A DNA stretch of 64,000 nucleotides from Bacteroidaceae bacterium (lineage in GTDB: Bacteria; Bacteroidota; Bacteroidia; Bacteroidales; Bacteroidaceae). The notes beneath the pieces are model-generated. The model did no database searches and was not told the origin of the DNA. It worked only from the letters and a program-made list of their open reading frames with translations. Location: positions 53,556-117,555 of the forward strand of contig JAFUFK010000026.1 in assembly GCA_017469925.1 (NCBI GenBank), read 5' to 3'. Positions 1-64,000 of this stretch are shown piece after piece (the stretch's first letter is position 1; every line of letters begins with the position of its first letter). The position numbers and the translations under genes were made by a program.

Positions 1-2120
1 CCGATGAGGCGAGCCACGCCGGAGGTAGCGACGACGGCGGTCAGCGTGTTCGGGTCTGCCTCCAGGCGCTTGGCGTAGGGCATGTCGCGGAGCCACGTGG
101 GCTCGGTCAGAATGTTACGCTCTACGAACTGGAGAGCATCGAGTTGCTTCTGGCGAGGTTGCGGACGATAGACGTCGCCCTGCTGGGTGTTGGTCTTGAA
201 GTTCTCGAGTTGGCCGCCTATGTTATTGATGACGTGGCCGCAATAGCGCAGGAACTGCGAGCGTATCTGCCCGTACATCGTCTCCAGGTTCTCGTCGTAG
301 ATGTCGTCCTCGGCCTGTGTCCACTGGGGCAGGCTTTGGAGTTCGCGCTTCAGGTTCAGTATGCCATACTCGCTGGCCCGTACGGCGTCGTCGCCCAGGT
401 CCTCGGTCTGTCGGCGCGGGTCGTCCTGCATGGTCTCGCCGTCGCCCCACCAGAGGCGCGGGTTGTTGGCTACGTCCTCCTTCTCGAACAACGCTTGCAG
501 GGCCTTGTAGTCCTCGTCGGGCGTCTCGGCATCCAGCATGGGGGTGTAGCCCCACTCGATAGCCCAGCAGTCGTAGTCGTTGATGCGGGGGAATATCTCC
601 CTTTGCGTCATGCCGTCGCCCGGCTGTGCTACGTAGTTGAAGCGGGCGTAGTCCATGATGGAGGGCGTATGGCCGTGCTCGCTGACCCAGGCTTTGTCGC
701 GCAACTTCTCTACGGGCACGCTGCTCGAGGCCCCGAAGTTGTGGCGCAGGCCCAGCGTGTGGCCGACCTCATGGCTTGATACGAAGCGGATGAGTTGCCC
801 CATGAGTTCCTCGTCGAAGTGCATCTTGCGGGCGGCCTCGTCTATGCTGCTTGCCTGCACCATGTACCAGTCGTGGACGAGCGACATCACGTTGTGGTAC
901 CAGCAGATGTGGCTCTCCAGGATTTCGCCCGTGCGGGGGTCGCTGACGTGAGGGCCGTAGGCATTGGCGATGGGCGAGGCCAGGTAGCGGATGACGGAGT
1001 AGCGTGCGTCCTCCATCGACATCAGGCTGTCCTCGCCCTCCGGCCATTCGAGGGCGTAGATGGCGTTCTTGAAGCCAGCCTTCTCGAAGGCCTTCTGCCA
1101 GTCGTTGACGCCGGCGATGAGGTACTTGCGCCACTGCTTAGGCGTAGCCGGGTCGATGTAATAGACGATGGGCTTCACGGGTTCCACCAGTTCGCCGCGG
1201 CGCATCTTCTCCACGTCTTCGGGTCGGGGCTCCAGGCGCCATCGGCTGGCGAATATCTTGCGCTTCACCCGCTGCTGGTCGTCGTTATAGGCGTTGTAGC
1301 CGTGGGTGAAGAAGCCCACGCGTGGGTCGTAGTAGCGTGGCTTCATCAGGTCGGAGGGCAGGAGGACGAACGACAGGTTCAGTCCGAACGTGGCCTTGCC
1401 CGTGCTGCGTGTCGAGGCCAGGCTGGTGCCCGTGGAGTTGTAGGTCTTCACCATGCGCACTTCGGTGTTCAGGGGGAAGGTCTTGATGTCCTCGATGTAG
1501 GAGAGTGGGGGCATCAGTCCGCCCAGTGCAAAGCTGCTCTTCTCCTGGCGGCCGAGGCCCGTGGTCGGGTTGTCCTCGTTCAGGAAGGCGTTCACCTTTA
1601 TCTTATACACCTTGTCCTTGTGGCTCTCTATCTTGAACGAGGCCACGATGGGGTTCTCGTTCGAGACCGTGATGGCGCGGTTGATGGCCTGTGTCGAGTC
1701 GCTTACGTTGACGAACAGGCGGACGCGCAAGAGCAGTTGGTTATCTACTCCGGGCTGGAAATAGACCGTCTGCTGGTTCAGCATCTCTCCGCCGAACTTG
1801 CCACAGCCGGCGGGCGTAGAGGTGTAGCGCGTCGTGGTCAGGAAGTCGCGACCGATGAGCGAGTCGGGAATTTCGAAGAACCAGTCGTTCTCCAGTTTCG
1901 TGACGTTGAACATGCCCTTACGCTCCACCGAGGGCTTCGGTGCAGGCTTCTGCTGTGGCGCAGCGGCCTGCTCTTGCTTCTTCTTTTTCTTGAAGAGGCC
2001 CTTGCGCTTCTTCTTTTGTGCCTGTTCGGTCTTCGGCTTGGTCTCCGCCGACTTCTTCTTGGCTTCGGCCGTCGGGGCCATAAGGGCCAGACAGAGCACG
2101 ATGGTTAGAAACTTCTTCAT
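1..2120 (-). CDS. Zinc-dependent metalloprotease, DUF4953/DUF5117 type (3' end outside window)
   Basis: Exported zinc metalloprotease of the large Bacteroidetes family with DUF5117/DUF4953 domains. The reading frame opens at 2118-2120 with a signal peptide (MKKFLTIVLCLALMAPTAEA), followed by a very Lys-rich stretch of about 45 residues, then the conserved body. The catalytic motif HEVGHTLGLRHN is encoded near 739-774, giving the metzincin-like HExxHxxGxxH zinc site. About 706 codons are visible and the frame runs off the left edge, so the C-terminal part is missing. No TAnnTTTG box is obvious upstream, and the 22-bp palindrome array at 2206-2287 lies between it and queA. The substrate cannot be inferred. 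The family assignment is firm. Confidence 0.9.
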   Translation of the reverse strand, partial: MKKFLTIVLCLALMAPTAEAKKKSAETKPKTEQAQKKKRKGLFKKKKKQEQAAAPQQKPAPKPSVERKGMFNVTKLENDWFFEIPDSLIGRDFLTTTRYTSTPAGCGKFGGEMLNQQTVYFQPGVDNQLLLRVRLFVNVSDSTQAINRAITVSNENPIVASFKIESHKDKVYKIKVNAFLNEDNPTTGLGRQEKSSFALGGLMPPLSYIEDIKTFPLNTEVRMVKTYNSTGTSLASTRSTGKATFGLNLSFVLLPSDLMKPRYYDPRVGFFTHGYNAYNDDQQRVKRKIFASRWRLEPRPEDVEKMRRGELVEPVKPIVYYIDPATPKQWRKYLIAGVNDWQKAFEKAGFKNAIYALEWPEGEDSLMSMEDARYSVIRYLASPIANAYGPHVSDPRTGEILESHICWYHNVMSLVHDWYMVQASSIDEAARKMHFDEELMGQLIRFVSSHEVGHTLGLRHNFGASSSVPVEKLRDKAWVSEHGHTPSIMDYARFNYVAQPGDGMTQREIFPRINDYDCWAIEWGYTPMLDAETPDEDYKALQALFEKEDVANNPRLWWGDGETMQDDPRRQTEDLGDDAVRASEYGILNLKRELQSLPQWTQAEDDIYDENLETMYGQIRSQFLRYCGHVINNIGGQLENFKTNTQQGDVYRPQPRQKQLDALQFVERNILTEPTWLRDMPYAKRLEADPNTLTAVVATSGVARLI

Positions 2121-2205
2121 AATCAGATAGTTTAGGGTTATACAATATATCGTTTTTCGTCTCTTTTTCCGATTTTCGTTGTCCCTATGCTTGGGTGCCT
2201 CGTTT

Positions 2206-2287
2206 TTGCCACCTGTGGCACACGTCTGTGCCACCCGTGGCACAGATTTGTGCCATCCATAGCACGCGCCCGTGCCACCCGTGGCAC
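2206..2287. repeat. Array A: four 16-bp palindromes at exactly 22-bp period
   Basis: Four units begin at 2206, 2228, 2250 and 2272. The consensus is GTGCCACCCGTGGCAC, with 7-bp arms and a 2-bp centre, separated by 6-bp unrelated spacers. Unit 3 (GTGCCATCCATAGCAC) carries changes in both arms. The array starts directly after the queA stop codon and upstream of the metalloprotease gene. It is one of several arrays with the same geometry but a different palindrome. Confidence 0.85.
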
Positions 2288-2290
2288 TTT

Positions 2291-3622
2291 CTACGTCGCT
2301 TCGGCGTCCGGTTTGGGGATAAGTATCGACGAGTCGCCGTAGCTGAGGAAGCGGAAGTCGTGGTCGAGGGCATACCGATAGACGCGCCGCCAGTCGTCGC
2401 CGATAAAGGCCGAGACGAGCAGCAGGAGCGTCGATTGCGGCTGGTGGAAGTTCGTTATCATGCGCTCCACGATGCGGTAGCGATAGCCCGGGGCAATGAT
2501 TATCTGCGTCGAGGCATGCAGCACGTCGAGGTCGTGTGCCTGCATGTAGGACAGCAATGCATAGAGCGGACCCACCCCCTGCCCCTCCCTTGTAGGGAGG
2601 GGAGTAGATAGTTCTGCCTCGTAGGGTTCCCACTGACTGACGTGGAGAAAGTCGCGCTCCTCCCTATTGTCGGGGAGGTAATCACTCTCCTCCCTACAAG
2701 GGAGGGGCAGGGGGGTGGGTCTGCTCTTCATGATTTTCCGCCCCATCCAGTACAGGCTCTCCAGCGTACGGACGCTGGTTGTGCCCACGGCAATGGCACG
2801 GCCCCCGTGGCGGATAAGGGCTTCTATCGTCTCGCGCCTGACGGCGATGTGCTCGGTGTGCATGTCGTGGTGGCCGATGTCGTCCGACTTCACGGGGCGG
2901 AACGTGCCGGCGCCCACGTGCAGGGTTACCTCCTGTCGTTCGATGCCTCGGCGGTCCAGTTCCCGGAGCACCCTTTCCGTGAAGTGCAGCCCCGCCGTCG
3001 GGGCGGCCACGCTGCCTTCAATCTTCGAATATACGGTCTGGTACGTCCGTTTGTCGCTCTCCTCGGTCGGTCGGTTGAGGTAGGGGGGTATGGGCAGTTC
3101 GCCCATGGCCTCCAGGATTTCCGACCAGGTGTAGCGGTCGGGCCATGCGAAGGTGACCAGGACACCCCCTCCCTCCCCATTACGGGGGAGGGCAGGGGAG
3201 GGGGTCCGTGTTGCGGTGACCGTTATCTCCTCCCCATTGATGCAGACCTTAGCCCGCAGGCTTCCTTGCTTCCACTTCTTCAGTCCGCCTACCATACACA
3301 GCCAGGCCGTGCGGCCGCGCTGGGCGAAGTTCTCCTGATACTCCACCGGCTCGGCGGGCTCGAGCACCAGTATCTCTACGCGCGCGCCCGTATCCTTATA
3401 GAAGTATAGCCGCGCCTGTATGACGCGCGTATTGTTCATCACCAGCAGGGCGCCCTCGGGCAGCAGGTCGGGCAGGTCGCAGAAGTGGCGTTCGCCAATT
3501 TGTCCCTGGTCGTAAATCAGCAGTTTGCTCTGGTCGCGTTCCGCAAGGGGGAACTTCGCGATGCGCTCGTCAGGGAGCGGGTACGTGAAGTCACGTATTT
3601 GCAGGTCCTTAGGGTCTTTCAT
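2291..3622 (-). CDS. queA: S-adenosylmethionine:tRNA ribosyltransferase-isomerase
   Basis: Cytoplasmic enzyme of queuosine synthesis. It transfers and isomerises the ribosyl moiety of SAM onto preQ1-tRNA to give epoxyqueuosine-tRNA. Recognisable blocks are the N-terminal FTYPLPDERIAKFP, MNNTRVIQARL, APTAGLHFTERVL, LHVGAGTFRPV, SQWEPYE, and the C-terminal TNFHQPQSTLLLLVSAFIG and FLSYGDSSILI. At 443 residues it is about 90 longer than usual for the family. The excess consists of three Pro/Gly/Arg-rich segments encoded by GC-rich palindromic repeats (2569-2604, 2657-2721, 3162-3210), all in frame. All conserved blocks remain, so the gene may still be functional. The start at 3622 gives the canonical N-terminus. 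Confidence 0.93.
   Translation of the reverse strand: MKDPKDLQIRDFTYPLPDERIAKFPLAERDQSKLLIYDQGQIGERHFCDLPDLLPEGALLVMNNTRVIQARLYFYKDTGARVEILVLEPAEPVEYQENFAQRGRTAWLCMVGGLKKWKQGSLRAKVCINGEEITVTATRTPSPALPRNGEGGGVLVTFAWPDRYTWSEILEAMGELPIPPYLNRPTEESDKRTYQTVYSKIEGSVAAPTAGLHFTERVLRELDRRGIERQEVTLHVGAGTFRPVKSDDIGHHDMHTEHIAVRRETIEALIRHGGRAIAVGTTSVRTLESLYWMGRKIMKSRPTPLPLPCREESDYLPDNREERDFLHVSQWEPYEAELSTPLPTREGQGVGPLYALLSYMQAHDLDVLHASTQIIIAPGYRYRIVERMITNFHQPQSTLLLLVSAFIGDDWRRVYRYALDHDFRFLSYGDSSILIPKPDAEAT
2569..2721. repeat. Inverted pair of GC-rich repeats inserted in frame in queA
   Basis: The arm at 2569-2604 and the arm at 2687-2721 are near-perfect reverse complements. Each contains a small hairpin around CTCCCT-TGTAG-GGAGGG. 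A third partial unit lies at about 2657-2680. The native queA block encoding SQWEPYE lies between the arms. On the coding strand they read STPLPTREGQGVGP and RPTPLPLPCREE, which are not QueA-like. The same repeat family occurs outside genes at 20885-20931 and 21044-21090. Confidence 0.8.
3162..3210. repeat. Third GC-rich palindromic insertion in queA
   Basis: The palindrome ACCCCCTCCCT...AGGGCAGGGGAGGGGGT centres on about 3180 and adds residues like TPSPALPRNGEGGG to QueA. It is related in composition and core to the repeats at 2569-2721. The length preserves the reading frame. Confidence 0.7.
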
Positions 3623-3677
3623 CCGTTCAATTCGTAAATATCGCTACGAAGATACGAAATAATTGGGGAATTTTCGT

Positions 3678-3685
3678 TATATTTG
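3678..3685 (+). promoter_or_regulatory. Putative -7 box (TATATTTG) of the C1 peptidase gene
   Basis: TATATTTG matches the Bacteroidetes housekeeping -7 consensus TAnnTTTG. A TTG triplet lies about 13 bp upstream. It sits 39 bp before the start codon at 3725. Confidence 0.55.
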
Positions 3686-3724
3686 CCCCAGTATATGCGC
3701 TAAAACAACTTAAATCGTACCGAT

Positions 3725-6700
3725 ATGAAGCACTTCGTGTCTGCCTTGCTGGCTATCGCACTACTGATGCCAGCCCAAGCAAGCGCCCAGGAATGGGACC
3801 GCGAGAAGTATCCCGACTACAATCCCGAGTTCAGTAACCCCGACCCCGTCCTGCTGAAACTCTTTGCAAAGGAACCCGCAGGCAAGCCCCTGACGCGCCG
3901 CCGCGCAAAGGCCATGGCCGAGGCGGCCGGACTGCCCGACCACGTGAACAATGCCAACTCCCGGTATTTCCCTCCCGTCTTCAACCAGAGCGGAGGCTCG
4001 TGCGGCTCGGCTTCGCGTATTGCCTACATGTTTACGCACGAACTCAACTCCTACCGCGACATCGACTCGAGCACGCCCGAGCACAATTACCCGACCCACT
4101 TCGTATGGCTCCTGACCAACGGAAACTCGGGCAAGGATGCCTTTGTCACCCATGTCGGCGTACCTACGTCGGCCACCTATGGTGGGCGCACCTACAGCTC
4201 CGTCTTCGGCTATTGTGTCGAGACCGACGACAATTTCGGCTGGATGACGGGCTACGACAAGTGGTTCGAGGCCTTTGGCAACCGCATGACCGCCCCCACC
4301 ACCAACCCCTATAGCCTCGGCACCGAGGAGGGACGTCTGGCCGCAAAGGCCTGGCTCTACAACCATGCCGGCGACGAGTCGTACCACTGTGGCGGACTCA
4401 TCGGACTCGGCGTGGCCTCGGGCGGCAAGTGGGAGAACATTCCGAAGACCGAGCAGAACGATGCCATCGGCGTCACGGGCATGAAGTACGTCAAGCAGTG
4501 GGGAACCTCCGTTGACCACGCCCTGACGATGGTGGGCTACGACGACCGCATCGAGTTCGACCTGGACGGCAACGGCATCTACGGCGAAGAGTCGAAGGAC
4601 GAACGCGGAGCCTGGATTATCGTTAACTCGTGGGGCTCCAGCTGGTGCAACAACGGCTTCATCTATTGTCCCTATGCCCACGCCGGTCCCGCCTTTACCT
4701 CCGAGGGTAAACTCAACGGCTGGTGGGCAGGCGAACTCTATCACACCCGCAAGGACTATCGCCCCCTGCGCACCATCAAACTGCTCATGGACTACAGCCG
4801 CCGCAGCGAACTGAAGCTGCAAGCCGGCATCAGTGCCGACCTCTCGGCCACCAGCCCCGAGCGCATCATCGACATGCACCACTTCCGCTTTGCCGGTGAC
4901 GGCAAGAATGGCAATACGCAGCCCGCCCCCGAGGTGCCCATGCTCGGCAAGTGGGCCGACGGCAAACTGCACACCGAACCGATGGAGTTCGGCTACGACC
5001 TGACCGACCTGACGAGCGGCTACGACCGCAACCAGGCCCTGAAGTACTTCTTCATCGTCAACACCCGTAGCTGGGGCGAGGGCGAAGGCCATATCTACGG
5101 AGCCAGCATCATGGACTACGAGTACGATACCGAGGGCATCGAGACCCCCTTCGACCTGGGCACGACGGGCCAGGTAGAGGTGAAGAGTGCCGGCGAGCAG
5201 ACCGTCATCAGCGTCATCGTCCACGGGGCCGCCTTCAATGCTCCGCAGAACCTTGCCCTCTCGGCCGGCACGCTCCGCTGGGACATCCCGATGGCTTCGG
5301 GCCACCAACTGGCGGGCTACGCCATCTACCACGACGGACAGAAATTGGCCACCCTGGCGGCCGACCAACGCACCTATCCTGCCACGGAGTCGGGCACCTA
5401 TGGCGTATCGGCCCTCTACGAGGGCGGGGCCGAGAGTGCCCAGACGACCGTCAACAGCATCGTCGAGAAGCAGCCTGTCAATCAGGTGGTCAACTTCGCA
5501 AAGGGTGGATTCTCCATCCCCGACATCTTCAATAGCGCACGCGAGGAGTGTACCATCGAGTTCTACATCAAGCCCAACAGCCTCTCCAACTACAACAATA
5601 TGTTCGGCCCCGGATGGGGTACCTTCCATGGCCATTGCAACACGGGCGGCGCCTTCACCGTCGGCTGGGATACGGGCGACCAACGTATCGCTGCCAGCAC
5701 GACGAAACTGAGCGTCGGCAACTGGACTCACGTGGCCATCGTCGTGAACAAGAACAGGATTATCCTCTACATGGGCACTAACCAGGCAGGCGCCGTCACC
5801 TCTACGTCGCATAGCGGCGTCGGGGGCTTCGGCAACCTTGTGTTTACGGGTTCGGGCGCCAATTCGCAGGACGCCTCGTACGACGAGATTCGCATCTGGG
5901 ACCATGCCCGCACAGCCACCGAGATTAAGAACACCTACAACCGAGAGTTCTATGGTGACGTCATGCCTGATGGCCTCCTGGCCTATTACAAGGGCGACAT
6001 CATCGAACAAGACGGCCTGTCGTACCTGCGCGACTGCGTAGGCGGCCATCATGCCCTGCTGGCCAACAGCAACTGGAAGCAGGAGGTTCCGGCCAAGCAG
6101 CCTACACTCCACCGTCCGAAGGACAACACAAACATACTCGAAATCGACGAGCCCGAACAGCCTGTCTATGCCGGCATCCCCGTGACGCTGACCACGACGC
6201 GTGGCGACGCTATTCGCACCCTGGCCTGGGACGTGCCCAGCCTGGGCATTTCGGATTGGCATATCACCAGCCCCGCCCTCACGTTCCCCGAGGTAGGCGA
6301 GTACGAGGTGTCGGTCAAGGGCTCCGACTATGAGGCCGACGGCATTGACAGCGTAGCCCGCGAGATTACGGCCACGCGCACCATCACCGTGGTGCCAGCC
6401 CCCGCGCTCGACGCCTCCTTCACGGCTACGGCCACCGACATCCCCAGCGGCGACCGCGTGAGTTTCTCGGTATCTAACCCCGTCTCGGGCTTTGCCTATA
6501 CGTGGGACATGCCCGGCGCCGACGTCGAACGCGCCAGCACCATCACGGCAGCAGCCTCGTATCAGCGGGCCGGCACCTACACCGTGACACTGACTGCCAC
6601 ATCGCCCACGGGCGAGAAGGCCCAGAAGAGCCTGCAAATCGTCGTAAGCGAGGTGGCTCCCCTGGCCGACTTCACGCTAAGCGAACCCGTTGTCCTGAAG

Positions 6701-7777
6701 GGCGAGACCGTGCACTTTACGAACCGCTCGAGACACAATCCCACCGAACTCCAGTGGACACTGGCCGGTACCGTCCAAAAGACCATCGTCAATGGCGGCC
6801 AGTCCTTCGACTTTACACCCGAGGAGCCCGGCATCTACGACGTCACCCTGAAGGCCACCAACGAGAAGGGCACCGACAGTAAGAAGCAGACGCGCGCCCT
6901 CATCGTCACCAACGCCGACAGCCACAATGGCCTGACCTTCAGTCAGAGTGCGGCCACCGTCACCCTCTCGAAACCCCTCTTCGAGGACGAAACCACACAG
7001 GTACTCTCGCTCGACTGGTGGATGAACCCCAGCAAACTCAGCAGCTACTGCCTCGGCATAGGCGAATCGGCAAGCACCTTTATGTTGCGCACCGATGCCT
7101 CAGGCACGATGTACTTCCTGGCTGGCGGTCGCACGGTCAAGAGTGCTGCCAGCTACGTCATCGCCGGCGAGTGGCACCACTATGCCGTAGTCTATAACAA
7201 GGGTACGGTCAAGTTCTTCCGCGACGGCAAGCAGGTGACCTCCGTCTCGGGCCTGGGCAGCACCCTGACACGGCCTGCATCGTTCTCCATCGGGACGCAG
7301 TCGGCCCAGATGACGGGCAGCATCGACGAGTTCCGTGTATGGAAGAACACCCTAACGGCCACCATCTTCCAAGGCATTTGCAACCAGCCCATGGACGACC
7401 CCGAGACCTATATCACGGGCGAGCATGCCAACTACCAGCTCCTCGTGTATTACAGCTTCAACCAGTCGGGCGGCAACGTCGAGGACCTTACTTCGCGTGG
7501 CAACGACGGTGTGCGCACGAACTTCGGTCCCGACGGCGATGCCTGGGGACTTTCGAAGGGCGTCTTCTGCCTCAACTTTGGTCAGAAGCAGGACGACCAG
7601 GTCATCGACGCCATCGCTGAAGTGCAAAATGGCGACAACGAGCAGACGAGAGATGAGGCCAATGGCGTCTATGACCTTTCGGGTCGCCGTCTGTCCACTC
7701 CTCACCGCTCACCGCTTACCTCTCGCCTAAAGAAGGGCCTCTACATCGTCAATGGCCGGAAACAAGTAATAAAGTAA
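3725..7777 (+). CDS. Secreted papain-family (C1) peptidase with LamG and PKD domains
   Basis: A 1350-residue exported protein with signal peptide MKHFVSALLAIALLMPAQASAQ. The peptidase domain spans about residues 75-330. It has the oxyanion Gln88, nucleophile Cys93 in QSGGSCGSAS, His265 in VDHALTMVGYDD, and Asn301-Ser-Trp in IVNSWGSSW, so the C1A triad is complete. There is almost no prodomain. Next come an Ig/Fn3-like stretch, a LamG-like concanavalin fold (about 585-770), two or three PKD-like beta domains (about 810-1075), a second LamG-like domain (about 1085-1290) and a C-terminal tail YDLSGRRLS...KKGLYIVNGRKQVIK. That tail resembles sorting signals of Bacteroidetes surface proteins. It probably acts at the cell surface on proteins bound through its lectin-like domains. 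The substrate is unknown. Confidence 0.88.
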   Translation: MKHFVSALLAIALLMPAQASAQEWDREKYPDYNPEFSNPDPVLLKLFAKEPAGKPLTRRRAKAMAEAAGLPDHVNNANSRYFPPVFNQSGGSCGSASRIAYMFTHELNSYRDIDSSTPEHNYPTHFVWLLTNGNSGKDAFVTHVGVPTSATYGGRTYSSVFGYCVETDDNFGWMTGYDKWFEAFGNRMTAPTTNPYSLGTEEGRLAAKAWLYNHAGDESYHCGGLIGLGVASGGKWENIPKTEQNDAIGVTGMKYVKQWGTSVDHALTMVGYDDRIEFDLDGNGIYGEESKDERGAWIIVNSWGSSWCNNGFIYCPYAHAGPAFTSEGKLNGWWAGELYHTRKDYRPLRTIKLLMDYSRRSELKLQAGISADLSATSPERIIDMHHFRFAGDGKNGNTQPAPEVPMLGKWADGKLHTEPMEFGYDLTDLTSGYDRNQALKYFFIVNTRSWGEGEGHIYGASIMDYEYDTEGIETPFDLGTTGQVEVKSAGEQTVISVIVHGAAFNAPQNLALSAGTLRWDIPMASGHQLAGYAIYHDGQKLATLAADQRTYPATESGTYGVSALYEGGAESAQTTVNSIVEKQPVNQVVNFAKGGFSIPDIFNSAREECTIEFYIKPNSLSNYNNMFGPGWGTFHGHCNTGGAFTVGWDTGDQRIAASTTKLSVGNWTHVAIVVNKNRIILYMGTNQAGAVTSTSHSGVGGFGNLVFTGSGANSQDASYDEIRIWDHARTATEIKNTYNREFYGDVMPDGLLAYYKGDIIEQDGLSYLRDCVGGHHALLANSNWKQEVPAKQPTLHRPKDNTNILEIDEPEQPVYAGIPVTLTTTRGDAIRTLAWDVPSLGISDWHITSPALTFPEVGEYEVSVKGSDYEADGIDSVAREITATRTITVVPAPALDASFTATATDIPSGDRVSFSVSNPVSGFAYTWDMPGADVERASTITAAASYQRAGTYTVTLTATSPTGEKAQKSLQIVVSEVAPLADFTLSEPVVLKGETVHFTNRSRHNPTELQWTLAGTVQKTIVNGGQSFDFTPEEPGIYDVTLKATNEKGTDSKKQTRALIVTNADSHNGLTFSQSAATVTLSKPLFEDETTQVLSLDWWMNPSKLSSYCLGIGESASTFMLRTDASGTMYFLAGGRTVKSAASYVIAGEWHHYAVVYNKGTVKFFRDGKQVTSVSGLGSTLTRPASFSIGTQSAQMTGSIDEFRVWKNTLTATIFQGICNQPMDDPETYITGEHANYQLLVYYSFNQSGGNVEDLTSRGNDGVRTNFGPDGDAWGLSKGVFCLNFGQKQDDQVIDAIAEVQNGDNEQTRDEANGVYDLSGRRLSTPHRSPLTSRLKKGLYIVNGRKQVIK

Positions 7778-7804
7778 CACTAAAAAACGAAAAAAGTACA
7801 TGAA

Positions 7805-7847
7805 GGGGCGACATATTCTTGCCCTTCGTGTGTATATAATAGTAGAA
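7805..7847 (+). promoter_or_regulatory. Shared leader element L1 before a TlpA gene
   Basis: The block GGGGCGACATATTCT, then CGTGTGTATATAATAGTAGA, recurs almost unchanged at 11036-11080 and in diverged form at 9044-9087, each time before a thioredoxin-fold paralogue. The start codon follows about 17 bp later. In the 11036 copy the first half can pair as GGGGCGA/TCGCCCC. It could be a promoter with an operator or an RNA leader. Confidence 0.55.
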
Positions 7848-7863
7848 AGACGAAACAAACGCC

Positions 7864-8892
7864 ATGAAGAAAACCATCCTTTCCCTGCTCCTTGCCCTCG
7901 CAACCACGGCAGGGGCACAGGTGCATTACCGCATCGAGGGCACCGTGGCGAACGCACTGCCGACGGATACGCTATTGGTGATTGACATCGAAGAACAGAG
8001 TGTTGTGGACACGCTCATGCTGAGGGACGGGCAGATACAGCCTAAGGAGGGCACGTTGGAGGCACCGACCATCTGTGCCCTGCAACGCGAGGGGAGTACG
8101 GGATGGATTATGGCCTTCGTGCTCGAAGATGGTGTAGTCAGCCTCGACATCGACCTGGAGGAAGGCGTCCTGCTTCGTATGGATGGCACTCCGATGAACC
8201 GCGACTTGGCTCCGCTCATTCAATATACTGCCAACCCCGGAGGGGCGTACGACCCGGCGCGAGAACTGGAGTATGCACGGCATACCTATGCGATAGTGCA
8301 GGACATCGTCCGTAAGCATCCCGACGACATCCTCGGCGCGTTTGCCATCAACATCACCCGGATGCGCTTCACAGCCACCGAGGGGCTGGCCCTCATCGAC
8401 CTGTTGAGTGAACGCCAACGCGAGAGCCTACAGATGCAACGCCTACGGGAATCATTAGTCTTGTCCGCCGAGACCGACGAAGGACAGCCGTATCGTGACC
8501 TGTCGGGTGTCGGGCGCGATGGGCAGCCCGTTAGCCTAAGCCAGTACGTCGGTCGTGGGCAGTATGTGTTGGCCGATTTCTGGGCCTCATGGTGTGGTCC
8601 CTGTAAGGCCCGTATGCCACAGATTATGGACATCGAACGCCGTTACCGCGACCGTGGCCTGTGTGTCGTCGGCATCACAATGAAGGAACCCGTCGAGGAT
8701 TCGGAGCGAGCCGCCCGGCAACTCGGCCTCACTTTCCCGCAGATTTACCAGTCGTCCCCCATGTCCACCTACGGCATCACGGCCATTCCTGCCCTCATCC
8801 TCTTCGGCCCCGACGGCACCATCCTCCTTCGTCGTGCTCTCAGCCCCGAGGCCATTGAGGCCCGGCTCCTCGAACTCTTGGGGGGAGAGTAG
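7864..8892 (+). CDS. Exported TlpA-like thioredoxin-fold protein with DUF4369-type N-terminus (paralogue 1)
   Basis: 342 residues. It has the signal peptide MKKTILSLLLALATTAGAQ, then a beta-rich DUF4369-like domain (about 21-120), a helical linker, and a thioredoxin domain (about 205-342) with ADFWASWCGPCKARMP. The redox cysteines are Cys244 and Cys247, and a cis-Pro motif lies in TAIPALILF. Proteins of this architecture are periplasmic or membrane-attached thiol-disulfide oxidoreductases. The specific partner is unknown. It is first of six paralogues between 7.8 and 20.7 kb, all in one direction but with separate leaders rather than one tight operon. Confidence 0.88.
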   Translation: MKKTILSLLLALATTAGAQVHYRIEGTVANALPTDTLLVIDIEEQSVVDTLMLRDGQIQPKEGTLEAPTICALQREGSTGWIMAFVLEDGVVSLDIDLEEGVLLRMDGTPMNRDLAPLIQYTANPGGAYDPARELEYARHTYAIVQDIVRKHPDDILGAFAINITRMRFTATEGLALIDLLSERQRESLQMQRLRESLVLSAETDEGQPYRDLSGVGRDGQPVSLSQYVGRGQYVLADFWASWCGPCKARMPQIMDIERRYRDRGLCVVGITMKEPVEDSERAARQLGLTFPQIYQSSPMSTYGITAIPALILFGPDGTILLRRALSPEAIEARLLELLGGE

Positions 8893-8906
8893 GGAGCCTC
8901 CTTTTT

Positions 8907-8989
8907 TAACATAGGTATTTTGCGGGCTCAAAATAGGTATGTTGAGGGGTGCAAAATAGGTATGTTGAAGGCTCAAAATAGGTATGTTG
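8907..8989. repeat. Array B: four 16-bp palindromes at 22-23-bp period
   Basis: Units begin at 8907, 8929, 8952 and 8974, with consensus CAAAATAGGTATGTTG (arms CAAMATA/TATKTTG, GG centre) and 6-7-bp spacers. The array starts 14 bp after the stop codon of TlpA paralogue 1. Two more units of the same sequence family lie at 21619-21657, before the HU-like gene. Confidence 0.83.
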
Positions 8990-9043
8990 TTTTTTCATGC
9001 TTATAAGGGTCGCTTTTCAAGGTTAGTAATTTTTGCAATATCA

Positions 9044-9087
9044 GCGACATATTTTCGTTATATATGTGTATATATAGGTAGAGAAAC
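9044..9087 (+). promoter_or_regulatory. Shared leader element L2 (diverged copy)
   Basis: GCGACATATTTTCG, then ATGTGTATATATAGGTAGAG, aligns without large gaps to the elements at 7805-7847 and 11036-11080. The GC-rich hairpin half is lost here. The start codon lies about 30 bp downstream. Confidence 0.45.
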
Positions 9088-9117
9088 ATACCTATAACCA
9101 TAAAGCATTACAGACAG

Positions 9118-10584
9118 ATGAAAAAGACGTTATTACTATTTGCGTTCGCCCTCATGGCCACGACCTTGTGGGCACAGAAGCACCTGCCCGAGGTGACCTA
9201 CGACGCACGGCCCGCCACGCTGCGGTGCCGGGTTATCCACAGCGAGGACACGACGACCTACGCCCTGCATCTGCGCTGTATGCGCCGCTACTGCTCGGGT
9301 TTGCCCTGGGACGGTCTGTGGGAAACGGAGTGGACCGCGTGGGGCAACGCCGACTTCACCATGACCATACCCGTGCACATGACGCACCGGTGCGACATCA
9401 CGTTCGGGCCGTACCGCTTCCCGTGCTATGTGGTGCCGGGCGCAACGGTCGCCTTCACGATTGACGCACGTCGGGCGCGTGAGGCGGGACTCCCGGAGGG
9501 CATCACGTTCAGCGGCCCGCTGGCGAGCCTCAATCGTGACCTCGTCCGCGCCTGGGAGTCGGGGACAGACCCCGAGCACCTCTGGCTCGACATCGAGCGA
9601 AAGCGCAACGAGGGCACGCTCATCAACCTATTGCCCACGGCTGACGAACAGGGCTATTTCGACTTCCTGGAGCAGACCTACCGCCGCATCGAGGCGGACA
9701 TCGCGGCCGACCGTCGCATGGGCGCGGCCTATCGCGAGTATGCCCGGGGGGTGAATCTCTACGAATGGGGCAACCACATGCACTGGTGTGGGCAGGCCAT
9801 TCAATGGCAGGGCATCACCGACTCGGAGGCGGACTACGATGCCTACGTCTCGCGGATGCGCGAGCGCATCGGCCAGTACATGCAGTCGCACCCCTGGGAC
9901 CATCCGGCGGCAGCCTACGTGATGTGGGGCTTCGACAACCTGCCTAAAGACCACTTTGACCTGGACGTTGACGTGCCGGCAGGCTATCGGAAGTGCTACG
10001 AGGCCTCGAACCTGCTGAAGCAGATGGGGCAGGACAAGCAACCGCTCTCCGAGACCCAGAAGTCCGACATCCAGCGCGACCTGCCCGAACTGGCCGAAGA
10101 CCTGCTGGCCTACGACGAGTCCCTGACGCAGCAACTGGCCAGCATCGCCGAGGACAGCCTGTCGCACGTGCGCCAACTTCCTCCCGTCGGCGACGGGGGC
10201 GACGTCCTGTCCGCGCTGCTCCGTCCCTACCGCGGTCGGCCCGTGCTCCTGGAACTCTGGGAGACCACCTGCGGGCCTTGTCGATTGGCCTTTCGTGAGA
10301 TGCACGACACAAAACTCCGTTTTCGCGACCGCATGCACTTCGTCTCCGTGGCCAGCACCTGTAGCGACCATGCCACATGGCAGCGCCTCGTGGCCAGTTA
10401 CGTCGGCGACCACTACCGCCTGACCGAGCCAGAGTTACTCTCCCTCCATCGCCAGGTTCCCTGCCGCACCAACGCCATCCCCGTCTGGCTCCTCATTAAC
10501 CCCGACGGCACCATCCACCATGCCTTCACCGGCTATCGCAACCTCGACGACATGATGAAGGAGATATCCCCCGTGCTGGAGTGA
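9118..10584 (+). CDS. Exported TlpA-like thioredoxin-fold protein (paralogue 2)
   Basis: 488 residues with signal peptide MKKTLLLFAFALMATTLWAQ. A long N-terminal region (about 21-350) begins beta-rich and becomes strongly helical and charged. The C-terminal thioredoxin domain has LELWETTCGPCRLAF, with redox cysteines Cys385 and Cys388. The usual Trp before the CxxC is replaced by Thr (TTCGPC), which may alter redox potential or partner choice. NAIPVWLLINPDG supplies the cis-Pro region. It resembles paralogue 3 in signal peptide and leader. It is probably periplasmic; the function beyond thiol-disulfide exchange is unknown. Confidence 0.85.
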   Translation: MKKTLLLFAFALMATTLWAQKHLPEVTYDARPATLRCRVIHSEDTTTYALHLRCMRRYCSGLPWDGLWETEWTAWGNADFTMTIPVHMTHRCDITFGPYRFPCYVVPGATVAFTIDARRAREAGLPEGITFSGPLASLNRDLVRAWESGTDPEHLWLDIERKRNEGTLINLLPTADEQGYFDFLEQTYRRIEADIAADRRMGAAYREYARGVNLYEWGNHMHWCGQAIQWQGITDSEADYDAYVSRMRERIGQYMQSHPWDHPAAAYVMWGFDNLPKDHFDLDVDVPAGYRKCYEASNLLKQMGQDKQPLSETQKSDIQRDLPELAEDLLAYDESLTQQLASIAEDSLSHVRQLPPVGDGGDVLSALLRPYRGRPVLLELWETTCGPCRLAFREMHDTKLRFRDRMHFVSVASTCSDHATWQRLVASYVGDHYRLTEPELLSLHRQVPCRTNAIPVWLLINPDGTIHHAFTGYRNLDDMMKEISPVLE

Positions 10585-10652
10585 CGGGGGCGTCGCCCGG
10601 CAACAAAATATGATTTTCGCCCCATCGTTAGCGGAATATCGAAATAAATCCT

Positions 10653-10660
10653 TAACTTTG
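10653..10660 (+). promoter_or_regulatory. Putative -7 box (TAACTTTG) of the 76-residue gene
   Basis: TAACTTTG matches TAnnTTTG and lies 30 bp before the start codon at 10690. The upstream sequence from 10585 is short and holds no other feature. Confidence 0.55.
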
Positions 10661-10689
10661 CACCACGATAGATAAAAGAGGATAGCACT

Positions 10690-10920
10690 ATGTCTTACCA
10701 GCAATTGGCACAGTTGGAGTTGATGAATGCCCTGAACAGCATTAACTCCGAAGACGAACTGAACGAGTTTCGCGACCTCGTGGCCCACTACTTTGCCCAG
10801 AAAGCCCAGAAGGCTATCGACGCAATGTGGGATGAGGGAAAGATTACCGACGAGACCATCAACCAGTGGGGCGCAGAACACATGCGCACAACGTACCGAT
10901 ATGCGGCGAATCGTTCTTGA
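10690..10920 (+). CDS. Small acidic helical protein of unknown function
   Basis: A 76-residue cytoplasmic protein without signal peptide. It opens MSYQQLAQLELMNALNSINS and is predicted from composition to be almost all alpha-helix (LNEFRDLVAHYFAQKAQKAIDAMWDEGKI). I recall similar small proteins in Bacteroidales, often chromosomal singletons that look like antitoxins. No toxin partner is visible next to it, so that role is only a possibility. It has its own promoter box and is flanked by TlpA paralogues 2 and 3. Confidence 0.7.
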   Translation: MSYQQLAQLELMNALNSINSEDELNEFRDLVAHYFAQKAQKAIDAMWDEGKITDETINQWGAEHMRTTYRYAANRS

Positions 10921-11035
10921 TACGCTGTCCTCCGGGAGATAGATTGGCCAAAGGTCGCCATCCTTACCATCAAAGAGTTTTCCCGGCAACTTTCGTAAGC
11001 GTCCTACCGACATTTTTTTGAAAAAACATGGCGAC

Positions 11036-11080
11036 GGGGCGACATATTCTCGCCCCTCGTGTGTATATAATAGTAGAGAA
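11036..11080 (+). promoter_or_regulatory. Shared leader element L3
   Basis: Closest match to L1 at 7805-7847. The hairpin GGGGCGA-loop-TCGCCCC is perfect here, followed by CGTGTGTATATAATAGTAGA. It ends about 17 bp before the start codon at 11097. Confidence 0.55.
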
Positions 11081-11096
11081 ACCTCATTATATAACT

Positions 11097-12512
11097 ATGA
11101 AGAAGACTTTATGCTTACTATGCTTCGCCCTCATGGCCACGGCCTTGTGGGCACAGAAACCGTCGTGCATCATTCGTGGCCATGCATCGGTCGTGCCCGA
11201 TAGTACGCAGATTATTGCCCTCATCAATAATGCCGGTGTGGCGCGAGACACCATCATAGGGGGGCGCTTCGTGCTGACGGTGCCGACGGACAGCCTGCAG
11301 GAGTGCGACCTCTTGCTTCTGGGGGAGGGTATGCCCAGTTTCTATCTTTCCCTGTTCATCGCCCCGGGAGTGGAGACCGAGGTTACGGGCGACGACCTAC
11401 ACATCCTTACGTGGAAGGCGACGAACCCCTTGCCAGAGCAAGCCACGAAGAACCGAATCATGGACTGCACTCGTGAGCCGCTGGACGAACTACAACGCTT
11501 GGCCGAGGCGGGAGAGCCGTGGAAACAGCAGCGCATACCCTACATCGAGAGCCTGCGCAGGACTATAGACTTGCTGCCCCAACTGCCCGCCGACCGTGCT
11601 TCGGTGACGGAACTCATGGACATGGCACATGCGGCCCGTGCCGTCGGAGCGGACTTTCCTTACTTGCAGGAACTCCGTGATGCCGCAGAGCAGTTTGCCC
11701 GTCGTTGCCGGGGATTCGAACAGGAGATGGCGCGTGTCCGCCATAATCTTTACCCACCTGCCGTGCAGGACGTGGGCGACAAGGCTCCCGATGCCGACCT
11801 CTACGATGCCGAGGCCCGCATCCATCACATCGCCGACGTGCAGGGCCGATACGTGTTGCTTGACTTCTGGAGCCTCGGGTGTGGGCCATGCCGTATGGCC
11901 GAGCCTGAGATGCGAGAGGTGTACGAACAGCACCGTGACCGCATGGAGATAGTGGGTATCAATGTCGATAACTACGATAATTGGCGTACCAACGAATGGG
12001 CAGCGAAACTCACATGGCCGAACTGGAACGACCGCGACGGTCAGGACGGACTCATGGCACGTTTGGACGGCACTTTCGCCTTGCCGACCTATGTCCTCCT
12101 GTCACCCGAGGGACGCATCCTCCGCAAGATGACGGGCTATGGACCCGGCATCTTGCGTGCACTGGCCCATTCTCTGGACGGCCCCGCGCAGGACAACAGC
12201 CGCTGTCTTACGCTCGTTGTCTCGCAGGTCCAGTGTACGCGCGACTCTACCGTGCTCGCCATGCGCTACTATGGTCAGTCCGACTATTGGTTCCGCATCG
12301 CCTCCTCTTCCTATCTTCGTACAGCCGATGGTCACCGCTATCCGCTCATTTCCGTCCGCGACATTGCTCTCGATGCAGAGACGTTTCCCGGGGCCTGTGG
12401 TTATAAGGACTTCACGCTCGTCTTTCAGCCCTTCGCGGACAGCCCCGTTACCTTTGACTTCATCGAGGGCGATGCCGATGATGCTTTTCGCATCCTTTCT
12501 ATAGAACCGTGA
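11097..12512 (+). CDS. Exported TlpA-like thioredoxin-fold protein with extra C-terminal domain (paralogue 3)
   Basis: 471 residues. The start at 11097 was chosen because the signal peptide MKKTLCLLCFALMATALWAQ begins there; an in-frame ATG at 11028 would translate through the conserved leader element. A DUF4369-like N-terminal domain is followed by a helical linker and a thioredoxin domain with LDFWSLGCGPCRMAE (Cys262, Cys265). As in paralogue 2, the Trp before CxxC is absent (GCGPC). After the thioredoxin fold, about 110 residues form an additional beta-rich domain (from about LTLVVSQVQCTRDS) that the other paralogues lack. Likely periplasmic; partner unknown. Confidence 0.86.
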   Translation: MKKTLCLLCFALMATALWAQKPSCIIRGHASVVPDSTQIIALINNAGVARDTIIGGRFVLTVPTDSLQECDLLLLGEGMPSFYLSLFIAPGVETEVTGDDLHILTWKATNPLPEQATKNRIMDCTREPLDELQRLAEAGEPWKQQRIPYIESLRRTIDLLPQLPADRASVTELMDMAHAARAVGADFPYLQELRDAAEQFARRCRGFEQEMARVRHNLYPPAVQDVGDKAPDADLYDAEARIHHIADVQGRYVLLDFWSLGCGPCRMAEPEMREVYEQHRDRMEIVGINVDNYDNWRTNEWAAKLTWPNWNDRDGQDGLMARLDGTFALPTYVLLSPEGRILRKMTGYGPGILRALAHSLDGPAQDNSRCLTLVVSQVQCTRDSTVLAMRYYGQSDYWFRIASSSYLRTADGHRYPLISVRDIALDAETFPGACGYKDFTLVFQPFADSPVTFDFIEGDADDAFRILSIEP

Positions 12513-12574
12513 TGCTAAGTCCATGACACCAAATTTGTATAATTAGCACCATTCGCCGATAAAACCCATGAAAT

Positions 12575-12689
12575 AATTCATGAAAAATTTGTGGCTAATT
12601 CATGATAATTATATGTTTAAGAAAGAAAAAATATATTCTTTATGTTTAACACGAATGACCATGAATTAGCCACGAATTAACCATAAATT
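12575..12689. repeat. Hairpin element F1 with 22-bp-spaced palindromic units in both arms
   Basis: A 115-bp inverted repeat. The left arm has units at 12575 and 12597 (AATTCATGAAAAATT type) and the right arm has units at 12653 and 12675 (AATTAACCATAAATT type). Both unit pairs are exactly 22 bp apart, and the two arms are reverse complements over about 45 bp. The AT-rich loop, GTTTAAGAAAG...TTCTTTATGTTTAAC, is itself palindromic. Two further copies lie at 14725-14839 and 14857-14971, again between TlpA paralogues. Confidence 0.85.
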
Positions 12690-12713
12690 TTTATGTTTGT
12701 GTCGATATTTCCG

Positions 12714-12721
12714 TATCTTTG
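12714..12721 (+). promoter_or_regulatory. Putative -7 box (TATCTTTG) of TlpA paralogue 4
   Basis: TATCTTTG lies 22 bp before the ATG at 12743, with TTTG about 14 bp further upstream. The surrounding sequence from TTTTATGTTTGTG to TATCTTTGCATC is nearly identical to that before paralogue 5 (14971-15007), so the promoter was duplicated with the gene. Confidence 0.65.
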
Positions 12722-12742
12722 CATCAATAACACGCTAACCTT

Positions 12743-14695
12743 ATGAAGAAAACCATTCTTTTCCTCCTCCTCGCCCTCGCAACTTCGGGGGCATGGGCAC
12801 AAATCCATACGAGCCTCGACGTCTGCCTCCGCGACGAGAAGACGGGCGAGTGGCTAATCAGTCTGTTCGATACGTGCGCGGTCTATGACTGCGACGTATG
12901 GACCTACGAACGGGCGGCGAAGGGACGATACACGCTCAGGCTGGGCGACCGTCGGGTGGAGGTGCGCCAAAGGAAGGGGGGCATAGATATCGACCACCGG
13001 CGGCACAAGACTACGGAACTGACCACCCAGACGCTGCCCGACTACCCGACAGGGGACACGACGGCGTTCCGCGACAATGGGTACACCGGGGGCGAAGCGA
13101 CGGTGCGAGGGTGGGTCATCGGCTGGCCCTCGGAGGACGACCTTCGGTTCGTCGGCCCCGACCTGCTTACGGCCGTGGGGCAGAACTTCACGCCCGTCGT
13201 GCCGGACAAGTCGGGACGCTTCGAAGTGAAGATACCGTTGGCCAACACGTCGGACATACTGCTTGCGCCCGTAGGCTTCGTGATGCTGACGCCCGGAGAA
13301 ACGTACTTCATGCTCCTGGACGAGGGACGTGGGCGCCACTACGTCATGGGGCCCGACGCGCGTGTCACGAACGAGATGTGGGCACAGCCCTCGGGAGGCA
13401 CTTACGTGAATATGGACTTGTACGAGGAACGTACGGACGACGACCTGCTGCGGTATGCCACGGCGCGGTTGGACAGCACAGAGCATGCAACGACAGAGAC
13501 GCTGCGTGAGCACTCCCACCTCTCCGAGCGTTACCGTCTGTGGCGCAGGGCTTTCGAGCGCACCGGCTGGGGCGAGACTCTGGTGCAACGTTATTTCTCG
13601 CGCGATGACGTCCGTCAGGTACACGACCGTCGCCTGTGGAATACGCTGCGCGATTCCGTACTCCTCGACCTGCCTCGCCCCTACACCGTGGCGCAACTAT
13701 CGTTGCCTTACTTCCTTAATATATACGCGCGTGGACTGACAGAACGCGTCAATGTGGGCTACAGGTTCGACGTCATCACTGAGGCCATCGATAGCGTCGA
13801 GGCCCATGCCCGCGAGGGTCGCCCCCTGTGTTCCGAGGCCCTGCTCGACACGCTCCGCACCCTGCGCCGCGCTACCCTGGACTATGAGGCGCAGTCGCGC
13901 CAGGCACAGGGCCGCACGCCCGAGAACCATCCCTTCGAACGGCTCATCAATCAGCCCGAAGTGAAGGACGTCCTGATGGGCGTCGTCATGCAGGAGGTGA
14001 ACCCAAGCCGCACGGCTCGCGAGATAGCGTCCGTAGATACGCTGTCCCTGCCGCCCGACCTGCTCGACCTGTACCGCGCACAACTCTTCGGCAACGAACT
14101 GTGGACGAGCCGTACACCCCTGCCCGATGCGCTCCAGCAGGCCGTCCATCGCTCGGTACGCTCGCCGTATTACCGCGACAGGCTCCTGGCCACGAGTCAG
14201 CAATATGCCGACCTCATCCGCCAATCCCAGGAGCGAGACCAGGCCAGCCTTATGTCGAACGAGCCGCTTGCCGGTCTCACCGACGGGCAGGAGATACTGC
14301 GCCGCATCCTCGAACCCTTGAAGGGGAGGGTCGTCTTCCTCGACGTCTGGGGCACATGGTGCGGCCCCTGCAAGGCCGACCTCAAGCGCCTGACGCACCC
14401 CCTCCACGAGGCTCTCGAATCGCTGCCCGTCTCCTTCCTCTACCTTTGCAATAACTCCTCCGACGCATCCTGGCGCAGTGTCATCGCCGAGTACCAACTG
14501 ACGGGCCCCAAGTCCCTGCACTACAACCTGCCCACCGACCAGCAGGCGGCCCTGGAGCGTTACCTCGGCGTCGCCCATTACCCCACGTACATCCTCTTCG
14601 ACCCTCAGGGCCGCCGCGTCCCAGGCCCCGAGCCCCGTCCGCACGACATCGAGGGGCTGAAGAAGAAGATTGAGGGGATAATCGGGGGAGAGTAA
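12743..14695 (+). CDS. Exported TlpA-like thioredoxin-fold protein (paralogue 4)
   Basis: 650 residues, the longest of the set, with signal peptide MKKTILFLLLALATSGAWAQ. The N-terminal region (about 21-250) is beta-rich and includes a carboxypeptidase-regulatory or DUF4369-like stretch (GYTGGEATVRGWVIG). It is followed by about 250 helical residues and a C-terminal thioredoxin domain with LDVWGTWCGPCKADLKRL (Cys540, Cys543) and a cis-Pro near HYPTYILFDPQG. Likely periplasmic or outer-membrane-facing. The long helical middle suggests a protein-interaction or stalk role, which is inference only. The hairpin elements on both sides isolate it transcriptionally. Confidence 0.86.
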   Translation: MKKTILFLLLALATSGAWAQIHTSLDVCLRDEKTGEWLISLFDTCAVYDCDVWTYERAAKGRYTLRLGDRRVEVRQRKGGIDIDHRRHKTTELTTQTLPDYPTGDTTAFRDNGYTGGEATVRGWVIGWPSEDDLRFVGPDLLTAVGQNFTPVVPDKSGRFEVKIPLANTSDILLAPVGFVMLTPGETYFMLLDEGRGRHYVMGPDARVTNEMWAQPSGGTYVNMDLYEERTDDDLLRYATARLDSTEHATTETLREHSHLSERYRLWRRAFERTGWGETLVQRYFSRDDVRQVHDRRLWNTLRDSVLLDLPRPYTVAQLSLPYFLNIYARGLTERVNVGYRFDVITEAIDSVEAHAREGRPLCSEALLDTLRTLRRATLDYEAQSRQAQGRTPENHPFERLINQPEVKDVLMGVVMQEVNPSRTAREIASVDTLSLPPDLLDLYRAQLFGNELWTSRTPLPDALQQAVHRSVRSPYYRDRLLATSQQYADLIRQSQERDQASLMSNEPLAGLTDGQEILRRILEPLKGRVVFLDVWGTWCGPCKADLKRLTHPLHEALESLPVSFLYLCNNSSDASWRSVIAEYQLTGPKSLHYNLPTDQQAALERYLGVAHYPTYILFDPQGRRVPGPEPRPHDIEGLKKKIEGIIGGE

Positions 14696-14724
14696 GGCCG
14701 ATACAACAATAAATCCATGAAAAT

Positions 14725-14839
14725 AATTCATGAAAAATTTGTGGCTAATTTATGATAATTATATGTTTAAGAAAGAATCCCCATATCATTTTTGTTTAAC
14801 ACGAATGATCATGAATTAGCCATGAATTAACCATAAATT
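14725..14839. repeat. Hairpin element F2
   Basis: Second copy of the 115-bp hairpin, with unit starts at 14725, 14747, 14803 and 14825 (22 bp apart within each arm). The loop is diverged (AAGAATCCCCATATC) relative to F1, while the arms are conserved. Confidence 0.83.
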
Positions 14840-14856
14840 ATAAAGGCAGTAATAAT

Positions 14857-14971
14857 AATTCATGAAAAATTCGTGGATAATTCGTGATAATTATATGTTT
14901 AAGAAAGAAAAAATATATTCTTCATGTTTAACACGAATGACCATGAATTAGCCATGAATTATTCATGAATT
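14857..14971. repeat. Hairpin element F3
   Basis: Third copy, directly following F2 after 17 bp. Unit starts are at 14857, 14879, 14935 and 14957. It ends at the promoter of TlpA paralogue 5. The loop matches F1 better than F2 does. Confidence 0.83.
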
Positions 14972-14977
14972 TTTATG

Positions 14978-15003
14978 TTTGTGCCGATAATTCTGTATCT
15001 TTG
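14978..15003 (+). promoter_or_regulatory. Putative promoter of TlpA paralogue 5
   Basis: TTTG (14978-14981) and TATCTTTG (14996-15003) fit the Bacteroidetes -33/-7 pattern. The start codon at 15025 follows 22 bp later. An in-frame ATG at 14965 lies upstream of this promoter and was rejected as a start. Confidence 0.68.
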
Positions 15004-15024
15004 CATCCATCACACATAAACCCT

Positions 15025-16668
15025 ATGAAGAAAACATTTCTTTTCCTGCTCTTCGCCCTCGCAACCATCGCGAGGGGGCAGGGGACTCCTTCCATGCCTG
15101 CCGAAGGGACGGCGGAGGGATTCTTCCGCGCGGACTCGGCGGTGATTCGCGGTCGCATCGTCGGTTATGGGGCAGAGACGGGATTTTCGACGCTCGCGAC
15201 CGAGATTCCCGACCTGATGAGAGGCGGACAACCGGCGATGATAACCCTGGGCATCGGGGCCAACGGACGTTTCCAGCGCACGGTGCTCCTGCGGCATCCC
15301 GTCCTCAACTTCCTATCGACGACGCACGCCAGCATGGGACGTCGGCCCGTGCCGTTCTATCTCTGCCCGGGCGACACGCTGGACATCACGCTCACGCCCC
15401 GTGAGGATGGCGGTTTCACGTGCCGGTACAGCGGTGGTCATGCCCGGGATGTTGAACGCCTGCTCCAGCATCCCATGGACTACCGATGGCTCAACGACAT
15501 GCGACGGACGCAGGGGACACTGGACGACTATAACCGCCGGGCCGAGGCCGTATGGACCGACCTTCAGCGGCGCACCGACGGGCACATACAGACGCACGGA
15601 CTGACCGATTTCGAGGCGATGCTGCTGCGACGCGAGGCCGAGGTGGAGTTCATGGCGGCCTATTTCCTGCGATTCATCGACCTCTGTGTCTATATCCAGA
15701 ACGAGCGACCGCAGGCTCTCTTCACCGAAGGCGATGCGACGGTGGACAGCCTCTCCAGCGTTGATGCGTACCCGCTCCTGCGGCGGCTCCATGCCGATGA
15801 CCCATGGTTGCTGGCACAGTCCCGCACCACTCACGTGCTGGCCACGCTGCCCTCGCTCATGCCCTTCTACCACCCCATGCTCGTGAGGACGCAGGGGCAG
15901 AGTCTCATGCAACTGGACGAGACGCGGGCGGAGTTGGAGGCTCTGCGCCACACGGGCCGCGCCCTGCTGGGACAAGACCACGACGCCCTGCTCCTGCAAG
16001 TGGCGATGTTGCGCCTGCTCTCCGACGAGGCATACGGCGAATGGGCCGAGGCTGACCGCCACATCGACGAGTGGATGGCCGAGGCAGACGCGGACGAACG
16101 GCGCGAACTCTCGGCGCTCTATCGCCCTGCGGCGGAGAACTTCGAGGCCACGTTGCCCTATCTCCAGCACCCCACGCTCCGCCAGCGTGCCCGTCAGCGT
16201 TTCGACGAAGAGACCCGTGCCTCCCGAACCATGCCCCTGCCGTCGGGCGAGGGTTCCGACCTCATCCGCCAAATCCTTGCCCAGCATCCCGGTAAGGTCG
16301 TCTTGCTCGACTTCTGGGCCATGTGGTGCGGCCCCTGTAAGGCCGACATCCAGGCCACCCAGGCCCTGCGCCGCCGCCTCCGCGACGAGTGTCCCGAACT
16401 CTCCCTTGTCTTTCTCGCCCACGAGCCGAAGCCCGACCGCCCAGCCTACGTCGATTTCGTCCGGACGTACCTGTCTGACGAGGAAGTCCTCCCCATCTCC
16501 GACGACCAACTCCACCTTCTCATGGACCTGTTCCAGTTCAGTGCGCTGCCCTTCGCCGCCACCCTCACGCCCGACGGTCGCCTCTTTCGCCAGTCGATCC
16601 TGCTTTCTCCCGAACTCACCGCCAAGACCCTCCGCCAGCAAGTCCGTGAGGTCATCGGGGAAGAGTAG
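15025..16668 (+). CDS. Exported TlpA-like thioredoxin-fold protein (paralogue 5)
   Basis: 547 residues with signal peptide MKKTFLFLLFALATIARGQ. An N-terminal beta-rich domain (about 40-150, including PVPFYLCPGDTLDITL) is followed by a long helical middle region and a C-terminal thioredoxin domain with LLDFWAMWCGPCKADIQ (Cys435, Cys438) and LPFAATLTPDG in the cis-Pro region. It shares promoter and overall plan with paralogue 4, so the two probably arose by tandem duplication and then diverged widely. Likely periplasmic thiol-disulfide oxidoreductase; partner unknown. Confidence 0.86.
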   Translation: MKKTFLFLLFALATIARGQGTPSMPAEGTAEGFFRADSAVIRGRIVGYGAETGFSTLATEIPDLMRGGQPAMITLGIGANGRFQRTVLLRHPVLNFLSTTHASMGRRPVPFYLCPGDTLDITLTPREDGGFTCRYSGGHARDVERLLQHPMDYRWLNDMRRTQGTLDDYNRRAEAVWTDLQRRTDGHIQTHGLTDFEAMLLRREAEVEFMAAYFLRFIDLCVYIQNERPQALFTEGDATVDSLSSVDAYPLLRRLHADDPWLLAQSRTTHVLATLPSLMPFYHPMLVRTQGQSLMQLDETRAELEALRHTGRALLGQDHDALLLQVAMLRLLSDEAYGEWAEADRHIDEWMAEADADERRELSALYRPAAENFEATLPYLQHPTLRQRARQRFDEETRASRTMPLPSGEGSDLIRQILAQHPGKVVLLDFWAMWCGPCKADIQATQALRRRLRDECPELSLVFLAHEPKPDRPAYVDFVRTYLSDEEVLPISDDQLHLLMDLFQFSALPFAATLTPDGRLFRQSILLSPELTAKTLRQQVREVIGEE

Positions 16669-16723
16669 GGAGGCCGCGCCCCCAAGGTCACAGGAAAAGC
16701 AGATTTATCCCCCTTTCTGTGGA

Positions 16724-16748
16724 ATTGTCAGATTAAATGCTTAACTTT
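16724..16748 (+). promoter_or_regulatory. Promoter region identical to that of the kinase-like gene
   Basis: A 25-bp block containing GTCAGATTAAATGCTTAAC is exactly repeated at 18895-18919. It includes the -7-like TAACTTT, here followed by A instead of G. It lies 43 bp before the HIRAN gene start. Confidence 0.55.
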
Positions 16749-16790
16749 ACAACCGTTTTAACATGAGTCACAAAACTTAATAGCAATAAA

Positions 16791-18776
16791 ATGGGAGCAG
16801 CGATATTTATTCTTTGCATAGCCACATGCCTGATTGGCTATGTCCTATATCTAAACCATTTAGCGATACGGAGACGGAGAGACAGAGAAGAGAGGTTGAC
16901 GAGGGTTCCTCGCGTCAGCGTGACAGATTGCTTTGGAATAGACTTGACAAAGTCCCTAAGTGAGGAATGGGAAGCGGTGGACGCAGAAGGCAAAATGTTC
17001 AAGTTAAATAGTGCAAAGGATAGGAATCTCTATTTTGATAATTATGGGGCTGAAGTGCAAACAGAGGGAAGAGTGAACTACCTCCTTACCAAGAAGTGTA
17101 ACATCGATGAACGATATGACATCATCTTCCTTATAGAGGCAGACCTCCTGGGCTACGGACGTGGCCTCGACTATGACGTATGCCAGAGTAGGCATACCTC
17201 GTATCCTATCTCCTGGTATGATAGGGAGAGGCTCCCTGACGAGATTAAGGCAATCACGTTGTATGTCAGCAACGATTTCAAGGAGATTACGTTAAGTATC
17301 GGGGTTGAGCGCAAGGAGAAACAGGAGGATGCCAACGTTGTAGCCGAGCCGGGACTTGTGGATGTAGTTACGGAAACAATGGCGATGGCGGAAGGCACTA
17401 CCGAACATGATACGGCATGGACGGAAGGTGACTGGGGCGTCATCGGGATGCACACGTTCTTTGGCGTTGACCTTACGCAATCACCGAACCATCGATGGTC
17501 GTGTAATGGAACGGAGAAAGACAGGCAAGGGCGAGTGGTTCGCCTGTTCACGATGAAGGGATTGGATGCAGAGCAATGGTTCTTCTCCGAATGCCGTGCA
17601 GAGGTTTCGGAACGGAATACTACGGACTTCCTGTTCCGAAAGTCGTTCGATATGGAGCAAGCCATGGATATCGTGTTCCTCATCGAAAGGGACATAATGC
17701 ATGGTGGACGCTACGATTATCAAGAGTGCATAGAGAAATACCGCGACGAGATTGCACTGAAACAGGCTCAGTTACGCTGGGATGCCGATGGAATGGCCAT
17801 TACCTACAGCCACGACGAGGGGGAGAATCGGATGGAAGTGCACGTGGCTACGCCGTTCTATTATGAGCCTTTCCTCGAAAACAACATGAACGAGATGGTG
17901 GACACGGGGTATGGCTATGCCCTGCCCGCCGGGTTCGTGAAATACGAAGGACGGATGCCTGTCAGCGCATCCAACCTGATAGCCATCTCAAAGGTCTTTA
18001 CAAATACAAAAGGCTATCGATACATTGCAAAGATAGACCACGGGGCATTGGTGGCCTACGACATTGACAAGGAGGAGCAGGTCTTCGACTTTGAATGCGA
18101 CAGCATACGACAATTGGTGGAAGATGGTAAGTACGTCGGCTTGGCCATAACGGATTGTGGTGACTCCGATGGTGAATACGAAAGCATCGAGGTCTATGCA
18201 AAGGTGTATGAAGACGATGAGGACGAGGGCGACGAGGCCAATGAACGGAAAGAGCAAAAAGAAGCGACACCCAAGCCCGATCCTACCGTTTCCATATACA
18301 TATCATATAAAGACGACGAGGGCAAGCGGCAGGAGAAACTTGTTCGAAACGGCAACCTTCGCACCAGCATCACAGGCATGAAGTACTACATGGGATACAA
18401 CGATACGATGGAACGGATAGAGGAAGGCACAAAAGTCCTGCTAAAGGCAGAGCCTACAAACCCATACGATGCCAACGCCATCGCAGTCCTGTACGAAGGT
18501 AACGTTATAGGCCATGTCCCCAAGAAAGATATTCCTGTTGTTGCAGCCAACCTGAATGAAGGTAGCATCGTTGCCGAGGTGGATTACAAAGACGACAATC
18601 TTGTAGGGCTAACCGTGGAGGCACGCTTTATCAGCCTAACGAAAGAATATGCAGAACGCTATGGGATGCACTTCTACATAAACAGGATAATGAAGGGCGC
18701 AGGTGCCTACGCAGAGAGTAAATCTCCGATAGGATTTGATGGATTCATCGAGTTGATTCAAGAAGGCACATCATAG
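16791..18776 (+). CDS. HIRAN-domain protein with N-terminal membrane anchor
   Basis: 661 residues. One N-terminal membrane helix (AAIFILCIATCLIGYVLYL) is followed by an Arg-rich cytoplasmic flank. Two homologous regions follow: about 42-175 (CFGIDLTKS...YDIIFLIEADLLGYGRGLDYDVC) and about 220-365 (FFGVDLTQS...MDIVFLIERDIMHGGRYDYQEC). This is an internal duplication of an unrecognised domain. A spacer region and then a HIRAN domain (about 520-620: NLRTSITGMKYYMG...NPYDANAIAVLYEGNVIGHVPK) complete the protein. HIRAN domains bind DNA ends or single-stranded DNA in helicases, or stand alone in bacteria, often near defence or repair genes. A membrane-anchored version is unusual. Lower GC than the flanking genes suggests acquisition. 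The function is unknown. Confidence 0.8.
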   Translation: MGAAIFILCIATCLIGYVLYLNHLAIRRRRDREERLTRVPRVSVTDCFGIDLTKSLSEEWEAVDAEGKMFKLNSAKDRNLYFDNYGAEVQTEGRVNYLLTKKCNIDERYDIIFLIEADLLGYGRGLDYDVCQSRHTSYPISWYDRERLPDEIKAITLYVSNDFKEITLSIGVERKEKQEDANVVAEPGLVDVVTETMAMAEGTTEHDTAWTEGDWGVIGMHTFFGVDLTQSPNHRWSCNGTEKDRQGRVVRLFTMKGLDAEQWFFSECRAEVSERNTTDFLFRKSFDMEQAMDIVFLIERDIMHGGRYDYQECIEKYRDEIALKQAQLRWDADGMAITYSHDEGENRMEVHVATPFYYEPFLENNMNEMVDTGYGYALPAGFVKYEGRMPVSASNLIAISKVFTNTKGYRYIAKIDHGALVAYDIDKEEQVFDFECDSIRQLVEDGKYVGLAITDCGDSDGEYESIEVYAKVYEDDEDEGDEANERKEQKEATPKPDPTVSIYISYKDDEGKRQEKLVRNGNLRTSITGMKYYMGYNDTMERIEEGTKVLLKAEPTNPYDANAIAVLYEGNVIGHVPKKDIPVVAANLNEGSIVAEVDYKDDNLVGLTVEARFISLTKEYAERYGMHFYINRIMKGAGAYAESKSPIGFDGFIELIQEGTS

Positions 18777-18894
18777 CCATAAAAATATTTTCATTGTGGT
18801 CTGGCATAGTCTTCTTTCTATCATATACACCATAGGGGCGGAAACATGCCACTATGAGAACATATTTCTTACAATTTAACGTCAAAGGCGTACG

Positions 18895-18919
18895 ATTGTC
18901 AGATTAAATGCTTAACTTT
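18895..18919 (+). promoter_or_regulatory. Promoter of the kinase-like gene / 46-codon ORF
   Basis: Exact 25-bp copy of 16724-16748, here with a perfect -7 box TAACTTTG. It is followed by ATG at 18944 (kinase-like frame) and ATG at 18951 (46-codon frame). Confidence 0.6.
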
Positions 18920-18943
18920 GCAGCGAACTTTCCTTCAAAACCT

Positions 18944-19606
18944 ATGAACCATGACATACCTCAACAAGTTCCACCGCGAGGCGACAGAACGCAAGATGAA
19001 GAAGATAGCAGAATCGCAGCAATCGCCGATGAACTCCAACGACTTTGCCGAGTACATGAAGCGGAACGTGGAACTGGCCAAGCGAATGTAAGCCCCTTCG
19101 AGACCGAACAACGGCAAGCCGAAGCCCTGGCCAAGCGGCTCCATTGCTGGATGCCCATGACTGAAGTGTTCCGACTTGGAGTGCCTGGTCCCAGTGGCCA
19201 TGAAAACGATACGTATGTAGCTGACCATTACATCTATAAGGTTAATAACCTGCTGAATAGCGGCGGCATCGTCGCCTTGCTTAGGCGCATCGTGATGCAC
19301 AACCGCCTCTTTCCCGAGACAGCCTACCAACTATATGGTTTCGCAGGCTTCGACGGTCGCACCGTACAGCCCGTACTTCGGCAGTTGCGCATCGAGCAAG
19401 CCCACCCCGCCACGCAGGTAATGATAGATACATACATGTCGGCCATTGGCTTCACAAAGTCGGAGGAACAAGAGGGCAGGTTCACGAACGACGTGTACGA
19501 AGTCTGGGACATACTGCCCCGCAACGTACTGGTGGACAACGAGGGGGACCTCTATGTCATCGATGCCGAAATCGCATCTATATCCGCAAAGGCCCAAAAA
19601 GATTAG
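18944..19606 (+). CDS. Kinase-like protein of the polyvalent-protein type
   Basis: 220 residues if translated from 18944; an in-frame ATG at 18908 lies inside the promoter and was rejected. From about residue 55 the sequence matches the kinase-like domain found in phage and conjugative-element polyvalent proteins: LGVPGPSGHENDTYV (nucleotide-loop-like), a Lys in YIYKVNNLL, LYGFAGFDGRTVQPVLRQ, and a catalytic-loop-like WDILPRNVLVDNEGDLYVIDAE. Such domains are thought to phosphorylate host targets on element entry, but free-standing copies are uncharacterised. The first 50 or so residues look non-native and overlap another plausible reading frame (18951-19091), so the true start or an ancestral frameshift is unresolved. 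It shares its promoter with the HIRAN gene. Confidence 0.72.
   Translation: MNHDIPQQVPPRGDRTQDEEDSRIAAIADELQRLCRVHEAERGTGQANVSPFETEQRQAEALAKRLHCWMPMTEVFRLGVPGPSGHENDTYVADHYIYKVNNLLNSGGIVALLRRIVMHNRLFPETAYQLYGFAGFDGRTVQPVLRQLRIEQAHPATQVMIDTYMSAIGFTKSEEQEGRFTNDVYEVWDILPRNVLVDNEGDLYVIDAEIASISAKAQKD
18951..19091 (+). CDS. Possible 46-residue protein overlapping the kinase-like gene
   Basis: This frame reads MTYLNKFHREATERKMKKIA...NSNDFAEYMKRNVELAKRM and then TAA. It is a well-formed charged helical sequence, in contrast to the low-quality sequence of the overlapping frame over the same bases. Its ATG is the second after the promoter, 7 bp downstream of the kinase-frame ATG. It may be a genuine small gene, or the N-terminus of a once longer kinase protein now split by a frameshift. 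Too short for a family assignment. Confidence 0.45.
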   Translation: MTYLNKFHREATERKMKKIAESQQSPMNSNDFAEYMKRNVELAKRM

Positions 19607-19630
19607 AAATTGTATTTATAGCCCTGCCGC

Positions 19631-20686
19631 ATGAACATAAGAAAGCCCATCCTTCTACTCCTCCTCCTCGCCCTCGCAACGAAGGGGGCATGGGGCTTCC
19701 GCTACCGCATCGAGGGTAACGTGGGGACTTCGGACTTCACGGGCTGGCTCTATATCCAGGACCAAACGGAGAAGGACCCACGGAGGGCGGACAGCCTGTG
19801 GGTGGAGGCCGGAGAGATACGGTCGTGCGAACTGAAGGCCAAGAAGCCGCTCATTGCACTGCTGCATAGTCGCGACATCAGCATCCAGTTCCATCCGCTC
19901 TTCATCGAGGAGGGCACGATACGCTTCGTCGAGGCCCCGCTGGCTCAGCGCCGCATGGCCTTCCAGGGCACGCCCCTGAATGACGAGTGGCGACAATACG
20001 CCCTCCGTGCCGACTCGCTGGCGCGACTGTTCGACGAGGGCCGCATCACGAAGACCGAAGCCTTCCGCTCTCTGGACAGCATCAGCGAACCCGTCGTGCG
20101 GCGGCATCGCGACGACCTGCTCGGGGCCTACGTGGCTTCGACGATGGACGAACTGGGCACCGACCGCCTCGTCCAGTACGTCGAGATGCTCTCCCATCGA
20201 ATGCAGAGCAACCACATCGTGTACGAGGTCGTCGGCCCCCACCTCGTCGCGCGCCGGACGGCAGAGGGGCAGCCCTTCATCGACTTCGAGGTGGAGTACG
20301 AGGGACAGCGCCATCGCCTCTCCGACTACGTGGGCCGAGGGCAGTACGTCCTGGTCGATTTCTGGGCATCGTGGTGCGGCCCCTGTCGTCAGGAGATACC
20401 CACCCTCATCGAAGCCTATGAACGATACCGCGACCGTGGCCTCGTCGTCCTGGGCATAGCGGCGTGGGACGAGCCCGCCAACACCCTGAAGGCCATCCGT
20501 GACCTGCATATCCCTTACCCCCAAATCCTTAATACCCAAAAGGTCGCCACCGACCTCTATGGCATCGTGGGCATACCGCACATCATCCTCTTCTCGCCCG
20601 ACGGCACCGTCCTCGTTCGCGGCCTCCGCGGCCATGAGGTACTGACGACGCTCGCCGGCATCCTCGGAGATGGGGCGGAAAGGTGA
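19631..20686 (+). CDS. Exported TlpA-like thioredoxin-fold protein with DUF4369-type N-terminus (paralogue 6)
   Basis: 351 residues with signal peptide MNIRKPILLLLLLALATKGAWG. A DUF4369-like domain (about 23-120; FRYRIEGNVGTSDFTGWLYI), a helical linker (about 120-215) and a thioredoxin domain (about 220-351) follow. The thioredoxin domain has LVDFWASWCGPCRQEIP (Cys249, Cys252) and VGIPHIILFSPDG as the cis-Pro loop. Its sequence and length are closest to paralogue 1, so the 7.8 and 19.6 kb genes are probably direct duplicates separated by the others. It lies 24 bp after the kinase-like gene and may be cotranscribed with it. Confidence 0.88.
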   Translation: MNIRKPILLLLLLALATKGAWGFRYRIEGNVGTSDFTGWLYIQDQTEKDPRRADSLWVEAGEIRSCELKAKKPLIALLHSRDISIQFHPLFIEEGTIRFVEAPLAQRRMAFQGTPLNDEWRQYALRADSLARLFDEGRITKTEAFRSLDSISEPVVRRHRDDLLGAYVASTMDELGTDRLVQYVEMLSHRMQSNHIVYEVVGPHLVARRTAEGQPFIDFEVEYEGQRHRLSDYVGRGQYVLVDFWASWCGPCRQEIPTLIEAYERYRDRGLVVLGIAAWDEPANTLKAIRDLHIPYPQILNTQKVATDLYGIVGIPHIILFSPDGTVLVRGLRGHEVLTTLAGILGDGAER

Positions 20687-20723
20687 GCACCTTCCTTGCC
20701 CATCCTTATAACCCTGCCTTTTC

Positions 20724-20853
20724 AAGGTTACTAATCATCGTGCCTCAAGATTAGTAATCTTATGCCCTTAAGATTAGTAATCTTATGACCTTAAGATTAG
20801 TAATCTTCACGCCTCAAGATTAGTAATCTTAATGGTTCAAGGTTACTAACCTT
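20724..20853. repeat. Array C: six 15-bp palindromes at exactly 23-bp period
   Basis: Units start at 20724, 20747, 20770, 20793, 20816 and 20839. The four central units are the perfect palindrome AAGATTAGTAATCTT (7-bp arms, single central G). The outer two are AAGGTTACTAATCAT and AAGGTTACTAACCTT, the last with compensating changes in both arms. Spacers are 8 bp and unrelated (ATGCCCTT, ATGACCTT, CACGCCTC, AATGGTTC). The array lies 37 bp after the stop of TlpA paralogue 6. A lone degenerate unit is at 9019-9033. Confidence 0.9.
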
Positions 20854-20884
20854 CAAACTTCGAGGTTCCGATGTCAGCGGACGA

Positions 20885-21090
20885 AACTAACTAACTCCCC
20901 TCCCCTGTGAGGGGAGGGGCAGGGGTGGGGTAGTCATGAGGATAGTCCATCAATTACACCATGTCAGCAGTGTTGTAGCCACGAGGATAGCCTTTCACAT
21001 TCTGGAGGATGAAGCAATATCACAGTATTCTTTGTCTCTTGCTTACCCCACCCCTAACCCCTCCCCTCATAAGGGAGGGGAGTTAAGTTA
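20885..21090. repeat. GC-rich inverted repeat pair (same family as queA insertions)
   Basis: The arm at 20885-20931 (core CTCCCCTCCCCTGTGAGGGG) and the arm at 21044-21090 (core CTCCCCTCATAAGGGAGGGG) are reverse complements, each with an internal hairpin, separated by about 110 bp of unremarkable DNA. The same unit is found inside queA. Confidence 0.75.
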
Positions 21091-21133
21091 CCTTTGCTTC
21101 TTGCAGCATCTTAATAATGCCGAAGGCATGAAA

Positions 21134-21288
21134 GACCACAGGCAGGGGTGAAGCCCCTGCTAATGATAGCATCACCAACATTAGCCCCGAAGGGGCGACA
21201 GACTGCTCTGCCACCCCTTCGGGGTTATTATTTGGGGTTGTGTTCTTCGTATCAGGGGTTTCACTACGTTCCACCCCTGCCTGTAGTC
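21134..21288. repeat. 155-bp element with 17-bp terminal inverted repeats
   Basis: The ends GACCACAGGCAGGGGTG (21134) and CACCCCTGCCTGTAGTC (to 21288) are inverted repeats with one mismatch. Inside are GCCCCGAAGGGGC and similar hairpins. No open frame of interest is present. After the element, about 21290-21395 holds a roughly 50-bp tandem duplication built on GCCCTTCGGGCTT and CCCGATGATGCTCC. It is probably a non-autonomous interspersed repeat. Confidence 0.65.
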
Positions 21289-21508
21289 TGGTCAGCCCTT
21301 CGGGCTTCAACATCCCCGATGATGCTCCTTTATCTTCCTGCCCTTCGGGCTTTGTCGTCCCGATGATGCTCCTTTATCTTCCAGCCCTTCCGCCCCCTTT
21401 TTTACAGATTTTAATAAACGTTGCCCTGTATTTTACATAATTTAAGTTATTAATCTTTAATAAAATACAATATATCTTAAATGGTTTGGATACGTGGCGA
21501 TAAGGCGC

Positions 21509-21516
21509 TAACTTTG
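21509..21516 (+). promoter_or_regulatory. Putative -7 box (TAACTTTG) upstream of the HU-like gene
   Basis: TAACTTTG lies 221 bp before the HU-like start. A 15-codon ORF (21566-21613) and two palindrome units (21619-21657) lie in between, giving a long leader if this box is used. Confidence 0.5.
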
Positions 21517-21565
21517 CGGACGTGAGACGTGAAAATAGTATCGTTGAACCAAAGAGATTACGACC

Positions 21566-21613
21566 ATGAAACAGCAAACCAGTAACCATGACGAGCCACC
21601 ATACAGAGGGTGA
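21566..21613 (+). CDS. Possible 15-codon leader ORF or gene remnant
   Basis: Reads MKQQTSNHDEPPYRG and stop, 50 bp downstream of a good -7 box and just before the palindrome pair at 21619. It could be a leader peptide for the HU-like gene or the stub of a gene whose remainder was replaced by repeats. Nothing further supports translation. Confidence 0.25.
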   Translation: MKQQTSNHDEPPYRG

Positions 21614-21618
21614 GAATT

Positions 21619-21657
21619 CAACATAGGTATGTTGAGGGGTGCAAAATACCTATTTTG
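21619..21657. repeat. Array B': two palindromes of the array-B sequence
   Basis: CAACATAGGTATGTTG (21619-21634, perfect) and CAAAATACCTATTTTG (21642-21657, perfect) are 23 bp apart. The spacer resembles the array B spacer (AGGGGTG), linking this site to 8907-8989. Confidence 0.75.
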
Positions 21658-21729
21658 CAACGGCACCCTCGGGACGATGAACTCTGATGCCTGTATTAAC
21701 CTATTTAATAACCTTAAAATCATAAGATT

Positions 21730-22251
21730 ATGCCTATCAAGTATAGTTTGTCTGCTCGCCCGACGAATCCGTCGGACAAGAACGCTGAAAAGCGAGTGTA
21801 TCCTATGGCCCAGTACACGGAACTTGTGGACCTTAACGAGTTTGCGCGCCATATTCAGGCGCATGGAAGTCCCTTCACGCGCGACGTCATCACGGGTGTG
21901 CTGACCGCTGCCGTGGATTGCCTGCGCGAGCAACTCGTGGCCGGCAAGAAGGTGAACTTCGGTGAGATGGGGGCTTTCTATCTGACCCTGCGCAGCGAGG
22001 GCGTGGAGAGTGCCGAGGCATTCGACCCGAACGTCCACGTGAAGCACATCTACGTGCATTGGGAACGGTCGAAGTTCTTCGCCGACCTGAAGGGCGACAA
22101 GGACCTCAAGTGGGAATATACCCTGACGCGTAAGGAAATGGCCGAGGCCCGGAAGGAAGCCAAGCATGAGGCCACGGAGGCCGCACACGAAGGCTCGAAC
22201 TCCGGCGGCGGCACTGGCGGATGGGCTGACCCTGGCGACATCACGGAGTAG
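21730..22251 (+). CDS. HU-like DNA-binding protein (Bacteroidetes histone-like family)
   Basis: 173 residues. The core (about 1-125) is the HU/IHF-type fold seen in Bacteroidetes: MPIKYSLSARPTNPSDK, LNEFARHIQAHGSPFTRDVITGVL, AAVDCLREQLVAGKKVNFGEMGAFYLTL and a basic segment near HVKHIYVHW. The tail (about 126-173) is Ala/Glu/Lys- and then Gly/Ser-rich and probably disordered. It should be a nucleoid-associated or element-associated DNA-bending protein. Its gene lies between two repeat-rich stretches and downstream of two array-B-type palindromes. Confidence 0.85.
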   Translation: MPIKYSLSARPTNPSDKNAEKRVYPMAQYTELVDLNEFARHIQAHGSPFTRDVITGVLTAAVDCLREQLVAGKKVNFGEMGAFYLTLRSEGVESAEAFDPNVHVKHIYVHWERSKFFADLKGDKDLKWEYTLTRKEMAEARKEAKHEATEAAHEGSNSGGGTGGWADPGDITE

Positions 22252-22300
22252 GGGCCACGGGCGCTATGCCCGGTTCCTTTGGCACGAAAGACGGAGGATG

Positions 22301-22448
22301 TGTCAAAATAGTAAGCGTGCGCTTCGCGCAGAAATTCTACAAATTTAATCCAAATCTTTCAGTCTGTATATCAGTATATTGGTTTGTTTGATTTGTTGCA
22401 ATTTGTAGGATTTCTCGCCCAAAGGGCGATTGAATTTACGTTTTGACA
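22301..22448. mobile_element. 148-bp MITE-like element with about 45-bp imperfect terminal inverted repeats
   Basis: The ends TGTCAAAATAGTAA and TTTACGTTTTGACA are inverted repeats. Pairing continues through a GC hairpin at each side (GCGCTTCGCGC; CGCCCAAAGGGCG) to AGAAATTCTACAAATT and AATTTGTAGGATTTCT. The central 55 bp are AT-rich and non-coding. The palindromic arms are compatible with a non-autonomous transposon or a large bidirectional terminator between the HU-like gene and the pabBC fusion. No clear target duplication is visible. Confidence 0.65.
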
Positions 22449-22514
22449 CACCTCCTTTCGTCGTGTCCATGCGAATCTTCCTGCCCAATCCCTTGCAGGG
22501 TGTGGATTTATTTG

Positions 22515-22522
22515 TACCTTTG
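22515..22522 (+). promoter_or_regulatory. Putative -7 box (TACCTTTG) of the pabB-pabC fusion
   Basis: TACCTTTG lies 28 bp before the ATG at 22550. This argues against the in-frame ATG at 22430, which lies inside the MITE-like element. Confidence 0.65.
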
Positions 22523-22549
22523 TGCCTGAATATCAACGGGAAGAACGGG

Positions 22550-24211
22550 ATGGAACAATACGACGTGCGGCGGGAAGCGCCACAGGGGACGGGGCGTGAG
22601 GGCTGGTGCAGCCACGAGGAGGCGCGGCGGCGCATGAACGCCTTGGGCGCGGCGGCGGTGCCCTATCTCTTCGCCGTCAGTTACGACGGGGATATGGCCT
22701 TCGTGAGCCCTCTGGCCGACATCGATGCCGCAGCGTGCCTGTACGACTTCCGCGGACTTACCAACGTCGCCCCCACAGCCGACGCGCCGGCGAGGCCGCA
22801 GCGGTGGGACGTAGAGCCGCCGGAGAGGGAGGCTTACCGCCGCAGTTTCGAGACCGTGAGGCAGGCCATCCTGCGCGGCGACAGTTATCTGGTGAACCTT
22901 TCGTGCCGCATCCCCCTGACGACCGACGCCCGCCTGCGCGACCTCTTCGCCCTGGCCCGTGCGCCCTACCGGCTGTGGATGCGGGGGCGCATGGTGTGCT
23001 TCTCGCCGGAGACGTTCGTCGAGATTCGCGACGGTGAGATACGCACCTGCCCGATGAAGGGCACCTTGCCTGCCGATGTGCCCGACGCAGAGGCGCGGCT
23101 GATGGGCGACAGGAAAGAGGCCGCCGAGCACGCAACGGTGGTGGACCTGCTGCGCAACGACCTGAGCATGGTGGCCGAGCACGTGGGCGTGAGCCGCTAC
23201 AGGTACGTGGACCGCATCGCCACGCACCGGGGGCTGCTCTTGCAGACCAGTAGCGAGATACGCGGCACGCTGCCCACGGACTGGCCCCGGCGGCTGGGCG
23301 ACATACTCTTCACGATGCTGCCTGCGGGCTCCGTCACCGGCGCACCGAAGCCGCGCACGCAGGACATCATCCACCAGGCCGAGGGGCACCGGCGTGGATT
23401 CTATACGGGCGTGATGGGCTGTTTCGACGGGCGTCGGCTGGACAGCGCCGTGATGATACGCTTCGTCGAGCAGACGGCGGACGGTCGCCGATACTACCAT
23501 GCCGGGGGCGGCATCACGGCCCTCAGCCAGTGGCAGAGCGAGTACGACGAGGTGATGCAGAAGACCTATCTGCCTATATCCTCGGGCGGCTCCCTGCTGT
23601 TCCTCGAGACCATCCGCGCCGAGGCAGGCCGATACCACAACCTCGACCTCCACGACCTTCGCCTCAACGATACCGCACGCCGCCACTTCACCGACTGGGA
23701 GCCGCTCCGCCTGCGTGCCCTCCTTCCGCCGCCACCCTCGGGGGAGGGCCGGACGAGGGTGCGCGTCATCTACGGCCAGGGGGGCATCCGCGAGGTCACG
23801 ACGTCGCCCTATCAGCCGCGCATCCTGCGCCGCCTCCACCTTCGTCCTGCCGACCACATCGACTATGCCCACAAGTACCTCGACCGCCGTGCCCTCGACC
23901 ATCTGCGCCAGTCGCTGCCGCCCGACGAGGACATCCTCCTCGTCCGCGACGGCCTGCTCACCGATGCCTCCTTCGCCAACGTCGCCCTCTGGGACGGCCA
24001 CGAATGGCACACCCCGGCCCGCCCCCTGCTGGAGGGCACGATGCGCCGTCGCCTCATTGCCGACGGACGGCTGCGGCCCCTCGACATCACCCCCGCCATG
24101 CTCCCGCGCTATCGTCGCATCGCCCTCATCAATGCCATGCTCGACCTGGGCGACCTCACGCTCGCAGTCTGCGACATCGACCTCGCCGCATATTTCCGCC
24201 CGGGGATATAG
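22550..24211 (+). CDS. pabB-pabC fusion: Aminodeoxychorismate synthase component I fused to class IV aminotransferase-like lyase
   Basis: 553 residues. The N-terminal part (about 1-340) is a chorismate-binding PabB domain with TCPMKGTLPAD, EHATVVDLLRNDLSMVAEHV and LPAGSVTGAPKPRTQDIIH. The C-terminal part (about 345-553) is a PLP class IV fold, like 4-amino-4-deoxychorismate lyase, with LETIRAEAGR, Lys442 in YAHKYLDR as probable Schiff-base lysine, and LTDASFANVALWDG...PLLEGTMRR. The fusion would perform both the aminating and lyase steps to 4-aminobenzoate for folate, with glutamine amidotransferase supplied elsewhere. A Pro/Gly-rich stretch LLPPPPSGEGRTRVRV (23728-23763) inside the second domain resembles the repeat-derived inserts in queA. 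Confidence 0.87.
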   Translation: MEQYDVRREAPQGTGREGWCSHEEARRRMNALGAAAVPYLFAVSYDGDMAFVSPLADIDAAACLYDFRGLTNVAPTADAPARPQRWDVEPPEREAYRRSFETVRQAILRGDSYLVNLSCRIPLTTDARLRDLFALARAPYRLWMRGRMVCFSPETFVEIRDGEIRTCPMKGTLPADVPDAEARLMGDRKEAAEHATVVDLLRNDLSMVAEHVGVSRYRYVDRIATHRGLLLQTSSEIRGTLPTDWPRRLGDILFTMLPAGSVTGAPKPRTQDIIHQAEGHRRGFYTGVMGCFDGRRLDSAVMIRFVEQTADGRRYYHAGGGITALSQWQSEYDEVMQKTYLPISSGGSLLFLETIRAEAGRYHNLDLHDLRLNDTARRHFTDWEPLRLRALLPPPPSGEGRTRVRVIYGQGGIREVTTSPYQPRILRRLHLRPADHIDYAHKYLDRRALDHLRQSLPPDEDILLVRDGLLTDASFANVALWDGHEWHTPARPLLEGTMRRRLIADGRLRPLDITPAMLPRYRRIALINAMLDLGDLTLAVCDIDLAAYFRPGI

Positions 24212-24218
24212 GGTATGT
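24190..24218. repeat. 29-bp exact repeat, copy 1 (end of pabBC)
   Basis: Covers the last codons and stop of the pabBC fusion (YFRPGI, stop) plus a few bases beyond. The identical 29 bp recur at 27824-27852. Confidence 0.8.
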
Positions 24219-24323
24219 AGAATATTCGGTCTGACTTAATACATCCATGCCCTTCATCCTACACTTCATCCCCTCCGTATTGCAGTCCGTCGGATTTCCC
24301 TTGCGAGATTTGGCCGACTGCCG

Positions 24324-24331
24324 TATCTTTG
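24324..24331 (+). promoter_or_regulatory. Putative -7 box (TATCTTTG) of the SDR gene
   Basis: TATCTTTG lies 64 bp before the chosen start at 24395. An in-frame ATG at 24329 falls within the box and was rejected. Confidence 0.6.
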
Positions 24332-24394
24332 TGCCCGAAAGTTACAAAGGAATGTGGCCTAGGCCATAATGAAAAATTTAATCAACGAGGAACG

Positions 24395-25921
24395 ATGACG
24401 AAGAAGATAACCGTGTTCCTGACCGGAGCCACGGGTACAATGGGGACGGCCGGCTTGAGAGAACTGCTGGCCAGGAAGGAGCAATACGACATACGCGTGC
24501 TGGCCATGCCCACGAAGCGCGACAGGAAGATACTGGCTCCGGTGAAGGGCGAGATAGAAATCATCTGGGGCGACCTGCGCAACTACAACGATGTGTTACG
24601 CGGCGTGACGGGGAGCGACATCGTGCTGCACGTGGGCGGACAGGTCAGCCCTAAGGCCGACTATCATCCCAAGACGACCCTGAGCACCAATGTGGGTGCC
24701 GCGCGCAACATCCGCGATGCCGTGGTGGCACAGGGCGACCGCCAACCCAAGGTCGTGTATATCGGTTCGGTGGCCCAGATGGGCGACCGCCGGGAACCCC
24801 TGCACTGGGGACGCACGGGCGACCCCATCTGCGTCTCGATGTACGACCACTACGGCATCACGAAGGCGATGGCCGAACGCATCCTCACCGACGGGGGCAT
24901 CCGCCAGTGGGTCAGCCTGCGCCAGTCGGGCATTCTGTACCCGGGTATACTGAACAACTACGACCCCATCATGTTCCACGTCCCCATACGCGGCGTGCTG
25001 GAATGGTCCACGGTGGAGGACAGCGGTCGGTTGCTGGAGCGCGTGTGCCGCCCCGACGTGCCGGCAGAGTTTTGGAACCGCTACTACAACATCGGCTCCG
25101 GCCCCGAATACCGCATATCGAACTACGAGTTCGAGTCCATGCTGCTGGAGGCCATCGGGTGTCCGCGTCCCGAACAGATATTCGAGGCGCGATGGTTCAC
25201 CACGCGCAACTTCCACGGCGTATGGTATCTCGACAGCGACCGGCTGGAGGAGTATCTGCACTTCCGGGCTAACATCCCCCTGCACCAGTACTTCAGGCAG
25301 ATGGCCGACAGCCCCTCCCTGCCCCTGGGCATCCGTCTGGCCAAGGCCACGAAGGTGGCTCGGCTGGTGCCCCACCTCGTGAAATTGGCTATGGCCTTCA
25401 TGGCCTATCGCAAGACGCATGGCACGCAACGCTGGATTCGCGAACGGAACGAACAGCGCATATCGGCCTACTACGGGTCGATGGAGGAATATCGCGCCAT
25501 CCCCGACTGGCAGCACACCGACCTCTCGCACCCTAGCGAAGAGGCCGTCCTGCTCGACCACGGTTACGACGAACAGAAGCCGATGTCGGAGTTCACCATC
25601 GAGGACATGCTGCGGGCTGCGGCCTTCCGTGGTGGGCAGTGCCTGTCCGAGAGCATGGCCAAGGGCGACTGGGACACGCAACTCCGATGGCGGTGTGCCG
25701 AGGGCCACACGTTTATGGCCTCGCCCCGCCTGATACTGCTCGGCGGCCATTGGTGTCCCGAATGTTTTCCCTATCCCTACGCCAGCGAGCCATCGCCCCG
25801 GCCGTGGCAGTGGGATGCCGAGGCGCGGCGCAATCCCTTCTTCGCCCAACTGTGGGCACCCCTGCACGATGCAAATGCCAACCACGTCTATGATGCCCAC
25901 GTCTTCGACGGCTGGGAGTGA
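24395..25921 (+). CDS. Extended SDR (NAD-dependent epimerase/dehydratase family) with zinc-ribbon-like tail
   Basis: 508 residues, cytoplasmic. The N-terminal Rossmann fold opens MTKKITVFLTGATGTMG (GxxGxxG-type NAD(P) site), with VYIGSVAQMGDRR and the catalytic YGITK (Tyr-xxx-Lys), so an extended SDR acting on a nucleotide-sugar or other hydroxy substrate is likely. After about residue 310 the protein departs from ordinary epimerases. There is a helical region, then LRWRCAEGHTFMASPRLILLGGHWCPECFP, which looks like a Cys2-His/Cys2 zinc ribbon (CxxGH...WCPxC). The C-terminal addition suggests binding to nucleic acid or another protein. The substrate is unknown. Flanked by the 29-bp repeats at 24190 and 27824. 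Confidence 0.82.
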   Translation: MTKKITVFLTGATGTMGTAGLRELLARKEQYDIRVLAMPTKRDRKILAPVKGEIEIIWGDLRNYNDVLRGVTGSDIVLHVGGQVSPKADYHPKTTLSTNVGAARNIRDAVVAQGDRQPKVVYIGSVAQMGDRREPLHWGRTGDPICVSMYDHYGITKAMAERILTDGGIRQWVSLRQSGILYPGILNNYDPIMFHVPIRGVLEWSTVEDSGRLLERVCRPDVPAEFWNRYYNIGSGPEYRISNYEFESMLLEAIGCPRPEQIFEARWFTTRNFHGVWYLDSDRLEEYLHFRANIPLHQYFRQMADSPSLPLGIRLAKATKVARLVPHLVKLAMAFMAYRKTHGTQRWIRERNEQRISAYYGSMEEYRAIPDWQHTDLSHPSEEAVLLDHGYDEQKPMSEFTIEDMLRAAAFRGGQCLSESMAKGDWDTQLRWRCAEGHTFMASPRLILLGGHWCPECFPYPYASEPSPRPWQWDAEARRNPFFAQLWAPLHDANANHVYDAHVFDGWE

Positions 25922-26009
25922 ACCAGTACGCGTAGGGGCCGAGGACGGCAAACAGCGCCTCGGGCAAAGATTCGTGGCAAAGGATGAATCGTGATTACAA
26001 AAAAAGACG

Positions 26010-26017
26010 TACCTTTG
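26010..26017 (+). promoter_or_regulatory. Putative -7 box (TACCTTTG) of the LytTR operon
   Basis: TACCTTTG lies 26 bp before the start codon at 26043. Confidence 0.6.
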
Positions 26018-26042
26018 CATCGGGAATCCCTTTGCAAACACG

Positions 26043-26816
26043 ATGAAGTACCTGATAATAGAAGACGAGCCCCTGGCCTACGAAGAACTGAAACGCCTCG
26101 TGGGCGAGGTGCGCCCCGACTACCAGTTGGCCGGATGGGCCAACAGCGTGCAGACGGCAGCCGAGATGCTTCGTGTCGGGCAGTACGACCTTCTGTTCAT
26201 GGATATCCGCCTGAGCGATGGCCTCTGCTTCGACATCTTCCGCATCGTCCCCACGCGCATCCCCGTCATCTTCACCACGGCCTACGATGAGTACGCCCTG
26301 CGTGCCTTTAAGGCCAACAGTGTGGACTATTTGCTGAAGCCCATCGACGAAGACGACTTGCAGGAGGCCTTGGCCAAGTTCGAGGCCAACCACCTGCCTG
26401 ACCTGCAGAGTCGGGCCGTCCGCGAGGCAGAGGGAGCCTATATGCAGCATTTCCACAGGATGCGCTTCCTCGTCACCGTGGGCGATGAGTACCGTTATGT
26501 GGATGTCGCCGACATTCGTTGCTTCATGTCGGAGGAGAAATATACGGTACTCTACGTGCGTGGTGGTCGTCAGTACGTGATTTCTCACACGCTCGACAGC
26601 ATAGAACACCAACTCGACAGACACCTCTTCTGCCGCATATCGCGCAACTGCATTGCCCACATCCATGCCGTGGTGCGGTGCAGCCGCTTCTTTGCCGGGC
26701 GGCTGAACATACAACTCGACGCAGACTGCCCACAGGAACCCGTGGTGGTCAGCCGCAGCCGTGCTGCGCAGGTGCTGGCATGGATGGACGGACGGGTGGG
26801 GGAGGACGACCGATGA
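26043..26816 (+). CDS. LytTR-family response regulator
   Basis: 257 residues. A receiver domain (about 1-120) has the acidic pocket MKYLIIEDEP, phospho-acceptor Asp54 in LLFMDIRLSDG, Thr-Thr in VIFTTAYDEYALRAF and Lys in DYLLKPI. It is followed by a LytTR DNA-binding domain (about 145-250; FLVTVGDEYRYVDVADIRCF, LFCRISRNCIAHIHAV). It should bind DNA when phosphorylated by the adjacent histidine kinase, whose gene overlaps by 4 bp (ATGA). The targets are not evident; the SDR gene upstream is one candidate by proximity. Confidence 0.92.
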   Translation: MKYLIIEDEPLAYEELKRLVGEVRPDYQLAGWANSVQTAAEMLRVGQYDLLFMDIRLSDGLCFDIFRIVPTRIPVIFTTAYDEYALRAFKANSVDYLLKPIDEDDLQEALAKFEANHLPDLQSRAVREAEGAYMQHFHRMRFLVTVGDEYRYVDVADIRCFMSEEKYTVLYVRGGRQYVISHTLDSIEHQLDRHLFCRISRNCIAHIHAVVRCSRFFAGRLNIQLDADCPQEPVVVSRSRAAQVLAWMDGRVGEDDR

Positions 26817-27784
26817 AACAGCACAAGATACATCTGGCCCGCTTCGCCCTCTCGCTCTCCCTCCTCGTTTCGCTGCTCATCGTCACGTTCGTGTCGCTGG
26901 CCTATCCGGGATTCGCTTGGTGGAGCGTGGGGGTGGCCCTGCTGGCTAACCTGCCACTGGCCTATCTCTTCGTATGGCTGGCCATCCTGCTGGCCCGGTG
27001 GCTAAGCCGCAAACCCATTCCCACGTGGTTGCGTTACCTGGCCGAGATAGGGGCCATGCTCTGGCTGTTCCTTATTATGCGCGAACTGCATGTGCAGGTG
27101 CTCAGTCCCTTCATCTCCTTCCCTGTCGATCTCTCGCGTATGCTGCTCCCGGCCTTGGTCTTCATCGTCATGTTCACGCTCTTCGTCGAACTCTTTCTCT
27201 ATCAGCAACGCCTCAACGCGGAGGCCGAGGAGAAGGCTAACTACCAGCGCATGATGCTACGCCGACAGATGGCTCCCCACTTTCTCTTTAACAGCCTTAA
27301 CGTCCTGGCCTCCCTCACCTACCGGGACCCCGAGACGGCCAACCTCTTCACCAAGCGACTGGCACGCATCTACCGCTATATCCTCGACACGGAGGATAAA
27401 CCGTCGGTGCCTCTGGCCGATGAGTTGCGTTTCGTGGAGTCATACGTCTATCTGCAGCACATCCGCTATGGTGAGGCCGTCGGGGTGGACATCCGGGGAA
27501 GCGAACGAAGCGGGGAGGCGCACAATGTCGTTCCGGGCAGCATACAACAACTGGTGGAGAATGCCATCAAGCACAATACGGCCACGCTGGAATGCCCCCT
27601 CCGCATAGTCGTGGAACTGGGGGAAGAGGGCGTAACCGTCAGCAACAACCGTCAGCCACGCACCGAGGTCATGGCCCATGGTACGGGCCTGCACAACCTG
27701 CGGCAGCAACTGCACCACTTCGGCCACACGCTGCACGTGACAGACTCGCCCACGGCATTCACCGTGAGCCTGCCCTACGTGTAG
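26813..27784 (+). CDS. LytS-type sensor histidine kinase
   Basis: 323 residues, started at the ATG overlapping the regulator stop. Four predicted membrane helices (about 10-30, 38-62, 78-98, 108-130) and a short coiled coil lead into the His_kinase domain with MAPHFLFNSLNVLASL (phospho-acceptor His156). A HATPase-like C-terminus has VVPGSIQQLVENAIKHN and GTGLHNLRQQL. There is no extracytoplasmic sensor domain, so sensing probably occurs in or at the membrane. It forms a two-component system with the upstream LytTR regulator by translational coupling. Confidence 0.92.
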   Translation: MKQHKIHLARFALSLSLLVSLLIVTFVSLAYPGFAWWSVGVALLANLPLAYLFVWLAILLARWLSRKPIPTWLRYLAEIGAMLWLFLIMRELHVQVLSPFISFPVDLSRMLLPALVFIVMFTLFVELFLYQQRLNAEAEEKANYQRMMLRRQMAPHFLFNSLNVLASLTYRDPETANLFTKRLARIYRYILDTEDKPSVPLADELRFVESYVYLQHIRYGEAVGVDIRGSERSGEAHNVVPGSIQQLVENAIKHNTATLECPLRIVVELGEEGVTVSNNRQPRTEVMAHGTGLHNLRQQLHHFGHTLHVTDSPTAFTVSLPYV

Positions 27785-27823
27785 GCTTTTTCGAGGGCGG
27801 AGGGACGAAGCGGTGGAGGCTTA

Positions 27824-27852
27824 ATATTTCCGCCCGGGGATATAGGGTATGT
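27824..27852. repeat. 29-bp exact repeat, copy 2
   Basis: Identical to 24190-24218, which contains the end of the pabBC gene, but here it is intergenic. The two copies bracket the SDR gene and the two-component system. Confidence 0.8.
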
Positions 27853-27877
27853 CGGAATAATGTCGTATCTTTGTGCC

Positions 27878-28186
27878 ATGAAACGCTTGTCCCTGAATCC
27901 CTTGCGCCAGTGGCTCGGTGCCATGAAACGCTTATTTTTGAATCCCCTTCGCCAGTGGCTTGGCCGCCTGTCCTTCCGCACGGGCGTCGTCGTCCTCGCC
28001 ATGTGCATCCCCTTCTACATACTGTCCTTCGCCCAGATGGCCCTGCCCATCAGCACCGAGGCCAAGGGCGTTCTCTGGTTCATCCTGTTCGGCTTGGCCA
28101 AGACATGCCAGTACGGCGGCCTCACCATCCTCGGCGTCGATGGTCTCCAACGCCTGAAGCGTCGCTTCCGACGCTCTGAACCTTGA
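27878..28186 (+). CDS. Small membrane protein, transporter-suffix-domain-like
   Basis: 102 residues. After a basic N-terminus there are two membrane segments (GVVVLAMCIPFYILSFAQMAL and GVLWFILFGLAKTCQYGGLTIL) and a basic tail. The pattern resembles the transporter suffix domain found in many bacteria, whose function is unknown. The first 30 residues are a perfect 15-residue tandem duplication with few changes (MKRLSLNPLRQWLGA / MKRLFLNPLRQWLGR; 45-bp repeat). A -7 box TATCTTTG at 27866-27873 is so close to the first ATG that transcription may begin at or after it. The second copy's ATG at 27923 is then the likelier start. Confidence 0.65.
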   Translation: MKRLSLNPLRQWLGAMKRLFLNPLRQWLGRLSFRTGVVVLAMCIPFYILSFAQMALPISTEAKGVLWFILFGLAKTCQYGGLTILGVDGLQRLKRRFRRSEP

Positions 28187-28298
28187 GCCCCCAATCCCCC
28201 GTCCTTAGTCACTCTCCCTCCTGTCTTTGGTTATCGAAAATCATTGTTAAATTATCGAAAAACGATAAATATTATTTGTTAATCACGAAACTTTGTTA

Positions 28299-28306
28299 TA
28301 CCTTTG
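28299..28306 (+). promoter_or_regulatory. Putative -7 box (TACCTTTG) of the DUF2975/XRE module
   Basis: TACCTTTG lies about 165 bp before the DUF2975 start. The leader it would produce contains the REP-like repeat at 28313-28380. Confidence 0.55.
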
Positions 28307-28312
28307 CACTGT

Positions 28313-28380
28313 CGTGCGAGCCTGCTAACGCTCGGCATAGCCGAAGCATGGTCGCGAACATGCTTCGCTCTGCCCTCGCT
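28313..28380. repeat. REP-like palindromic repeat in the leader of the DUF2975 gene
   Basis: Contains CGAGCCTGCTAACGCTCGG, then AGCCGAAGCATGG...CATGCTTCGCTCT and CCTCGCT. These pair into hairpins and align with the insertion inside the anti-sigma gene (31265-31325: CGAGCATACTCACGCTCGG, GATGCGAGCATCGCTCTCC). Same repeat family, one copy intergenic and one coding. Confidence 0.65.
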
Positions 28381-28471
28381 TAATCGCAGCCTTGGTGCTG
28401 TCGTTAGTAAAGAACCGCGGCTTCATTGACGACAAAACAACGTAATGTTAAACCGTAAACAAAGTATAGTT

Positions 28472-28951
28472 ATGAGTAAAACAACCAGTCTTCGCCCCAT
28501 GAAGGTCACGTGCTACGTGGCGCTTGGCTTCGTCGCTCTGTGCCTGTGGGGCTATGCCTACCAGATGTATTACCACTATGGTCAGGTCGTGCCCGGCGAG
28601 GGTGAATTGCGCACGTGGCGCATGTTCCTCTTCTTTTGCCTGTACGTTTCGAAGTTCCTGCTCTATCTCTCCTGCGCCCTCTTCGCCGTGTTCCAACTCC
28701 AGGGTATCAGCCACGGCGAACTCTTCCCCCGTCGCAACGTCCTCGTCATCAATGCCGTGGCCCTGCTGTCGTTCTTTGCTTCGTTCTTCGACACCAATGT
28801 CAAGGAGGTCTTTCGTTCCGGCACTGAATCGGGTTACGGCTCGTTTGAACTGACGGATGCCTCCCTCGGCATACTACTCGTCCTGCTCATCTTCGCCCAG
28901 GTATATCGCATCGCCGGCAACGTAGCCCGCGAGAATCAGTTAACCATATAA
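28472..28951 (+). CDS. DUF2975 membrane protein
   Basis: 159 residues from the ATG at 28472; an in-frame ATG at 28445 adds nine residues and cannot be excluded. Four membrane segments (VTCYVALGFVALCLWGYAY, MFLFFCLYVSKFLLYLSCALF, NVLVINAVALLSFFASFF, ASLGILLVLLIFAQVYRIA) separated by short loops match DUF2975. In many bacteria such proteins are encoded with a small XRE regulator like the one at 29072, and their role is unknown. The last residues (ARENQLTI) recur in the truncated ORF downstream. Confidence 0.82.
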   Translation: MSKTTSLRPMKVTCYVALGFVALCLWGYAYQMYYHYGQVVPGEGELRTWRMFLFFCLYVSKFLLYLSCALFAVFQLQGISHGELFPRRNVLVINAVALLSFFASFFDTNVKEVFRSGTESGYGSFELTDASLGILLVLLIFAQVYRIAGNVARENQLTI

Positions 28952-28961
28952 TATAAGGAAT

Positions 28962-29075
28962 ATGAACAAGAATAAAATATGTAATAACCTCGCCATGTTC
29001 TCGGGCATCACCCTCATGGCCCTGCTCTATGACGTGGCCACCGACGTAAGCGAGGAAAACCAACTGACCGTATGA
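28962..29075 (+). pseudogene. Remnant of a second DUF2975 gene (37 codons)
   Basis: Reads MNKNKICNNLAMFSGITLMALLYDVATDVSEENQLTV. The C-terminus (EENQLTV) matches the end of the intact DUF2975 protein (ARENQLTI) and the stop overlaps the XRE start (ATGA). It keeps the two ends of a DUF2975-like gene with the middle deleted. It may still be translated for coupling to the XRE gene. Confidence 0.65.
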
Positions 29076-29275
29076 TACGCATAAACCTCGATGTGATGAT
29101 GGCCCGTCGCAAGATGTCCCTGACCGAACTGGCCGAGCGTGTGGGCCTCACGCTCGCCAACCTCTCCATCCTGAAGAACGAGAAAGCGAAGGCCATCCGC
29201 TTCTCCACACTCGATGCCCTGTGCCGTGCCCTCGACTGCCAGCCCGGCGACCTGCTGGAGTACACTGGCGACTGA
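29072..29275 (+). CDS. Small XRE-family transcriptional regulator
   Basis: 67 residues, a compact helix-turn-helix protein (MSLTELAERVGLTLANLSILKNEKAKAIRFSTLDALCRALDCQPGDLLEY). It is of the type usually paired with DUF2975 proteins and presumably autoregulates the module. It starts with ATGA overlap to the preceding remnant. A hairpin terminator follows at 29294. A decayed relative lies at about 37205-37402. Confidence 0.9.
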   Translation: MIRINLDVMMARRKMSLTELAERVGLTLANLSILKNEKAKAIRFSTLDALCRALDCQPGDLLEYTGD

Positions 29276-29293
29276 CGGCGCATAACCCTACGA

Positions 29294-29327
29294 CCTTCCC
29301 AGCCCATCGTCGTATGGGCCGGGGAGG
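29294..29327 (+). terminator. Hairpin terminator after the XRE gene
   Basis: CCTTCCCAGCCCAT and ATGGGCCGGGGAGG pair around CGTCGT, followed by TTGTTAT. Related hairpins appear at 30253-30284 and 34898-34929. Confidence 0.7.
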
Positions 29328-29405
29328 TTGTTATATGGACTGAATGCTTTGTTGCCCCAATAATCATTCATACTTTTGCGAACTGAAAATACAAGGATTA
29401 GGAAT

Positions 29406-30215
29406 ATGAGTCTACGAATCATAGCCGCACTGCTCTCCCTCTTCGCAATAGCAGTGCAGGCACAGACCACCGTCAAAGGCCACGTCGTTAATGAGCGTGG
29501 CGACGACGTGGAGTACGTCAGCATCGGAATAGAGGAGGACAGCGTGGGCGTTATCTCCGACGCACAGGGACACTTCACGCTGACTATCCCGGCAGGACGC
29601 AAGGACGACCTGACCTTCACGCACGTTTCTTACCAGACGGTGATAATTCCCTACACGACATACGCCAACGGACATGAACTGACCGTTACGCTGAAAGACA
29701 AGGTAATCGAACTGGCCGAGGTCGTGGTCGGCAAGAAGAACAAGTCGCACACGCTGTCGGGCAAGTCGTGGATAAGGGCAGGCTCGGCAGGCTTCGAGGG
29801 CGACTGTAAGGGAGAAATCGAATGGGGGCCAATCTTCAAGAGCAAGAAAGACTATCTACTGACCGACATCATGCTCGCCATCAACAAGTGCGAGTATGAG
29901 GAATGCCTGTTAAGTTTCAATTGCTACGAGGTTCGGGACAAGAAGTTTGTCAATGTACTGAACAAACCTATCTACAAACGTGTCACGCCAGCCGACAACG
30001 GCCAACAATTCAGTGTCAGCCCGGCGGAGTCCGTTGTGCTGAAAGGCAAGAAGAAATACTGCGTGACTATCAGCGTCGTTGACATTAAGGGCAAAGGCAG
30101 GCTCGCCTTCCCCGCCAACTTCAAGAGCAGTTATGCCCGCCACAAAGTAAAAGGAAAAATGAAGAAATTCCCAGTTTGTCCGATGATTATTGTGAAAGGC
30201 TACGACGTAGAATGA
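29406..30215 (+). CDS. Exported protein with carboxypeptidase-regulatory-like domain
   Basis: 269 residues, started at 29406 because a -7 box TACTTTTG (29370-29377) precedes it and a signal peptide begins there (MSLRIIAALLSLFAIAVQAQ). Residues about 21-100 form a CarboxypepD_reg-like beta-sandwich (TTVKGHVVNERGDDVEYVSIGI...DAQGHFTLTI). The remainder, with ELAEVVVGKKNKSHTLSGKSW and a basic C-terminus, resembles a family of Bacteroidetes envelope proteins without known function. It interrupts two copies of the DUF2975/XRE-module sequence. Confidence 0.75.
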   Translation: MSLRIIAALLSLFAIAVQAQTTVKGHVVNERGDDVEYVSIGIEEDSVGVISDAQGHFTLTIPAGRKDDLTFTHVSYQTVIIPYTTYANGHELTVTLKDKVIELAEVVVGKKNKSHTLSGKSWIRAGSAGFEGDCKGEIEWGPIFKSKKDYLLTDIMLAINKCEYEECLLSFNCYEVRDKKFVNVLNKPIYKRVTPADNGQQFSVSPAESVVLKGKKKYCVTISVVDIKGKGRLAFPANFKSSYARHKVKGKMKKFPVCPMIIVKGYDVE

Positions 30216-30221
30216 ATCCCA

Positions 30222-30284
30222 ACTGACCGTATGATACGCATAAACCTACGACCTCCCCTGCCCGTCGTCACGTGGGCAGGGGAG
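30222..30284 (+). pseudogene. Scar of a further DUF2975-XRE module
   Basis: CAACTGACCGTATGATACGC (end of the DUF2975 remnant and start of XRE) is repeated from 29062. It is followed immediately by CTACGACCTCCCC and the hairpin CTCCCCTGCCC...GGGCAGGGGAG (30253-30284), the equivalent of the XRE terminator. The whole XRE gene between these points has been lost. The stretch 30285-30472 holds no gene or box I can support. Confidence 0.7.
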
Positions 30285-30472
30285 TCTGCATGGAAGTCCA
30301 TTGCGACTATTGCAGTGCCTTACCTCGCGTTTCATATTATGCATACGTCTTTATGAGTTGAAACAAGAAAAAGTGAAAAAAGTCGGCGTTTCCGTAAAAA
30401 GACGATGGGGCTGAAGTGTCTTATATATAGAAGTGCCCCAGAGAGACGGGGTGTGAATGTGAATAGACTGAT

Positions 30473-30958
30473 ATGCTTGAACAGAGAATACTTGAGAGGC
30501 TCTTCCGCCAGAACTACAGCAAGATGATTCATCTGGCCAGCGTCTTGCTGGGCAATGACGAGGAGGCTGAGGATGTGGTGCAGGACATCTTCTTGCGCAT
30601 GGCCGACAGCGACATTCCACCCAGGAACGACAATTATCTGCTGACAGCCGTGCACAATGCCTGTCTGAACAGGATCCGACAGATGCGACTCCACGACAAA
30701 GTGAAAGGATTGATGCCCACACAAGAAGATGAAAACGACCTGCAACCTATTGACAAACGGTTGGAACGGCTCGACGACATTTTGGCCTACGTGGACGAAC
30801 AACTGAAAGAACCGCACTGTAGCATCTTCCACCTCCGTTTCGATGAAGACTTGACCATAGGCGAGATTGCCCGTCGGCTCGGCCTGAACCCGAACACCGC
30901 CTACAAGTATCTCATGCAAAGCATTCAGCAAATCAGACATCACTTCGAACATCATTAA
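30473..30958 (+). CDS. ECF RNA polymerase sigma factor (FecI-like)
   Basis: 161 residues. A region 2 block (about 8-75) has FRQNYSKMIHLASVLLGNDEEAEDVVQDIFLRM. A region 4 block (about 105-155) has HLRFDEDLTIGEIARRLGLNPNTAYKYLMQSIQQI. It directs transcription of surface-signalling-controlled genes and should be held by the anti-sigma protein encoded 13 bp downstream. The operon sigma, anti-sigma, TonB-type receptor is the classic cell-surface signalling layout. Confidence 0.92.
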   Translation: MLEQRILERLFRQNYSKMIHLASVLLGNDEEAEDVVQDIFLRMADSDIPPRNDNYLLTAVHNACLNRIRQMRLHDKVKGLMPTQEDENDLQPIDKRLERLDDILAYVDEQLKEPHCSIFHLRFDEDLTIGEIARRLGLNPNTAYKYLMQSIQQIRHHFEHH

Positions 30959-30971
30959 AACGACAACAGCA

Positions 30972-31721
30972 ATGAGAACTTCAGAAGAAAACATTCTTTG
31001 CGAAGCAAGGCGTCTTCGGCGATTACGCCTGCTACTGGAGATGCTCGACAATCCCGATGCATACACCGAGCAGGAAATCCAGGACATCATCGACCGTGAC
31101 GAAGATACCCGAGAGACCTACCGCCTGATGGTTGAAGCCAAGCGCAGTGTTCGCCATCGTCAGCACCAAAAGCCTGTCGATGTAGATGCCGCATGGCAGC
31201 GGTTCGTTGCCGCACACCCGACGGTGCAGCGTAAATTTCAATTCAGAAAGATAGCCGCATCCTTGACTTTCGGTCGAGCATACTCACGCTCGGGAGAGCC
31301 GATGCGAGCATCGCTCTCCTCTCGCATAGCCGCATCCTTCATCGGTGTGCTCTTGGCTTCGGGCATAGCCTTTGCGGCCATCCAAATTGTGCGCAACATC
31401 AGCACTTCCCAACCGCAACTACCCACTGCGGAGCAAACGACCGGCATCGAGCCACCTACTTCCCTGTCCGCAGATACGGTTAAGGCCGACACCATATCCG
31501 CCGAGCCTTACATCTTCAACAATGTGCCACTTGACTCCATGCTCACAGCCATTGCTACAGCCCACGGGGTCGGCGTGGAGTTTGAGAATGAAGCGGCTCG
31601 TGGGCTTCGTTTCCATTTCGTATGGAAGCCCGAAGACAGCCTCTCGCGTATCGTAGAAAAGTTGAACACCTTCGAAGCCGTGAACATCGACATGGAAGAC
31701 AAAAAACTGGTGGTAAGATGA
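30972..31721 (+). CDS. FecR-like anti-sigma factor with repeat-derived insertion
   Basis: 249 residues. An N-terminal cytoplasmic helical region (about 1-92) should bind the sigma factor. A single membrane helix (about 118-140; FIGVLLASGIAFAAIQIV) and a periplasmic C-terminal STN/DUF4974-like domain (about 170-249; FNNVPLDSMLTAIATAHGVGV...LNTFEAVNIDMEDKKLVV) follow. The typical central FecR beta domain is absent. Just before the membrane helix, 25 residues are encoded by a 75-bp in-frame insertion flanked by a 14-bp direct repeat (31251 and 31326). Its stop overlaps the receptor start (ATGA at 31718). Confidence 0.82.
   Translation: MRTSEENILCEARRLRRLRLLLEMLDNPDAYTEQEIQDIIDRDEDTRETYRLMVEAKRSVRHRQHQKPVDVDAAWQRFVAAHPTVQRKFQFRKIAASLTFGRAYSRSGEPMRASLSSRIAASFIGVLLASGIAFAAIQIVRNISTSQPQLPTAEQTTGIEPPTSLSADTVKADTISAEPYIFNNVPLDSMLTAIATAHGVGVEFENEAARGLRFHFVWKPEDSLSRIVEKLNTFEAVNIDMEDKKLVVR
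31251..31339. mobile_element. REP-like insertion in the anti-sigma gene with 14-bp direct repeats
   Basis: ATAGCCGCATCCTT at 31251-31264 is repeated exactly at 31326-31339. The 61 bp between them contain CGAGCATACTCACGCTCG and the palindrome GGAGAGCCGATGC-GA-GCATCGCTCTCC. The layout fits insertion of a palindromic element with duplication of its target. The net gain of 75 bp keeps the frame. Confidence 0.8.
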
Positions 31722-34264
31722 GACGCACGCTATATATCTTAATGTTTATGCTTCTTTCCCTGTTGCAGGCTGTCAACGCACAGGCGCAGCAAATGGTAAA
31801 TCGTAAATATGTAAATTGTAAATATAATGATGTGTCCCTCAGCGAGGCCCTGCTTGAGTTGAACAGCGAGCAGACGGAATACGTCATCAACTTCCTCTAC
31901 AACGAACTGGAGGATTTCCGCATCACCACCACCGTCAGCCGCAAGTCGCTGTCCGATGCCATTCAGCAGATGATAGGTTTCTATCCTATCCGCATGACCG
32001 TGAAGCCCGACGACCACGAAATCTATGTGGAGTGTACCCACAAGACCGACCGCCACCTGACAGGTACCATCATCGACGAACAGGGCCTGCCGTTGCCCTA
32101 CGCCAACATTGCTATCCTCAGCCCTGCCGACTCCACGTTGCTCGGTGGCGGCGTCAGCAACGAAAGCGGTTACTTCGCCATTCCATACGAACAAGATAAA
32201 TTCCTTGCACGCGCCTCCTACGTCGGGTACAAGACCGTCTACAAACTTTGCGACCAGCCCGAAGTCGGCACGATTCGCTTACAGCCTGAAACATATACTA
32301 TCAAGGGCATACAAGTGAAAGGTGAACGCCAAATAGTCAAGGCAGAGAACGGACACCTAACCTATAACATGCCCCAACTTTTAGAAATCCTCCCTGCCGA
32401 CGATGCCTATGAAGCGTTGACCCGCATTCCTGGTATCATGGATGGCAATGGCGGTCTGTCGTTTGCAGGGCAGTCTGTGACGTTAATCATAAATGGCAAG
32501 CCCACGACTTTAAGCGCAGAGCAGGTGGTTGAACGGCTGAAGCAGATGCCTGCATCGATGTTGGCCAAAGCCGAAGTGATGGCATCCGCACCTGCCAAGT
32601 ACCATGTACACGGCATGGCCATCAATGTGATTACAAAGGACTATTCCGGCACCAATCAGTTTGCCGGTCAGTTGCAGGGCTTCTACCGACAGAACAGATA
32701 TGGCTATGGGAACGCGAAGGGCACCATGCTCTACCAGCACCAGAAACTTGGCATTGACGCTTCCTACAGATATGGCCGCGGCACTGCTTACGGACAGGTA
32801 GAGCATGAGGCGCACCATCCCTTAGGCGACCAGCGAGTGGACTATTCCGATAAGACGGAGCGCAAGAACCACACCTATAGCCACGACTACCGTATCGGTT
32901 TGGATTACGCTTTCTCCAAGGAAAGCCGTCTGAATGTGGCCTATACGGGTAAGTGGACATCTAACGATGCCACCAATACCAGCACAGGGCTGGAAACTTC
33001 TGTTCAGAAGTCGGAAACGCACACCTACCTGCACAATGTCGATGCCAACTACACATCGCCATTCGGCCTGCAACTAAGCGCATCTTACACAAACTATCAG
33101 AACCCTCGCACACAGCATCTGGACGGGCATCTGTATGATACGGAGAGAAATCTCTACGTGGACAGTCGCCAGCGTATCAGCAAATGGCTCTTTGCTGCCG
33201 ACCAGACACACGATGTGGGCAAAGGCTGGGAACTGAACTACGGCGTAGAAGCCCAACTGACCAGCAACGCGAGTTATCAGACTACACGCGATGCCAACGG
33301 CCAGCCGCTTGCTGATGCTACAAGTCATGCCGACTATGACGAACGCATTCTTGACATATACGCAGGTTTCAGTAAGCAGATAACACCATCATTCAGTGTC
33401 GAGACTTCACTTGGAGCCGAGCAATACCATACTCCAAAGTGGAACGAATGGCGATGGTACCCCACGTTGAATGCCTTGTGGACTGCTGGCAAGAACAACA
33501 TGCTCAACCTCTCCTTCAGTTCCCAAAACGTATTCCCCACATATTGGAGCACCATGAGCAGCATATTCTACTCTTCGGCTTATAGTGAAATCTGGGGAAA
33601 CCCCGACCTGAAGCCCTATTCCCAGTACGACATCGATCTCACCTGGCAACTGCGCCAGCGCTACACATTTACGGCATACGCCAAATTCATCCCCGACTAC
33701 TCCGTACAACTCGCCTACCAGCCCTCCGACCGCATGGCAGTTATCATGAAGGAAACTAATTTCAACTATCTGAATGTGTACGGCATACAGGCATCTGTGC
33801 GTTTCTCGGCGGGCAAATGGCTGAATGGCACAGTGATGGCCACAGGCAACTACCGCCACGACAAGAGTGACCGTTTCTTCGACTTACCATTTGACCGCAA
33901 ACAGTTGACGCTCATTCTCAGTTCCACTACAGCCATCCGCCTCTCTCAGCGTCACGACATACGCCTCATCCTTAATCCGCATTTCCAGTCAAAGGCCATT
34001 CAGGGCGTCTACGACATCGACCCAATGTTCCGTCTCCATGCATCCCTCCGGTGGACTTCCGACAATAAGAAATGGAGTGTCATAGCGTCTGGCCAGAATA
34101 TTACCAACAGCCGTGTCGTCACCCACTCTCGTCTGGCCAACCAAGACTATACCATGCGCGTATGGATGGAATATCCCAATGTCTCGCTGACTGCCGTCTG
34201 CCGTATCGGAGGTTTCAAGGAAAAGAAGACAAAGGCAGTAGATACCTCTCGAATGGGATATTGA
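31718..34264 (+). CDS. TonB-dependent receptor-like outer membrane protein with STN-type signalling domain
   Basis: 848 residues, started at the ATG that overlaps the anti-sigma stop. Signal peptide MRRTLYILMFMLLSLLQAVNAQAQ. A secretin/TonB short N-terminal domain (about 35-105; DVSLSEALLELNSEQTEYVINFLY) should contact the anti-sigma protein. Then come a CarboxypepD_reg-like domain (about 112-195; LTGTIIDEQGLPLPYANIAI), a plug (about 220-330; RIPGIMDGNGGLSFAGQSVTLIINGKPTTL) and a beta-barrel to the C-terminus. The ligand is unknown. It is of the 'outer membrane beta-barrel family' type rather than SusC type. A hairpin at 34293-34329 ends the operon. Confidence 0.87.
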   Translation: MRRTLYILMFMLLSLLQAVNAQAQQMVNRKYVNCKYNDVSLSEALLELNSEQTEYVINFLYNELEDFRITTTVSRKSLSDAIQQMIGFYPIRMTVKPDDHEIYVECTHKTDRHLTGTIIDEQGLPLPYANIAILSPADSTLLGGGVSNESGYFAIPYEQDKFLARASYVGYKTVYKLCDQPEVGTIRLQPETYTIKGIQVKGERQIVKAENGHLTYNMPQLLEILPADDAYEALTRIPGIMDGNGGLSFAGQSVTLIINGKPTTLSAEQVVERLKQMPASMLAKAEVMASAPAKYHVHGMAINVITKDYSGTNQFAGQLQGFYRQNRYGYGNAKGTMLYQHQKLGIDASYRYGRGTAYGQVEHEAHHPLGDQRVDYSDKTERKNHTYSHDYRIGLDYAFSKESRLNVAYTGKWTSNDATNTSTGLETSVQKSETHTYLHNVDANYTSPFGLQLSASYTNYQNPRTQHLDGHLYDTERNLYVDSRQRISKWLFAADQTHDVGKGWELNYGVEAQLTSNASYQTTRDANGQPLADATSHADYDERILDIYAGFSKQITPSFSVETSLGAEQYHTPKWNEWRWYPTLNALWTAGKNNMLNLSFSSQNVFPTYWSTMSSIFYSSAYSEIWGNPDLKPYSQYDIDLTWQLRQRYTFTAYAKFIPDYSVQLAYQPSDRMAVIMKETNFNYLNVYGIQASVRFSAGKWLNGTVMATGNYRHDKSDRFFDLPFDRKQLTLILSSTTAIRLSQRHDIRLILNPHFQSKAIQGVYDIDPMFRLHASLRWTSDNKKWSVIASGQNITNSRVVTHSRLANQDYTMRVWMEYPNVSLTAVCRIGGFKEKKTKAVDTSRMGY

Positions 34265-34292
34265 ACCGACTATAATTCTCTTTCTCGTTTAG

Positions 34293-34329
34293 ATGGGCAG
34301 TCGTCGGCCTTCGTGCCGACGCTGCCCAT
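34293..34329 (+). terminator. Hairpin terminator of the sigma/anti-sigma/receptor operon
   Basis: ATGGGCAG-TC-GTCGG pairs with CCGAC-G-CTGCCCAT around CCTTCGTG, 29 bp after the receptor stop. Confidence 0.7.
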
Positions 34330-34399
34330 TAAAGACTTTCATTTTTTTAGTTTACCTTTCCCGTTCTCATTCGTGTTAATAGCAGAAGTGCATCAACAA

Positions 34400-34822
34400 A
34401 TGGAATCGCAAGACTTTCAACATATCGCAACAGCCGTTCGCCCAATGCTGATGAATCTCTGCCGGAGTTTCTTCGACAGACAGGAACTGGCCTACGATGC
34501 GGAGGATGCCGTATTAGCATTCGACAGTGGAGCATAAAGCAACCTGCTCGCCAACGATTGGCCACAACGGCATCCATCCTCGGTTAAAGGCATCAAGAAA
34601 GGACACCTCACGGGCTATGGTGACGGACGGGCAGCGATAACAAAAGGCAAGACCACCCTAACGCTCGGCGGGCGCATGTTCAAGAAACTGCGAACGGCTT
34701 TCTCCGACATCTCTCATCTTAAAGAGAGCAAAGGCATCGACGGCCTCTTCGGTTGCGAGGTGCTTGCCAAACAAAAACTGCTCATCTCTTACAAACGCCA
34801 AGAACTGATACTGCTTGATTAA
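34400..34822 (+). pseudogene. Chimeric pseudogene: ECF sigma N-terminus joined to retropepsin-like aspartyl protease
   Basis: One reading frame runs from 34400 to 34822 with a single internal TAA (about 34535). The first 38 codons, MESQDFQHIATAVRPMLMNLCRSFFDRQELAYDAEDAV, are the start of sigma-70 region 2. They join directly to LAFDSGA-stop-SNLLANDW, an aspartyl-protease active-site motif (FDSGA). This continues to FGCEVLAKQKLLISYKRQELILLD, the typical end of Bacteroidetes retropepsin-like proteins. It is best explained by a deletion fusing two neighbouring genes, then a nonsense change. Confidence 0.75.
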
Positions 34823-34897
34823 GGCTGAAAGCAATATAGACATGCAAAACCGATGGCGTATGTCATAAAACGATAGGTGCTGTTCTGGGCGCAGAAA

Positions 34898-34929
34898 CTC
34901 CCCTGTCCATTGTCATGTGGGCAAGGGGA
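34898..34929. terminator. Terminator-like hairpin related to the XRE-module hairpins
   Basis: CTCCCCTGTCC and GGCAAGGGGAT pair around ATTGTCATGTG. The sequence matches the hairpin at 30253-30284 with few changes, so it may be another remnant of that module. Confidence 0.5.
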
Positions 34930-35039
34930 TAATGCCTTTTACTTGTAAGGTCACTTGAACGGCAAAATATCGTAATGCTTTATTCAGTGTCATTGAATAA
35001 AATTTTTTGTATTTGTTTGACTGTATTGAATAAAATTCA

Positions 35040-35047
35040 TAACTTTG
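35040..35047 (+). promoter_or_regulatory. Putative -7 box (TAACTTTG) of the ATPase gene
   Basis: TAACTTTG lies 18 bp before the chosen start at 35066. The in-frame ATG at 35045 lies within the box. Confidence 0.6.
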
Positions 35048-35065
35048 CCCACAAAAAGGCAGAAT

Positions 35066-36325
35066 ATGGCAATCACGAAAGAAACAATCAGGAGCCTGAT
35101 TAAAGAAGGGCAGGAGACGCTTGGAGAAGTAGAACTGTACAATCGTCCATACGAATTTGAGGAGAATGGTCGCTATGTGCTTGTCGGCGTCAGACAGGCA
35201 GGCAAGAGTTACATGCTCTACAAACGTGCAAAGCAATTATTAGCCAGTGGTCGTAGCCTCGAGGAAATGGTGTATATCGATTTCGACGATGAGCGTCTGT
35301 TAGGTATGACTGCTGCCGACCTGGATTTGATTCTTCAGGCATACGGTTCTGTATATAGTCACAGACCTATTCTTTTCTTCGATGAGATTCAGAATGTCGA
35401 CGGCTGGGAGCACTTTGCCCGTCGCCTGGCCAATCAGAAATATCAGGTGTTCATCACGGGTAGCAATGCCAAGATGCTGAGTCGCGACATACAGACCACC
35501 CTGGGAGGCAGATACTTGGACGGAAGAGTGTTTCCATACTCCTTTGCGGAATATCTTGCAGCCCAAGGCATTGCCTTATCAAAGGAATGGCAGCACGGAA
35601 AAGTCCGTTCCCAAGTTCAACAGGCTTTTACTAAATATCTGTTGTGGGGAGGCTTCCCTGAATTGCTTTTGTATCGGAACAAACGTCGCTGGCTAAATGA
35701 TCTTTACGAGAAGATTCTACTGGGCGATGTGATTCAGCGCAACAAGGTCAAAAATGAAATGGCCCTGCGCCTCACCATCAAACGTCTGGCAGATAACGTG
35801 ATGCAGCCTACATCCTATAACAGGATTGCTAACCTTGTAAAAGGTACAGGTGTGAGTACATCGGTAGCCTCTGTAATCGACTATGTACGCTATGCAAAAG
35901 AGGCTTGTATGTTGTTCCCGTTGGATAACTATGCCTCCAAGTTCGTAGAAAAAGAAACGGTCAAGAAGCACTATTTTGTAGATAATGGTCTGCTCAGTAT
36001 CTTCTTGATAGGTGGTGAGACGGCCTTACTGGAGAATCTTTGTGCAGTCCATCTTTACAAGAAATATGAGGGTGGGCTTTATTTTTATAACAAAGGCATA
36101 GAGGTGGATTTCGTCGTGCCCGATGAGTCATACGCCGTACAAGTTTCCTATTCCATCAGTGACGAGGATACTCGCAAGCGTGAGGTTGACGGATTGAAGA
36201 AACTGCACGCTTTCCTGCCATTGAAGCGTATGGTCATCGTAACATTCGATGAAGAGGAAACCGTCAAACTTGGCGATGGCTGCATCATCGAGGTCATTCC
36301 CGCATGGAAGTGGCTACTTGAATAG
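35066..36325 (+). CDS. AAA-type ATPase with DUF4143 domain
   Basis: 419 residues, cytoplasmic. Walker A is LVGVRQAGKSYM (Lys47), Walker B is RPILFFDEIQNVDGW, and a sensor-like motif is FITGSNAKML. The C-terminal half contains DUF4143, with YASKFVEKETVKKHYFVDNGLL and a nuclease-superfamily-like end (YEGGLYFYNKGIEVDFVVPDESYAVQVSYSISD). These 'ATP-binding, DUF4143' proteins are widespread and mostly uncharacterised. They often behave as accessory genes. GC is clearly below that of the flanking genes, consistent with transfer. Confidence 0.88.
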   Translation: MAITKETIRSLIKEGQETLGEVELYNRPYEFEENGRYVLVGVRQAGKSYMLYKRAKQLLASGRSLEEMVYIDFDDERLLGMTAADLDLILQAYGSVYSHRPILFFDEIQNVDGWEHFARRLANQKYQVFITGSNAKMLSRDIQTTLGGRYLDGRVFPYSFAEYLAAQGIALSKEWQHGKVRSQVQQAFTKYLLWGGFPELLLYRNKRRWLNDLYEKILLGDVIQRNKVKNEMALRLTIKRLADNVMQPTSYNRIANLVKGTGVSTSVASVIDYVRYAKEACMLFPLDNYASKFVEKETVKKHYFVDNGLLSIFLIGGETALLENLCAVHLYKKYEGGLYFYNKGIEVDFVVPDESYAVQVSYSISDEDTRKREVDGLKKLHAFLPLKRMVIVTFDEEETVKLGDGCIIEVIPAWKWLLE

Positions 36326-36380
36326 CAAAAACTCTCATCTTAATTCTTTGCGGTCGCAATTCATCAAAACGCATATAACA

Positions 36381-37076
36381 ATGAACAAGAAAACCATCAC
36401 ACGGTTCATCAAAATCGGCTTTGTGCCATTGCTTTGTTTTTACGTGATAGCCTTAACCCTGCGCCTGACAACGATAGCCCTTGCCAACAAGTATCCAATG
36501 CTTAGGGAGAACTATCTGTTTCAATTATCTACGGGCCTCGGGCCTGCCATCGGAGCTTTTGTCGCAATGGCCGTATTCAAGCGTAAGACAGAATATACCC
36601 TCACGGGCAAGTCTGTATGGAAATCTGTTGTGACGATACTCGTGCCGTGCCTCGTGTTCGGTATTATCGGAGGATGGAATATGGGGGGAATGTGCTTGTT
36701 GGCCTTTACGTATGGGCTATTGGAAGAATACGGTTGGCGAGGCTTTCTGCAATATGAACTTCGGGGACTGCCCATGTGGCAGTACGTCCTTATCATCACG
36801 GTCATGTGGTTTCTGTGGCATCTGGATTTTAACCAACGTAACCTATTGCCCTTCTTCGTGCTTCTGCTTTTTGCCTCATGGGGAATAGGAAAGGTGATGA
36901 CCGATACTCATTCGCTGCTTTTCTGCGCTGCATTCCATGGCATCGTCAATTTCTCGAAACACGGCCTGCTCGCCGATACCACTTTCCTCATCACCTTCGT
37001 CAGCGTTATCGCGTTTTGGATAGTAATTTGGTATTTCATTTATTTGCCAAAGAAGCAGAATATACAAAACAGATAA
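36381..37076 (+). CDS. CPBP-family intramembrane metalloprotease-like protein
   Basis: 231 residues, started at the ATG (36381) that begins the first hydrophobic block (MNKKTITRFIKIGFVPLLCFYVIAL). About seven membrane helices. The conserved motifs are EEYGWRGFLQYEL (EExxxR type), FLWHLDF (second motif His) and FCAAFHGIVNF (third His). In bacteria such Abi/CPBP proteins act in self-immunity or protein processing at the membrane, and the substrate here is unknown. It follows the ATPase gene by 55 bp in the same low-GC block. Confidence 0.85.
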   Translation: MNKKTITRFIKIGFVPLLCFYVIALTLRLTTIALANKYPMLRENYLFQLSTGLGPAIGAFVAMAVFKRKTEYTLTGKSVWKSVVTILVPCLVFGIIGGWNMGGMCLLAFTYGLLEEYGWRGFLQYELRGLPMWQYVLIITVMWFLWHLDFNQRNLLPFFVLLLFASWGIGKVMTDTHSLLFCAAFHGIVNFSKHGLLADTTFLITFVSVIAFWIVIWYFIYLPKKQNIQNR

Positions 37077-37402
37077 GATTACAGGCAAGGGTAGATAACT
37101 TTATGGCTGCATGAGCCGAACGTCGGTCACCCTTCTTCCGTTTATGGCATATCCAGTTGGCTGAGAAACGCAAGGCTTTCCTCGCCAGAGACTACGTCGG
37201 CATGCTTGCCATCCCACAGGACGAGCATGGGCAATCCCGTAGGAATAGGCACTCCCTCGTCGCCGACTTCGCCGAGAGCGAAAACGTCCTTTCCGTCCTG
37301 AAGAACGAGAAAGCGAAGGCCATCCGCTTTACCACACTCGATGCCCTGTGCCGTGCCCTCGACTGCCAGCCTGGCGACCTGCTGGAGTACGTCGGGGACT
37401 GA
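37077..37402 (+). pseudogene. Remnants of a RAYT 3' end and of an XRE gene
   Basis: 37077-37127 is a diverged copy of the last 50 or so bases around the RAYT stop (37413-37462). Shared blocks are GATTACAGGCAAG and CTGCATGAGCCGAACGTCGG. Between the two copies, from about 37285, the sequence becomes a close copy of the XRE gene at 29072: LKNEKAKAIRF, TLDALCRALDCQPGDLLEY, then TGA at 37402. Its N-terminal half is replaced by unrelated DNA. A composite of mobile-element debris. Confidence 0.7.
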
Positions 37403-37436
37403 CACCAGACAAGATTACAGGCAAGAGGAGGTGGTT

Positions 37437-38480
37437 TTATGACTGCATGAGCCGAACGTCGGTTGTTGTGTTGCAGATGGTGCGAGCCATGTCGTTGAGC
37501 GTCAGGCATTGCGAGCGGCTGATGGTGCGGCTGTCGGTGTGGTGCTCCCATGGTGCCAGAACGAGGAGCGTCCCTGCGGCACACGCCTCGAAATAGCGAC
37601 CGTGGGGCTTCTCGTACTCGCCAAAGCCGTTCTCACGCAGTAGGATGAGGGGCATGCCCTGCTCTATGGCGGCCTGCACGATAGCCTTTTCGCCCGGGCT
37701 GATGCCAGGCGTGACAAGCACCGCCCCCTCTTCGCAACGCTGTTGCATCCGTGTCGTTTCCTGGGCAATCTCCTCTGCCGTGGCGCGTCGGTGCATGAAC
37801 ACTTGCAGGCGTTCGGTGCGTTTCAGCAGGAAGATATTGCCCATGGAGGCGTACTCTTGTCCGCCGATGCGCAGGTGCTGACGAATGCGGAACAGGTCGG
37901 GCTTCATGCGTTTGATGGCCAGTCGGCGCGGGTTGTCTTGGATGTAGGCGTGCAGTGTCTGTAGTTGTCCCTTGTGCATGAGCACGCGGTCGTGGTAGCC
38001 TTTCTCCCATAGCGAGGGGCGGCGGGGAGGAGAGGAGGGAGAGGGCAGCGGCGCTGAAGCGCCACTCACAGGACGAAAGGGAGCGCCATTCACAGGACGG
38101 GGGAGGGTGTCCTGTTTGCTGCGCTTTAGCGCGGCATCGCTCTCCTGCCACCAGGCTTGGCTGCACTTTGCTTTCAGGCTGGCGACGACCCGCCCGAGGT
38201 GCTGGGGCATCCACTCACGCACGAAGAGCAGGAGATGTATGTGGTCGGGCATGACGACGTAGTCGAGTATCTGCAGTTGAGGGTAGCGCTGAGGCAAGGC
38301 TTGTATCTCCCGTTCGACACATGCCCCTAAAGGGGAAAGGCTGATGCGGGCCTGTAGGGGTGTGCTTGCCAGTTGACCGAAACGTGGAACGCGCCCGTCG
38401 GTGACGAGCGTCAGCATGTAGATACCCCTCTCGTTGTAGTCGTGATGGCTCAGCCGCCGATGCATGGTCTGGTTTGCCAC
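37437..38480 (-). CDS. REP-associated tyrosine transposase-like (Y1/HUH) protein with extra C-terminal domain
   Basis: 347 residues. The N-terminal half (about 1-200) is a Y1-type transposase: YNERGIYMLTLVTDGR, the HUH-like VMPDHIHLLLFVREW, a Leu-rich helix, PSLWEKGYHDRVL and the catalytic-Tyr region HAYIQDNPRRLAIK. Such RAYT proteins act on hairpin REP sequences. The rest (about 210-347) is not transposase-like: MGNIFLLKRTERLQVF, EGAVLVTPGISPGEKAIVQAAIEQGMPLILL and GRYFEACAAGTLLVLAPWE suggest a Rossmann-like DprA/SLOG-type domain. A repetitive insert (24-bp tandem repeat, about 38050-38105) adds PVNGAPFRPVSGASA. It lies 13 bp after xth on the same strand. Confidence 0.82.
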   Translation of the reverse strand: MANQTMHRRLSHHDYNERGIYMLTLVTDGRVPRFGQLASTPLQARISLSPLGACVEREIQALPQRYPQLQILDYVVMPDHIHLLLFVREWMPQHLGRVVASLKAKCSQAWWQESDAALKRSKQDTLPRPVNGAPFRPVSGASAPLPSPSSPPRRPSLWEKGYHDRVLMHKGQLQTLHAYIQDNPRRLAIKRMKPDLFRIRQHLRIGGQEYASMGNIFLLKRTERLQVFMHRRATAEEIAQETTRMQQRCEEGAVLVTPGISPGEKAIVQAAIEQGMPLILLRENGFGEYEKPHGRYFEACAAGTLLVLAPWEHHTDSRTISRSQCLTLNDMARTICNTTTDVRLMQS

Positions 38481-38493
38481 GGCGCCTCTCGCT

Positions 38494-39249
38494 TTACAGG
38501 TCCATGACTACCTCGACGGGGCAGTGGTCGCTGCCGAAGATTTCGTTGTGGATGCTGGCGGATTGCAGGTTGGGCACCAAACGGTTGGAGACGATGAAGT
38601 AGTCGATGCGCCACCCTGCGTTCTTCTCGCGGGCACGGAAGCGGTAACTCCACCACGAATAGGCATCGGTGAGGTCGGGGAAGAAGTGGCGGAAGGTGTC
38701 GGTGAAACCGGCGGCGAGCAGTTGCGTCATCTTCTCACGCTCCTCGTCGGTGAAGCCTGCATTCTGACGGTTCGTCTTCGGATTCTTCAGGTCAATCTCT
38801 TTGTGCGCCACGTTCAGGTCACCGCAAAGTATGACCGGCTTCTCCGCATCGAGGCGAAGCAGGTACTGGCGGAAATCGTCCTCCCACTGCATGCGATACT
38901 GGAGCCGGCGCAGGCCGTCCTGGCTGTTCGGCGTATAGCAGCAGACGAGAAAGAAGCGCTCATACTCGAGCGTGATGACGCGCCCCTCGTGGTCGTGCTC
39001 GTCAATGCCCATGCCATAGCGTACTGACACAGGGACGTGCTTCGTGAAGATGGCCGTGCCCGAGTAGCCTTTCTTGTCGGCATAGTTCCAAAAACTCTGG
39101 TAGCCGAGGAAGGCCATGTCCAACTGTCCTGCCTGCATCTTCGTCTCTTGTAGGCAGAAGAAATCAGCATCCAGCGACTCGAAGGCTTCGCCGAAGTTCT
39201 TCGAGGCTACGGCCCGCAGGCCGTTGACGTTCCAACTGATGAATTTCAT
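38494..39249 (-). CDS. xth: Exodeoxyribonuclease III
   Basis: 251 residues, cytoplasmic AP endonuclease and 3'-5' exonuclease of base-excision repair. All EEP-fold motifs are present: FISWNVNGLRA, FFCLQETKM (metal Glu), CCYTPNSQ, LCGDLNVAHKEIDL, AGWRIDYFIVS and SDHCPVEV (catalytic Asp-His). Length is normal for the family. Its start overlaps the stop of the CotH gene by 4 bp, so it is translationally linked to a gene with no obvious repair role. Confidence 0.95.
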   Translation of the reverse strand: MKFISWNVNGLRAVASKNFGEAFESLDADFFCLQETKMQAGQLDMAFLGYQSFWNYADKKGYSGTAIFTKHVPVSVRYGMGIDEHDHEGRVITLEYERFFLVCCYTPNSQDGLRRLQYRMQWEDDFRQYLLRLDAEKPVILCGDLNVAHKEIDLKNPKTNRQNAGFTDEEREKMTQLLAAGFTDTFRHFFPDLTDAYSWWSYRFRAREKNAGWRIDYFIVSNRLVPNLQSASIHNEIFGSDHCPVEVVMDL

Positions 39250-41843
39250 CGTCCGATGACTATTTTCCTACCATCGACGATGTAGATGCCTGGCATCAGA
39301 CCTATATGGAACTGGCCATAGGGCACTTGCTTGCGCACGAGTATTCCATTGACGGTATAGACGTTGACGGGGCGCGACATTACCTCGCCCAGGTTCACCC
39401 GGTCGGGCTGTCCGTAATCCTCGTCGGGGTCTATGATATCGTCGTTCGGAAGGTCGTACTTCTCGAGGTGCGTATAGATGTAGTTGGCACGTTTCGTCAT
39501 ATAGTTCTTGGCATTGGCATTGATGGTCTCGTACTGCATGCCATCGCCCCAGTTGGTGCTGTAGGAGCCCGTCCACCAGTCGTAACTTCCCTCGACTCCG
39601 TTGCTATTGTGATAGAACGAGGGTTGGACGTAGGCGTAGTAATCGTCGATGTACTCAATCAACTCGTCCAACTTTCCACTCTCGAGGAATTCGGTCCAGA
39701 GTTGGAAGTATGCCTTCTTCACCTTCTCGCTTCCGTAGAGCAACTGCTTGAAGAACGGGAATCCGATGTTGCTGGAGTTCATGTTGCTGAAGAGGTCGGT
39801 CTCGGCATTACGGATGAAGTACTGGCCACTGCCCTCGTAACCATACGACCAGTCGAAGTCCCAGACCGGGCCAAGTACCCAAGCCGAGTCAGCGAGTATG
39901 TTTTCGTTATAGATGAACCAGCTCTTGGGGTGCTTGCATTCCTCGTTACGCACGAAGTCGTTGACAAACATAGCTCGTACGACCGACTCTACATCGAAGT
40001 TGGCATACTGAGGTGAGTTTTTCACGTCGAGTGTGAAGTAGTTGAACTGCTCCTTGATGTTGTCGAAGGTGATGGAGGTCACCTCTTCGGGGTCGTTAAA
40101 GTCGGGATACTTCACATTGACATAAAGGTTATAGCTATTGTCGCGGAACTTATAGCTCTCGTCGTAGTACGAGTCGAGTTCAAGCATGGTGGCATAGGAC
40201 TCGTCAATGAGGTCGATGCTATTGTTGTGGAAACCCACCTTCTCCGTGAAGTTATAGGAGCCACGATACTGGTTGTTGACGTAAAGTTCGACGGGGATGA
40301 TGTGGTTGCATCCGCGCGACTCCACCATGTCGGCTATCTTCATGGCGATGGCATTGGTGGTCATAGAGTTTGACTGCTTGTTGGCCAGCAACACCCACGA
40401 CTTGCCCTTAGTCATGCCAAAGGGCTTCTGCTTTTCGGCGAACTTCAGGCGGTAGGGGTTCTTGCTGTTATAACTGCCACTCCAACTCGAGTTGCCTCGA
40501 CCCTTTATCTGTACGGCAGTCTCATCCATATCGGGGAACACGCCGGCACCGTCGATCTTTATGGTGGCGTCCTCATAGAAGTCCTTTCCGTTACGGCCTA
40601 TCCACATTGAACTGCTCCACGTCTCGCGGTCGCCAAACCAGATGTCGATGCGTGGTACGTTGTACTCCGAGGTGGGGTGGTCGGTCAGGAAATCGACATC
40701 GACATCATATTCACAGCCGAAGGGCACGAACGTCGTGCGGTATTCGGCAGGTGAGATAAGTGTGGGCTCCTCCTGATGGAAGTCGGGGTTCTCATAAACC
40801 TTGTAAAGTGCAAATTCGCTGAATACGAGATAGTTCTTGTGTTGTGATGCCGTCAGCTGCAAGCGCAGGAACTTGTAGCCCTGAGGCATCAGAATTGTGG
40901 GACTTGTGTATGTCTCGTCGGTGCCGGTGGGCAGTCCGTCCTTGTCGGCCGTGAAAGTCTGTATCTCGTCCCACACTTCACCGTCGTTGCTGCCTTGCAG
41001 GATAAGCCCCAGAGGTGCATAACTGCCGGAGTTGCGGGTTGTGTATTCGAACTTCAGCCGGTAGAGCGATTCGGGCAGGCTGACTTGCAGGTAAGGCCAT
41101 TCACTCGTGCCGTCGCCGTAGTAAGCGCCGTTGGACCATGGCAACTTCTGGTATGTGCCATCGCCCCATGTCGAGTGGAAGATAGTGTTGTGGTCGCCAT
41201 CGAGCATGTTTACGGGGTCCTCGCCATGATTCGAGGGTGCATTGGTCGAAAGCATGTCGCCAGTCAGCGACACCTTCTCGGACAGCCACTCGTCGTCCGC
41301 AGTCTCGGGATTGCTCCAAATCTCGTCGCTCAGTTTAATGACCTTATAGATATACTGGCGAGGATAGGCCACGGTGTAGCGCACGATGGTGTCGAAGCGC
41401 AGTCGCGTCTCCTTGCTGTGCTGCAGTTTCCCGTTGACGTAGGCATGGGCGCCCTCGGGCAGTTGGAAAGAGGGCGTCAGGCGTTTGCCGATGCATCCCA
41501 CCGCTACCGTCACACGTCCCTTGGCCTCGTCAATCTCACCGATGGCGTCGGTGTAGAGTTGGTCGTTGAACTTGTTGTTGAACTTGTAACTCAGGAAGTG
41601 AGGCTTCTCCAGAGGGTACTCTGTGCCTTGATAGACGACGTGCGACTTCGCGATGGTTATCGTCGTGTCGCCCGTGAGCGTCAGCGTGTAGAACTTGTCG
41701 CTCTCGTCCATCTGCTCGATGTATTGGCGTGGGAACACCATCATCGACGAGTCGGTCAGTTCGAAGAAGATTGTGTCGTTCTCCTGTGCCTGCGCCCCGA
41801 TGCTTACCATCAGGCAGGCAATGATTAATCGTAGATATTTCAT
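39246..41843 (-). CDS. Secreted CotH-kinase-family protein with discoidin-like domain
   Basis: 865 residues with signal peptide MKYLRLIIACLMVSIGAQAQ. An N-terminal beta region is followed by an F5/8 type C (discoidin)-like carbohydrate-binding region (about 190-350; MLDGDHNTIFHSTWGDG, PLGLILQGSNDGEVW). Then comes the CotH domain (about 440-790) with QIKGRGNSSWSGSYNSKNPYRLKF, the kinase-like NYNF and LELDSYYDES segments and VLGPVWDFDWSYGYEG. A C-terminal sorting-like tail reads VNVYTVNGILVRK...MPGIYIVDGRKIVIGR. CotH proteins are atypical extracellular kinases, and Bacteroidetes members occur in polysaccharide loci. Overlaps the esterase gene by 4 bp. Confidence 0.87.
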   Translation of the reverse strand: MKYLRLIIACLMVSIGAQAQENDTIFFELTDSSMMVFPRQYIEQMDESDKFYTLTLTGDTTITIAKSHVVYQGTEYPLEKPHFLSYKFNNKFNDQLYTDAIGEIDEAKGRVTVAVGCIGKRLTPSFQLPEGAHAYVNGKLQHSKETRLRFDTIVRYTVAYPRQYIYKVIKLSDEIWSNPETADDEWLSEKVSLTGDMLSTNAPSNHGEDPVNMLDGDHNTIFHSTWGDGTYQKLPWSNGAYYGDGTSEWPYLQVSLPESLYRLKFEYTTRNSGSYAPLGLILQGSNDGEVWDEIQTFTADKDGLPTGTDETYTSPTILMPQGYKFLRLQLTASQHKNYLVFSEFALYKVYENPDFHQEEPTLISPAEYRTTFVPFGCEYDVDVDFLTDHPTSEYNVPRIDIWFGDRETWSSSMWIGRNGKDFYEDATIKIDGAGVFPDMDETAVQIKGRGNSSWSGSYNSKNPYRLKFAEKQKPFGMTKGKSWVLLANKQSNSMTTNAIAMKIADMVESRGCNHIIPVELYVNNQYRGSYNFTEKVGFHNNSIDLIDESYATMLELDSYYDESYKFRDNSYNLYVNVKYPDFNDPEEVTSITFDNIKEQFNYFTLDVKNSPQYANFDVESVVRAMFVNDFVRNEECKHPKSWFIYNENILADSAWVLGPVWDFDWSYGYEGSGQYFIRNAETDLFSNMNSSNIGFPFFKQLLYGSEKVKKAYFQLWTEFLESGKLDELIEYIDDYYAYVQPSFYHNSNGVEGSYDWWTGSYSTNWGDGMQYETINANAKNYMTKRANYIYTHLEKYDLPNDDIIDPDEDYGQPDRVNLGEVMSRPVNVYTVNGILVRKQVPYGQFHIGLMPGIYIVDGRKIVIGR

Positions 41844-43477
41844 CGTTTCAAGTAGTTTGCGAGTTTGCTATTACATTGGCGTAGCCCCTTGGCAATGCCT
41901 TGGGCGTTCAGTTGGGCACCAATCTTGCTGGTGTGCGTGTGGTCTTTCTTATAGTATTCACGGGCACCCTCCTGACCAATCTTGTCGAGGGCATCGGCCG
42001 TGATATTGTGCAGGTCAACGAATTCCACGCCAGTCTCACTCACCACTTCGCGATACCAGCGGCCGAAGGAGTCGTTGCGGCGTTCAATCTTGCCGTCCGT
42101 CCATTCGTTCCTCGGAGTCAGGCTTACAAGGATGGGGGTCGCACCCTTCTGGCGTGCGTCGTCAATCATCTTCCGCAGGTACCAGCCGAAGGTATAGACC
42201 ACCTCGTTTCGCACCTCCTTGTCGGTTCGGACGCGATAGACATGGCTCGAGTCGGCGGTGCCCATGATTTCGTTGCGGGCCTTTCCGTAGTCAATCTCCT
42301 TGCCAGCATCGTTATGTCCAAACTGAATAAGTACGAAGTCGCCAGGTCGCAGGTCGTTGTACACCTTGTCCCAACGGCCTTCGCGCAGGTACGAGCGACA
42401 CGAACGCCCGGCCTGTGCGGCATTGACGATGGTAATGCGGTTGGTGTCGAAAATGGTGCCGGCCTGGCTGCCCCATCCCCACATGCCGTCCTCGTCGCGG
42501 TCGGTGTTCTTGACCGTCGAGTCGCCCGTGATGAAGACTACGGGCTTCCCCTCTTCGCGACGGACGCCCGTCGTGGGCAGGGCCGTATGCATCATCGGCT
42601 TCAGGGCAGACACTTCGGGATGCTCACATGCCATAAGGCCATCGGCTGCCGAACGGGCATTGAGTTGTGCACCAAAGGCCGACGTGTGGATGTGGTCGAG
42701 ATAGAAGTGGTAGTTGAACTTCCACTCCGACATAAGGTCGTACTTGCTGGCCGAAATCTCGTTTAGGTCGATGAACGGGCAGTCCAGTTCCTCTGCAATC
42801 TGCCGGGCCCAAAGGCCAAAGGTCTGGTTGACACGCGTCACAAATCCCGGTTTCTTGTCGTCGTAAGCGTTGCGTGGTGTCAGGCTCATCAGGATAGGGT
42901 GGGCCCCCAGGGCACGGGTCTCGCGTACGAACCGACGCATGTATTCCCCATAACTATAGACGGTTTCCCGTTTGCCGGTTTCCCGTATGGTTACCTCCAA
43001 CGAGTCGGTGGCCGACGTGCCGCGGATTGAGGCACGGGCACGGCCCGAATCAAAGGGACCATTGTCGTTGTGTCCCAGTTCGATGATAACGTAGTCCCCC
43101 GGGCGGATGCCTTTCTTCACATCGGGCCACAGCCTACGGTAAAACGTGCGGCTGCTGGTGCCGCCCAGGGCCTGATTCTCAACCGTAATCTGCCCCTCGT
43201 CGAAGTATTCGTGGAAGAAATATCCCCATCCCCATTGTCCGTTGTCGCCGTTGCCCAAGGTCCCTGTGCGCATTGTGGAGTTACCCACGAGGAACAACAC
43301 TGGATTCGTCCCCCTGCGGCTACTACCAGCTACGGGGCGGGCCGTCTGGGCCTTCTCCAACGAGTCGAGCGTAAGGTCAACCACCTTGTTTACGTCCTCC
43401 ATTGGGCGGAAGGGATTCTGCCCGCTCGCACTCAGGCAAATCGTAAGGAGAAGTATGAGTAGGAACTGCTTATTCAT
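41840..43477 (-). CDS. Two-domain SGNH/GDSL esterase, CE12 (rhamnogalacturonan acetylesterase) type
   Basis: 545 residues with signal peptide MNKQFLLILLLTICLSASGQ. Two complete SGNH hydrolase domains in tandem. Domain 1 (about 55-285) has FLVGNSTMRTG (Ser, block I; Asn precedes where Asp is usual), LGGTSSRTFYR, IIELGHNDNGP and DHIHTSAFGAQLNA (Asp-His). Domain 2 (about 310-540) has FITGDSTVKNTD, QAGRSCRSY, LIQFGHNDAG and DHTHTSKIGAQLNA. Rhamnogalacturonan acetylesterases remove acetyl groups from pectin and fit the neighbouring PL11 lyase. Promoter box TATCTTTG on the minus strand at 43500-43507. Confidence 0.9.
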   Translation of the reverse strand: MNKQFLLILLLTICLSASGQNPFRPMEDVNKVVDLTLDSLEKAQTARPVAGSSRRGTNPVLFLVGNSTMRTGTLGNGDNGQWGWGYFFHEYFDEGQITVENQALGGTSSRTFYRRLWPDVKKGIRPGDYVIIELGHNDNGPFDSGRARASIRGTSATDSLEVTIRETGKRETVYSYGEYMRRFVRETRALGAHPILMSLTPRNAYDDKKPGFVTRVNQTFGLWARQIAEELDCPFIDLNEISASKYDLMSEWKFNYHFYLDHIHTSAFGAQLNARSAADGLMACEHPEVSALKPMMHTALPTTGVRREEGKPVVFITGDSTVKNTDRDEDGMWGWGSQAGTIFDTNRITIVNAAQAGRSCRSYLREGRWDKVYNDLRPGDFVLIQFGHNDAGKEIDYGKARNEIMGTADSSHVYRVRTDKEVRNEVVYTFGWYLRKMIDDARQKGATPILVSLTPRNEWTDGKIERRNDSFGRWYREVVSETGVEFVDLHNITADALDKIGQEGAREYYKKDHTHTSKIGAQLNAQGIAKGLRQCNSKLANYLKR

Positions 43478-43499
43478 GGTTTTAGTTTAGTTTCGCGTG

Positions 43500-43507
43500 C
43501 AAAGATA
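43500..43507 (-). promoter_or_regulatory. Putative -7 box (TATCTTTG) of the esterase-CotH-xth operon
   Basis: Reverse complement of CAAAGATA, 23 bp before the start codon of the esterase gene. Confidence 0.6.
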
Positions 43508-43568
43508 GGATAAATTATGGAAACGTGAAAATAAACTTGTTTATTTTATGTTAAAAAGGGTCAGAAAC

Positions 43569-43649
43569 AACCAGTCACTGGTTTCGCCGAAACCAGTGAC
43601 TGGTTAAATTTTAAGGAGTGACTGGTTTCAGCGCAACCAGTGACTGGTT
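43569..43649. repeat. Array D: four 15-bp palindromes at exactly 22-bp period
   Basis: Units start at 43569, 43591, 43613 and 43635. The consensus AACCAGTGACTGGTT (and AACCAGTCACTGGTT) is a perfect palindrome with a single central base. Unit 3 has a degenerate left arm (AAGGAGT). The 7-bp spacers (TCGCCGA, AAATTTT, TCAGCGC) are unrelated. The array lies between the PL11 gene stop and the esterase promoter, 10 bp after the PL11 stop on the minus strand. Confidence 0.9.
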
Positions 43650-43658
43650 AAAATGGCC

Positions 43659-46600
43659 CTATCTTACGACCCGTTTCTTTCCATTCAGTATGTACACGCC
43701 ACGATGGGGATGTTTCCCGGCCGGTGTGCCGTCGAGACGGAAATAGTTGTCACCAGTAAGTTGCTCATTGCCAATCGCTTCGATTCCGTCGGGGTCGGCC
43801 TTGACGCGCAGTATGCCGTCGTTGGCCAGGGTCGAGGTATCCCAGAGCAGGCCTGCGGCAGGTCGCTCGGGCAGAATGGTGGGTGTGCCCGACAGCGTGA
43901 TGCTGCCCGTGCCGGTGAAGAGTTTCAACTCGTCACCATCCTTCAGTTCCGTGTCGCCCAGCAGGGTGAAGTCGAAGGTGGGGGAGGTAAGGGTGGTCTT
44001 TCCGCTGACCTTCAGCGCATCCGTGCGTACCGTAGAGGCCGAAGGACGCACTTTCAGGCTAATCACGCCGCCAGAGGCTACGGAGAGCGTACCGTTGACC
44101 GTAAGGGTGGCGATGGCGGTGGCGTTGATGCCTGCGGTCAGCATGCCGTCCTTCTGCACGGTGACGTTCTCTATCTGCCCGTTTCCGCCCAAGGTGCCTC
44201 CGTTACGCACGATGGTGGCTCCCGTGGTAGTGCTGGCCGAGGTGTTGTTGGCATTCACGCGTCCGGCATAGATATTGAGTGCACCCGTGCTTGTGCCTGT
44301 CAAGGTCAGTGTGCCCTCGCCGTACTTGTTCAGCGTGCCCGTGAACTTACCGGCATAGGTGTCGGCCTTACCCAGATAGCCCACGCTCCAGGTTCCTGTC
44401 GAGAGTTGGGCATCGGCCGCTGTGCTGGCGAGGCTACCAATCTTTGTGGTCAGGTTTGTCTCCGTGCCACTCTGGCTTTGGGTATGCACAGCATAGACGC
44501 CCGCGCCCAGTTTGAAGGTTGCTTTCGAAAGGTCGGTGGCCGACACGATGCGGAACTGGCCCGAGGTTACGTTTAGTGTGCCCTCGAACTGGGCGCAGTT
44601 CATCGAGAAGTCGCCCCTGACGTAGGGGAAACTGATGCTCATCGTGCCCTGGCCCAACAACGTGCCCTGAATCTTGCAGCGCTGGCCCGTATTCATCGTA
44701 AGTGTCTTGCCCTGCTGGATAGTCAACTTGTTCTGGAAGGTGGGCACGGCGCTGGTCGTGTTGTTGTTGAAGATGGTGATGCTGGAGTTGCCCGTAACCT
44801 CGATGGGCGACGTGGCTGTGCCGAAGGTGGAGCGCCAGGTACCCATGGCCAGTGTGCCAGCCTGCAGGATAGTGGCCTTGTAGGTGTTAGCACCGTCGTA
44901 GGTCAGGTTCAGTTGGCCGCTGCCCGTCTTTTTCAGTACGCCGTTCGTGCCTGCAATCTGTCCCTTCAGCGAGGCTACGCCACTGGCTATCTGCACGGTG
45001 GCGGTGTCCGTCAGGGCGATGCCTCGGTTGGTCGAGGTGTTGGCATTATTGATGATAAGCGTGGCCTTGCCAATCTGGAAGTTCGACGTGGCTGCCGATG
45101 CCGCTCCGATGCTGCTGGGCAGCCCGGCGTCGGCGAGTTCTGTCACGGTGACGGTTCCGCCGTTGATGATGGTGGCTCCTGTGTAGTCGCTCTTCGTGGT
45201 GTTCAGCACTAAGCGGCCTGCGCCAGTCTTCACGACATCGCCCGTGCCCGATAAACCGCCGTTGCCGTTGAGGGTGATGGCCTTCGTCTCGTTTTCGAAG
45301 GTCACTTTCGAGATGGGCATCAGTTCGTCTATCTGGATGGTGTTCTTCACGGCATCGTCGCCGATGACGATGGCATCGCCTGCCACGAACTCTGTGCCCT
45401 CACCGTCGAGCAAGAAGTTCTCGTCCTGATAGTTCCATAGGTTACTTTTACTACCCGTCCAGCGTACACCAGTCGATGCTTCGCGCTGTTCGCTGACCAC
45501 GAGCCACAGGGCGTTGTCCTCGTTCTTGACGATGTACTTCAGACCTTGCAGGCCACGCACGCTGATGCGGTCGAGGCTGCCCGTGAAGGTTCCCGTGTAT
45601 TCCAGCAGTTTGTAACTGCCGGCCTCGGGCTGGGAGGTGATGGAGAACACCAGAGAGCCTGTGGCGGGCAGTTTCACGTCGTCCTCTACGTGGATGAGGT
45701 CGGCTGCCTGGTCGCTGCTGCGCACATCCATTTCGGCAAAGAGTCGCTTGTTGATGTTCAGTTCCTTCTTCAAGGTAATGACACCGAGCGGTGATGTCGC
45801 ATTGCCCGGCATCAGGCGACCGCCCTCGTAGTTCAGGGCGCCCTCCAGGATGAGGTCGCCCTCCACGGTAGCGTTACCGGCCAACGTGCCACGGGCGCGC
45901 AGTTCCACGTCGCCCTGTATGGTAGTGTTTGCCTCCAAGATGCCCTCGGAGATATAAGTCTTGCCCGTGTAGTTCATGGGCACATTGACGATGAGGCTGC
46001 CCTGCTGACTCTTCCACAGGTCCATCGTACCCGATAGCGAGCCACTGCCGTCGAGGGCGACGCTCTGGCCCTTTACCGTCATGGCGTAGAGGGTGGAGGG
46101 GGAGAGGGCTTTGTCCACGCTAAAGCGTGAACCACTGAAGGTGAGGTCGATAAGGAGGCTCTTGCCGTCGGCATAAGTGGCCGAGGCGGAGCGGTCGAAG
46201 GTGGTGAACTGGCCGTCAGCCTTGGCTACGAGGTTGGTGACCATGGTGGGCGGCAGTTGGGGGCGCGGCATGTCGTAGCCGAGATAGAAGCCCGGGTTGG
46301 GGCTCTGATAGTAGCCCTTCGTGGTGCAGTCGCCGCGATAGTGGGGGTCTTCCAGCAGGCAGTAGATGCGGTTCTCCGAAGTGGCGTAGTCAGTCGAGAC
46401 ACCCACGATGCCCACCGTCACGCCGCTCTCCTTGTGTAGCAAGACGAGTTCTTCGCGCCAGTCGCCGATGATGTCGCCCCAGAAGGCGGCACGCTTGGCA
46501 TAGACGGTGACGTAGCGCCAGTTGCTTATCTTGGCAAACTCCACCTCGCGGCCGTTGAAGAAGTCCTGAATGTAAACGTTGTAGTGGCTGTCGCTGGTCT

Positions 46601-48116
46601 GCACTACCTCACGGTCCAGTTCGCCGTCCCACCATACGCCTTCGCAGGGATACTGGTTCGAGTAACCCGTGATGAGGTCGCCCTTGGCATCATAGACGTT
46701 GCCGTCCATGGTGGACCACATTTCCCAGCCCAGGTGGTTCTTGTCAATGTCCATGCACTCGCCGCGACCGATGTCACCCACGGCAGAGAGGTACCACTTC
46801 TTGATAAACTCGCCCGTACCAGCGTCGTAGAGCACCTGTCCCAACATATCGCCGGCATATTGCTGCACGGCGAAGGTCTCCAGACCGGGACGTTCGGGGT
46901 CGATGTCTGAAATGCGGAAGCGGTCGCCATGGGAGATGCCCGTATTGAAGAGTACCTTGCCCGTGTGGTCCATCGTGTAGCCACCAACCATCATCTCGTC
47001 ACAACCGTCGCCATCGACATCGCCCACGCGAATCTGGTGGAAGGCGGGAGCCCCCGTGGGCTCGTTGAAGAGTTCCTTCAGCTGCCCAGCTTTGCCTGAC
47101 GAGAAGTCATAAGCTACGCCCAGGTTGTAGTAGTGGTGGTCGCCGCCCGTGCCGCGCATGTGCCACTCCATAACCACGGCGGGGTGGATGCCGTCGAAGA
47201 AGAAAATGCCCATGTGGCCGACGTGCTTGTTGTACTCGTCGCCCATCAGCGAGGCGCGGTTTGTGCGGTTGTAATGTGTGTTGTACGACTGCTCTACGCT
47301 GGCCTTCTCGCGACCCGTCAGTCCGTCGATGACGCTGATGTAACGCGGTGCGTTGCGTACGTTCTGCGTCTCGTAGTCCACGATGCCATCGCCGTCGGTG
47401 TCGGCCTTGGCTGAGCCGTTGACATAGAGACCAAACGACTTCGTGTCGGGGTCCCAGAACTGAGTGCCGTCGCTGGACTGGATGACCACATCGGCCCGTC
47501 CGTCGCAGTCCATATCGGCTGCCGTTATCATGTCGTCCTGACCCGAGCAGGAGAGTTCGTTGGGGCCGAGTTTGACGGTCCAGAGGTGCTGTCCTGTGCG
47601 CAGGTAACCCTCGACGTAGCTGTCCAGAGCATTGGTGGTAGATTTTCGGTTTACGACGTAGTCCATTTCACCGTCACCGTCGAGGTCCACGGGCCAGACG
47701 TAGTCCGTGCCGAAGTTGGCCGACTTCAGGGGCGAGCCGCCCTGCTCGAAGTTGATGCTCATGAACATGTTTCGCATGTCGTAGTTCTCTATCTTGTAGC
47801 CTACGCTGGGGGCCGACTCCTCGCCATTGGCCACGAGTGTCACTGCTACTTCGCTGCCCACAGGCAGTTTGGCCGCCGTGGTGGAGTAGTTGGTATTCTT
47901 CAGGGGTGAAGGGTTCAACTTCGCTCCATCCACGTAAACATTGTACTGGGCGTCCTCGGGTTCCTGAGCCAGACGGCGCCAAGTGACGAGGGCCGAGGTT
48001 CCATTCTTTACGGCCACTACACCACGTCCGAGGCGTGGCTGTTGGCGTTGTGCATGCATAGGTGTCGCCCACAGTAGGGAGGACAAGATGCAAAGGATAA
48101 TGCTTGTTTTTTTCAT
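43659..48116 (-). CDS. PL11-type rhamnogalacturonan lyase with long autotransporter-like beta-repeat region
   Basis: 1485 residues with signal peptide MKKTSIILCILSSLLWATPMHA. The catalytic part (about 23-635) is a PL11-type rhamnogalacturonan-I lyase: an N-terminal beta domain (RLGRGVVAVKNGTSALVTWRRL), then beta-propeller calcium motifs (DLDGDGEMDYVV, DMDCDGRADVVI, DTDGDGIVDYE, DVDGDGCDEMMVGG) and DIIGDWREELVLL. The rest (about 690-1430) consists of autotransporter-associated beta-strand repeats (TGAGRLVLNTTKSDYTGATIINGGTVTV, KTGSGQLNLTYDGANTYKATILQAGTL), an unusual addition probably forming a solenoid stalk. A sorting-like tail ends GVYILNGKKRVVR. It cleaves the pectin backbone outside the cell, with the CE12-type esterase next to it. 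Confidence 0.88.
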   Translation of the reverse strand: MKKTSIILCILSSLLWATPMHAQRQQPRLGRGVVAVKNGTSALVTWRRLAQEPEDAQYNVYVDGAKLNPSPLKNTNYSTTAAKLPVGSEVAVTLVANGEESAPSVGYKIENYDMRNMFMSINFEQGGSPLKSANFGTDYVWPVDLDGDGEMDYVVNRKSTTNALDSYVEGYLRTGQHLWTVKLGPNELSCSGQDDMITAADMDCDGRADVVIQSSDGTQFWDPDTKSFGLYVNGSAKADTDGDGIVDYETQNVRNAPRYISVIDGLTGREKASVEQSYNTHYNRTNRASLMGDEYNKHVGHMGIFFFDGIHPAVVMEWHMRGTGGDHHYYNLGVAYDFSSGKAGQLKELFNEPTGAPAFHQIRVGDVDGDGCDEMMVGGYTMDHTGKVLFNTGISHGDRFRISDIDPERPGLETFAVQQYAGDMLGQVLYDAGTGEFIKKWYLSAVGDIGRGECMDIDKNHLGWEMWSTMDGNVYDAKGDLITGYSNQYPCEGVWWDGELDREVVQTSDSHYNVYIQDFFNGREVEFAKISNWRYVTVYAKRAAFWGDIIGDWREELVLLHKESGVTVGIVGVSTDYATSENRIYCLLEDPHYRGDCTTKGYYQSPNPGFYLGYDMPRPQLPPTMVTNLVAKADGQFTTFDRSASATYADGKSLLIDLTFSGSRFSVDKALSPSTLYAMTVKGQSVALDGSGSLSGTMDLWKSQQGSLIVNVPMNYTGKTYISEGILEANTTIQGDVELRARGTLAGNATVEGDLILEGALNYEGGRLMPGNATSPLGVITLKKELNINKRLFAEMDVRSSDQAADLIHVEDDVKLPATGSLVFSITSQPEAGSYKLLEYTGTFTGSLDRISVRGLQGLKYIVKNEDNALWLVVSEQREASTGVRWTGSKSNLWNYQDENFLLDGEGTEFVAGDAIVIGDDAVKNTIQIDELMPISKVTFENETKAITLNGNGGLSGTGDVVKTGAGRLVLNTTKSDYTGATIINGGTVTVTELADAGLPSSIGAASAATSNFQIGKATLIINNANTSTNRGIALTDTATVQIASGVASLKGQIAGTNGVLKKTGSGQLNLTYDGANTYKATILQAGTLAMGTWRSTFGTATSPIEVTGNSSITIFNNNTTSAVPTFQNKLTIQQGKTLTMNTGQRCKIQGTLLGQGTMSISFPYVRGDFSMNCAQFEGTLNVTSGQFRIVSATDLSKATFKLGAGVYAVHTQSQSGTETNLTTKIGSLASTAADAQLSTGTWSVGYLGKADTYAGKFTGTLNKYGEGTLTLTGTSTGALNIYAGRVNANNTSASTTTGATIVRNGGTLGGNGQIENVTVQKDGMLTAGINATAIATLTVNGTLSVASGGVISLKVRPSASTVRTDALKVSGKTTLTSPTFDFTLLGDTELKDGDELKLFTGTGSITLSGTPTILPERPAAGLLWDTSTLANDGILRVKADPDGIEAIGNEQLTGDNYFRLDGTPAGKHPHRGVYILNGKKRVVR

Positions 48117-48148
48117 GGCGCTTTTAGAGTTCTCGCGGCTATATAATG

Positions 48149-49732
48149 TTACCGTTTTACTATCTTAGAGACTTTTCTGGTGCCGTCGGGCTGGCGGGTT
48201 TCCCGAACGAGTATGCCCTTGTGCGTCGGGCTTACCCGGCGTCCGCCAAGGTCATAAGTGATGGCTTCTGAGGCGTCGGCAGGGGCAGCAATGTCTTCGA
48301 TGGCATTGGTGTCACATACGAGGGTAGGGAAGTAGTAGTCTTGGACGGACAGGTACCCCGTTTTGTTGATGCTGATGGCGATGGGTGACGATGCCGATGA
48401 CAACGTACCGGTCTCTGCGTCATAGTCGAAGGTGAGTTGGCGCAGCATCTGTCCTGTCTTGGCGTCGAAGGCCGTGAAGTAGATGGGGTAGTCGATACCT
48501 TCGTCGTCATACGTGCCGAGGTATTGCGGCATGGCAAACGTGATGGTGCCAGACTCGACGGTCCCCTTCACCCAGGCAGTGGGCAGGCCTTCCCAAATCC
48601 CTTGGATATAGAACTCTCCATCGGACTGGGCGGCGCCTACCTTACGGTTGCCGTCGGCATGTGTCAGCGTGTAAGACTGGGTTTGCAGCCCATTGGGGGC
48701 CTCCGTCGGTCTTTCCTCTTCGGGCGATAGGGTTGCGCCTATGTAGAAGTTGACGTATTGGAGCGAATTCTGACTGGTGGTGACGAAGACAAAGTCGTAG
48801 GTGATGTACTCATCGTCCTCAATGACCATTTCCACGTCCTTGATGTTGAAACTGTTCTCCTCGTTAAGCGTAGCGCCATGCATGAAGAGTGCAATGCCTT
48901 CGACGGTGCCCATGAACTGTCCTGTCGGGAAAAGTATTTTTCCGTCGGCCTGTATCGTTCCCCGTATCCATGCAGAGGGCAACAGGCGCGAGATTCCCTG
49001 TATCCATACGTCGTCGGCATCGCGTCCGATGTGCACGGTGCCGCTGTAGGGATAGTAGGCAGCACCGTCGTATTCGGCCGAGGTGGCATAGTAGAGACGG
49101 GTCTCCATATCGCTGGGGGGCTGCTGGGCCTGGATGTCCATCAGTGTGTAGGACGATTCGTAGTCTCCCTCGCCTATCCACTGCTGGTCGAGGTACATGA
49201 AGTCCTGGCCGATGGCTGCGCCCTGCGGGTTGCCGAAGGGGTGGAATATGAGGCCCAGGATACGCTGGTCCGACGTGTCGTTGAGACGGATTCCTCCCTC
49301 GTCATCCAGTGTGTAAGTGACCTCTGTCGCACTCTCGTCCAACACATAAGTGTCGTTTGTACTGTCGTAGTTCAGTATTTGCAACTGGTAGGCTATGTCG
49401 AAAGAGCGGGTGTAGTCGATATATTGTCCCAGAGGGATGGTGATTGTCCGTCCGTCGGTGCTCAGTGTGCCTTTTACCCACGAACCGCTCATGGTGTAGC
49501 CCGAAACTGGGTCTTGCAGATAGACTACGCCAGCCGAGGCATAGACGATGCTCATCGAGCCTTCTTGGTCGCCAGTGATGAGGGTACCTTCTTCGTCTGC
49601 CTTGACGGTCTTTCCATTCCGGTTGTAGATACGAAGTTCGCCGTCTGGCTGGCTGTATATGATTTCTGGGGCGGCCTGTATGCCGATTCTTGTCAGGAAC
49701 GACAAGCAAAGTAGTAGTAAAATTCGTTTCAT
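48149..49732 (-). CDS. Exported protein of unknown function with repeated beta module
   Basis: 527 residues, started at MKRILLLLCLSFLTRIGIQA because the minus-strand box TATCTTTG lies at 49762-49769; an upstream in-frame ATG is less likely. The body contains at least three copies of a module of about 140 residues with the pattern VWIQGxxxxxPSAWIRGTI...FPTGQFMGT and FYIQGIWEGLPTAWVKGTV...FAMPQYLGTY. The same module occurs in the 1262-residue protein next door. The C-terminus (TYDLGGRRVSPTHKGILVRE...KVSKIVKR) is a sorting-like tail. It lies 32 bp before the PL11 gene, so joint expression is likely. I do not recognise the family. Confidence 0.75.
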   Translation of the reverse strand: MKRILLLLCLSFLTRIGIQAAPEIIYSQPDGELRIYNRNGKTVKADEEGTLITGDQEGSMSIVYASAGVVYLQDPVSGYTMSGSWVKGTLSTDGRTITIPLGQYIDYTRSFDIAYQLQILNYDSTNDTYVLDESATEVTYTLDDEGGIRLNDTSDQRILGLIFHPFGNPQGAAIGQDFMYLDQQWIGEGDYESSYTLMDIQAQQPPSDMETRLYYATSAEYDGAAYYPYSGTVHIGRDADDVWIQGISRLLPSAWIRGTIQADGKILFPTGQFMGTVEGIALFMHGATLNEENSFNIKDVEMVIEDDEYITYDFVFVTTSQNSLQYVNFYIGATLSPEEERPTEAPNGLQTQSYTLTHADGNRKVGAAQSDGEFYIQGIWEGLPTAWVKGTVESGTITFAMPQYLGTYDDEGIDYPIYFTAFDAKTGQMLRQLTFDYDAETGTLSSASSPIAISINKTGYLSVQDYYFPTLVCDTNAIEDIAAPADASEAITYDLGGRRVSPTHKGILVRETRQPDGTRKVSKIVKR

Positions 49733-49761
49733 ACTATTATCGTATATGTGATATACCACGG

Positions 49762-49769
49762 CAAAGATA
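49762..49769 (-). promoter_or_regulatory. Putative -7 box (TATCTTTG) of the 527-residue gene and PL11 operon
   Basis: Reverse complement of CAAAGATA, 30 bp before the start at 49732. Confidence 0.58.
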
Positions 49770-49827
49770 GAAATAATTAATGATATGTCAAAGAATTAGA
49801 GTTAATTGTGCCTATAGAAGTCCCAAA

Positions 49828-49869
49828 ACAATCGGGTGGGCCTCGTGTGATTGTGGTCCACCCGATTGT
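49828..49869 (-). terminator. Hairpin terminator of the 1262-residue gene
   Basis: ACAATCGGGTGG and CCACCCGATTGT form a 12-bp perfect stem around an 18-base loop, 21 bp after the stop codon of the minus-strand gene ending at 49890. Confidence 0.75.
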
Positions 49870-49889
49870 CGGTTATGGTCTGTTTGCAA

Positions 49890-52800
49890 TTACTTACGAA
49901 CGACCTTAATGGTCTTCAGCGTTCCGTCGGCTTGACGAACTTGCTGGATTACCAGCCCCTTCGTGTCAGCCTTGGCTACGCGACCGGCTACGTCGAAGGT
50001 GCGAATCGTCTCTGTCTGGTTGCCGGCCAAGTTGATGCCGTCACCAGCCTTAATGGTGTAGTGGAACGTGAGTTCAGGAACAAAACTGTCGTCGATGTCC
50101 TTTTGGATAGAACCACTCATGACGATGAGCTCGTACGTACCGGCAGCCGTTACTTCGGGGAGGCTGATGTAGATAGCCCTGCCACCGTTGATTTCGGTAA
50201 CTACCGAGGCTTCAACTTCAGCTTCGGTCTCGGTATTAATCAGGATGGCACTGGCCTCATCGGTAGCCCGAACCGTGTAGTTGTTGAAGGTGATGACGAA
50301 GGTCTCCAACTTTTCCACCTCGCCCTCAGCGGGATTGATGGTGTAGTCGGCCCCCTTGATGTTGTACTTGAACGACAGGGGGTCAAGAGCCTTACCCTTA
50401 TACAGGATGGCGCCTGCGGGAATCTCCAGCACGTAGTTGCCGGCTGCCGTTACGGCCTCCTCAAAGTCGATGCTGACGGTCTTGCCATCCTCGCTGACTG
50501 CGATGCCACCATCCTGACCGTCGAGTGTCGGGAAGAGGTCTTCGTTGACGGTTACCACCTCGCCGCCAAAGGTAATCTGGAAGTTCTGTAACGACGTTAC
50601 TTCGCCTTCGGCAGGTGTAATCTCTATCAAATCAATGATATTCATAGGCTGCTCTTCTTCAATTTCTTCGTTCGATACTTGCTTATAGGTTACGTTGTCA
50701 ATAATAAACCATCCACCGTTGATGAAACTGGGCACGGCCACGCGCAGGTTCAGTACTCCATCTTCGCCTACGACAGCGTAGGTCTCGCTCTTGTACTTGC
50801 CTTCAGCGAACAGGGCAGCAGCTTCGGCCATAGAGTTCGGATTGGTGTCGCTTGCGCGGTCTGCACCCCAGCTCTTGACGGGCGCCGTGCTTCCGTTGGC
50901 CTCAAGGTATGCAACCGACAGATTGTAGCCCAAGTCGTAGTTGGCGGCAACGGCTTCGTTGAATCCATTACGGTAGAAGGCCTGGATGCTTACCTTGTAG
51001 AGTCCTTGCTTCAGTCCCTCAACCGTCTGGGTAAAGTTACCTGTACCTTGGTAAACCTCGGTGCCATTCTCATTGGTAGTGGCACTCGAACCGCTGCGTA
51101 CGGCGGCAAACTGCCAAGCACTGCCCGTCTTGAAGGTCAGTTCGGCAGGTGTGCCTTCGTAAACGTCGCCATTCTCGTCAAAACCGGTGGCCTCAAGGGC
51201 AGCCTCCTTGGCTGCCTTTTCGTGGGCGGCTACGATAAGGTCGCGCTCGGCCTGGGTCAGGAACTGCCATACGGTCTGGGCGTCGTCGGTAATGTTCTCG
51301 TCGGGAGTGGCGTTGCCGGCAACGGCATACTTGTCGGCATCGTCCTTGGTATAGACATAGACACGGTTGTTAGGCTCGGCCAGTGCACCGCGGAGGTAGA
51401 AACCGCCTTGGGTGCGCTCGGCAGCATAGGTGCGAGTGCGGTCGCCACCGGCGTCGGCATACATCCAATAATCGTCTCCGTAGGGGCCACTGCCGTCAAC
51501 ATTGGTCAGCGTGTAACGGCCGTCGGCCAGTGTTACGTTGATGGGGAAGCCATAGTCATCGACAACGGCACGGGTGCCCCATGCGTCGCCGCGGCTCAGG
51601 AACTTGTCGGTCAGCTTATTGTAGATGTAGTAGATACCCTCGGCAATGGGGGCGTCATCCTCGTGCTTCAGCACGTAGGTAACGTTGATGGAACGTATGC
51701 GCGACTGGCCCGTGGCCGTGTTGGTAAGGGTTACGGATGTTGCTTCGCCTTCCCAAGTACCCACGGCACCGCTTATGCTGTAACCTTCAGGAGCGGAGGC
51801 ATACGAGCCGGTGTAGTTCGTGCTTGCGAAAGTGATTTCAATCTTCGTAATCTTCTCGACCTCGTCGCTGGCGGTGATGGTCAACGTGTTGTTGGAATAG
51901 GCACGTAGGGCTGAGCCACTGGTATAGTAGGCCGGTGCGTTAGAGCCTTCGCCCTGATCGAAAACACCAGTGATGTAGCCATCGACGATAGTGATATCGG
52001 TAACGAGAGAAGCATTTGTATAGCCCTGTTCGCTGGCAACCCACTGGGCATTGCCCGTGTATTCTTCCTCTCCGCTCTGGTTAGCTTTGTTGTATGCCTC
52101 TTCGGCGGCCTTCAGGGCCTCGATGGCTTCATTCAGTTCTTCGAGAGTGGCCTCTTCGTTGTCAAGGACAGCCTTTGCCTCCTCGATGGCCTGCTGGTAT
52201 GTGATGAGGCCTACGAATTTCTCTTCCTCGTCAACGAGGCTTTCGGCCGTTGCAATCTCTGCTTCCAGATTCTGGCGAGCCACTATTTCAGGATACTCGC
52301 TGATGGTGTACCACTGAATTTCGGTCTCGTTCTTCTCGCCACCGCCGTAGTAGATGCTCTTGATACCTATCTTGTTCCAAGTGCTGTGGTCCATGTTCAG
52401 GAAGATTTCGCCGTCGTAGAAGTCATAGCCTTGGCCATCTGCATCCTTGAATCCATAAGGAATCTCGCTGATGTCCTCGGCGAGGTAGGGATAATCTTCA
52501 CCTGCCACGAATGTGAGCGGGCTTACTTGTCTTGCTACATCGTAGAAGAACTGGTAGTACAGTTTGGACGTGAGCAGGCCATCGCCGTTAACATCGATAG
52601 TGGGCACGTCGAATACAATCTCGTCGCCATATTGGCTTGCATAAATCTCAGAGATAGAGGGAGCGGCCGGCATGACGGCTTTCTCTATCACCTTCTTCAG
52701 TACGGGGTTAAAGTAATGGCCGTCGTAATAGCTGCCTCCCAGTACTCCGTAAATCTCGCCCTCTGCGGAGTAGGACTCGGTTCCTGGGTCAAACGTGAAT

Positions 52801-53678
52801 GTGGCATCACCAGTGTAGAAAGCGTATGAGTTGCCATAGCTACCGTATGTTCCTACATACTGGTTGGCTTCGAATGTCACCAGGTTACCACTTTTGGTAC
52901 CCTTCACCCAGGCATCGGGGAAGTAGAAACTGAAACCCTGAACGTAAACCTCGTTGCCCACTACGGCTATAGCGGCGGCGCCGTTGCCTGCCTCTCCGTC
53001 TTCATTCTCATAGGTGAGCGAGTACTCCACAGGCTCAGCCCCTTCGGGCAGTGTTACCAGTTCGGGGGCGGCGGGCTCTTCCTTAGAGAATACAGGTGAA
53101 CTCCAATAGCAATATGCGCTAATGGCATCAGCAGCTCCGCTTTCGATAATCAGGGCGGTGTTGGAAGTCAGCGTGCCAGCTTCTGGGTCATAAGTGAACA
53201 CGATGTCACAGACGTTTGAACCATCGTTGCTACCCACGAGATACTCGGGGCCGTATTCGTCCTCTCCGACTAACTGTCCATTGGCGAAGGTGATGGTGTT
53301 GCCATCCATGGTACCCAGGATTGTGCCATCCTCAAACCAATAGGCCAGACCTGTAATGGTGACATTGTTGCCATCGAAGGTTACCTCGATAGAAGACATC
53401 TCGGACGTTGCATCCTGCCAGCCACTACTTGTTCCGGCGTAGAACGTTCCGCTTGTGGTGTAGAACGTTTCCGACGTGCCACCGTCGGCAATTACGCCAG
53501 GAGCTTGGCGGACAGTCTTCTTGACTGCACCTGGAGCCGTCTTTGGCAACTTGACGATGCTCGTGCTAATGGGTTTGTTTGCCCGGACAAGGTCTTTCGG
53601 GGCCATTAGCAAAGGCTTTTGTGCGTACGCAAACACTCCTATAAGTGCAGCAAGCAGAAATGATGTAAATCTTTTCAT
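49890..53678 (-). CDS. Very large exported multidomain protein of unknown function
   Basis: 1262 residues. The start at 53678 is preferred because it begins the signal peptide (MKRFTSFLLAALIGVFAYAQ); a minus-strand box TACCTTTG is at 53724-53731. The N-terminal third (about 60-330) has two or three copies of the beta module shared with the 527-residue protein (VYVQGFSFYFPDAWVKGT...QYVGTYGSYG). Then come an all-helical FIVAR-like segment (AIEEAKAVLDNEEATLEELNEAIEALKAAEEAY), carbohydrate-binding-like beta domains (VDDYGFPINVTLADGRYTL; FTQTVEGLKQGLYKVSIQAFYRNG) and two Ig-like repeats near the end. A sorting-like tail reads FDVAGRVAKADTKGLVIQQVRQ...IKVVRK. The FIVAR and sugar-binding-like parts suggest surface attachment to plant polysaccharide; this is inference. 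Confidence 0.75.
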   Translation of the reverse strand: MKRFTSFLLAALIGVFAYAQKPLLMAPKDLVRANKPISTSIVKLPKTAPGAVKKTVRQAPGVIADGGTSETFYTTSGTFYAGTSSGWQDATSEMSSIEVTFDGNNVTITGLAYWFEDGTILGTMDGNTITFANGQLVGEDEYGPEYLVGSNDGSNVCDIVFTYDPEAGTLTSNTALIIESGAADAISAYCYWSSPVFSKEEPAAPELVTLPEGAEPVEYSLTYENEDGEAGNGAAAIAVVGNEVYVQGFSFYFPDAWVKGTKSGNLVTFEANQYVGTYGSYGNSYAFYTGDATFTFDPGTESYSAEGEIYGVLGGSYYDGHYFNPVLKKVIEKAVMPAAPSISEIYASQYGDEIVFDVPTIDVNGDGLLTSKLYYQFFYDVARQVSPLTFVAGEDYPYLAEDISEIPYGFKDADGQGYDFYDGEIFLNMDHSTWNKIGIKSIYYGGGEKNETEIQWYTISEYPEIVARQNLEAEIATAESLVDEEEKFVGLITYQQAIEEAKAVLDNEEATLEELNEAIEALKAAEEAYNKANQSGEEEYTGNAQWVASEQGYTNASLVTDITIVDGYITGVFDQGEGSNAPAYYTSGSALRAYSNNTLTITASDEVEKITKIEITFASTNYTGSYASAPEGYSISGAVGTWEGEATSVTLTNTATGQSRIRSINVTYVLKHEDDAPIAEGIYYIYNKLTDKFLSRGDAWGTRAVVDDYGFPINVTLADGRYTLTNVDGSGPYGDDYWMYADAGGDRTRTYAAERTQGGFYLRGALAEPNNRVYVYTKDDADKYAVAGNATPDENITDDAQTVWQFLTQAERDLIVAAHEKAAKEAALEATGFDENGDVYEGTPAELTFKTGSAWQFAAVRSGSSATTNENGTEVYQGTGNFTQTVEGLKQGLYKVSIQAFYRNGFNEAVAANYDLGYNLSVAYLEANGSTAPVKSWGADRASDTNPNSMAEAAALFAEGKYKSETYAVVGEDGVLNLRVAVPSFINGGWFIIDNVTYKQVSNEEIEEEQPMNIIDLIEITPAEGEVTSLQNFQITFGGEVVTVNEDLFPTLDGQDGGIAVSEDGKTVSIDFEEAVTAAGNYVLEIPAGAILYKGKALDPLSFKYNIKGADYTINPAEGEVEKLETFVITFNNYTVRATDEASAILINTETEAEVEASVVTEINGGRAIYISLPEVTAAGTYELIVMSGSIQKDIDDSFVPELTFHYTIKAGDGINLAGNQTETIRTFDVAGRVAKADTKGLVIQQVRQADGTLKTIKVVRK

Positions 53679-53723
53679 AAGCGTTTTTTTTGAATGAAAC
53701 AATACATTTTACCTAAATCGACC

Positions 53724-53731
53724 ACAAAGGT
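53724..53731 (-). promoter_or_regulatory. Putative -7 box (TACCTTTG) of the 1262-residue gene
   Basis: Reverse complement of CAAAGGTA, 46 bp upstream of the start. The AT-rich DNA from 53732 to 53846 holds nothing else I can support. Confidence 0.58.
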
Positions 53732-53846
53732 AAGTATAATTTGTGATTGATTAACAAAAAGTTACGAACAAATGTGTAAAATTGTCACAAAATCGCCATT
53801 CCGGGCGACATTTTGTAACCTAAATAGGGTATTTTATAAATAAATC

Positions 53847-55199
53847 CTATTTCAAAAGCACGTCGAGGTCGGAAATGCTCCCAATGAAACCTCGGGCCAA
53901 TGGCATCGTGGCGCGCATGGGACGGCCCGGACGCATCGAAGGACGGGTGGGCAGAGCCTCGAGGCGGACAAAGCGTGCCTTGCGGCTTTCGAGGTTGACG
54001 GCAGCCCAATAGGGTAGCCAGTTGTCTTCGACGGCCTTCTCCCAGGTTGTTCCGTCAAGGCTTGTATAGAAGGCGTAGCGACGAACTACTTGTCGGGCAC
54101 GTGCCTCTTCCCGTGGGATGGCAATGAAGCCCTTGATGTCCTGCATCTGTCCCATATCGACGGTCAGCGAGGTAGAGTCCTTCGTGACTTTCCATTCGCT
54201 CTTGTCGGCAAAGAGTCCCTCACGGGGCGTTTCGCGCCATTCGCCTGTCGCGAAATTGATGTCGAAACGCTCACGATAATGGAAGCGGCAATCCGTCCCC
54301 TCGAATTCGATGGGGAAGATGATGGTCTTCGACTCGGGCAGACGTGGGTCTTGCCAGCGGTCGCCTACGTAGAGGTAAGTCGTCCGCTTGCTCCCCTTGA
54401 TTTCCAGTATGGCGGCGGCCTGCGTATCATAGGCCAGGTCGTTGCCAATGTTCTCCAGGGGTGTCCATCCGCGTTGCAGGTCCTGTGTGTAGGCCATCTT
54501 GCACTGGTTGGGGTCCCAGCCCGAGCAGGCCGAGTTGAACATAAAATAGGTATCGCCTTCGCGCACGATAGCGGGTGCCTCGCGCTGCTGATGCGGAAAG
54601 AGTTGGGTATGGCTGACGGCCTCGTGGTAGTCGGGACTCAGGCGGAAGAGGCCCAAGTGTTGATTCTCTTCCGTCGTGGAGATGAAATAAGCCGTGCCGT
54701 CGGTGTCCTGGAATACGTTGCAGTCGCGGCTCTTGATGCCCAGCGGTCTTCCGCTCCACACAAGATGATAGGTACCATCGACCGTTTCGCTCTCGAAGCA
54801 TGCCGCCTCTGATGCCCCATAGTCCTTCGATTCGTAATGGCACCATACGACAAAGCGCCCCGTCTGTGCGTTGTGCATCAGTTTCGGGCGCTCTATCATG
54901 CGGCTTTGGCCCAGTTCGGTCGTCGTGACCCCATTCTGGATAATCTTCTTCACAAAGTGCCAGTGCACGAGATCGTCGGAACGATAGAGGTTGACGTCGG
55001 GGTTCCATGAGTTGCCTCGGTCTTCGCCCACCATATACCACGTACCGCCGAGTCGTACGAACCCAGGTGCGTGAGCCTGTACGGAGTTTCCGTTGTCGTC
55101 GAGCCACAGTTGGCCGTTCTGTATGGTTGTCCACTGGTCGTTGGCCATGGCGACTACTGAAGTCACAAGAAGGAGTAGAAGGGTGAAAGTCTTTTTCAT
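53847..55199 (-). CDS. GH43-like exported glycoside hydrolase with discoidin-like C-terminus
   Basis: 450 residues, started at MKKTFTLLLLLVTSVVAMA (55199) where the signal peptide begins. The catalytic five-bladed propeller (about 20-325) has AHAPGFVRLGGTWYMVGEDRG (first acidic region), MIERPKLMHN, SRDCNVFQDTDGTAYFIS and REAPAIVREGDTYFMFNSACSGWDPN (general acid region), with YVGDRWQDPR. This pattern matches galactan-active GH43 enzymes. The C-terminal 110 residues resemble an F5/8 type C module (VDMGQMQDIKGFIAIP, YAFYTSLDGTTWEKAV). It probably trims galactan side chains of rhamnogalacturonan I, consistent with the PL11 and CE12 neighbours. Confidence 0.83.
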   Translation of the reverse strand: MKKTFTLLLLLVTSVVAMANDQWTTIQNGQLWLDDNGNSVQAHAPGFVRLGGTWYMVGEDRGNSWNPDVNLYRSDDLVHWHFVKKIIQNGVTTTELGQSRMIERPKLMHNAQTGRFVVWCHYESKDYGASEAACFESETVDGTYHLVWSGRPLGIKSRDCNVFQDTDGTAYFISTTEENQHLGLFRLSPDYHEAVSHTQLFPHQQREAPAIVREGDTYFMFNSACSGWDPNQCKMAYTQDLQRGWTPLENIGNDLAYDTQAAAILEIKGSKRTTYLYVGDRWQDPRLPESKTIIFPIEFEGTDCRFHYRERFDINFATGEWRETPREGLFADKSEWKVTKDSTSLTVDMGQMQDIKGFIAIPREEARARQVVRRYAFYTSLDGTTWEKAVEDNWLPYWAAVNLESRKARFVRLEALPTRPSMRPGRPMRATMPLARGFIGSISDLDVLLK

Positions 55200-55249
55200 A
55201 CAATAACACACATTTACTCCTTTGACAGACAAACGGTTACTTCGTTTAA

Positions 55250-55912
55250 TCAGAATTGCAGAATCTCGCCTCCGTCGCTGTCGGCATATTCGCGAAGCAG
55301 TTCTTGGATGAACTGGGCACAGGCCACGGTCTGTGCGCGATTGCCGTCGTATCCGTTGACGATGGCCAGCAGTCGGGTAGTCGAGAGAGAGAGTTTCGTA
55401 CGCTCGTGGTCGCTGGTCGGTGTGCCAATTCCGCCCATTTCATCGCGATAAACGGGCAATCCCTGGATGTTCAGCGGCCCGCGTCCGATGCCTTCGTAAG
55501 GCTCGCCCTCGCGCCCGATGCCGAGGGTCAGTCGGGTGCCCTGAATCTTGTCGGCATCGAAGCCGCCGATGCTGTATCCGTAGCGGATAGAGGCCAGGTT
55601 GATGAGGTCAACGAGCGTCGAGACTCGGTACAGGTCGTGCCCTTTCAGGGTGCGGCGCACCAGCGCTTCGCTCGACGGGCGGTAGCGGCTGGGGTCCTTG
55701 CCGCATCGTTTATAGGCTTCGCGCGTAGCCTCGATGGCGGGCATCTGCTTGATGCTCTCGGTGGTGTACTTTTGCCGATATTCCTCGATGAAATGGGCGA
55801 TTTTTGACCATAGGGCCTCGTTCTCGTCCGTATTCCTTACGGACGCAAGTACAGCGGCGCCCACCATTTCGGGACACCGCTGCCTGATTTCTTCGCTTAT
55901 GATTATTTCCAT
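55250..55912 (-). CDS. B3/B4 tRNA-binding-domain protein (PheT-B3/4-like)
   Basis: 220 residues, cytoplasmic, a free-standing B3/4 domain as in the phenylalanyl-tRNA synthetase beta chain. Motifs are IEEYRQKYTTESIKQMPAIEATREAYKRCGKDPSRYRPSSEALVRR and LVDLINLASIRYGYSIGGFDADKI, ending ERTKLSLSTTRLLAIVNGYDG. Stand-alone members are suspected of editing mischarged tRNA or acting on free substrates, but are not well characterised. It is separated from the GH43 gene by 50 bp and from the lipoprotein gene by 12 bp. Confidence 0.88.
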   Translation of the reverse strand: MEIIISEEIRQRCPEMVGAAVLASVRNTDENEALWSKIAHFIEEYRQKYTTESIKQMPAIEATREAYKRCGKDPSRYRPSSEALVRRTLKGHDLYRVSTLVDLINLASIRYGYSIGGFDADKIQGTRLTLGIGREGEPYEGIGRGPLNIQGLPVYRDEMGGIGTPTSDHERTKLSLSTTRLLAIVNGYDGNRAQTVACAQFIQELLREYADSDGGEILQF

Positions 55913-55924
55913 AACCCTGAATCC

Positions 55925-56500
55925 TTATTCCTTCTTCATGTTCACTCCGCGGACGCACTTGTGCTCCTGTACGGTCGGCATGGCTTCGTGGCTGGTTGCC
56001 GTGCTGTCGGTGCCGAACTTCTCGCCCTTCACGTAATAGTAGTAGCCGCCATATCCGTAGTCGTCCCAGTAACGGTCGTAGTTGCGCAGGTTGAAGTGGG
56101 TCTGGTTCTGCAGGGTGTAGTAGTCGGCGATGTAGCCACTGAAGTAGTTGTACGAGAGGCGGTAGTCAACGATGGCACAGTCGAGACCCGGGTCGTCGAA
56201 GGTCATGTAGATGATGCCGTCGCGTATGCGGTAGTCGAAGTAGTGGGTTATGGAACCCCTGTAGTAGTAATCGACCTCTATGCCGCGGCCGTAGCTGTAG
56301 CCCCAGCCACCGGGCATGAACTCAATCTCGCTGCCCCTTGCCCGTTCGCCGTCGATCCACATGTCGAGGTCGCCAAACCAGTGTCCTCTAACGTCGTAAC
56401 CGATGCCCTCGTCGGGGTCCATTTCACAACTCGTGAAGCCAAGGCATGTCATGAGCATGAGGCCCATCAGCCAGAACTTGTTTGTCATCATCTTCTTCAT
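55925..56500 (-). CDS. Lipoprotein of unknown function
   Basis: 191 residues. The signal peptide ends in the lipobox LGFTSC (Cys about residue 26), so it is a lipoprotein. The mature part is very aromatic and acidic (YSYGRGIEVDYYYRG, YDRYWDDYGYGGYYYYVKGEKFG). It resembles short beta-sheet lipoproteins common in Bacteroidales without assigned role. A minus-strand -7 box TAACTTTG lies at 56530-56537. Likely cotranscribed with the B3/B4 gene. Confidence 0.8.
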   Translation of the reverse strand: MKKMMTNKFWLMGLMLMTCLGFTSCEMDPDEGIGYDVRGHWFGDLDMWIDGERARGSEIEFMPGGWGYSYGRGIEVDYYYRGSITHYFDYRIRDGIIYMTFDDPGLDCAIVDYRLSYNYFSGYIADYYTLQNQTHFNLRNYDRYWDDYGYGGYYYYVKGEKFGTDSTATSHEAMPTVQEHKCVRGVNMKKE

Positions 56501-56639
56501 AGTCGTATCGTTTTAGAGGTTTGATGTTGCAAAGTTAGTGACTTCTTTCCGTATCTCCAAAGGGGAACCCCTAAAACCTCGGAGGATTTTCCCGACCGCT
56601 TCGTAGGGATATGCCCCAGGGTTCTCGACCTTGTCATCG

Positions 56640-56699
56640 TTCAATCACGATCGAACGTTCGTTCAATCACGATTGAACGTTCGTTCAATGCGCATCGAA
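56640..56699. repeat. Array E: three 16-bp palindromes at exactly 22-bp period
   Basis: Units start at 56640, 56662 and 56684. The consensus is TTCAATCACGATTGAA (7-bp arms, 2-bp centre). Unit 3 (TTCAATGCGCATCGAA) has coordinated change in both arms. Spacers CGTTCG are identical here, extending the palindrome to GTTCAATC...GAACGTTC. The array sits between the divergent promoters of the lipoprotein gene and etfB, 47-140 bp from either start region. Confidence 0.85.
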
Positions 56700-56754
56700 C
56701 GACGATAAGGACATAAATATTGCCAATCCATGCCGTTATATCGGATTTATTTCG

Positions 56755-56762
56755 TACCTTTG
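56755..56762 (+). promoter_or_regulatory. Putative -7 box (TACCTTTG) of the etf operon
   Basis: TACCTTTG lies 38 bp before the etfB start codon and 56 bp after the last palindrome of array E. Confidence 0.62.
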
Positions 56763-56799
56763 TGGCCAAATTTATACATTATATAATATATATAAGGAA

Positions 56800-57687
56800 A
56801 TGGAACTTAAGATTGTTGTGCTTGCCAAGCAAGTGCCCGACACGCGCAACGTGGGTCCCGATGCCATGACACCCGAAGGCACGGTGAACCGCAGCGCACT
56901 GCCTGCCATCTTCAATCCCGAGGATTTGAACGCTCTGGAGCAGGCTCTCCGACTGAAAGACGAATTCCTTGGCACCACGGTACACGTCCTGACGATGGGC
57001 CCCGGCCGTGCTGCAGAGGTAATACGCGAGGCCATGTATCGCGGAGCCGACGGCGGTTACCTGTTGACCGACCGCGCCTTTGCCGGTGCCGACACCCTCG
57101 CCACGAGTTATGCCTTGGCTACGGCCATCAAGCATGTGTGCCCCCAGGTTGACCTCATCATCGGCGGTCGCCAGGCCATCGACGGCGACACCGCACAGGT
57201 GGGCCCGCAGGTGGCAGAGAAACTGGGACTGAACCAGGTGACCTACACCGAGGAAATCCTTAGCGTGAAGGACGGAAAGATTACCGTAGTGCGCCACATC
57301 GACGGTGGTGTGGAGACAGTGGAAAGTGCCCTGCCTCTGGTGCTTACCGTTAATGGTAGTGCCGCTCCCTGTCGTCCGCGCAACGTGAAGCGCGTGATGA
57401 AGTTCAAGCGTGCCCTGGCTCCCCTGGAGTTGCCGCAGGGACAGACCTATGAGGACCTGCCCTACGCCGACCAGTATGGCAAGAAGCAGTACCTCAGGAT
57501 TCAGCAACTGACGACGGCCGACGTGAATGCCGACCTCCAGCAGTGCGGTCTCGCAGGTTCGCCCACGAAGGTGAAGGCCGTGGAGAACATCGTCTTCAAG
57601 GCCAAAGAGAGTAAGGTGCTGACCGGCTCGGATGAGGACATCAACGGACTGGTTCAGGAGTTATTGGCAAGTCATACGATAGGATAA
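56800..57687 (+). CDS. etfB: Electron transfer flavoprotein, beta subunit
   Basis: 295 residues, cytoplasmic. Family features are the start MELKIVVLAKQVPDTRNV, AMTPEGTVNRSALPAIFNPEDLNALEQAL, VHVLTMGPGRAAEVIREAMYRGAD, DLIIGGRQAIDGDTAQVGPQVAEKLG and the C-terminal arm. With EtfA it carries FAD and AMP or a second FAD and accepts electrons from acyl-CoA dehydrogenase. The stop codon overlaps the etfA start (TAATG). Confidence 0.95.
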   Translation: MELKIVVLAKQVPDTRNVGPDAMTPEGTVNRSALPAIFNPEDLNALEQALRLKDEFLGTTVHVLTMGPGRAAEVIREAMYRGADGGYLLTDRAFAGADTLATSYALATAIKHVCPQVDLIIGGRQAIDGDTAQVGPQVAEKLGLNQVTYTEEILSVKDGKITVVRHIDGGVETVESALPLVLTVNGSAAPCRPRNVKRVMKFKRALAPLELPQGQTYEDLPYADQYGKKQYLRIQQLTTADVNADLQQCGLAGSPTKVKAVENIVFKAKESKVLTGSDEDINGLVQELLASHTIG

Positions 57688-58709
57688 TGAACAACGTATT
57701 CGTATATTGTGAACTTGAAGGCACGAAGGTTGCCGAAGTAAGTCAGGAACTGCTCACCAAGGGCCGTAAGTTGGCCAACACGCTCGGTGTGCAGTTGGAG
57801 GCCGTGGCTGCCGGTAGCGGCATCACGGGCAAGGTGGAGAGCCAGATATTGCCTTACGGCGTAGATAAGTTGCATATCTTTGATGCAGAAGGGCTTAGCC
57901 CTTACACGTCCAAGCCTCATACGGCAGTGCTTGTGAATCTGTTCAAGCAGGAACAACCGCAAATCTGCCTGATGGGCGCCGACGTGGTGGGCCGCGACCT
58001 GGGTCCTCGCGTCAGCAGTGCCCTGCACAGCGGCCTGACCGCCGACTGCACGGCCCTGGAGATAGGTAGTCACGAAGACAAGCGTACAGGCAAGACCTAC
58101 GAGAATCTGCTCTATCAGATTCGTCCCGCCTTTGGTGGTAACATCGTGGCCACCATCGTCAATCCCGAGAACCGTCCCCAGATGGCCACCGTTCGCTCGG
58201 GCGTGATGAAGGCCGAGGTGCTCGACCCCAACTACAAGGGTGAGGTCATCGTGGAGGATGTGGCCAAGTTCGTGCCCGAGACGGAGTATGTCACCCGTGT
58301 GCTCGACCGCCACGTGCAGGCCGCCAAGAACAACCTGAAGGGTGCGCCCATCATCGTCGCCGGCGGTTATGGCGTAGGCTCGAAGGAGGGTTTCGACCAA
58401 CTCTACGAACTCGCCAAGGTGCTCCATGCCGAGGTAGGTGCCTCGCGTGCAGCCGTCGATGCCGGCTTTGCCGACCACGACTTGCAGATTGGTCAGACGG
58501 GTGTTACCGTTCGTCCGAAGGTCTATATCGCCTGCGGCATCAGCGGTGCCATCCAGCATGTGGCTGGCATGAAGGAGTCGGGCATCATCATCTCTATTAA
58601 TAGCGACGAGAATGCTCCCATCAACCAGATTGCCGATTATGTCATCACGGGCACCGTTGAGGAGGTTGTTCCGAAGTTAATTAAGTATTACAAGCAAAAC
58701 TCGAAATAA
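57687..58709 (+). CDS. etfA: Electron transfer flavoprotein, alpha subunit
   Basis: 340 residues. The N-terminal domain carries LMGADVVGRDLGPRVSSALHSGLTADC. The C-terminal FAD-binding domain has APIIVAGGYGVGSKEGFDQL, EVGASRAAVDAGFADHDLQIGQTGVTVRPKVYIACGISGAIQH and SINSDENAPINQIADYVITG. It is partner of EtfB. Both ends overlap neighbours by one base (TAATG), indicating tight translational coupling in etfB-etfA-acyl-CoA dehydrogenase. Confidence 0.95.
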   Translation: MNNVFVYCELEGTKVAEVSQELLTKGRKLANTLGVQLEAVAAGSGITGKVESQILPYGVDKLHIFDAEGLSPYTSKPHTAVLVNLFKQEQPQICLMGADVVGRDLGPRVSSALHSGLTADCTALEIGSHEDKRTGKTYENLLYQIRPAFGGNIVATIVNPENRPQMATVRSGVMKAEVLDPNYKGEVIVEDVAKFVPETEYVTRVLDRHVQAAKNNLKGAPIIVAGGYGVGSKEGFDQLYELAKVLHAEVGASRAAVDAGFADHDLQIGQTGVTVRPKVYIACGISGAIQHVAGMKESGIIISINSDENAPINQIADYVITGTVEEVVPKLIKYYKQNSK

Positions 58710-60421
58710 TGGCAAACTACTATAGTGACATTCCAGAGATAAAATTTGAACTGGAGAACAGTCCGCTGATGCAGCGCATCGTGGAACTGAAAGAGCGTGA
58801 CTTTGCTGACAAGGACCAGTACGACGAGGCACCGCAGGACGTGGCCGACGCCATGGACTCGTACGACAAGGTGCTGGACGTAGTGGGCGACATCGTCGGT
58901 AACATCGTGGCACCGAACGCTGAGGCCGTAGATGCCGAAGGCCCTCATTGTGAGAATGGCCGTGTGCGCTACGCCGAAAAGACCTACGAGAACCTGGACG
59001 CCATGAACAAGGCTGGACTGAACGGCATGACCATGCCCCGTCGTTACGGTGGTCTGAACTTGCCTGTTACCGTCTATACGGCCGCTAATGAAATCGTCAG
59101 CGCTGGCGATGCCGGCTTTGAGAACATCTGGAGTCTGCAGGACTGCATCGAGACGCTCTATTGCTTTGGCAACGAAGAACAGCGCCAGAAGTACATTCCC
59201 CGCGTCTGCAAGGGCGAGACGATGTCGATGGACCTCACCGAGCCCGATGCAGGTAGTGACTTGCAGAGCGTCATGCTCAAGGCCACGTATGACGAGGAAA
59301 ACCAGTGCTGGCGACTGAACGGCTCTAAGCGCTTCATCACCAACGGCGACTCCGACATCCACCTCGTCCTGGCTCGCTCCGAGGCAGGTACGCGCGACGG
59401 TCGTGGCCTTTCCATGTTTATTTACGACAAGCGCGACGGAGGCGTCGATGTACGTCGTATAGAGAACAAACTCGGCATCCACGGTTCGCCAACCTGCGAA
59501 CTCGTGTATAAGAACGCCAAGTGCGAACTCTGTGGCGACCGCAAACTGGGACTTATCAAGTACGTCATGTCGCTGATGAACGGTGCCCGCCTGGGTATCG
59601 CTGCCCAGTCAGTCGGTCTTTCGCAGGCAGCCTATAATGAGGCCATTGCCTACGCCCGTGACCGCCGTCAGTTCGGCAAGGCTATCATCGAGTTCCCTGC
59701 TGTAGCCGAGATGATTTCAAACATAAAGGCCCGTCTCGACGCCGGTCGTGCCCTGTTGTATCAGACCGCTCGTTACGTCGATATCTATAAGGCCTTGGAG
59801 GACATCGCCCGCGACCGCAAACTGGAACCCGAAGAGCGTCAGGAACTGAAGAAATACAGCCGCTTGGCCGATGCCTTCACGCCGCTGGCCAAGGGTATGA
59901 ACTCGGAGTACGCCAATCAGAATGGTTACGACTGCATCCAGGTACATGGTGGCTCGGGCTTCATGCTTGAATATGCCTGTCAGCGCATTTATCGCGACGC
60001 CCGCATTACCAGCATCTACGAGGGTACCACGCAGTTGCAGACCGTCGCCGCTATTCGCTACGTCACGACAGGCCTGTACAGTCAGGTCATCGAGGAGATG
60101 GAGCAGCAGGCCGTCCTGCCCGAATACGAGGGTTACCTCACTCGCCTGAAGGCCATGGCCCAGAAGTTCAATGCCTGCATCGCCCAGGTGAAGGAGGCCC
60201 AGGACAACGACCTGCACGACCTCTGTGCCCGCCACCTCTACGAGATGGCTGGCGACATCATCATGTCGCACCTGCTGATGCAGAACGCCGTGAAGTGCCC
60301 CGACCTCTTCGCCAAGAGCTTGCAGGTATATGTGAACCTGGCCGAGGCCGAGGTGGAGAAGCACAGCACCTGGGTCAGCCAAATGACCGTCGCCCAACTG
60401 GACAGCTACAGACAGGCGTAA
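58709..60421 (+). CDS. Acyl-CoA dehydrogenase
   Basis: 570 residues. FAD enzyme oxidising acyl-CoA to enoyl-CoA, with electrons passed to EtfAB. Motifs are MSMDLTEPDAGSDLQSV, RLNGSKRFITNGD, GARLGIAAQSVGLSQAAYNEAIAYARDRRQFGKAI, DCIQVHGGSGFMLEY and RIYRDARITSIYEGTTQLQT (the Glu near residue 437 is the usual base region). It is longer than the 380-residue bacterial short-chain type because of a C-terminal helical extension. The likely role is short-chain acyl-CoA metabolism, for example propionate or butyrate-related. The exact substrate is not evident. Confidence 0.93.
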   Translation: MANYYSDIPEIKFELENSPLMQRIVELKERDFADKDQYDEAPQDVADAMDSYDKVLDVVGDIVGNIVAPNAEAVDAEGPHCENGRVRYAEKTYENLDAMNKAGLNGMTMPRRYGGLNLPVTVYTAANEIVSAGDAGFENIWSLQDCIETLYCFGNEEQRQKYIPRVCKGETMSMDLTEPDAGSDLQSVMLKATYDEENQCWRLNGSKRFITNGDSDIHLVLARSEAGTRDGRGLSMFIYDKRDGGVDVRRIENKLGIHGSPTCELVYKNAKCELCGDRKLGLIKYVMSLMNGARLGIAAQSVGLSQAAYNEAIAYARDRRQFGKAIIEFPAVAEMISNIKARLDAGRALLYQTARYVDIYKALEDIARDRKLEPEERQELKKYSRLADAFTPLAKGMNSEYANQNGYDCIQVHGGSGFMLEYACQRIYRDARITSIYEGTTQLQTVAAIRYVTTGLYSQVIEEMEQQAVLPEYEGYLTRLKAMAQKFNACIAQVKEAQDNDLHDLCARHLYEMAGDIIMSHLLMQNAVKCPDLFAKSLQVYVNLAEAEVEKHSTWVSQMTVAQLDSYRQA

Positions 60422-60430
60422 GGACTTATT

Positions 60431-60514
60431 GTCACTCAGGGGTGCTCCGCAGTATCGGCGGGGCTGAGAACAGACCCTCGGAATCTGATCCAGGTAATAC
60501 TGGCGTAGAGAGAA
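60431..60514 (+). ncRNA. TPP (THI-box) riboswitch
   Basis: The conserved thiamine pyrophosphate aptamer: ACTCAGGGGTGCTC (P1/P2), GGCTGAGAACAGACCCT (the CUGAGA core), and GAATCTGATCCAGGTAATAC then TGGCGTAGAGA (P4/P5 and closing P1). It starts about 10 bp after the acyl-CoA dehydrogenase stop and ends at the start region of the receptor gene, so it probably controls translation or termination of thiamine uptake genes. Confidence 0.93.
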
Positions 60515-60537
60515 TGAACAATTTAATCGGAATCAAT

Positions 60538-62901
60538 ATGAACAGACTATTGGCTGTCGTGCTCCTGGCGGGCACGGCACAGTTGGGTTTTGCCCAAACA
60601 TTTACAGCAGACTCCACCAAGATGGAGGACCTGAACGAAGTAGTAGTAATGGCCGTGAAGGCACAGCCGAATGCCCCGTTCGCGGTGGCCAAGGTAGATA
60701 GGAAGCAACTTGAGGGCTTCTCCCGCTCGGGACAGGAACTGCCCTTCCTCTTCGCCCGCACTCCGGGCGTACTGGCCTGGAGCGAGAACGGTCTCGGGAC
60801 GGGGACTACCTACATGCGCATCCGCGGTGCAGGGGACTCGCGCATTAATGTGACGCTCGACGGCGTCTCGTTGAACTCTCCCGAAGACCAGTGTGTATTC
60901 TGGGCCAACATGAACTCGTATGCCTCGCTGCTCTCGAACGTACAGATACAGCGCGGCGTGGGCACATCGACGAACGGCGACGGAGCTTTCGGCGGCACGG
61001 TTGCTATGACCACAAGCTTCCCCTCCTTGGAACCCACGGGCGAAGTAAGTTTCTCCTACGGTTCGTACAATACGATGAACTACGGCGTCTCGGCCTCGAC
61101 GGGCTTGCTTGCCGACCATCTTGTGGCCAACTTTGCTTGGCACCAGACGCAGACCGATGGCTTCATCCACGGCACCAAGGGACGGAGCGGCAGTTACATG
61201 GCCGGCCTTACCTATATTAATAATGGCGGGACGCTGAAGCTCAGTTACAAGAACATCGGCAACTACGAAGTGACGGGCCAGGCCTGGAATGGCATGACGG
61301 CCGGCAACGACGACTACAGCCTGAATGCCTACGACGGCATCCGCACCTACAAGGATATGTACGACCGCGGTCTGGGCAAGTTCAACAGTCTCTACGAGCG
61401 CTTCGTGCCCGACTGGGCAGGGGGCTGGACCACCGAGCGCTATACGATGACCGACGGCAGCCTGTGGCCTCGCACCACCGACAACTTTTGGCAGAACCAC
61501 AACCTGCTGAACCTCACGTGGCGCATCAGTGACCATTGGAGCACGACGGGCACACTCCACTACACCCGCGGCCATGGCTACTACGAGGAGTTCCGTTATC
61601 GTAACAAGGGACCGAAGAAGTTCGGCCTGCCCACCGTGCTTTCCGACGGCTCGTCGTTAGGTAAGGAAGACTACGTACGTCAGAAGGGCATGACGCAGGA
61701 CACCTATGGGCTGGTGTGGAACGTCAACTATCGCGACGACCATTGGGACGTTATCGGCGGTGCTTCGCTCCAGCAGTTCGAGGCCAACCACTACGGCTAT
61801 CTCACCTACACGAGCAACGACCTGTTGCGTCAGGACCTGTTCACCGACAAGGGCCGCTATAAGTACTACGACAGCGATGCCGACAAGACCGACGGCCAGC
61901 TCTTCCTCAAGGGCATGTATCACATTACGGCTGACTGGGACGCCTTCGCCGACCTTCAGTTCCGCCATGTATCGTTCCTGACCAACGGTACGAATGACAA
62001 GTTCATTAAGCGTGCGGACGGTTCGTACGGGAAGCACCTGCTCGACATCTCGAAACAGTATAATTTCGTGAACCCGAAGGCGGGCCTGTCGTACCATCGC
62101 CATGGTCATTCGGCCTACCTCTCCTATGCCTTGAGCCACCGCGAGCCGGAGCGCAACAACTTCACCGACAACGGCAACTATCCCGCGCCCCGGGCCGAGA
62201 GCCTCCACGACGTGGAGTTGGGCTACAACTACCAGGGCGCCCGCTGGCATGTCGGCCTGGGATTGTACTCGATGTACTACCACGACCAGTTCGTGCAGAC
62301 GGGCCAGGTGAGCGACATCGGCGAGAACCTGACCACGAACATCCGCCGCAGTTACCGCCTGGGCCTCGAGCTCACGGCTGGCATGGACGTGACGAAGTGG
62401 CTCAGCCTCGAGGCCAATGCCGCCATCAGCCGCAACACTATCCGCGACTTCGACGAGGTGGTGGAGACCTACGATGACGACTGGAACGACCTGGCTCCCG
62501 CTACCGTGCACTACGACAACTCGACGTTGGCCTTCTCGCCCACGGCTATCGTGAACGGCTTTGCCGACTTCCACGTACGGGGCTTCTCGGCTACGTGGCA
62601 CACCAACTTCGTGTCCCGCCAGTACCTCGACAATACGGCCAACCGCGACCGCTCGCTGCCCAAGTACACGCAAACCGACATCCACCTCGGCTACGACCTG
62701 GAGTTGGCCCGGAAAGGCCTAAAACACATCGTCTTCGGCCTTGGGCTCAACAACATCTTCAACCGCCACTATGCCCGTGCGGGCTGGGTGTATAGCAGCA
62801 TCGTCGGCAGTGCCTATCCCGAGCAAAGCCGATACTACCAGATTGGTTACATCCCGATGGCGGGCTTCACGGCCATGGGCAGCGTGACGCTACGCTTCTG
62901 A
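60538..62901 (+). CDS. TonB-dependent outer membrane receptor, probably for thiamine
   Basis: 787 residues from the ATG at 60538, which starts the signal peptide MNRLLAVVLLAGTAQLGFAQ. The ATG at 60514 falls at the 3' edge of the riboswitch. The plug domain (about 35-160) has EDLNEVVVMAVKA (TonB-box region), LFARTPGVLAWSENG, RIRGAGDSRINVTLDGVSLNSPED and IQRGVGTSTNGDGAFGGTVAMTT. The barrel ends in AMGSVTLRF with terminal Phe. Ligand assignment rests on the TPP riboswitch and the PnuT-like gene 27 bp downstream. The combination matches thiamine acquisition in Bacteroidetes. Confidence 0.88.
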   Translation: MNRLLAVVLLAGTAQLGFAQTFTADSTKMEDLNEVVVMAVKAQPNAPFAVAKVDRKQLEGFSRSGQELPFLFARTPGVLAWSENGLGTGTTYMRIRGAGDSRINVTLDGVSLNSPEDQCVFWANMNSYASLLSNVQIQRGVGTSTNGDGAFGGTVAMTTSFPSLEPTGEVSFSYGSYNTMNYGVSASTGLLADHLVANFAWHQTQTDGFIHGTKGRSGSYMAGLTYINNGGTLKLSYKNIGNYEVTGQAWNGMTAGNDDYSLNAYDGIRTYKDMYDRGLGKFNSLYERFVPDWAGGWTTERYTMTDGSLWPRTTDNFWQNHNLLNLTWRISDHWSTTGTLHYTRGHGYYEEFRYRNKGPKKFGLPTVLSDGSSLGKEDYVRQKGMTQDTYGLVWNVNYRDDHWDVIGGASLQQFEANHYGYLTYTSNDLLRQDLFTDKGRYKYYDSDADKTDGQLFLKGMYHITADWDAFADLQFRHVSFLTNGTNDKFIKRADGSYGKHLLDISKQYNFVNPKAGLSYHRHGHSAYLSYALSHREPERNNFTDNGNYPAPRAESLHDVELGYNYQGARWHVGLGLYSMYYHDQFVQTGQVSDIGENLTTNIRRSYRLGLELTAGMDVTKWLSLEANAAISRNTIRDFDEVVETYDDDWNDLAPATVHYDNSTLAFSPTAIVNGFADFHVRGFSATWHTNFVSRQYLDNTANRDRSLPKYTQTDIHLGYDLELARKGLKHIVFGLGLNNIFNRHYARAGWVYSSIVGSAYPEQSRYYQIGYIPMAGFTAMGSVTLRF

Positions 62902-62928
62902 TGAAGGATTAAGAAAGAAGAATTAAGA

Positions 62929-63519
62929 ATGGCCGCCTTCCTCGCGAGCCACTGGCTCGACATCGTGACCACCGTCCTCGGCCTGGCCTACATCCTCTTG
63001 GAGTACCGGGCCAGTGTCTGGATGTGGGCCGTGGGCTTCCTGATGCAGGCCCTGGGCATCGTGCTCTATTACCAGAAGGGGTTGTACGCCGACTGCGGGA
63101 TGGAGTTCTACTACCTCTCGATGACCATCTACGGCTACTGGCGCTGGGTGCGTGGCTCGTCCGAGCGTCGGCAACTGCCCATCCGCCACTTTCCCTTGCG
63201 CCTTGTGCTGCCTTGGACGTTGATTATCCTGTCCCTGTGGGCCCTCATCTATTGCCTGCTCCGGACATTCACCGACTCCACCGTCCCCCTGGCCGACTCG
63301 TTCACCACGGCCCTTTCGGTCGTGGGCATCTGGGCCTTGGCACATAAGTATCTGGAGCAATGGTTCCTGTGGATAGTCGTCGATGTGGTCACCTGCGTAC
63401 TCTATTATTACAAGGACATCCCCTTCAAGGCCTCGCTCTACGCGCTCTACGTCGTTATCGCCATCATGGGCTATCGCAAGTGGAGAAGCCTAATGGGCGT
63501 CAGCGGTCGCGATAAATAG
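62929..63519 (+). CDS. pnuT: PnuC-family inner membrane transporter, probably thiamine (PnuT)
   Basis: 196 residues, about seven membrane helices. The PnuC-family signature is [21 protein letters not shown] with the aromatic motif [12 protein letters not shown], and [20 protein letters not shown] near the end. PnuC members move vitamins by facilitated diffusion with metabolic trapping. Position in a TPP-riboswitch operon behind a TonB receptor points to thiamine rather than nicotinamide riboside. Its 3' end overlaps the convergent mnmA gene by 20 bp. Confidence 0.85.
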
Positions 63520-64000
63520 CGATTTCGCCGCTGCCCAGGCAGATGCGGTGCGCCGCGTCGTAGATGCAGCCGAACTGCCCGGGGGCGATGCCCTGTATGG
63601 GCTCGTCGGAGTGGATGTGGAATCCCTCGGCGTCCTGCGTGATGGTGCCCGGCATGAAGTGATCGACGTGCCGAATCTTGAACGAGATGGCCCTGTCGGT
63701 GGGCGGTTCGTCCCAGGGGTTGCGGGTGATGAAGTGCAGGTCCGCCAGCCGGAAGTCGTGGCCGTACTGCAGTTGCGTGTCCCAGCCGTGGGCCACGAAG
63801 ACGATGTTCTTCTTGACATTCTTCTTGACGACGAACCACGGGCCCCCACCCAGTCCCAGGCCTTTCCTCTGGCCTATGGTATGGAACCAGTAGCCGCGGT
63901 GCGTGCCCACCACCTTACCCGTCTCGATGTCTATTACGCGTCCCTCCCGTTCGCCCATGAAGCGGCGGATGAATTCGTTGTAGTTAATCTTGCCCAGGAA
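63500..64000 (-). CDS. mnmA: tRNA-specific 2-thiouridylase, C-terminal part (5' end outside window)
   Basis: The visible 166 codons correspond to the C-terminal half of Mnm[65 protein letters not shown] and an end domain with [24 protein letters not shown]. The enzyme thiolates U34 of tRNA for Glu, Gln and Lys. The ATP-binding N-terminus lies to the right of the window. Convergent 20-bp overlap with the PnuT gene. Confidence 0.93.

Follow-up and report, generated by a model that had tools for sequence, protein, structure and literature searches.

What kind of element keeps the spacing of its repeats while exchanging their sequence? The window, meaning the whole 64,000-nucleotide stretch of DNA analysed here, poses this question at six intergenic loci, where short palindromes recur every 22 or 23 bp. 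Array A (2207–2287) holds four GTGCCAC(NN)GTGGCAC-type units at 22-bp spacing, about 4 bp past the stop codon of queA (2291–3622, minus strand). Array B (8908–8989) holds four CAAMATA(GG)TATKTTG-type units at mixed 22/23-bp spacing and is preceded by an AhpC/TSA-thioredoxin-like gene (7864–8892), while array B' (21618–21659) has only two units of the same family and lies upstream of an HU-HIG gene (21730–22251). A counterpart of B' at about 8198–8288 of locus L021 has similar flanks and four units, and is 44 bp longer. Array C (20722–20855) repeats AAGATTA(G)TAATCTT every 23 bp, with outer units of the AAGGTTA(C)TAACCTT type, and its family is also found at the 3' end of panB in a relative (G053). 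Array D (43568–43649) comprises four AACCAGT(S)ACTGGTT units at 22 bp, the third being AAGGAGTGACTGGTT, and array E (56637–56701), which separates divergent genes and lies upstream of an ETF-domain gene (56800–57687), comprises three TTCAATC..GATTGAA-type units with 22-bp spacing. No strand is assigned to any array. TRF reports all but the two-unit B', with these same spans except for B (8911–8989). The positions, arms and spacings originally described are all present. The host bacterium itself is akin to uncultured rumen and gut Bacteroidales.

The original prediction was of an element class with constant geometry and changing palindromes, which a scan against shuffled sequence should reveal, and the excess is far beyond chance. 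A 798-kb sample of the host genome has 79 pairs of similar palindromes, against 1.8 per Markov copy (five copies). The distance is 22 or 23 bp in 53 of these pairs and 44 or 46 bp in another 14, and for distances of 21.5–23.5 bp the count is 53 against 0.2. The constant period with changing sequence holds in relatives as well. Periods of 22, 23 or 44 bp make up 168 of 291 intergenic tandem repeats versus 8 of 120 intragenic ones, a count that takes some genomes twice (e.g. L134 with L331 and L129 with L332). We rejected a basic unit of 11 bp, as its 4 rows in this genome and 7 intergenic rows in the genus fall below the counts for periods 7 and 8. Among relatives, 26 of 44 period-22 rows score below 6/7 pairs as palindromes, and 22-bp rows that are not palindromic occur at panB (G043 and G045), beside a kinase gene (G003 and G057) and, in weakly palindromic form, at the ETF site of G020, where the repeat differs from array E. 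The period is thus more general than the symmetry.

The palindrome was first thought to be private to each locus, and this we can refute: palindromes recur as dispersed families. AACCAGT is found in 16 arrays of this genome, and its pair pattern has no match in the 138 other genus genomes searched. GTGCCAC occupies at least eight loci here, and the related TGCCAY pair pattern occurs in 9 of 139 genus genomes. In the sampled part of the genome, CAAMATA is present at three loci and AAGATTA, AAGATAG and TTCRATC at two each. Exact units of two families are always clustered in those 798 kb, 21 of AACCAGTSACTGGTT in 7 clusters and 15 of GTGCCA....TGGCAC in 5; where two further families give a lone exact match, degenerate units stand next to it at array spacing. 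Arrays are also copied as blocks. Among the 13 AACCAGT copies read, 10 are 81 bp long and unit order is identical in 9 of those 10, with a leader in 8 of the 13, a tail in 3 and neither in 5. Unit number differs between arrays by whole units, and unit types succeed one another within one 22-bp register. Three near-identical arrays in G131 have common flanks and are located near contig ends, so each could belong to a copied repeat of greater length. Carriage by phages or plasmids was considered and rejected: a scan of viral contigs matched TGCCAY pairs in one contig and AACCAGT pairs in none, and the RAYT protein discussed below had no plasmid match.

Comparison of orthologous sites shows both filled and empty states. 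Downstream of queA, arrays of about eight palindromes are present in 12 genomes, while at other sites one species has an array and most relatives have none (L254 of G012, and the remnants and empty sites downstream of queA, were judged by eye). At the site of array E, six of seven relatives are without a 22/23-bp repeat. One orthologous site in three species has nearly constant arms, with a single change, and differing spacers, and one site can carry different families in different species.

How the palindromes vary bears on what reads them. Across 82 units of the TGCCA family, arm positions are 94–100% constant and the centre and spacer vary, so that for this family constant arms sit beside free spacers. 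Exact arms served to anchor the profiled units, and the independence pattern preset Y at position 5 and R at position 8. Such selection inflates arm constancy, but not the test of half-site independence. In 73 units, C/T at position 5 and G/A at position 8 are independent (Fisher p 0.46); values near expectation are also seen at the centre and at the degenerate pairs further out. Only the pair -1/14 beside the core is correlated (71 of 73, with 54 expected), because species differ at that pair. Over 79 palindromic arrays, 27 positions are changed in both arms against 20 expected under independence, and 11 of the 27 double changes are complementary against about 9 by chance, with no excess family by family either; a row of 414 loosely matched CTTAGG units, mostly chance matches, was discarded from the analysis of complementarity at variable pairs. 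We therefore reject compensatory evolution of the arms. Examples of the paired changes once said to be frequent in outer units do exist, but the paired-change argument is not supported. The original preference for a DNA-binding dimer or palindrome-processing enzyme over RNA fares better: independent half-sites and the lack of excess complementarity fit a protein dimer on duplex DNA better than hairpins, as do the terminators that lie between stop codon and array at 6 of 20 junctions. The helical repeat agrees, since the available text of PMC8501960 puts bacterial DNA, negatively supercoiled in the living cell, at 11 bp per turn, making 22 bp two turns and supporting binding to one face of the duplex.

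With a probability of about 0.45, and from sequence comparison, we tentatively favor reading the arrays as mobile intergenic cassettes built around same-face, operator-like clusters of sites, most often four. Each site would be an inverted repeat recognized as double-stranded DNA by a putative protein dimer, and 22 (or 23) bp, as two turns of supercoiled DNA, would place the dimers on one face, where side-by-side binding is possible. Copying would insert the cassette whole, with or without a short leader and tail, between genes, and in many cases immediately past a stop codon. A family would be marked by a palindrome of its own and presumably be read by a separate protein, which could account for a site being occupied by different families from species to species. 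Binding, cooperativity, the mode of copying and any benefit to the host are what we infer here, as is the partner protein, for which a transposase, its repressor or an architectural protein are candidates. A bolder version, which we regard as doubtful, is a new class of bacterial mobile element that carries phased binding sites, in a cluster, as its payload. A DNA-binding protein of its own would co-evolve with each family, and one cassette would replace another at favoured positions behind genes, in some cases within an older array and in register with it. Every new family would then rewrite the genome's set of clusters while the 22-bp lattice stays. Short intergenic repeats with kept spacing and exchangeable sequence are a feature of one genus and of wider gut and rumen Bacteroidales, and the pattern suggests where to look for the reader proteins: among DNA-binding proteins, those that vary in step with the palindrome families.

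The closest rival holds that the arrays are REP/REPIN-like and moved by RAYT enzymes that read single-stranded hairpins. The window encodes a RAYT-like Y1 transposase (37437–38480, minus strand) that is a possible, sequence-based partner; its protein scores 25.1 bits against Pfam Y1_Tnp (cut-off 23; 20.4 bits in the genome search) and 48.8 bits against NCBIfam NF047646, under the cut-off of 80, and a second RAYT lies on contig 6. AACCAGT arrays sit about 5.1 and 4.7 kb from these two genes, a proximity with a chance of about 0.003 by a post hoc hand estimate, and in G003 the gene of one RAYT stands no more than about 70 bp from a palindromic 22-bp array. The arrays are also intergenic, multi-family and often behind genes, as REPs are in the available text of PMC3733652. 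Against this, a period-22 TRF row falls within the 1.5-kb flanks of only 3 of the 30 RAYT loci retrieved (L041, L059 and L067), neither of the host's own among them. G026 has eight RAYT matches and no palindromic 22/23-bp array in 100 kb, while G011 and G012 have period-22 arrays but lack a RAYT match, and G024, rich in arrays, gave none in one of the RAYT searches, although these genomes are incomplete and the absence is not proof. The GTAG/CGTC tag does not appear beside the arms in flank profiles of 82 TGCCA-family and 81 G024 units, and complementarity at variable pairs is at or below expectation, save for the one species-differing pair. In the genomes compared, arrays and RAYTs do not consistently co-occur, so we reject RAYT as the sole driver and consider the wider reading unlikely.

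Rather improbable, too, is an origin as neutral minisatellites that slippage has lengthened and whose 22 bp the geometry of replication or repair has set. The whole-unit differences in copy number, the succession of unit types in one register and the many weakly palindromic 22-bp arrays of relatives would all suit such growth, but slippage alone leaves one period over unrelated sequences unexplained, and arrays are rare inside genes, dispersed multi-unit blocks keep their unit order, and arms stay constant while spacers are free. We give little credence to the idea that each array is a set of site-specific recombination sites whose centre is asymmetric. Many centres do lack symmetry and are conserved (among 85 G024 units, 75 have GT/AC and 6 have GC; AACCAGT has G or C, and CAAMATA has GG or CC), and both unit orientations occur inside arrays, but the centre of TGCCAYNNRTGGCA is free.

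Gene context bears on the last alternative. A crude, self-made hexamer gene caller, applied to the genome's own arrays of at least three units, places 11 between tandem genes, 6 between divergent genes, 4 between convergent genes and 2 at edges; these classes approximate their share of intergenic bases, so we make no claim of promoter avoidance. All 11 tandem-pair arrays are nearer the upstream stop codon, yet 6 of the 23, including the one at 56640, lie between divergent genes, so that a position right behind a stop codon is less general than was first proposed. That the arrays are RNA elements, either terminators or strings of 3' UTR hairpins, accords with this stop-proximal placement and with 14 of 20 junctions where a terminator before the array was not found, but it is the least probable reading, since a strong terminator comes first at the other 6 junctions, the L013 array has terminators on both sides, six arrays separate divergent genes, half-sites are independent and the sole Rfam match in the window at gathering scores is a TPP riboswitch.

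Among known systems, multi-operator clusters and iterons line up a number of protein sites on the same helical face at intervals of about two turns. The arrays would share that layout, whereas they are dispersed and replaced between species, with no linked regulator or replication gene identified. In the available texts of PMC3733652 and PMC6006769, REPs, BIMEs and REPINs are likewise short intergenic palindromes of several families, clustered and often behind genes, and RAYT genes do occur in this genus; the arrays differ in their rigid 22/23-bp lattice, the missing GTAG/CGTC tag in the profiled families, and the lack of tracking with RAYTs or of excess base-pair covariation. The original prediction knew of no named element class with these properties, and here one must be named: BrickBuilt of Porphyromonas gingivalis, which the available text of PMC4596501 describes as intergenic tandem 23-nt units at 19 dispersed loci in 1–22.8 copies. 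Our literature search, with most subscription journals outside it, found no other description of 22-bp-period tandem palindromes in Bacteroidales. As far as that text goes, BrickBuilt has one unit sequence in one species and reported terminal inverted repeats, none of which we noticed by eye around the arrays here, and, in a comparison by eye, its unit AGAYCATARTATCCTCTCRTRTG equals no unit of ours. The present arrays, by contrast, belong to many families within a genome, usually count four units and in many cases are clearly palindromic, and one site hosts different families in different species. The likenesses are nonetheless several: a Bacteroidales host, intergenic tandem arrays at dispersed loci, changing copy number, a terminator that can come before the array, and a leader and tail on part of the copies, to be compared with the AACCAGT leaders and tails and the common flanks of G131. 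By eye, its core CATARTAT also resembles CCATAGTATGG of the 23-bp queA arrays. The present arrays tie this isolated element to a broader class.

All six palindrome arrays of the window (at 2206, 8907, 20724, 21619, 43569 and 56640) were confirmed by direct sequence inspection, and Tandem Repeats Finder (TRF) recovers five of them. Scanning 798 kb of the window's own genome for palindromes with 7-bp arms, at most one mismatch and a look-alike partner 12-60 bp away, we find 79 pairs, and the shuffled control proposed with the original prediction bears the excess out, as first-order Markov copies average 1.8 pairs per copy. These pairs are spaced by 22 bp (40), 23 bp (13), 44 bp (13), 46 bp (1) or other distances (12). 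TRF on the same 798 kb gives 130 rows with a period of at least 13, among them 36 of period 22, 11 of period 23 and six of period 44.

When overlaps were removed and a crude gene caller was then applied, with some genomes counted twice, the own genome showed a period of 22, 23 or 44 in 42 of 70 intergenic versus 2 of 18 intragenic arrays; the same comparison gave 50/94 versus 0/44 in stretches of related genomes, 15/24 versus 2/12 around queA in close named relatives, and 61/103 versus 4/46 at other named loci. None of the 23 own arrays with at least three units falls inside a gene called by the crude caller; 11 lie between tandem genes, six between divergent and four between convergent ones, and two at edges. 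In all 11 tandem cases the upstream stop is the nearer gene end, and a strong terminator precedes the array at 6 of 20 gene-to-array junctions. At three loci (L015, L008 and L086), CTTAGG-type outer units and the inner units share one 22-bp register. A stretch 3' of the array block in L086 (about 4091-4335) has what we take to be a resemblance to a cobalamin riboswitch. Intergenic runs with an 11-bp period, equal to one helical turn, occur beside the 22-bp class in L103, L344 and the panB 3' ends of G045, G046 and G049.

The idea that each locus carries its own palindrome is contradicted, as families recur at several loci. The own genome has 16 arrays that together give 19 forward matches to the AACCAGTNACTGGTT pair pattern, which has no match across the other 138 genus genomes; the TGCCAYNNRTGGCA pair pattern is present in 9 of 139, with exact 22-bp spacing at every place among those listed when 21-23 was allowed. 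Within the sampled part there are three CAAMATA loci and two loci for each of AAGATTA, AAGATAG, TTCRATC and AGTCAGC. Related genomes carry different sequences on the same period, such as CGCACC(GT)GGTGCG in G024, and many of their arrays on that period are only weakly palindromic. Exact palindromes of AACCAGT (21/21) and of GTGCCA....TGGCAC (15/15) in the own stretches all lie within arrays. By strict pattern, 4 of 43 G024 units are solitary, as are single exact matches of AAGATTA and of TTCRAT; these two single matches have degenerate neighbors. An array follows each of two AhpC/TSA-thioredoxin-like paralogues of 36% identity (window 7864-8892 and 19631-20686), and the two arrays belong to different families.

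Across 82 units of the TGCCA family, in a profile biased by its anchoring on exact arms, arm positions are 94-100% constant, center and spacer are variable, and there is a gradation over the flanking positions. The paired arm changes of the original prediction did not hold up, with complementary double changes showing no excess over 79 arrays. In 73 TGCCA units, whether one half-site has C or T is independent of whether its partner has G or A (Fisher p 0.46), and complementarity of the outer degenerate pairs is close to chance frequency. The core-adjacent pair is correlated (71/73 versus 54 expected) because species differ there, GTGCCA versus TTTGCCA. With the center left free, the 20 own GTGCCAC units give a summed z of -1.15 for complementarity, and variable-pair complementarity is below expectation in AACCAGT (54 units, z -4.2) and G024 (85 units, z -7.7), in part because the units are oriented, as their asymmetric center shows. 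Independent half-sites and the lack of excess complementarity therefore mean that in the TGCCA, AACCAGT and G024 families two half-sites are conserved, and pairing is not. Negatively supercoiled bacterial DNA has 11 bp per turn according to PMC8501960, and two such turns make 22 bp.

AACCAGT copies measure 81 bp in 10 of the 13 inspected, nine of these ten sharing a unit order in which AAGGAGTGACTGGTT comes third; the other three are 147 bp (seven matched units), 103 bp (five matched units) and cut by a contig end. The window copy has spacers that differ from those of other copies. An upstream leader of several lengths, ending in CGCGTTGGA, is common to 8/13 and a 51-bp tail to 3/13, and 5/13 have neither. 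Another genome (G131) holds three near-identical arrays, close to contig ends, with a tail of at least 40 bp and a short leader as common flanks. The difference between two similar regions 5' of HU-HIG-type genes, the second gene putative, amounts to exactly two units (44 bp). Genes at L006 17441-18949 and L024 1536-3017, each with an AACCAGT array at its 3' end, encode proteins that by eye are alike, TPR plus HTH-like.

The named-genome scan used queA alone; of 558 loci the best 80 were retained, by record title mainly gut and rumen Bacteroidaceae or Prevotellaceae. An array directly follows the queA stop in 12 genomes, namely the own genome (GTGCCAC, 2207-2287), 8 of the first 18 loci inspected, L201, G005 and G012. 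These 12 show about eight palindromes, spaced 22 or 23 bp, some related by a CCA..TGG core; in L136 and L138 symmetry is confined to the inner half. By eye, L131 and L135 look remnant-like behind queA, and no array was found there in L132, L139 and L141-L146. TRF on 15 queA loci from the genome search finds a 22/23 row in three (G000, G001, G005). At panB (30 of 57 matches fetched, 25 with full flank), G000 (GTGCCAC, 22) and G053 (AAGATTA, 23) have palindromic arrays, G043 and G045 have 22-bp rows that are not palindromic, and 11-bp rows occur in G049, G046 and G045; the remaining full-flank loci have none of these. At the FGGY-type kinase site, its gene named by eye (30 of 41 fetched, 26 with full flank), G000 carries a palindromic array, G003 and G057 show 22-bp rows that are not palindromic, G067 has a palindrome pair at 22-bp distance, and the remaining full-flank loci have none of these; in G061, with incomplete flank, a TGCCAY array stands at a distance of about 130 bp from the gene. 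The ETF site has a weakly palindromic 22-bp row in G020 and no 22/23 row in the other six of seven relatives, and the GDSL site no array row in five of five. One site holds the GTGCCAC family in three species, with arms nearly constant and spacers and flanks different. A family kept at one site, with filled and empty sites elsewhere, therefore shows that both inheritance and turnover occur.

A profile match places a RAYT-like Y1 transposase gene at window 37437-38480, and the own genome has a second RAYT on contig 6. Both genes have an AACCAGT array at a distance of about 5 kb, a post hoc observation. A period-22 row flanks 3 of 30 RAYT loci fetched. Neither G011 nor G012 gives a RAYT match, and both carry period-22 arrays; G026, from another family, yields eight RAYT matches and no palindromic 22/23 row by TRF in 100 kb. 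By eye, a stretch of about 50 bp occurs twice beside the window gene (about 37070-37120 and 37408-37465). Elsewhere in the window are a TPP riboswitch (60428-60528, plus strand, 70.3 bits) and, by TRF, 10-13-bp repeats rich in CATGAATTA / AATTCGTG plus a 132-bp repeat (14712-14971 and 12567-12689) and CAGCCCTTCGGGCTT hairpins in a 44-bp repeat (21293-21390).

We file the arrays with the intergenic mobile repeats, as a new variant; a bolder reading would see in them mobile clusters of binding sites that form a new class. They share their habit with REPs, but in the families profiled they are without the REP tag and REP-type pairing (PMC3733652 and PMC6006769). The nearest named element found is BrickBuilt, the 23-nt intergenic array of Porphyromonas gingivalis (PMC4596501).
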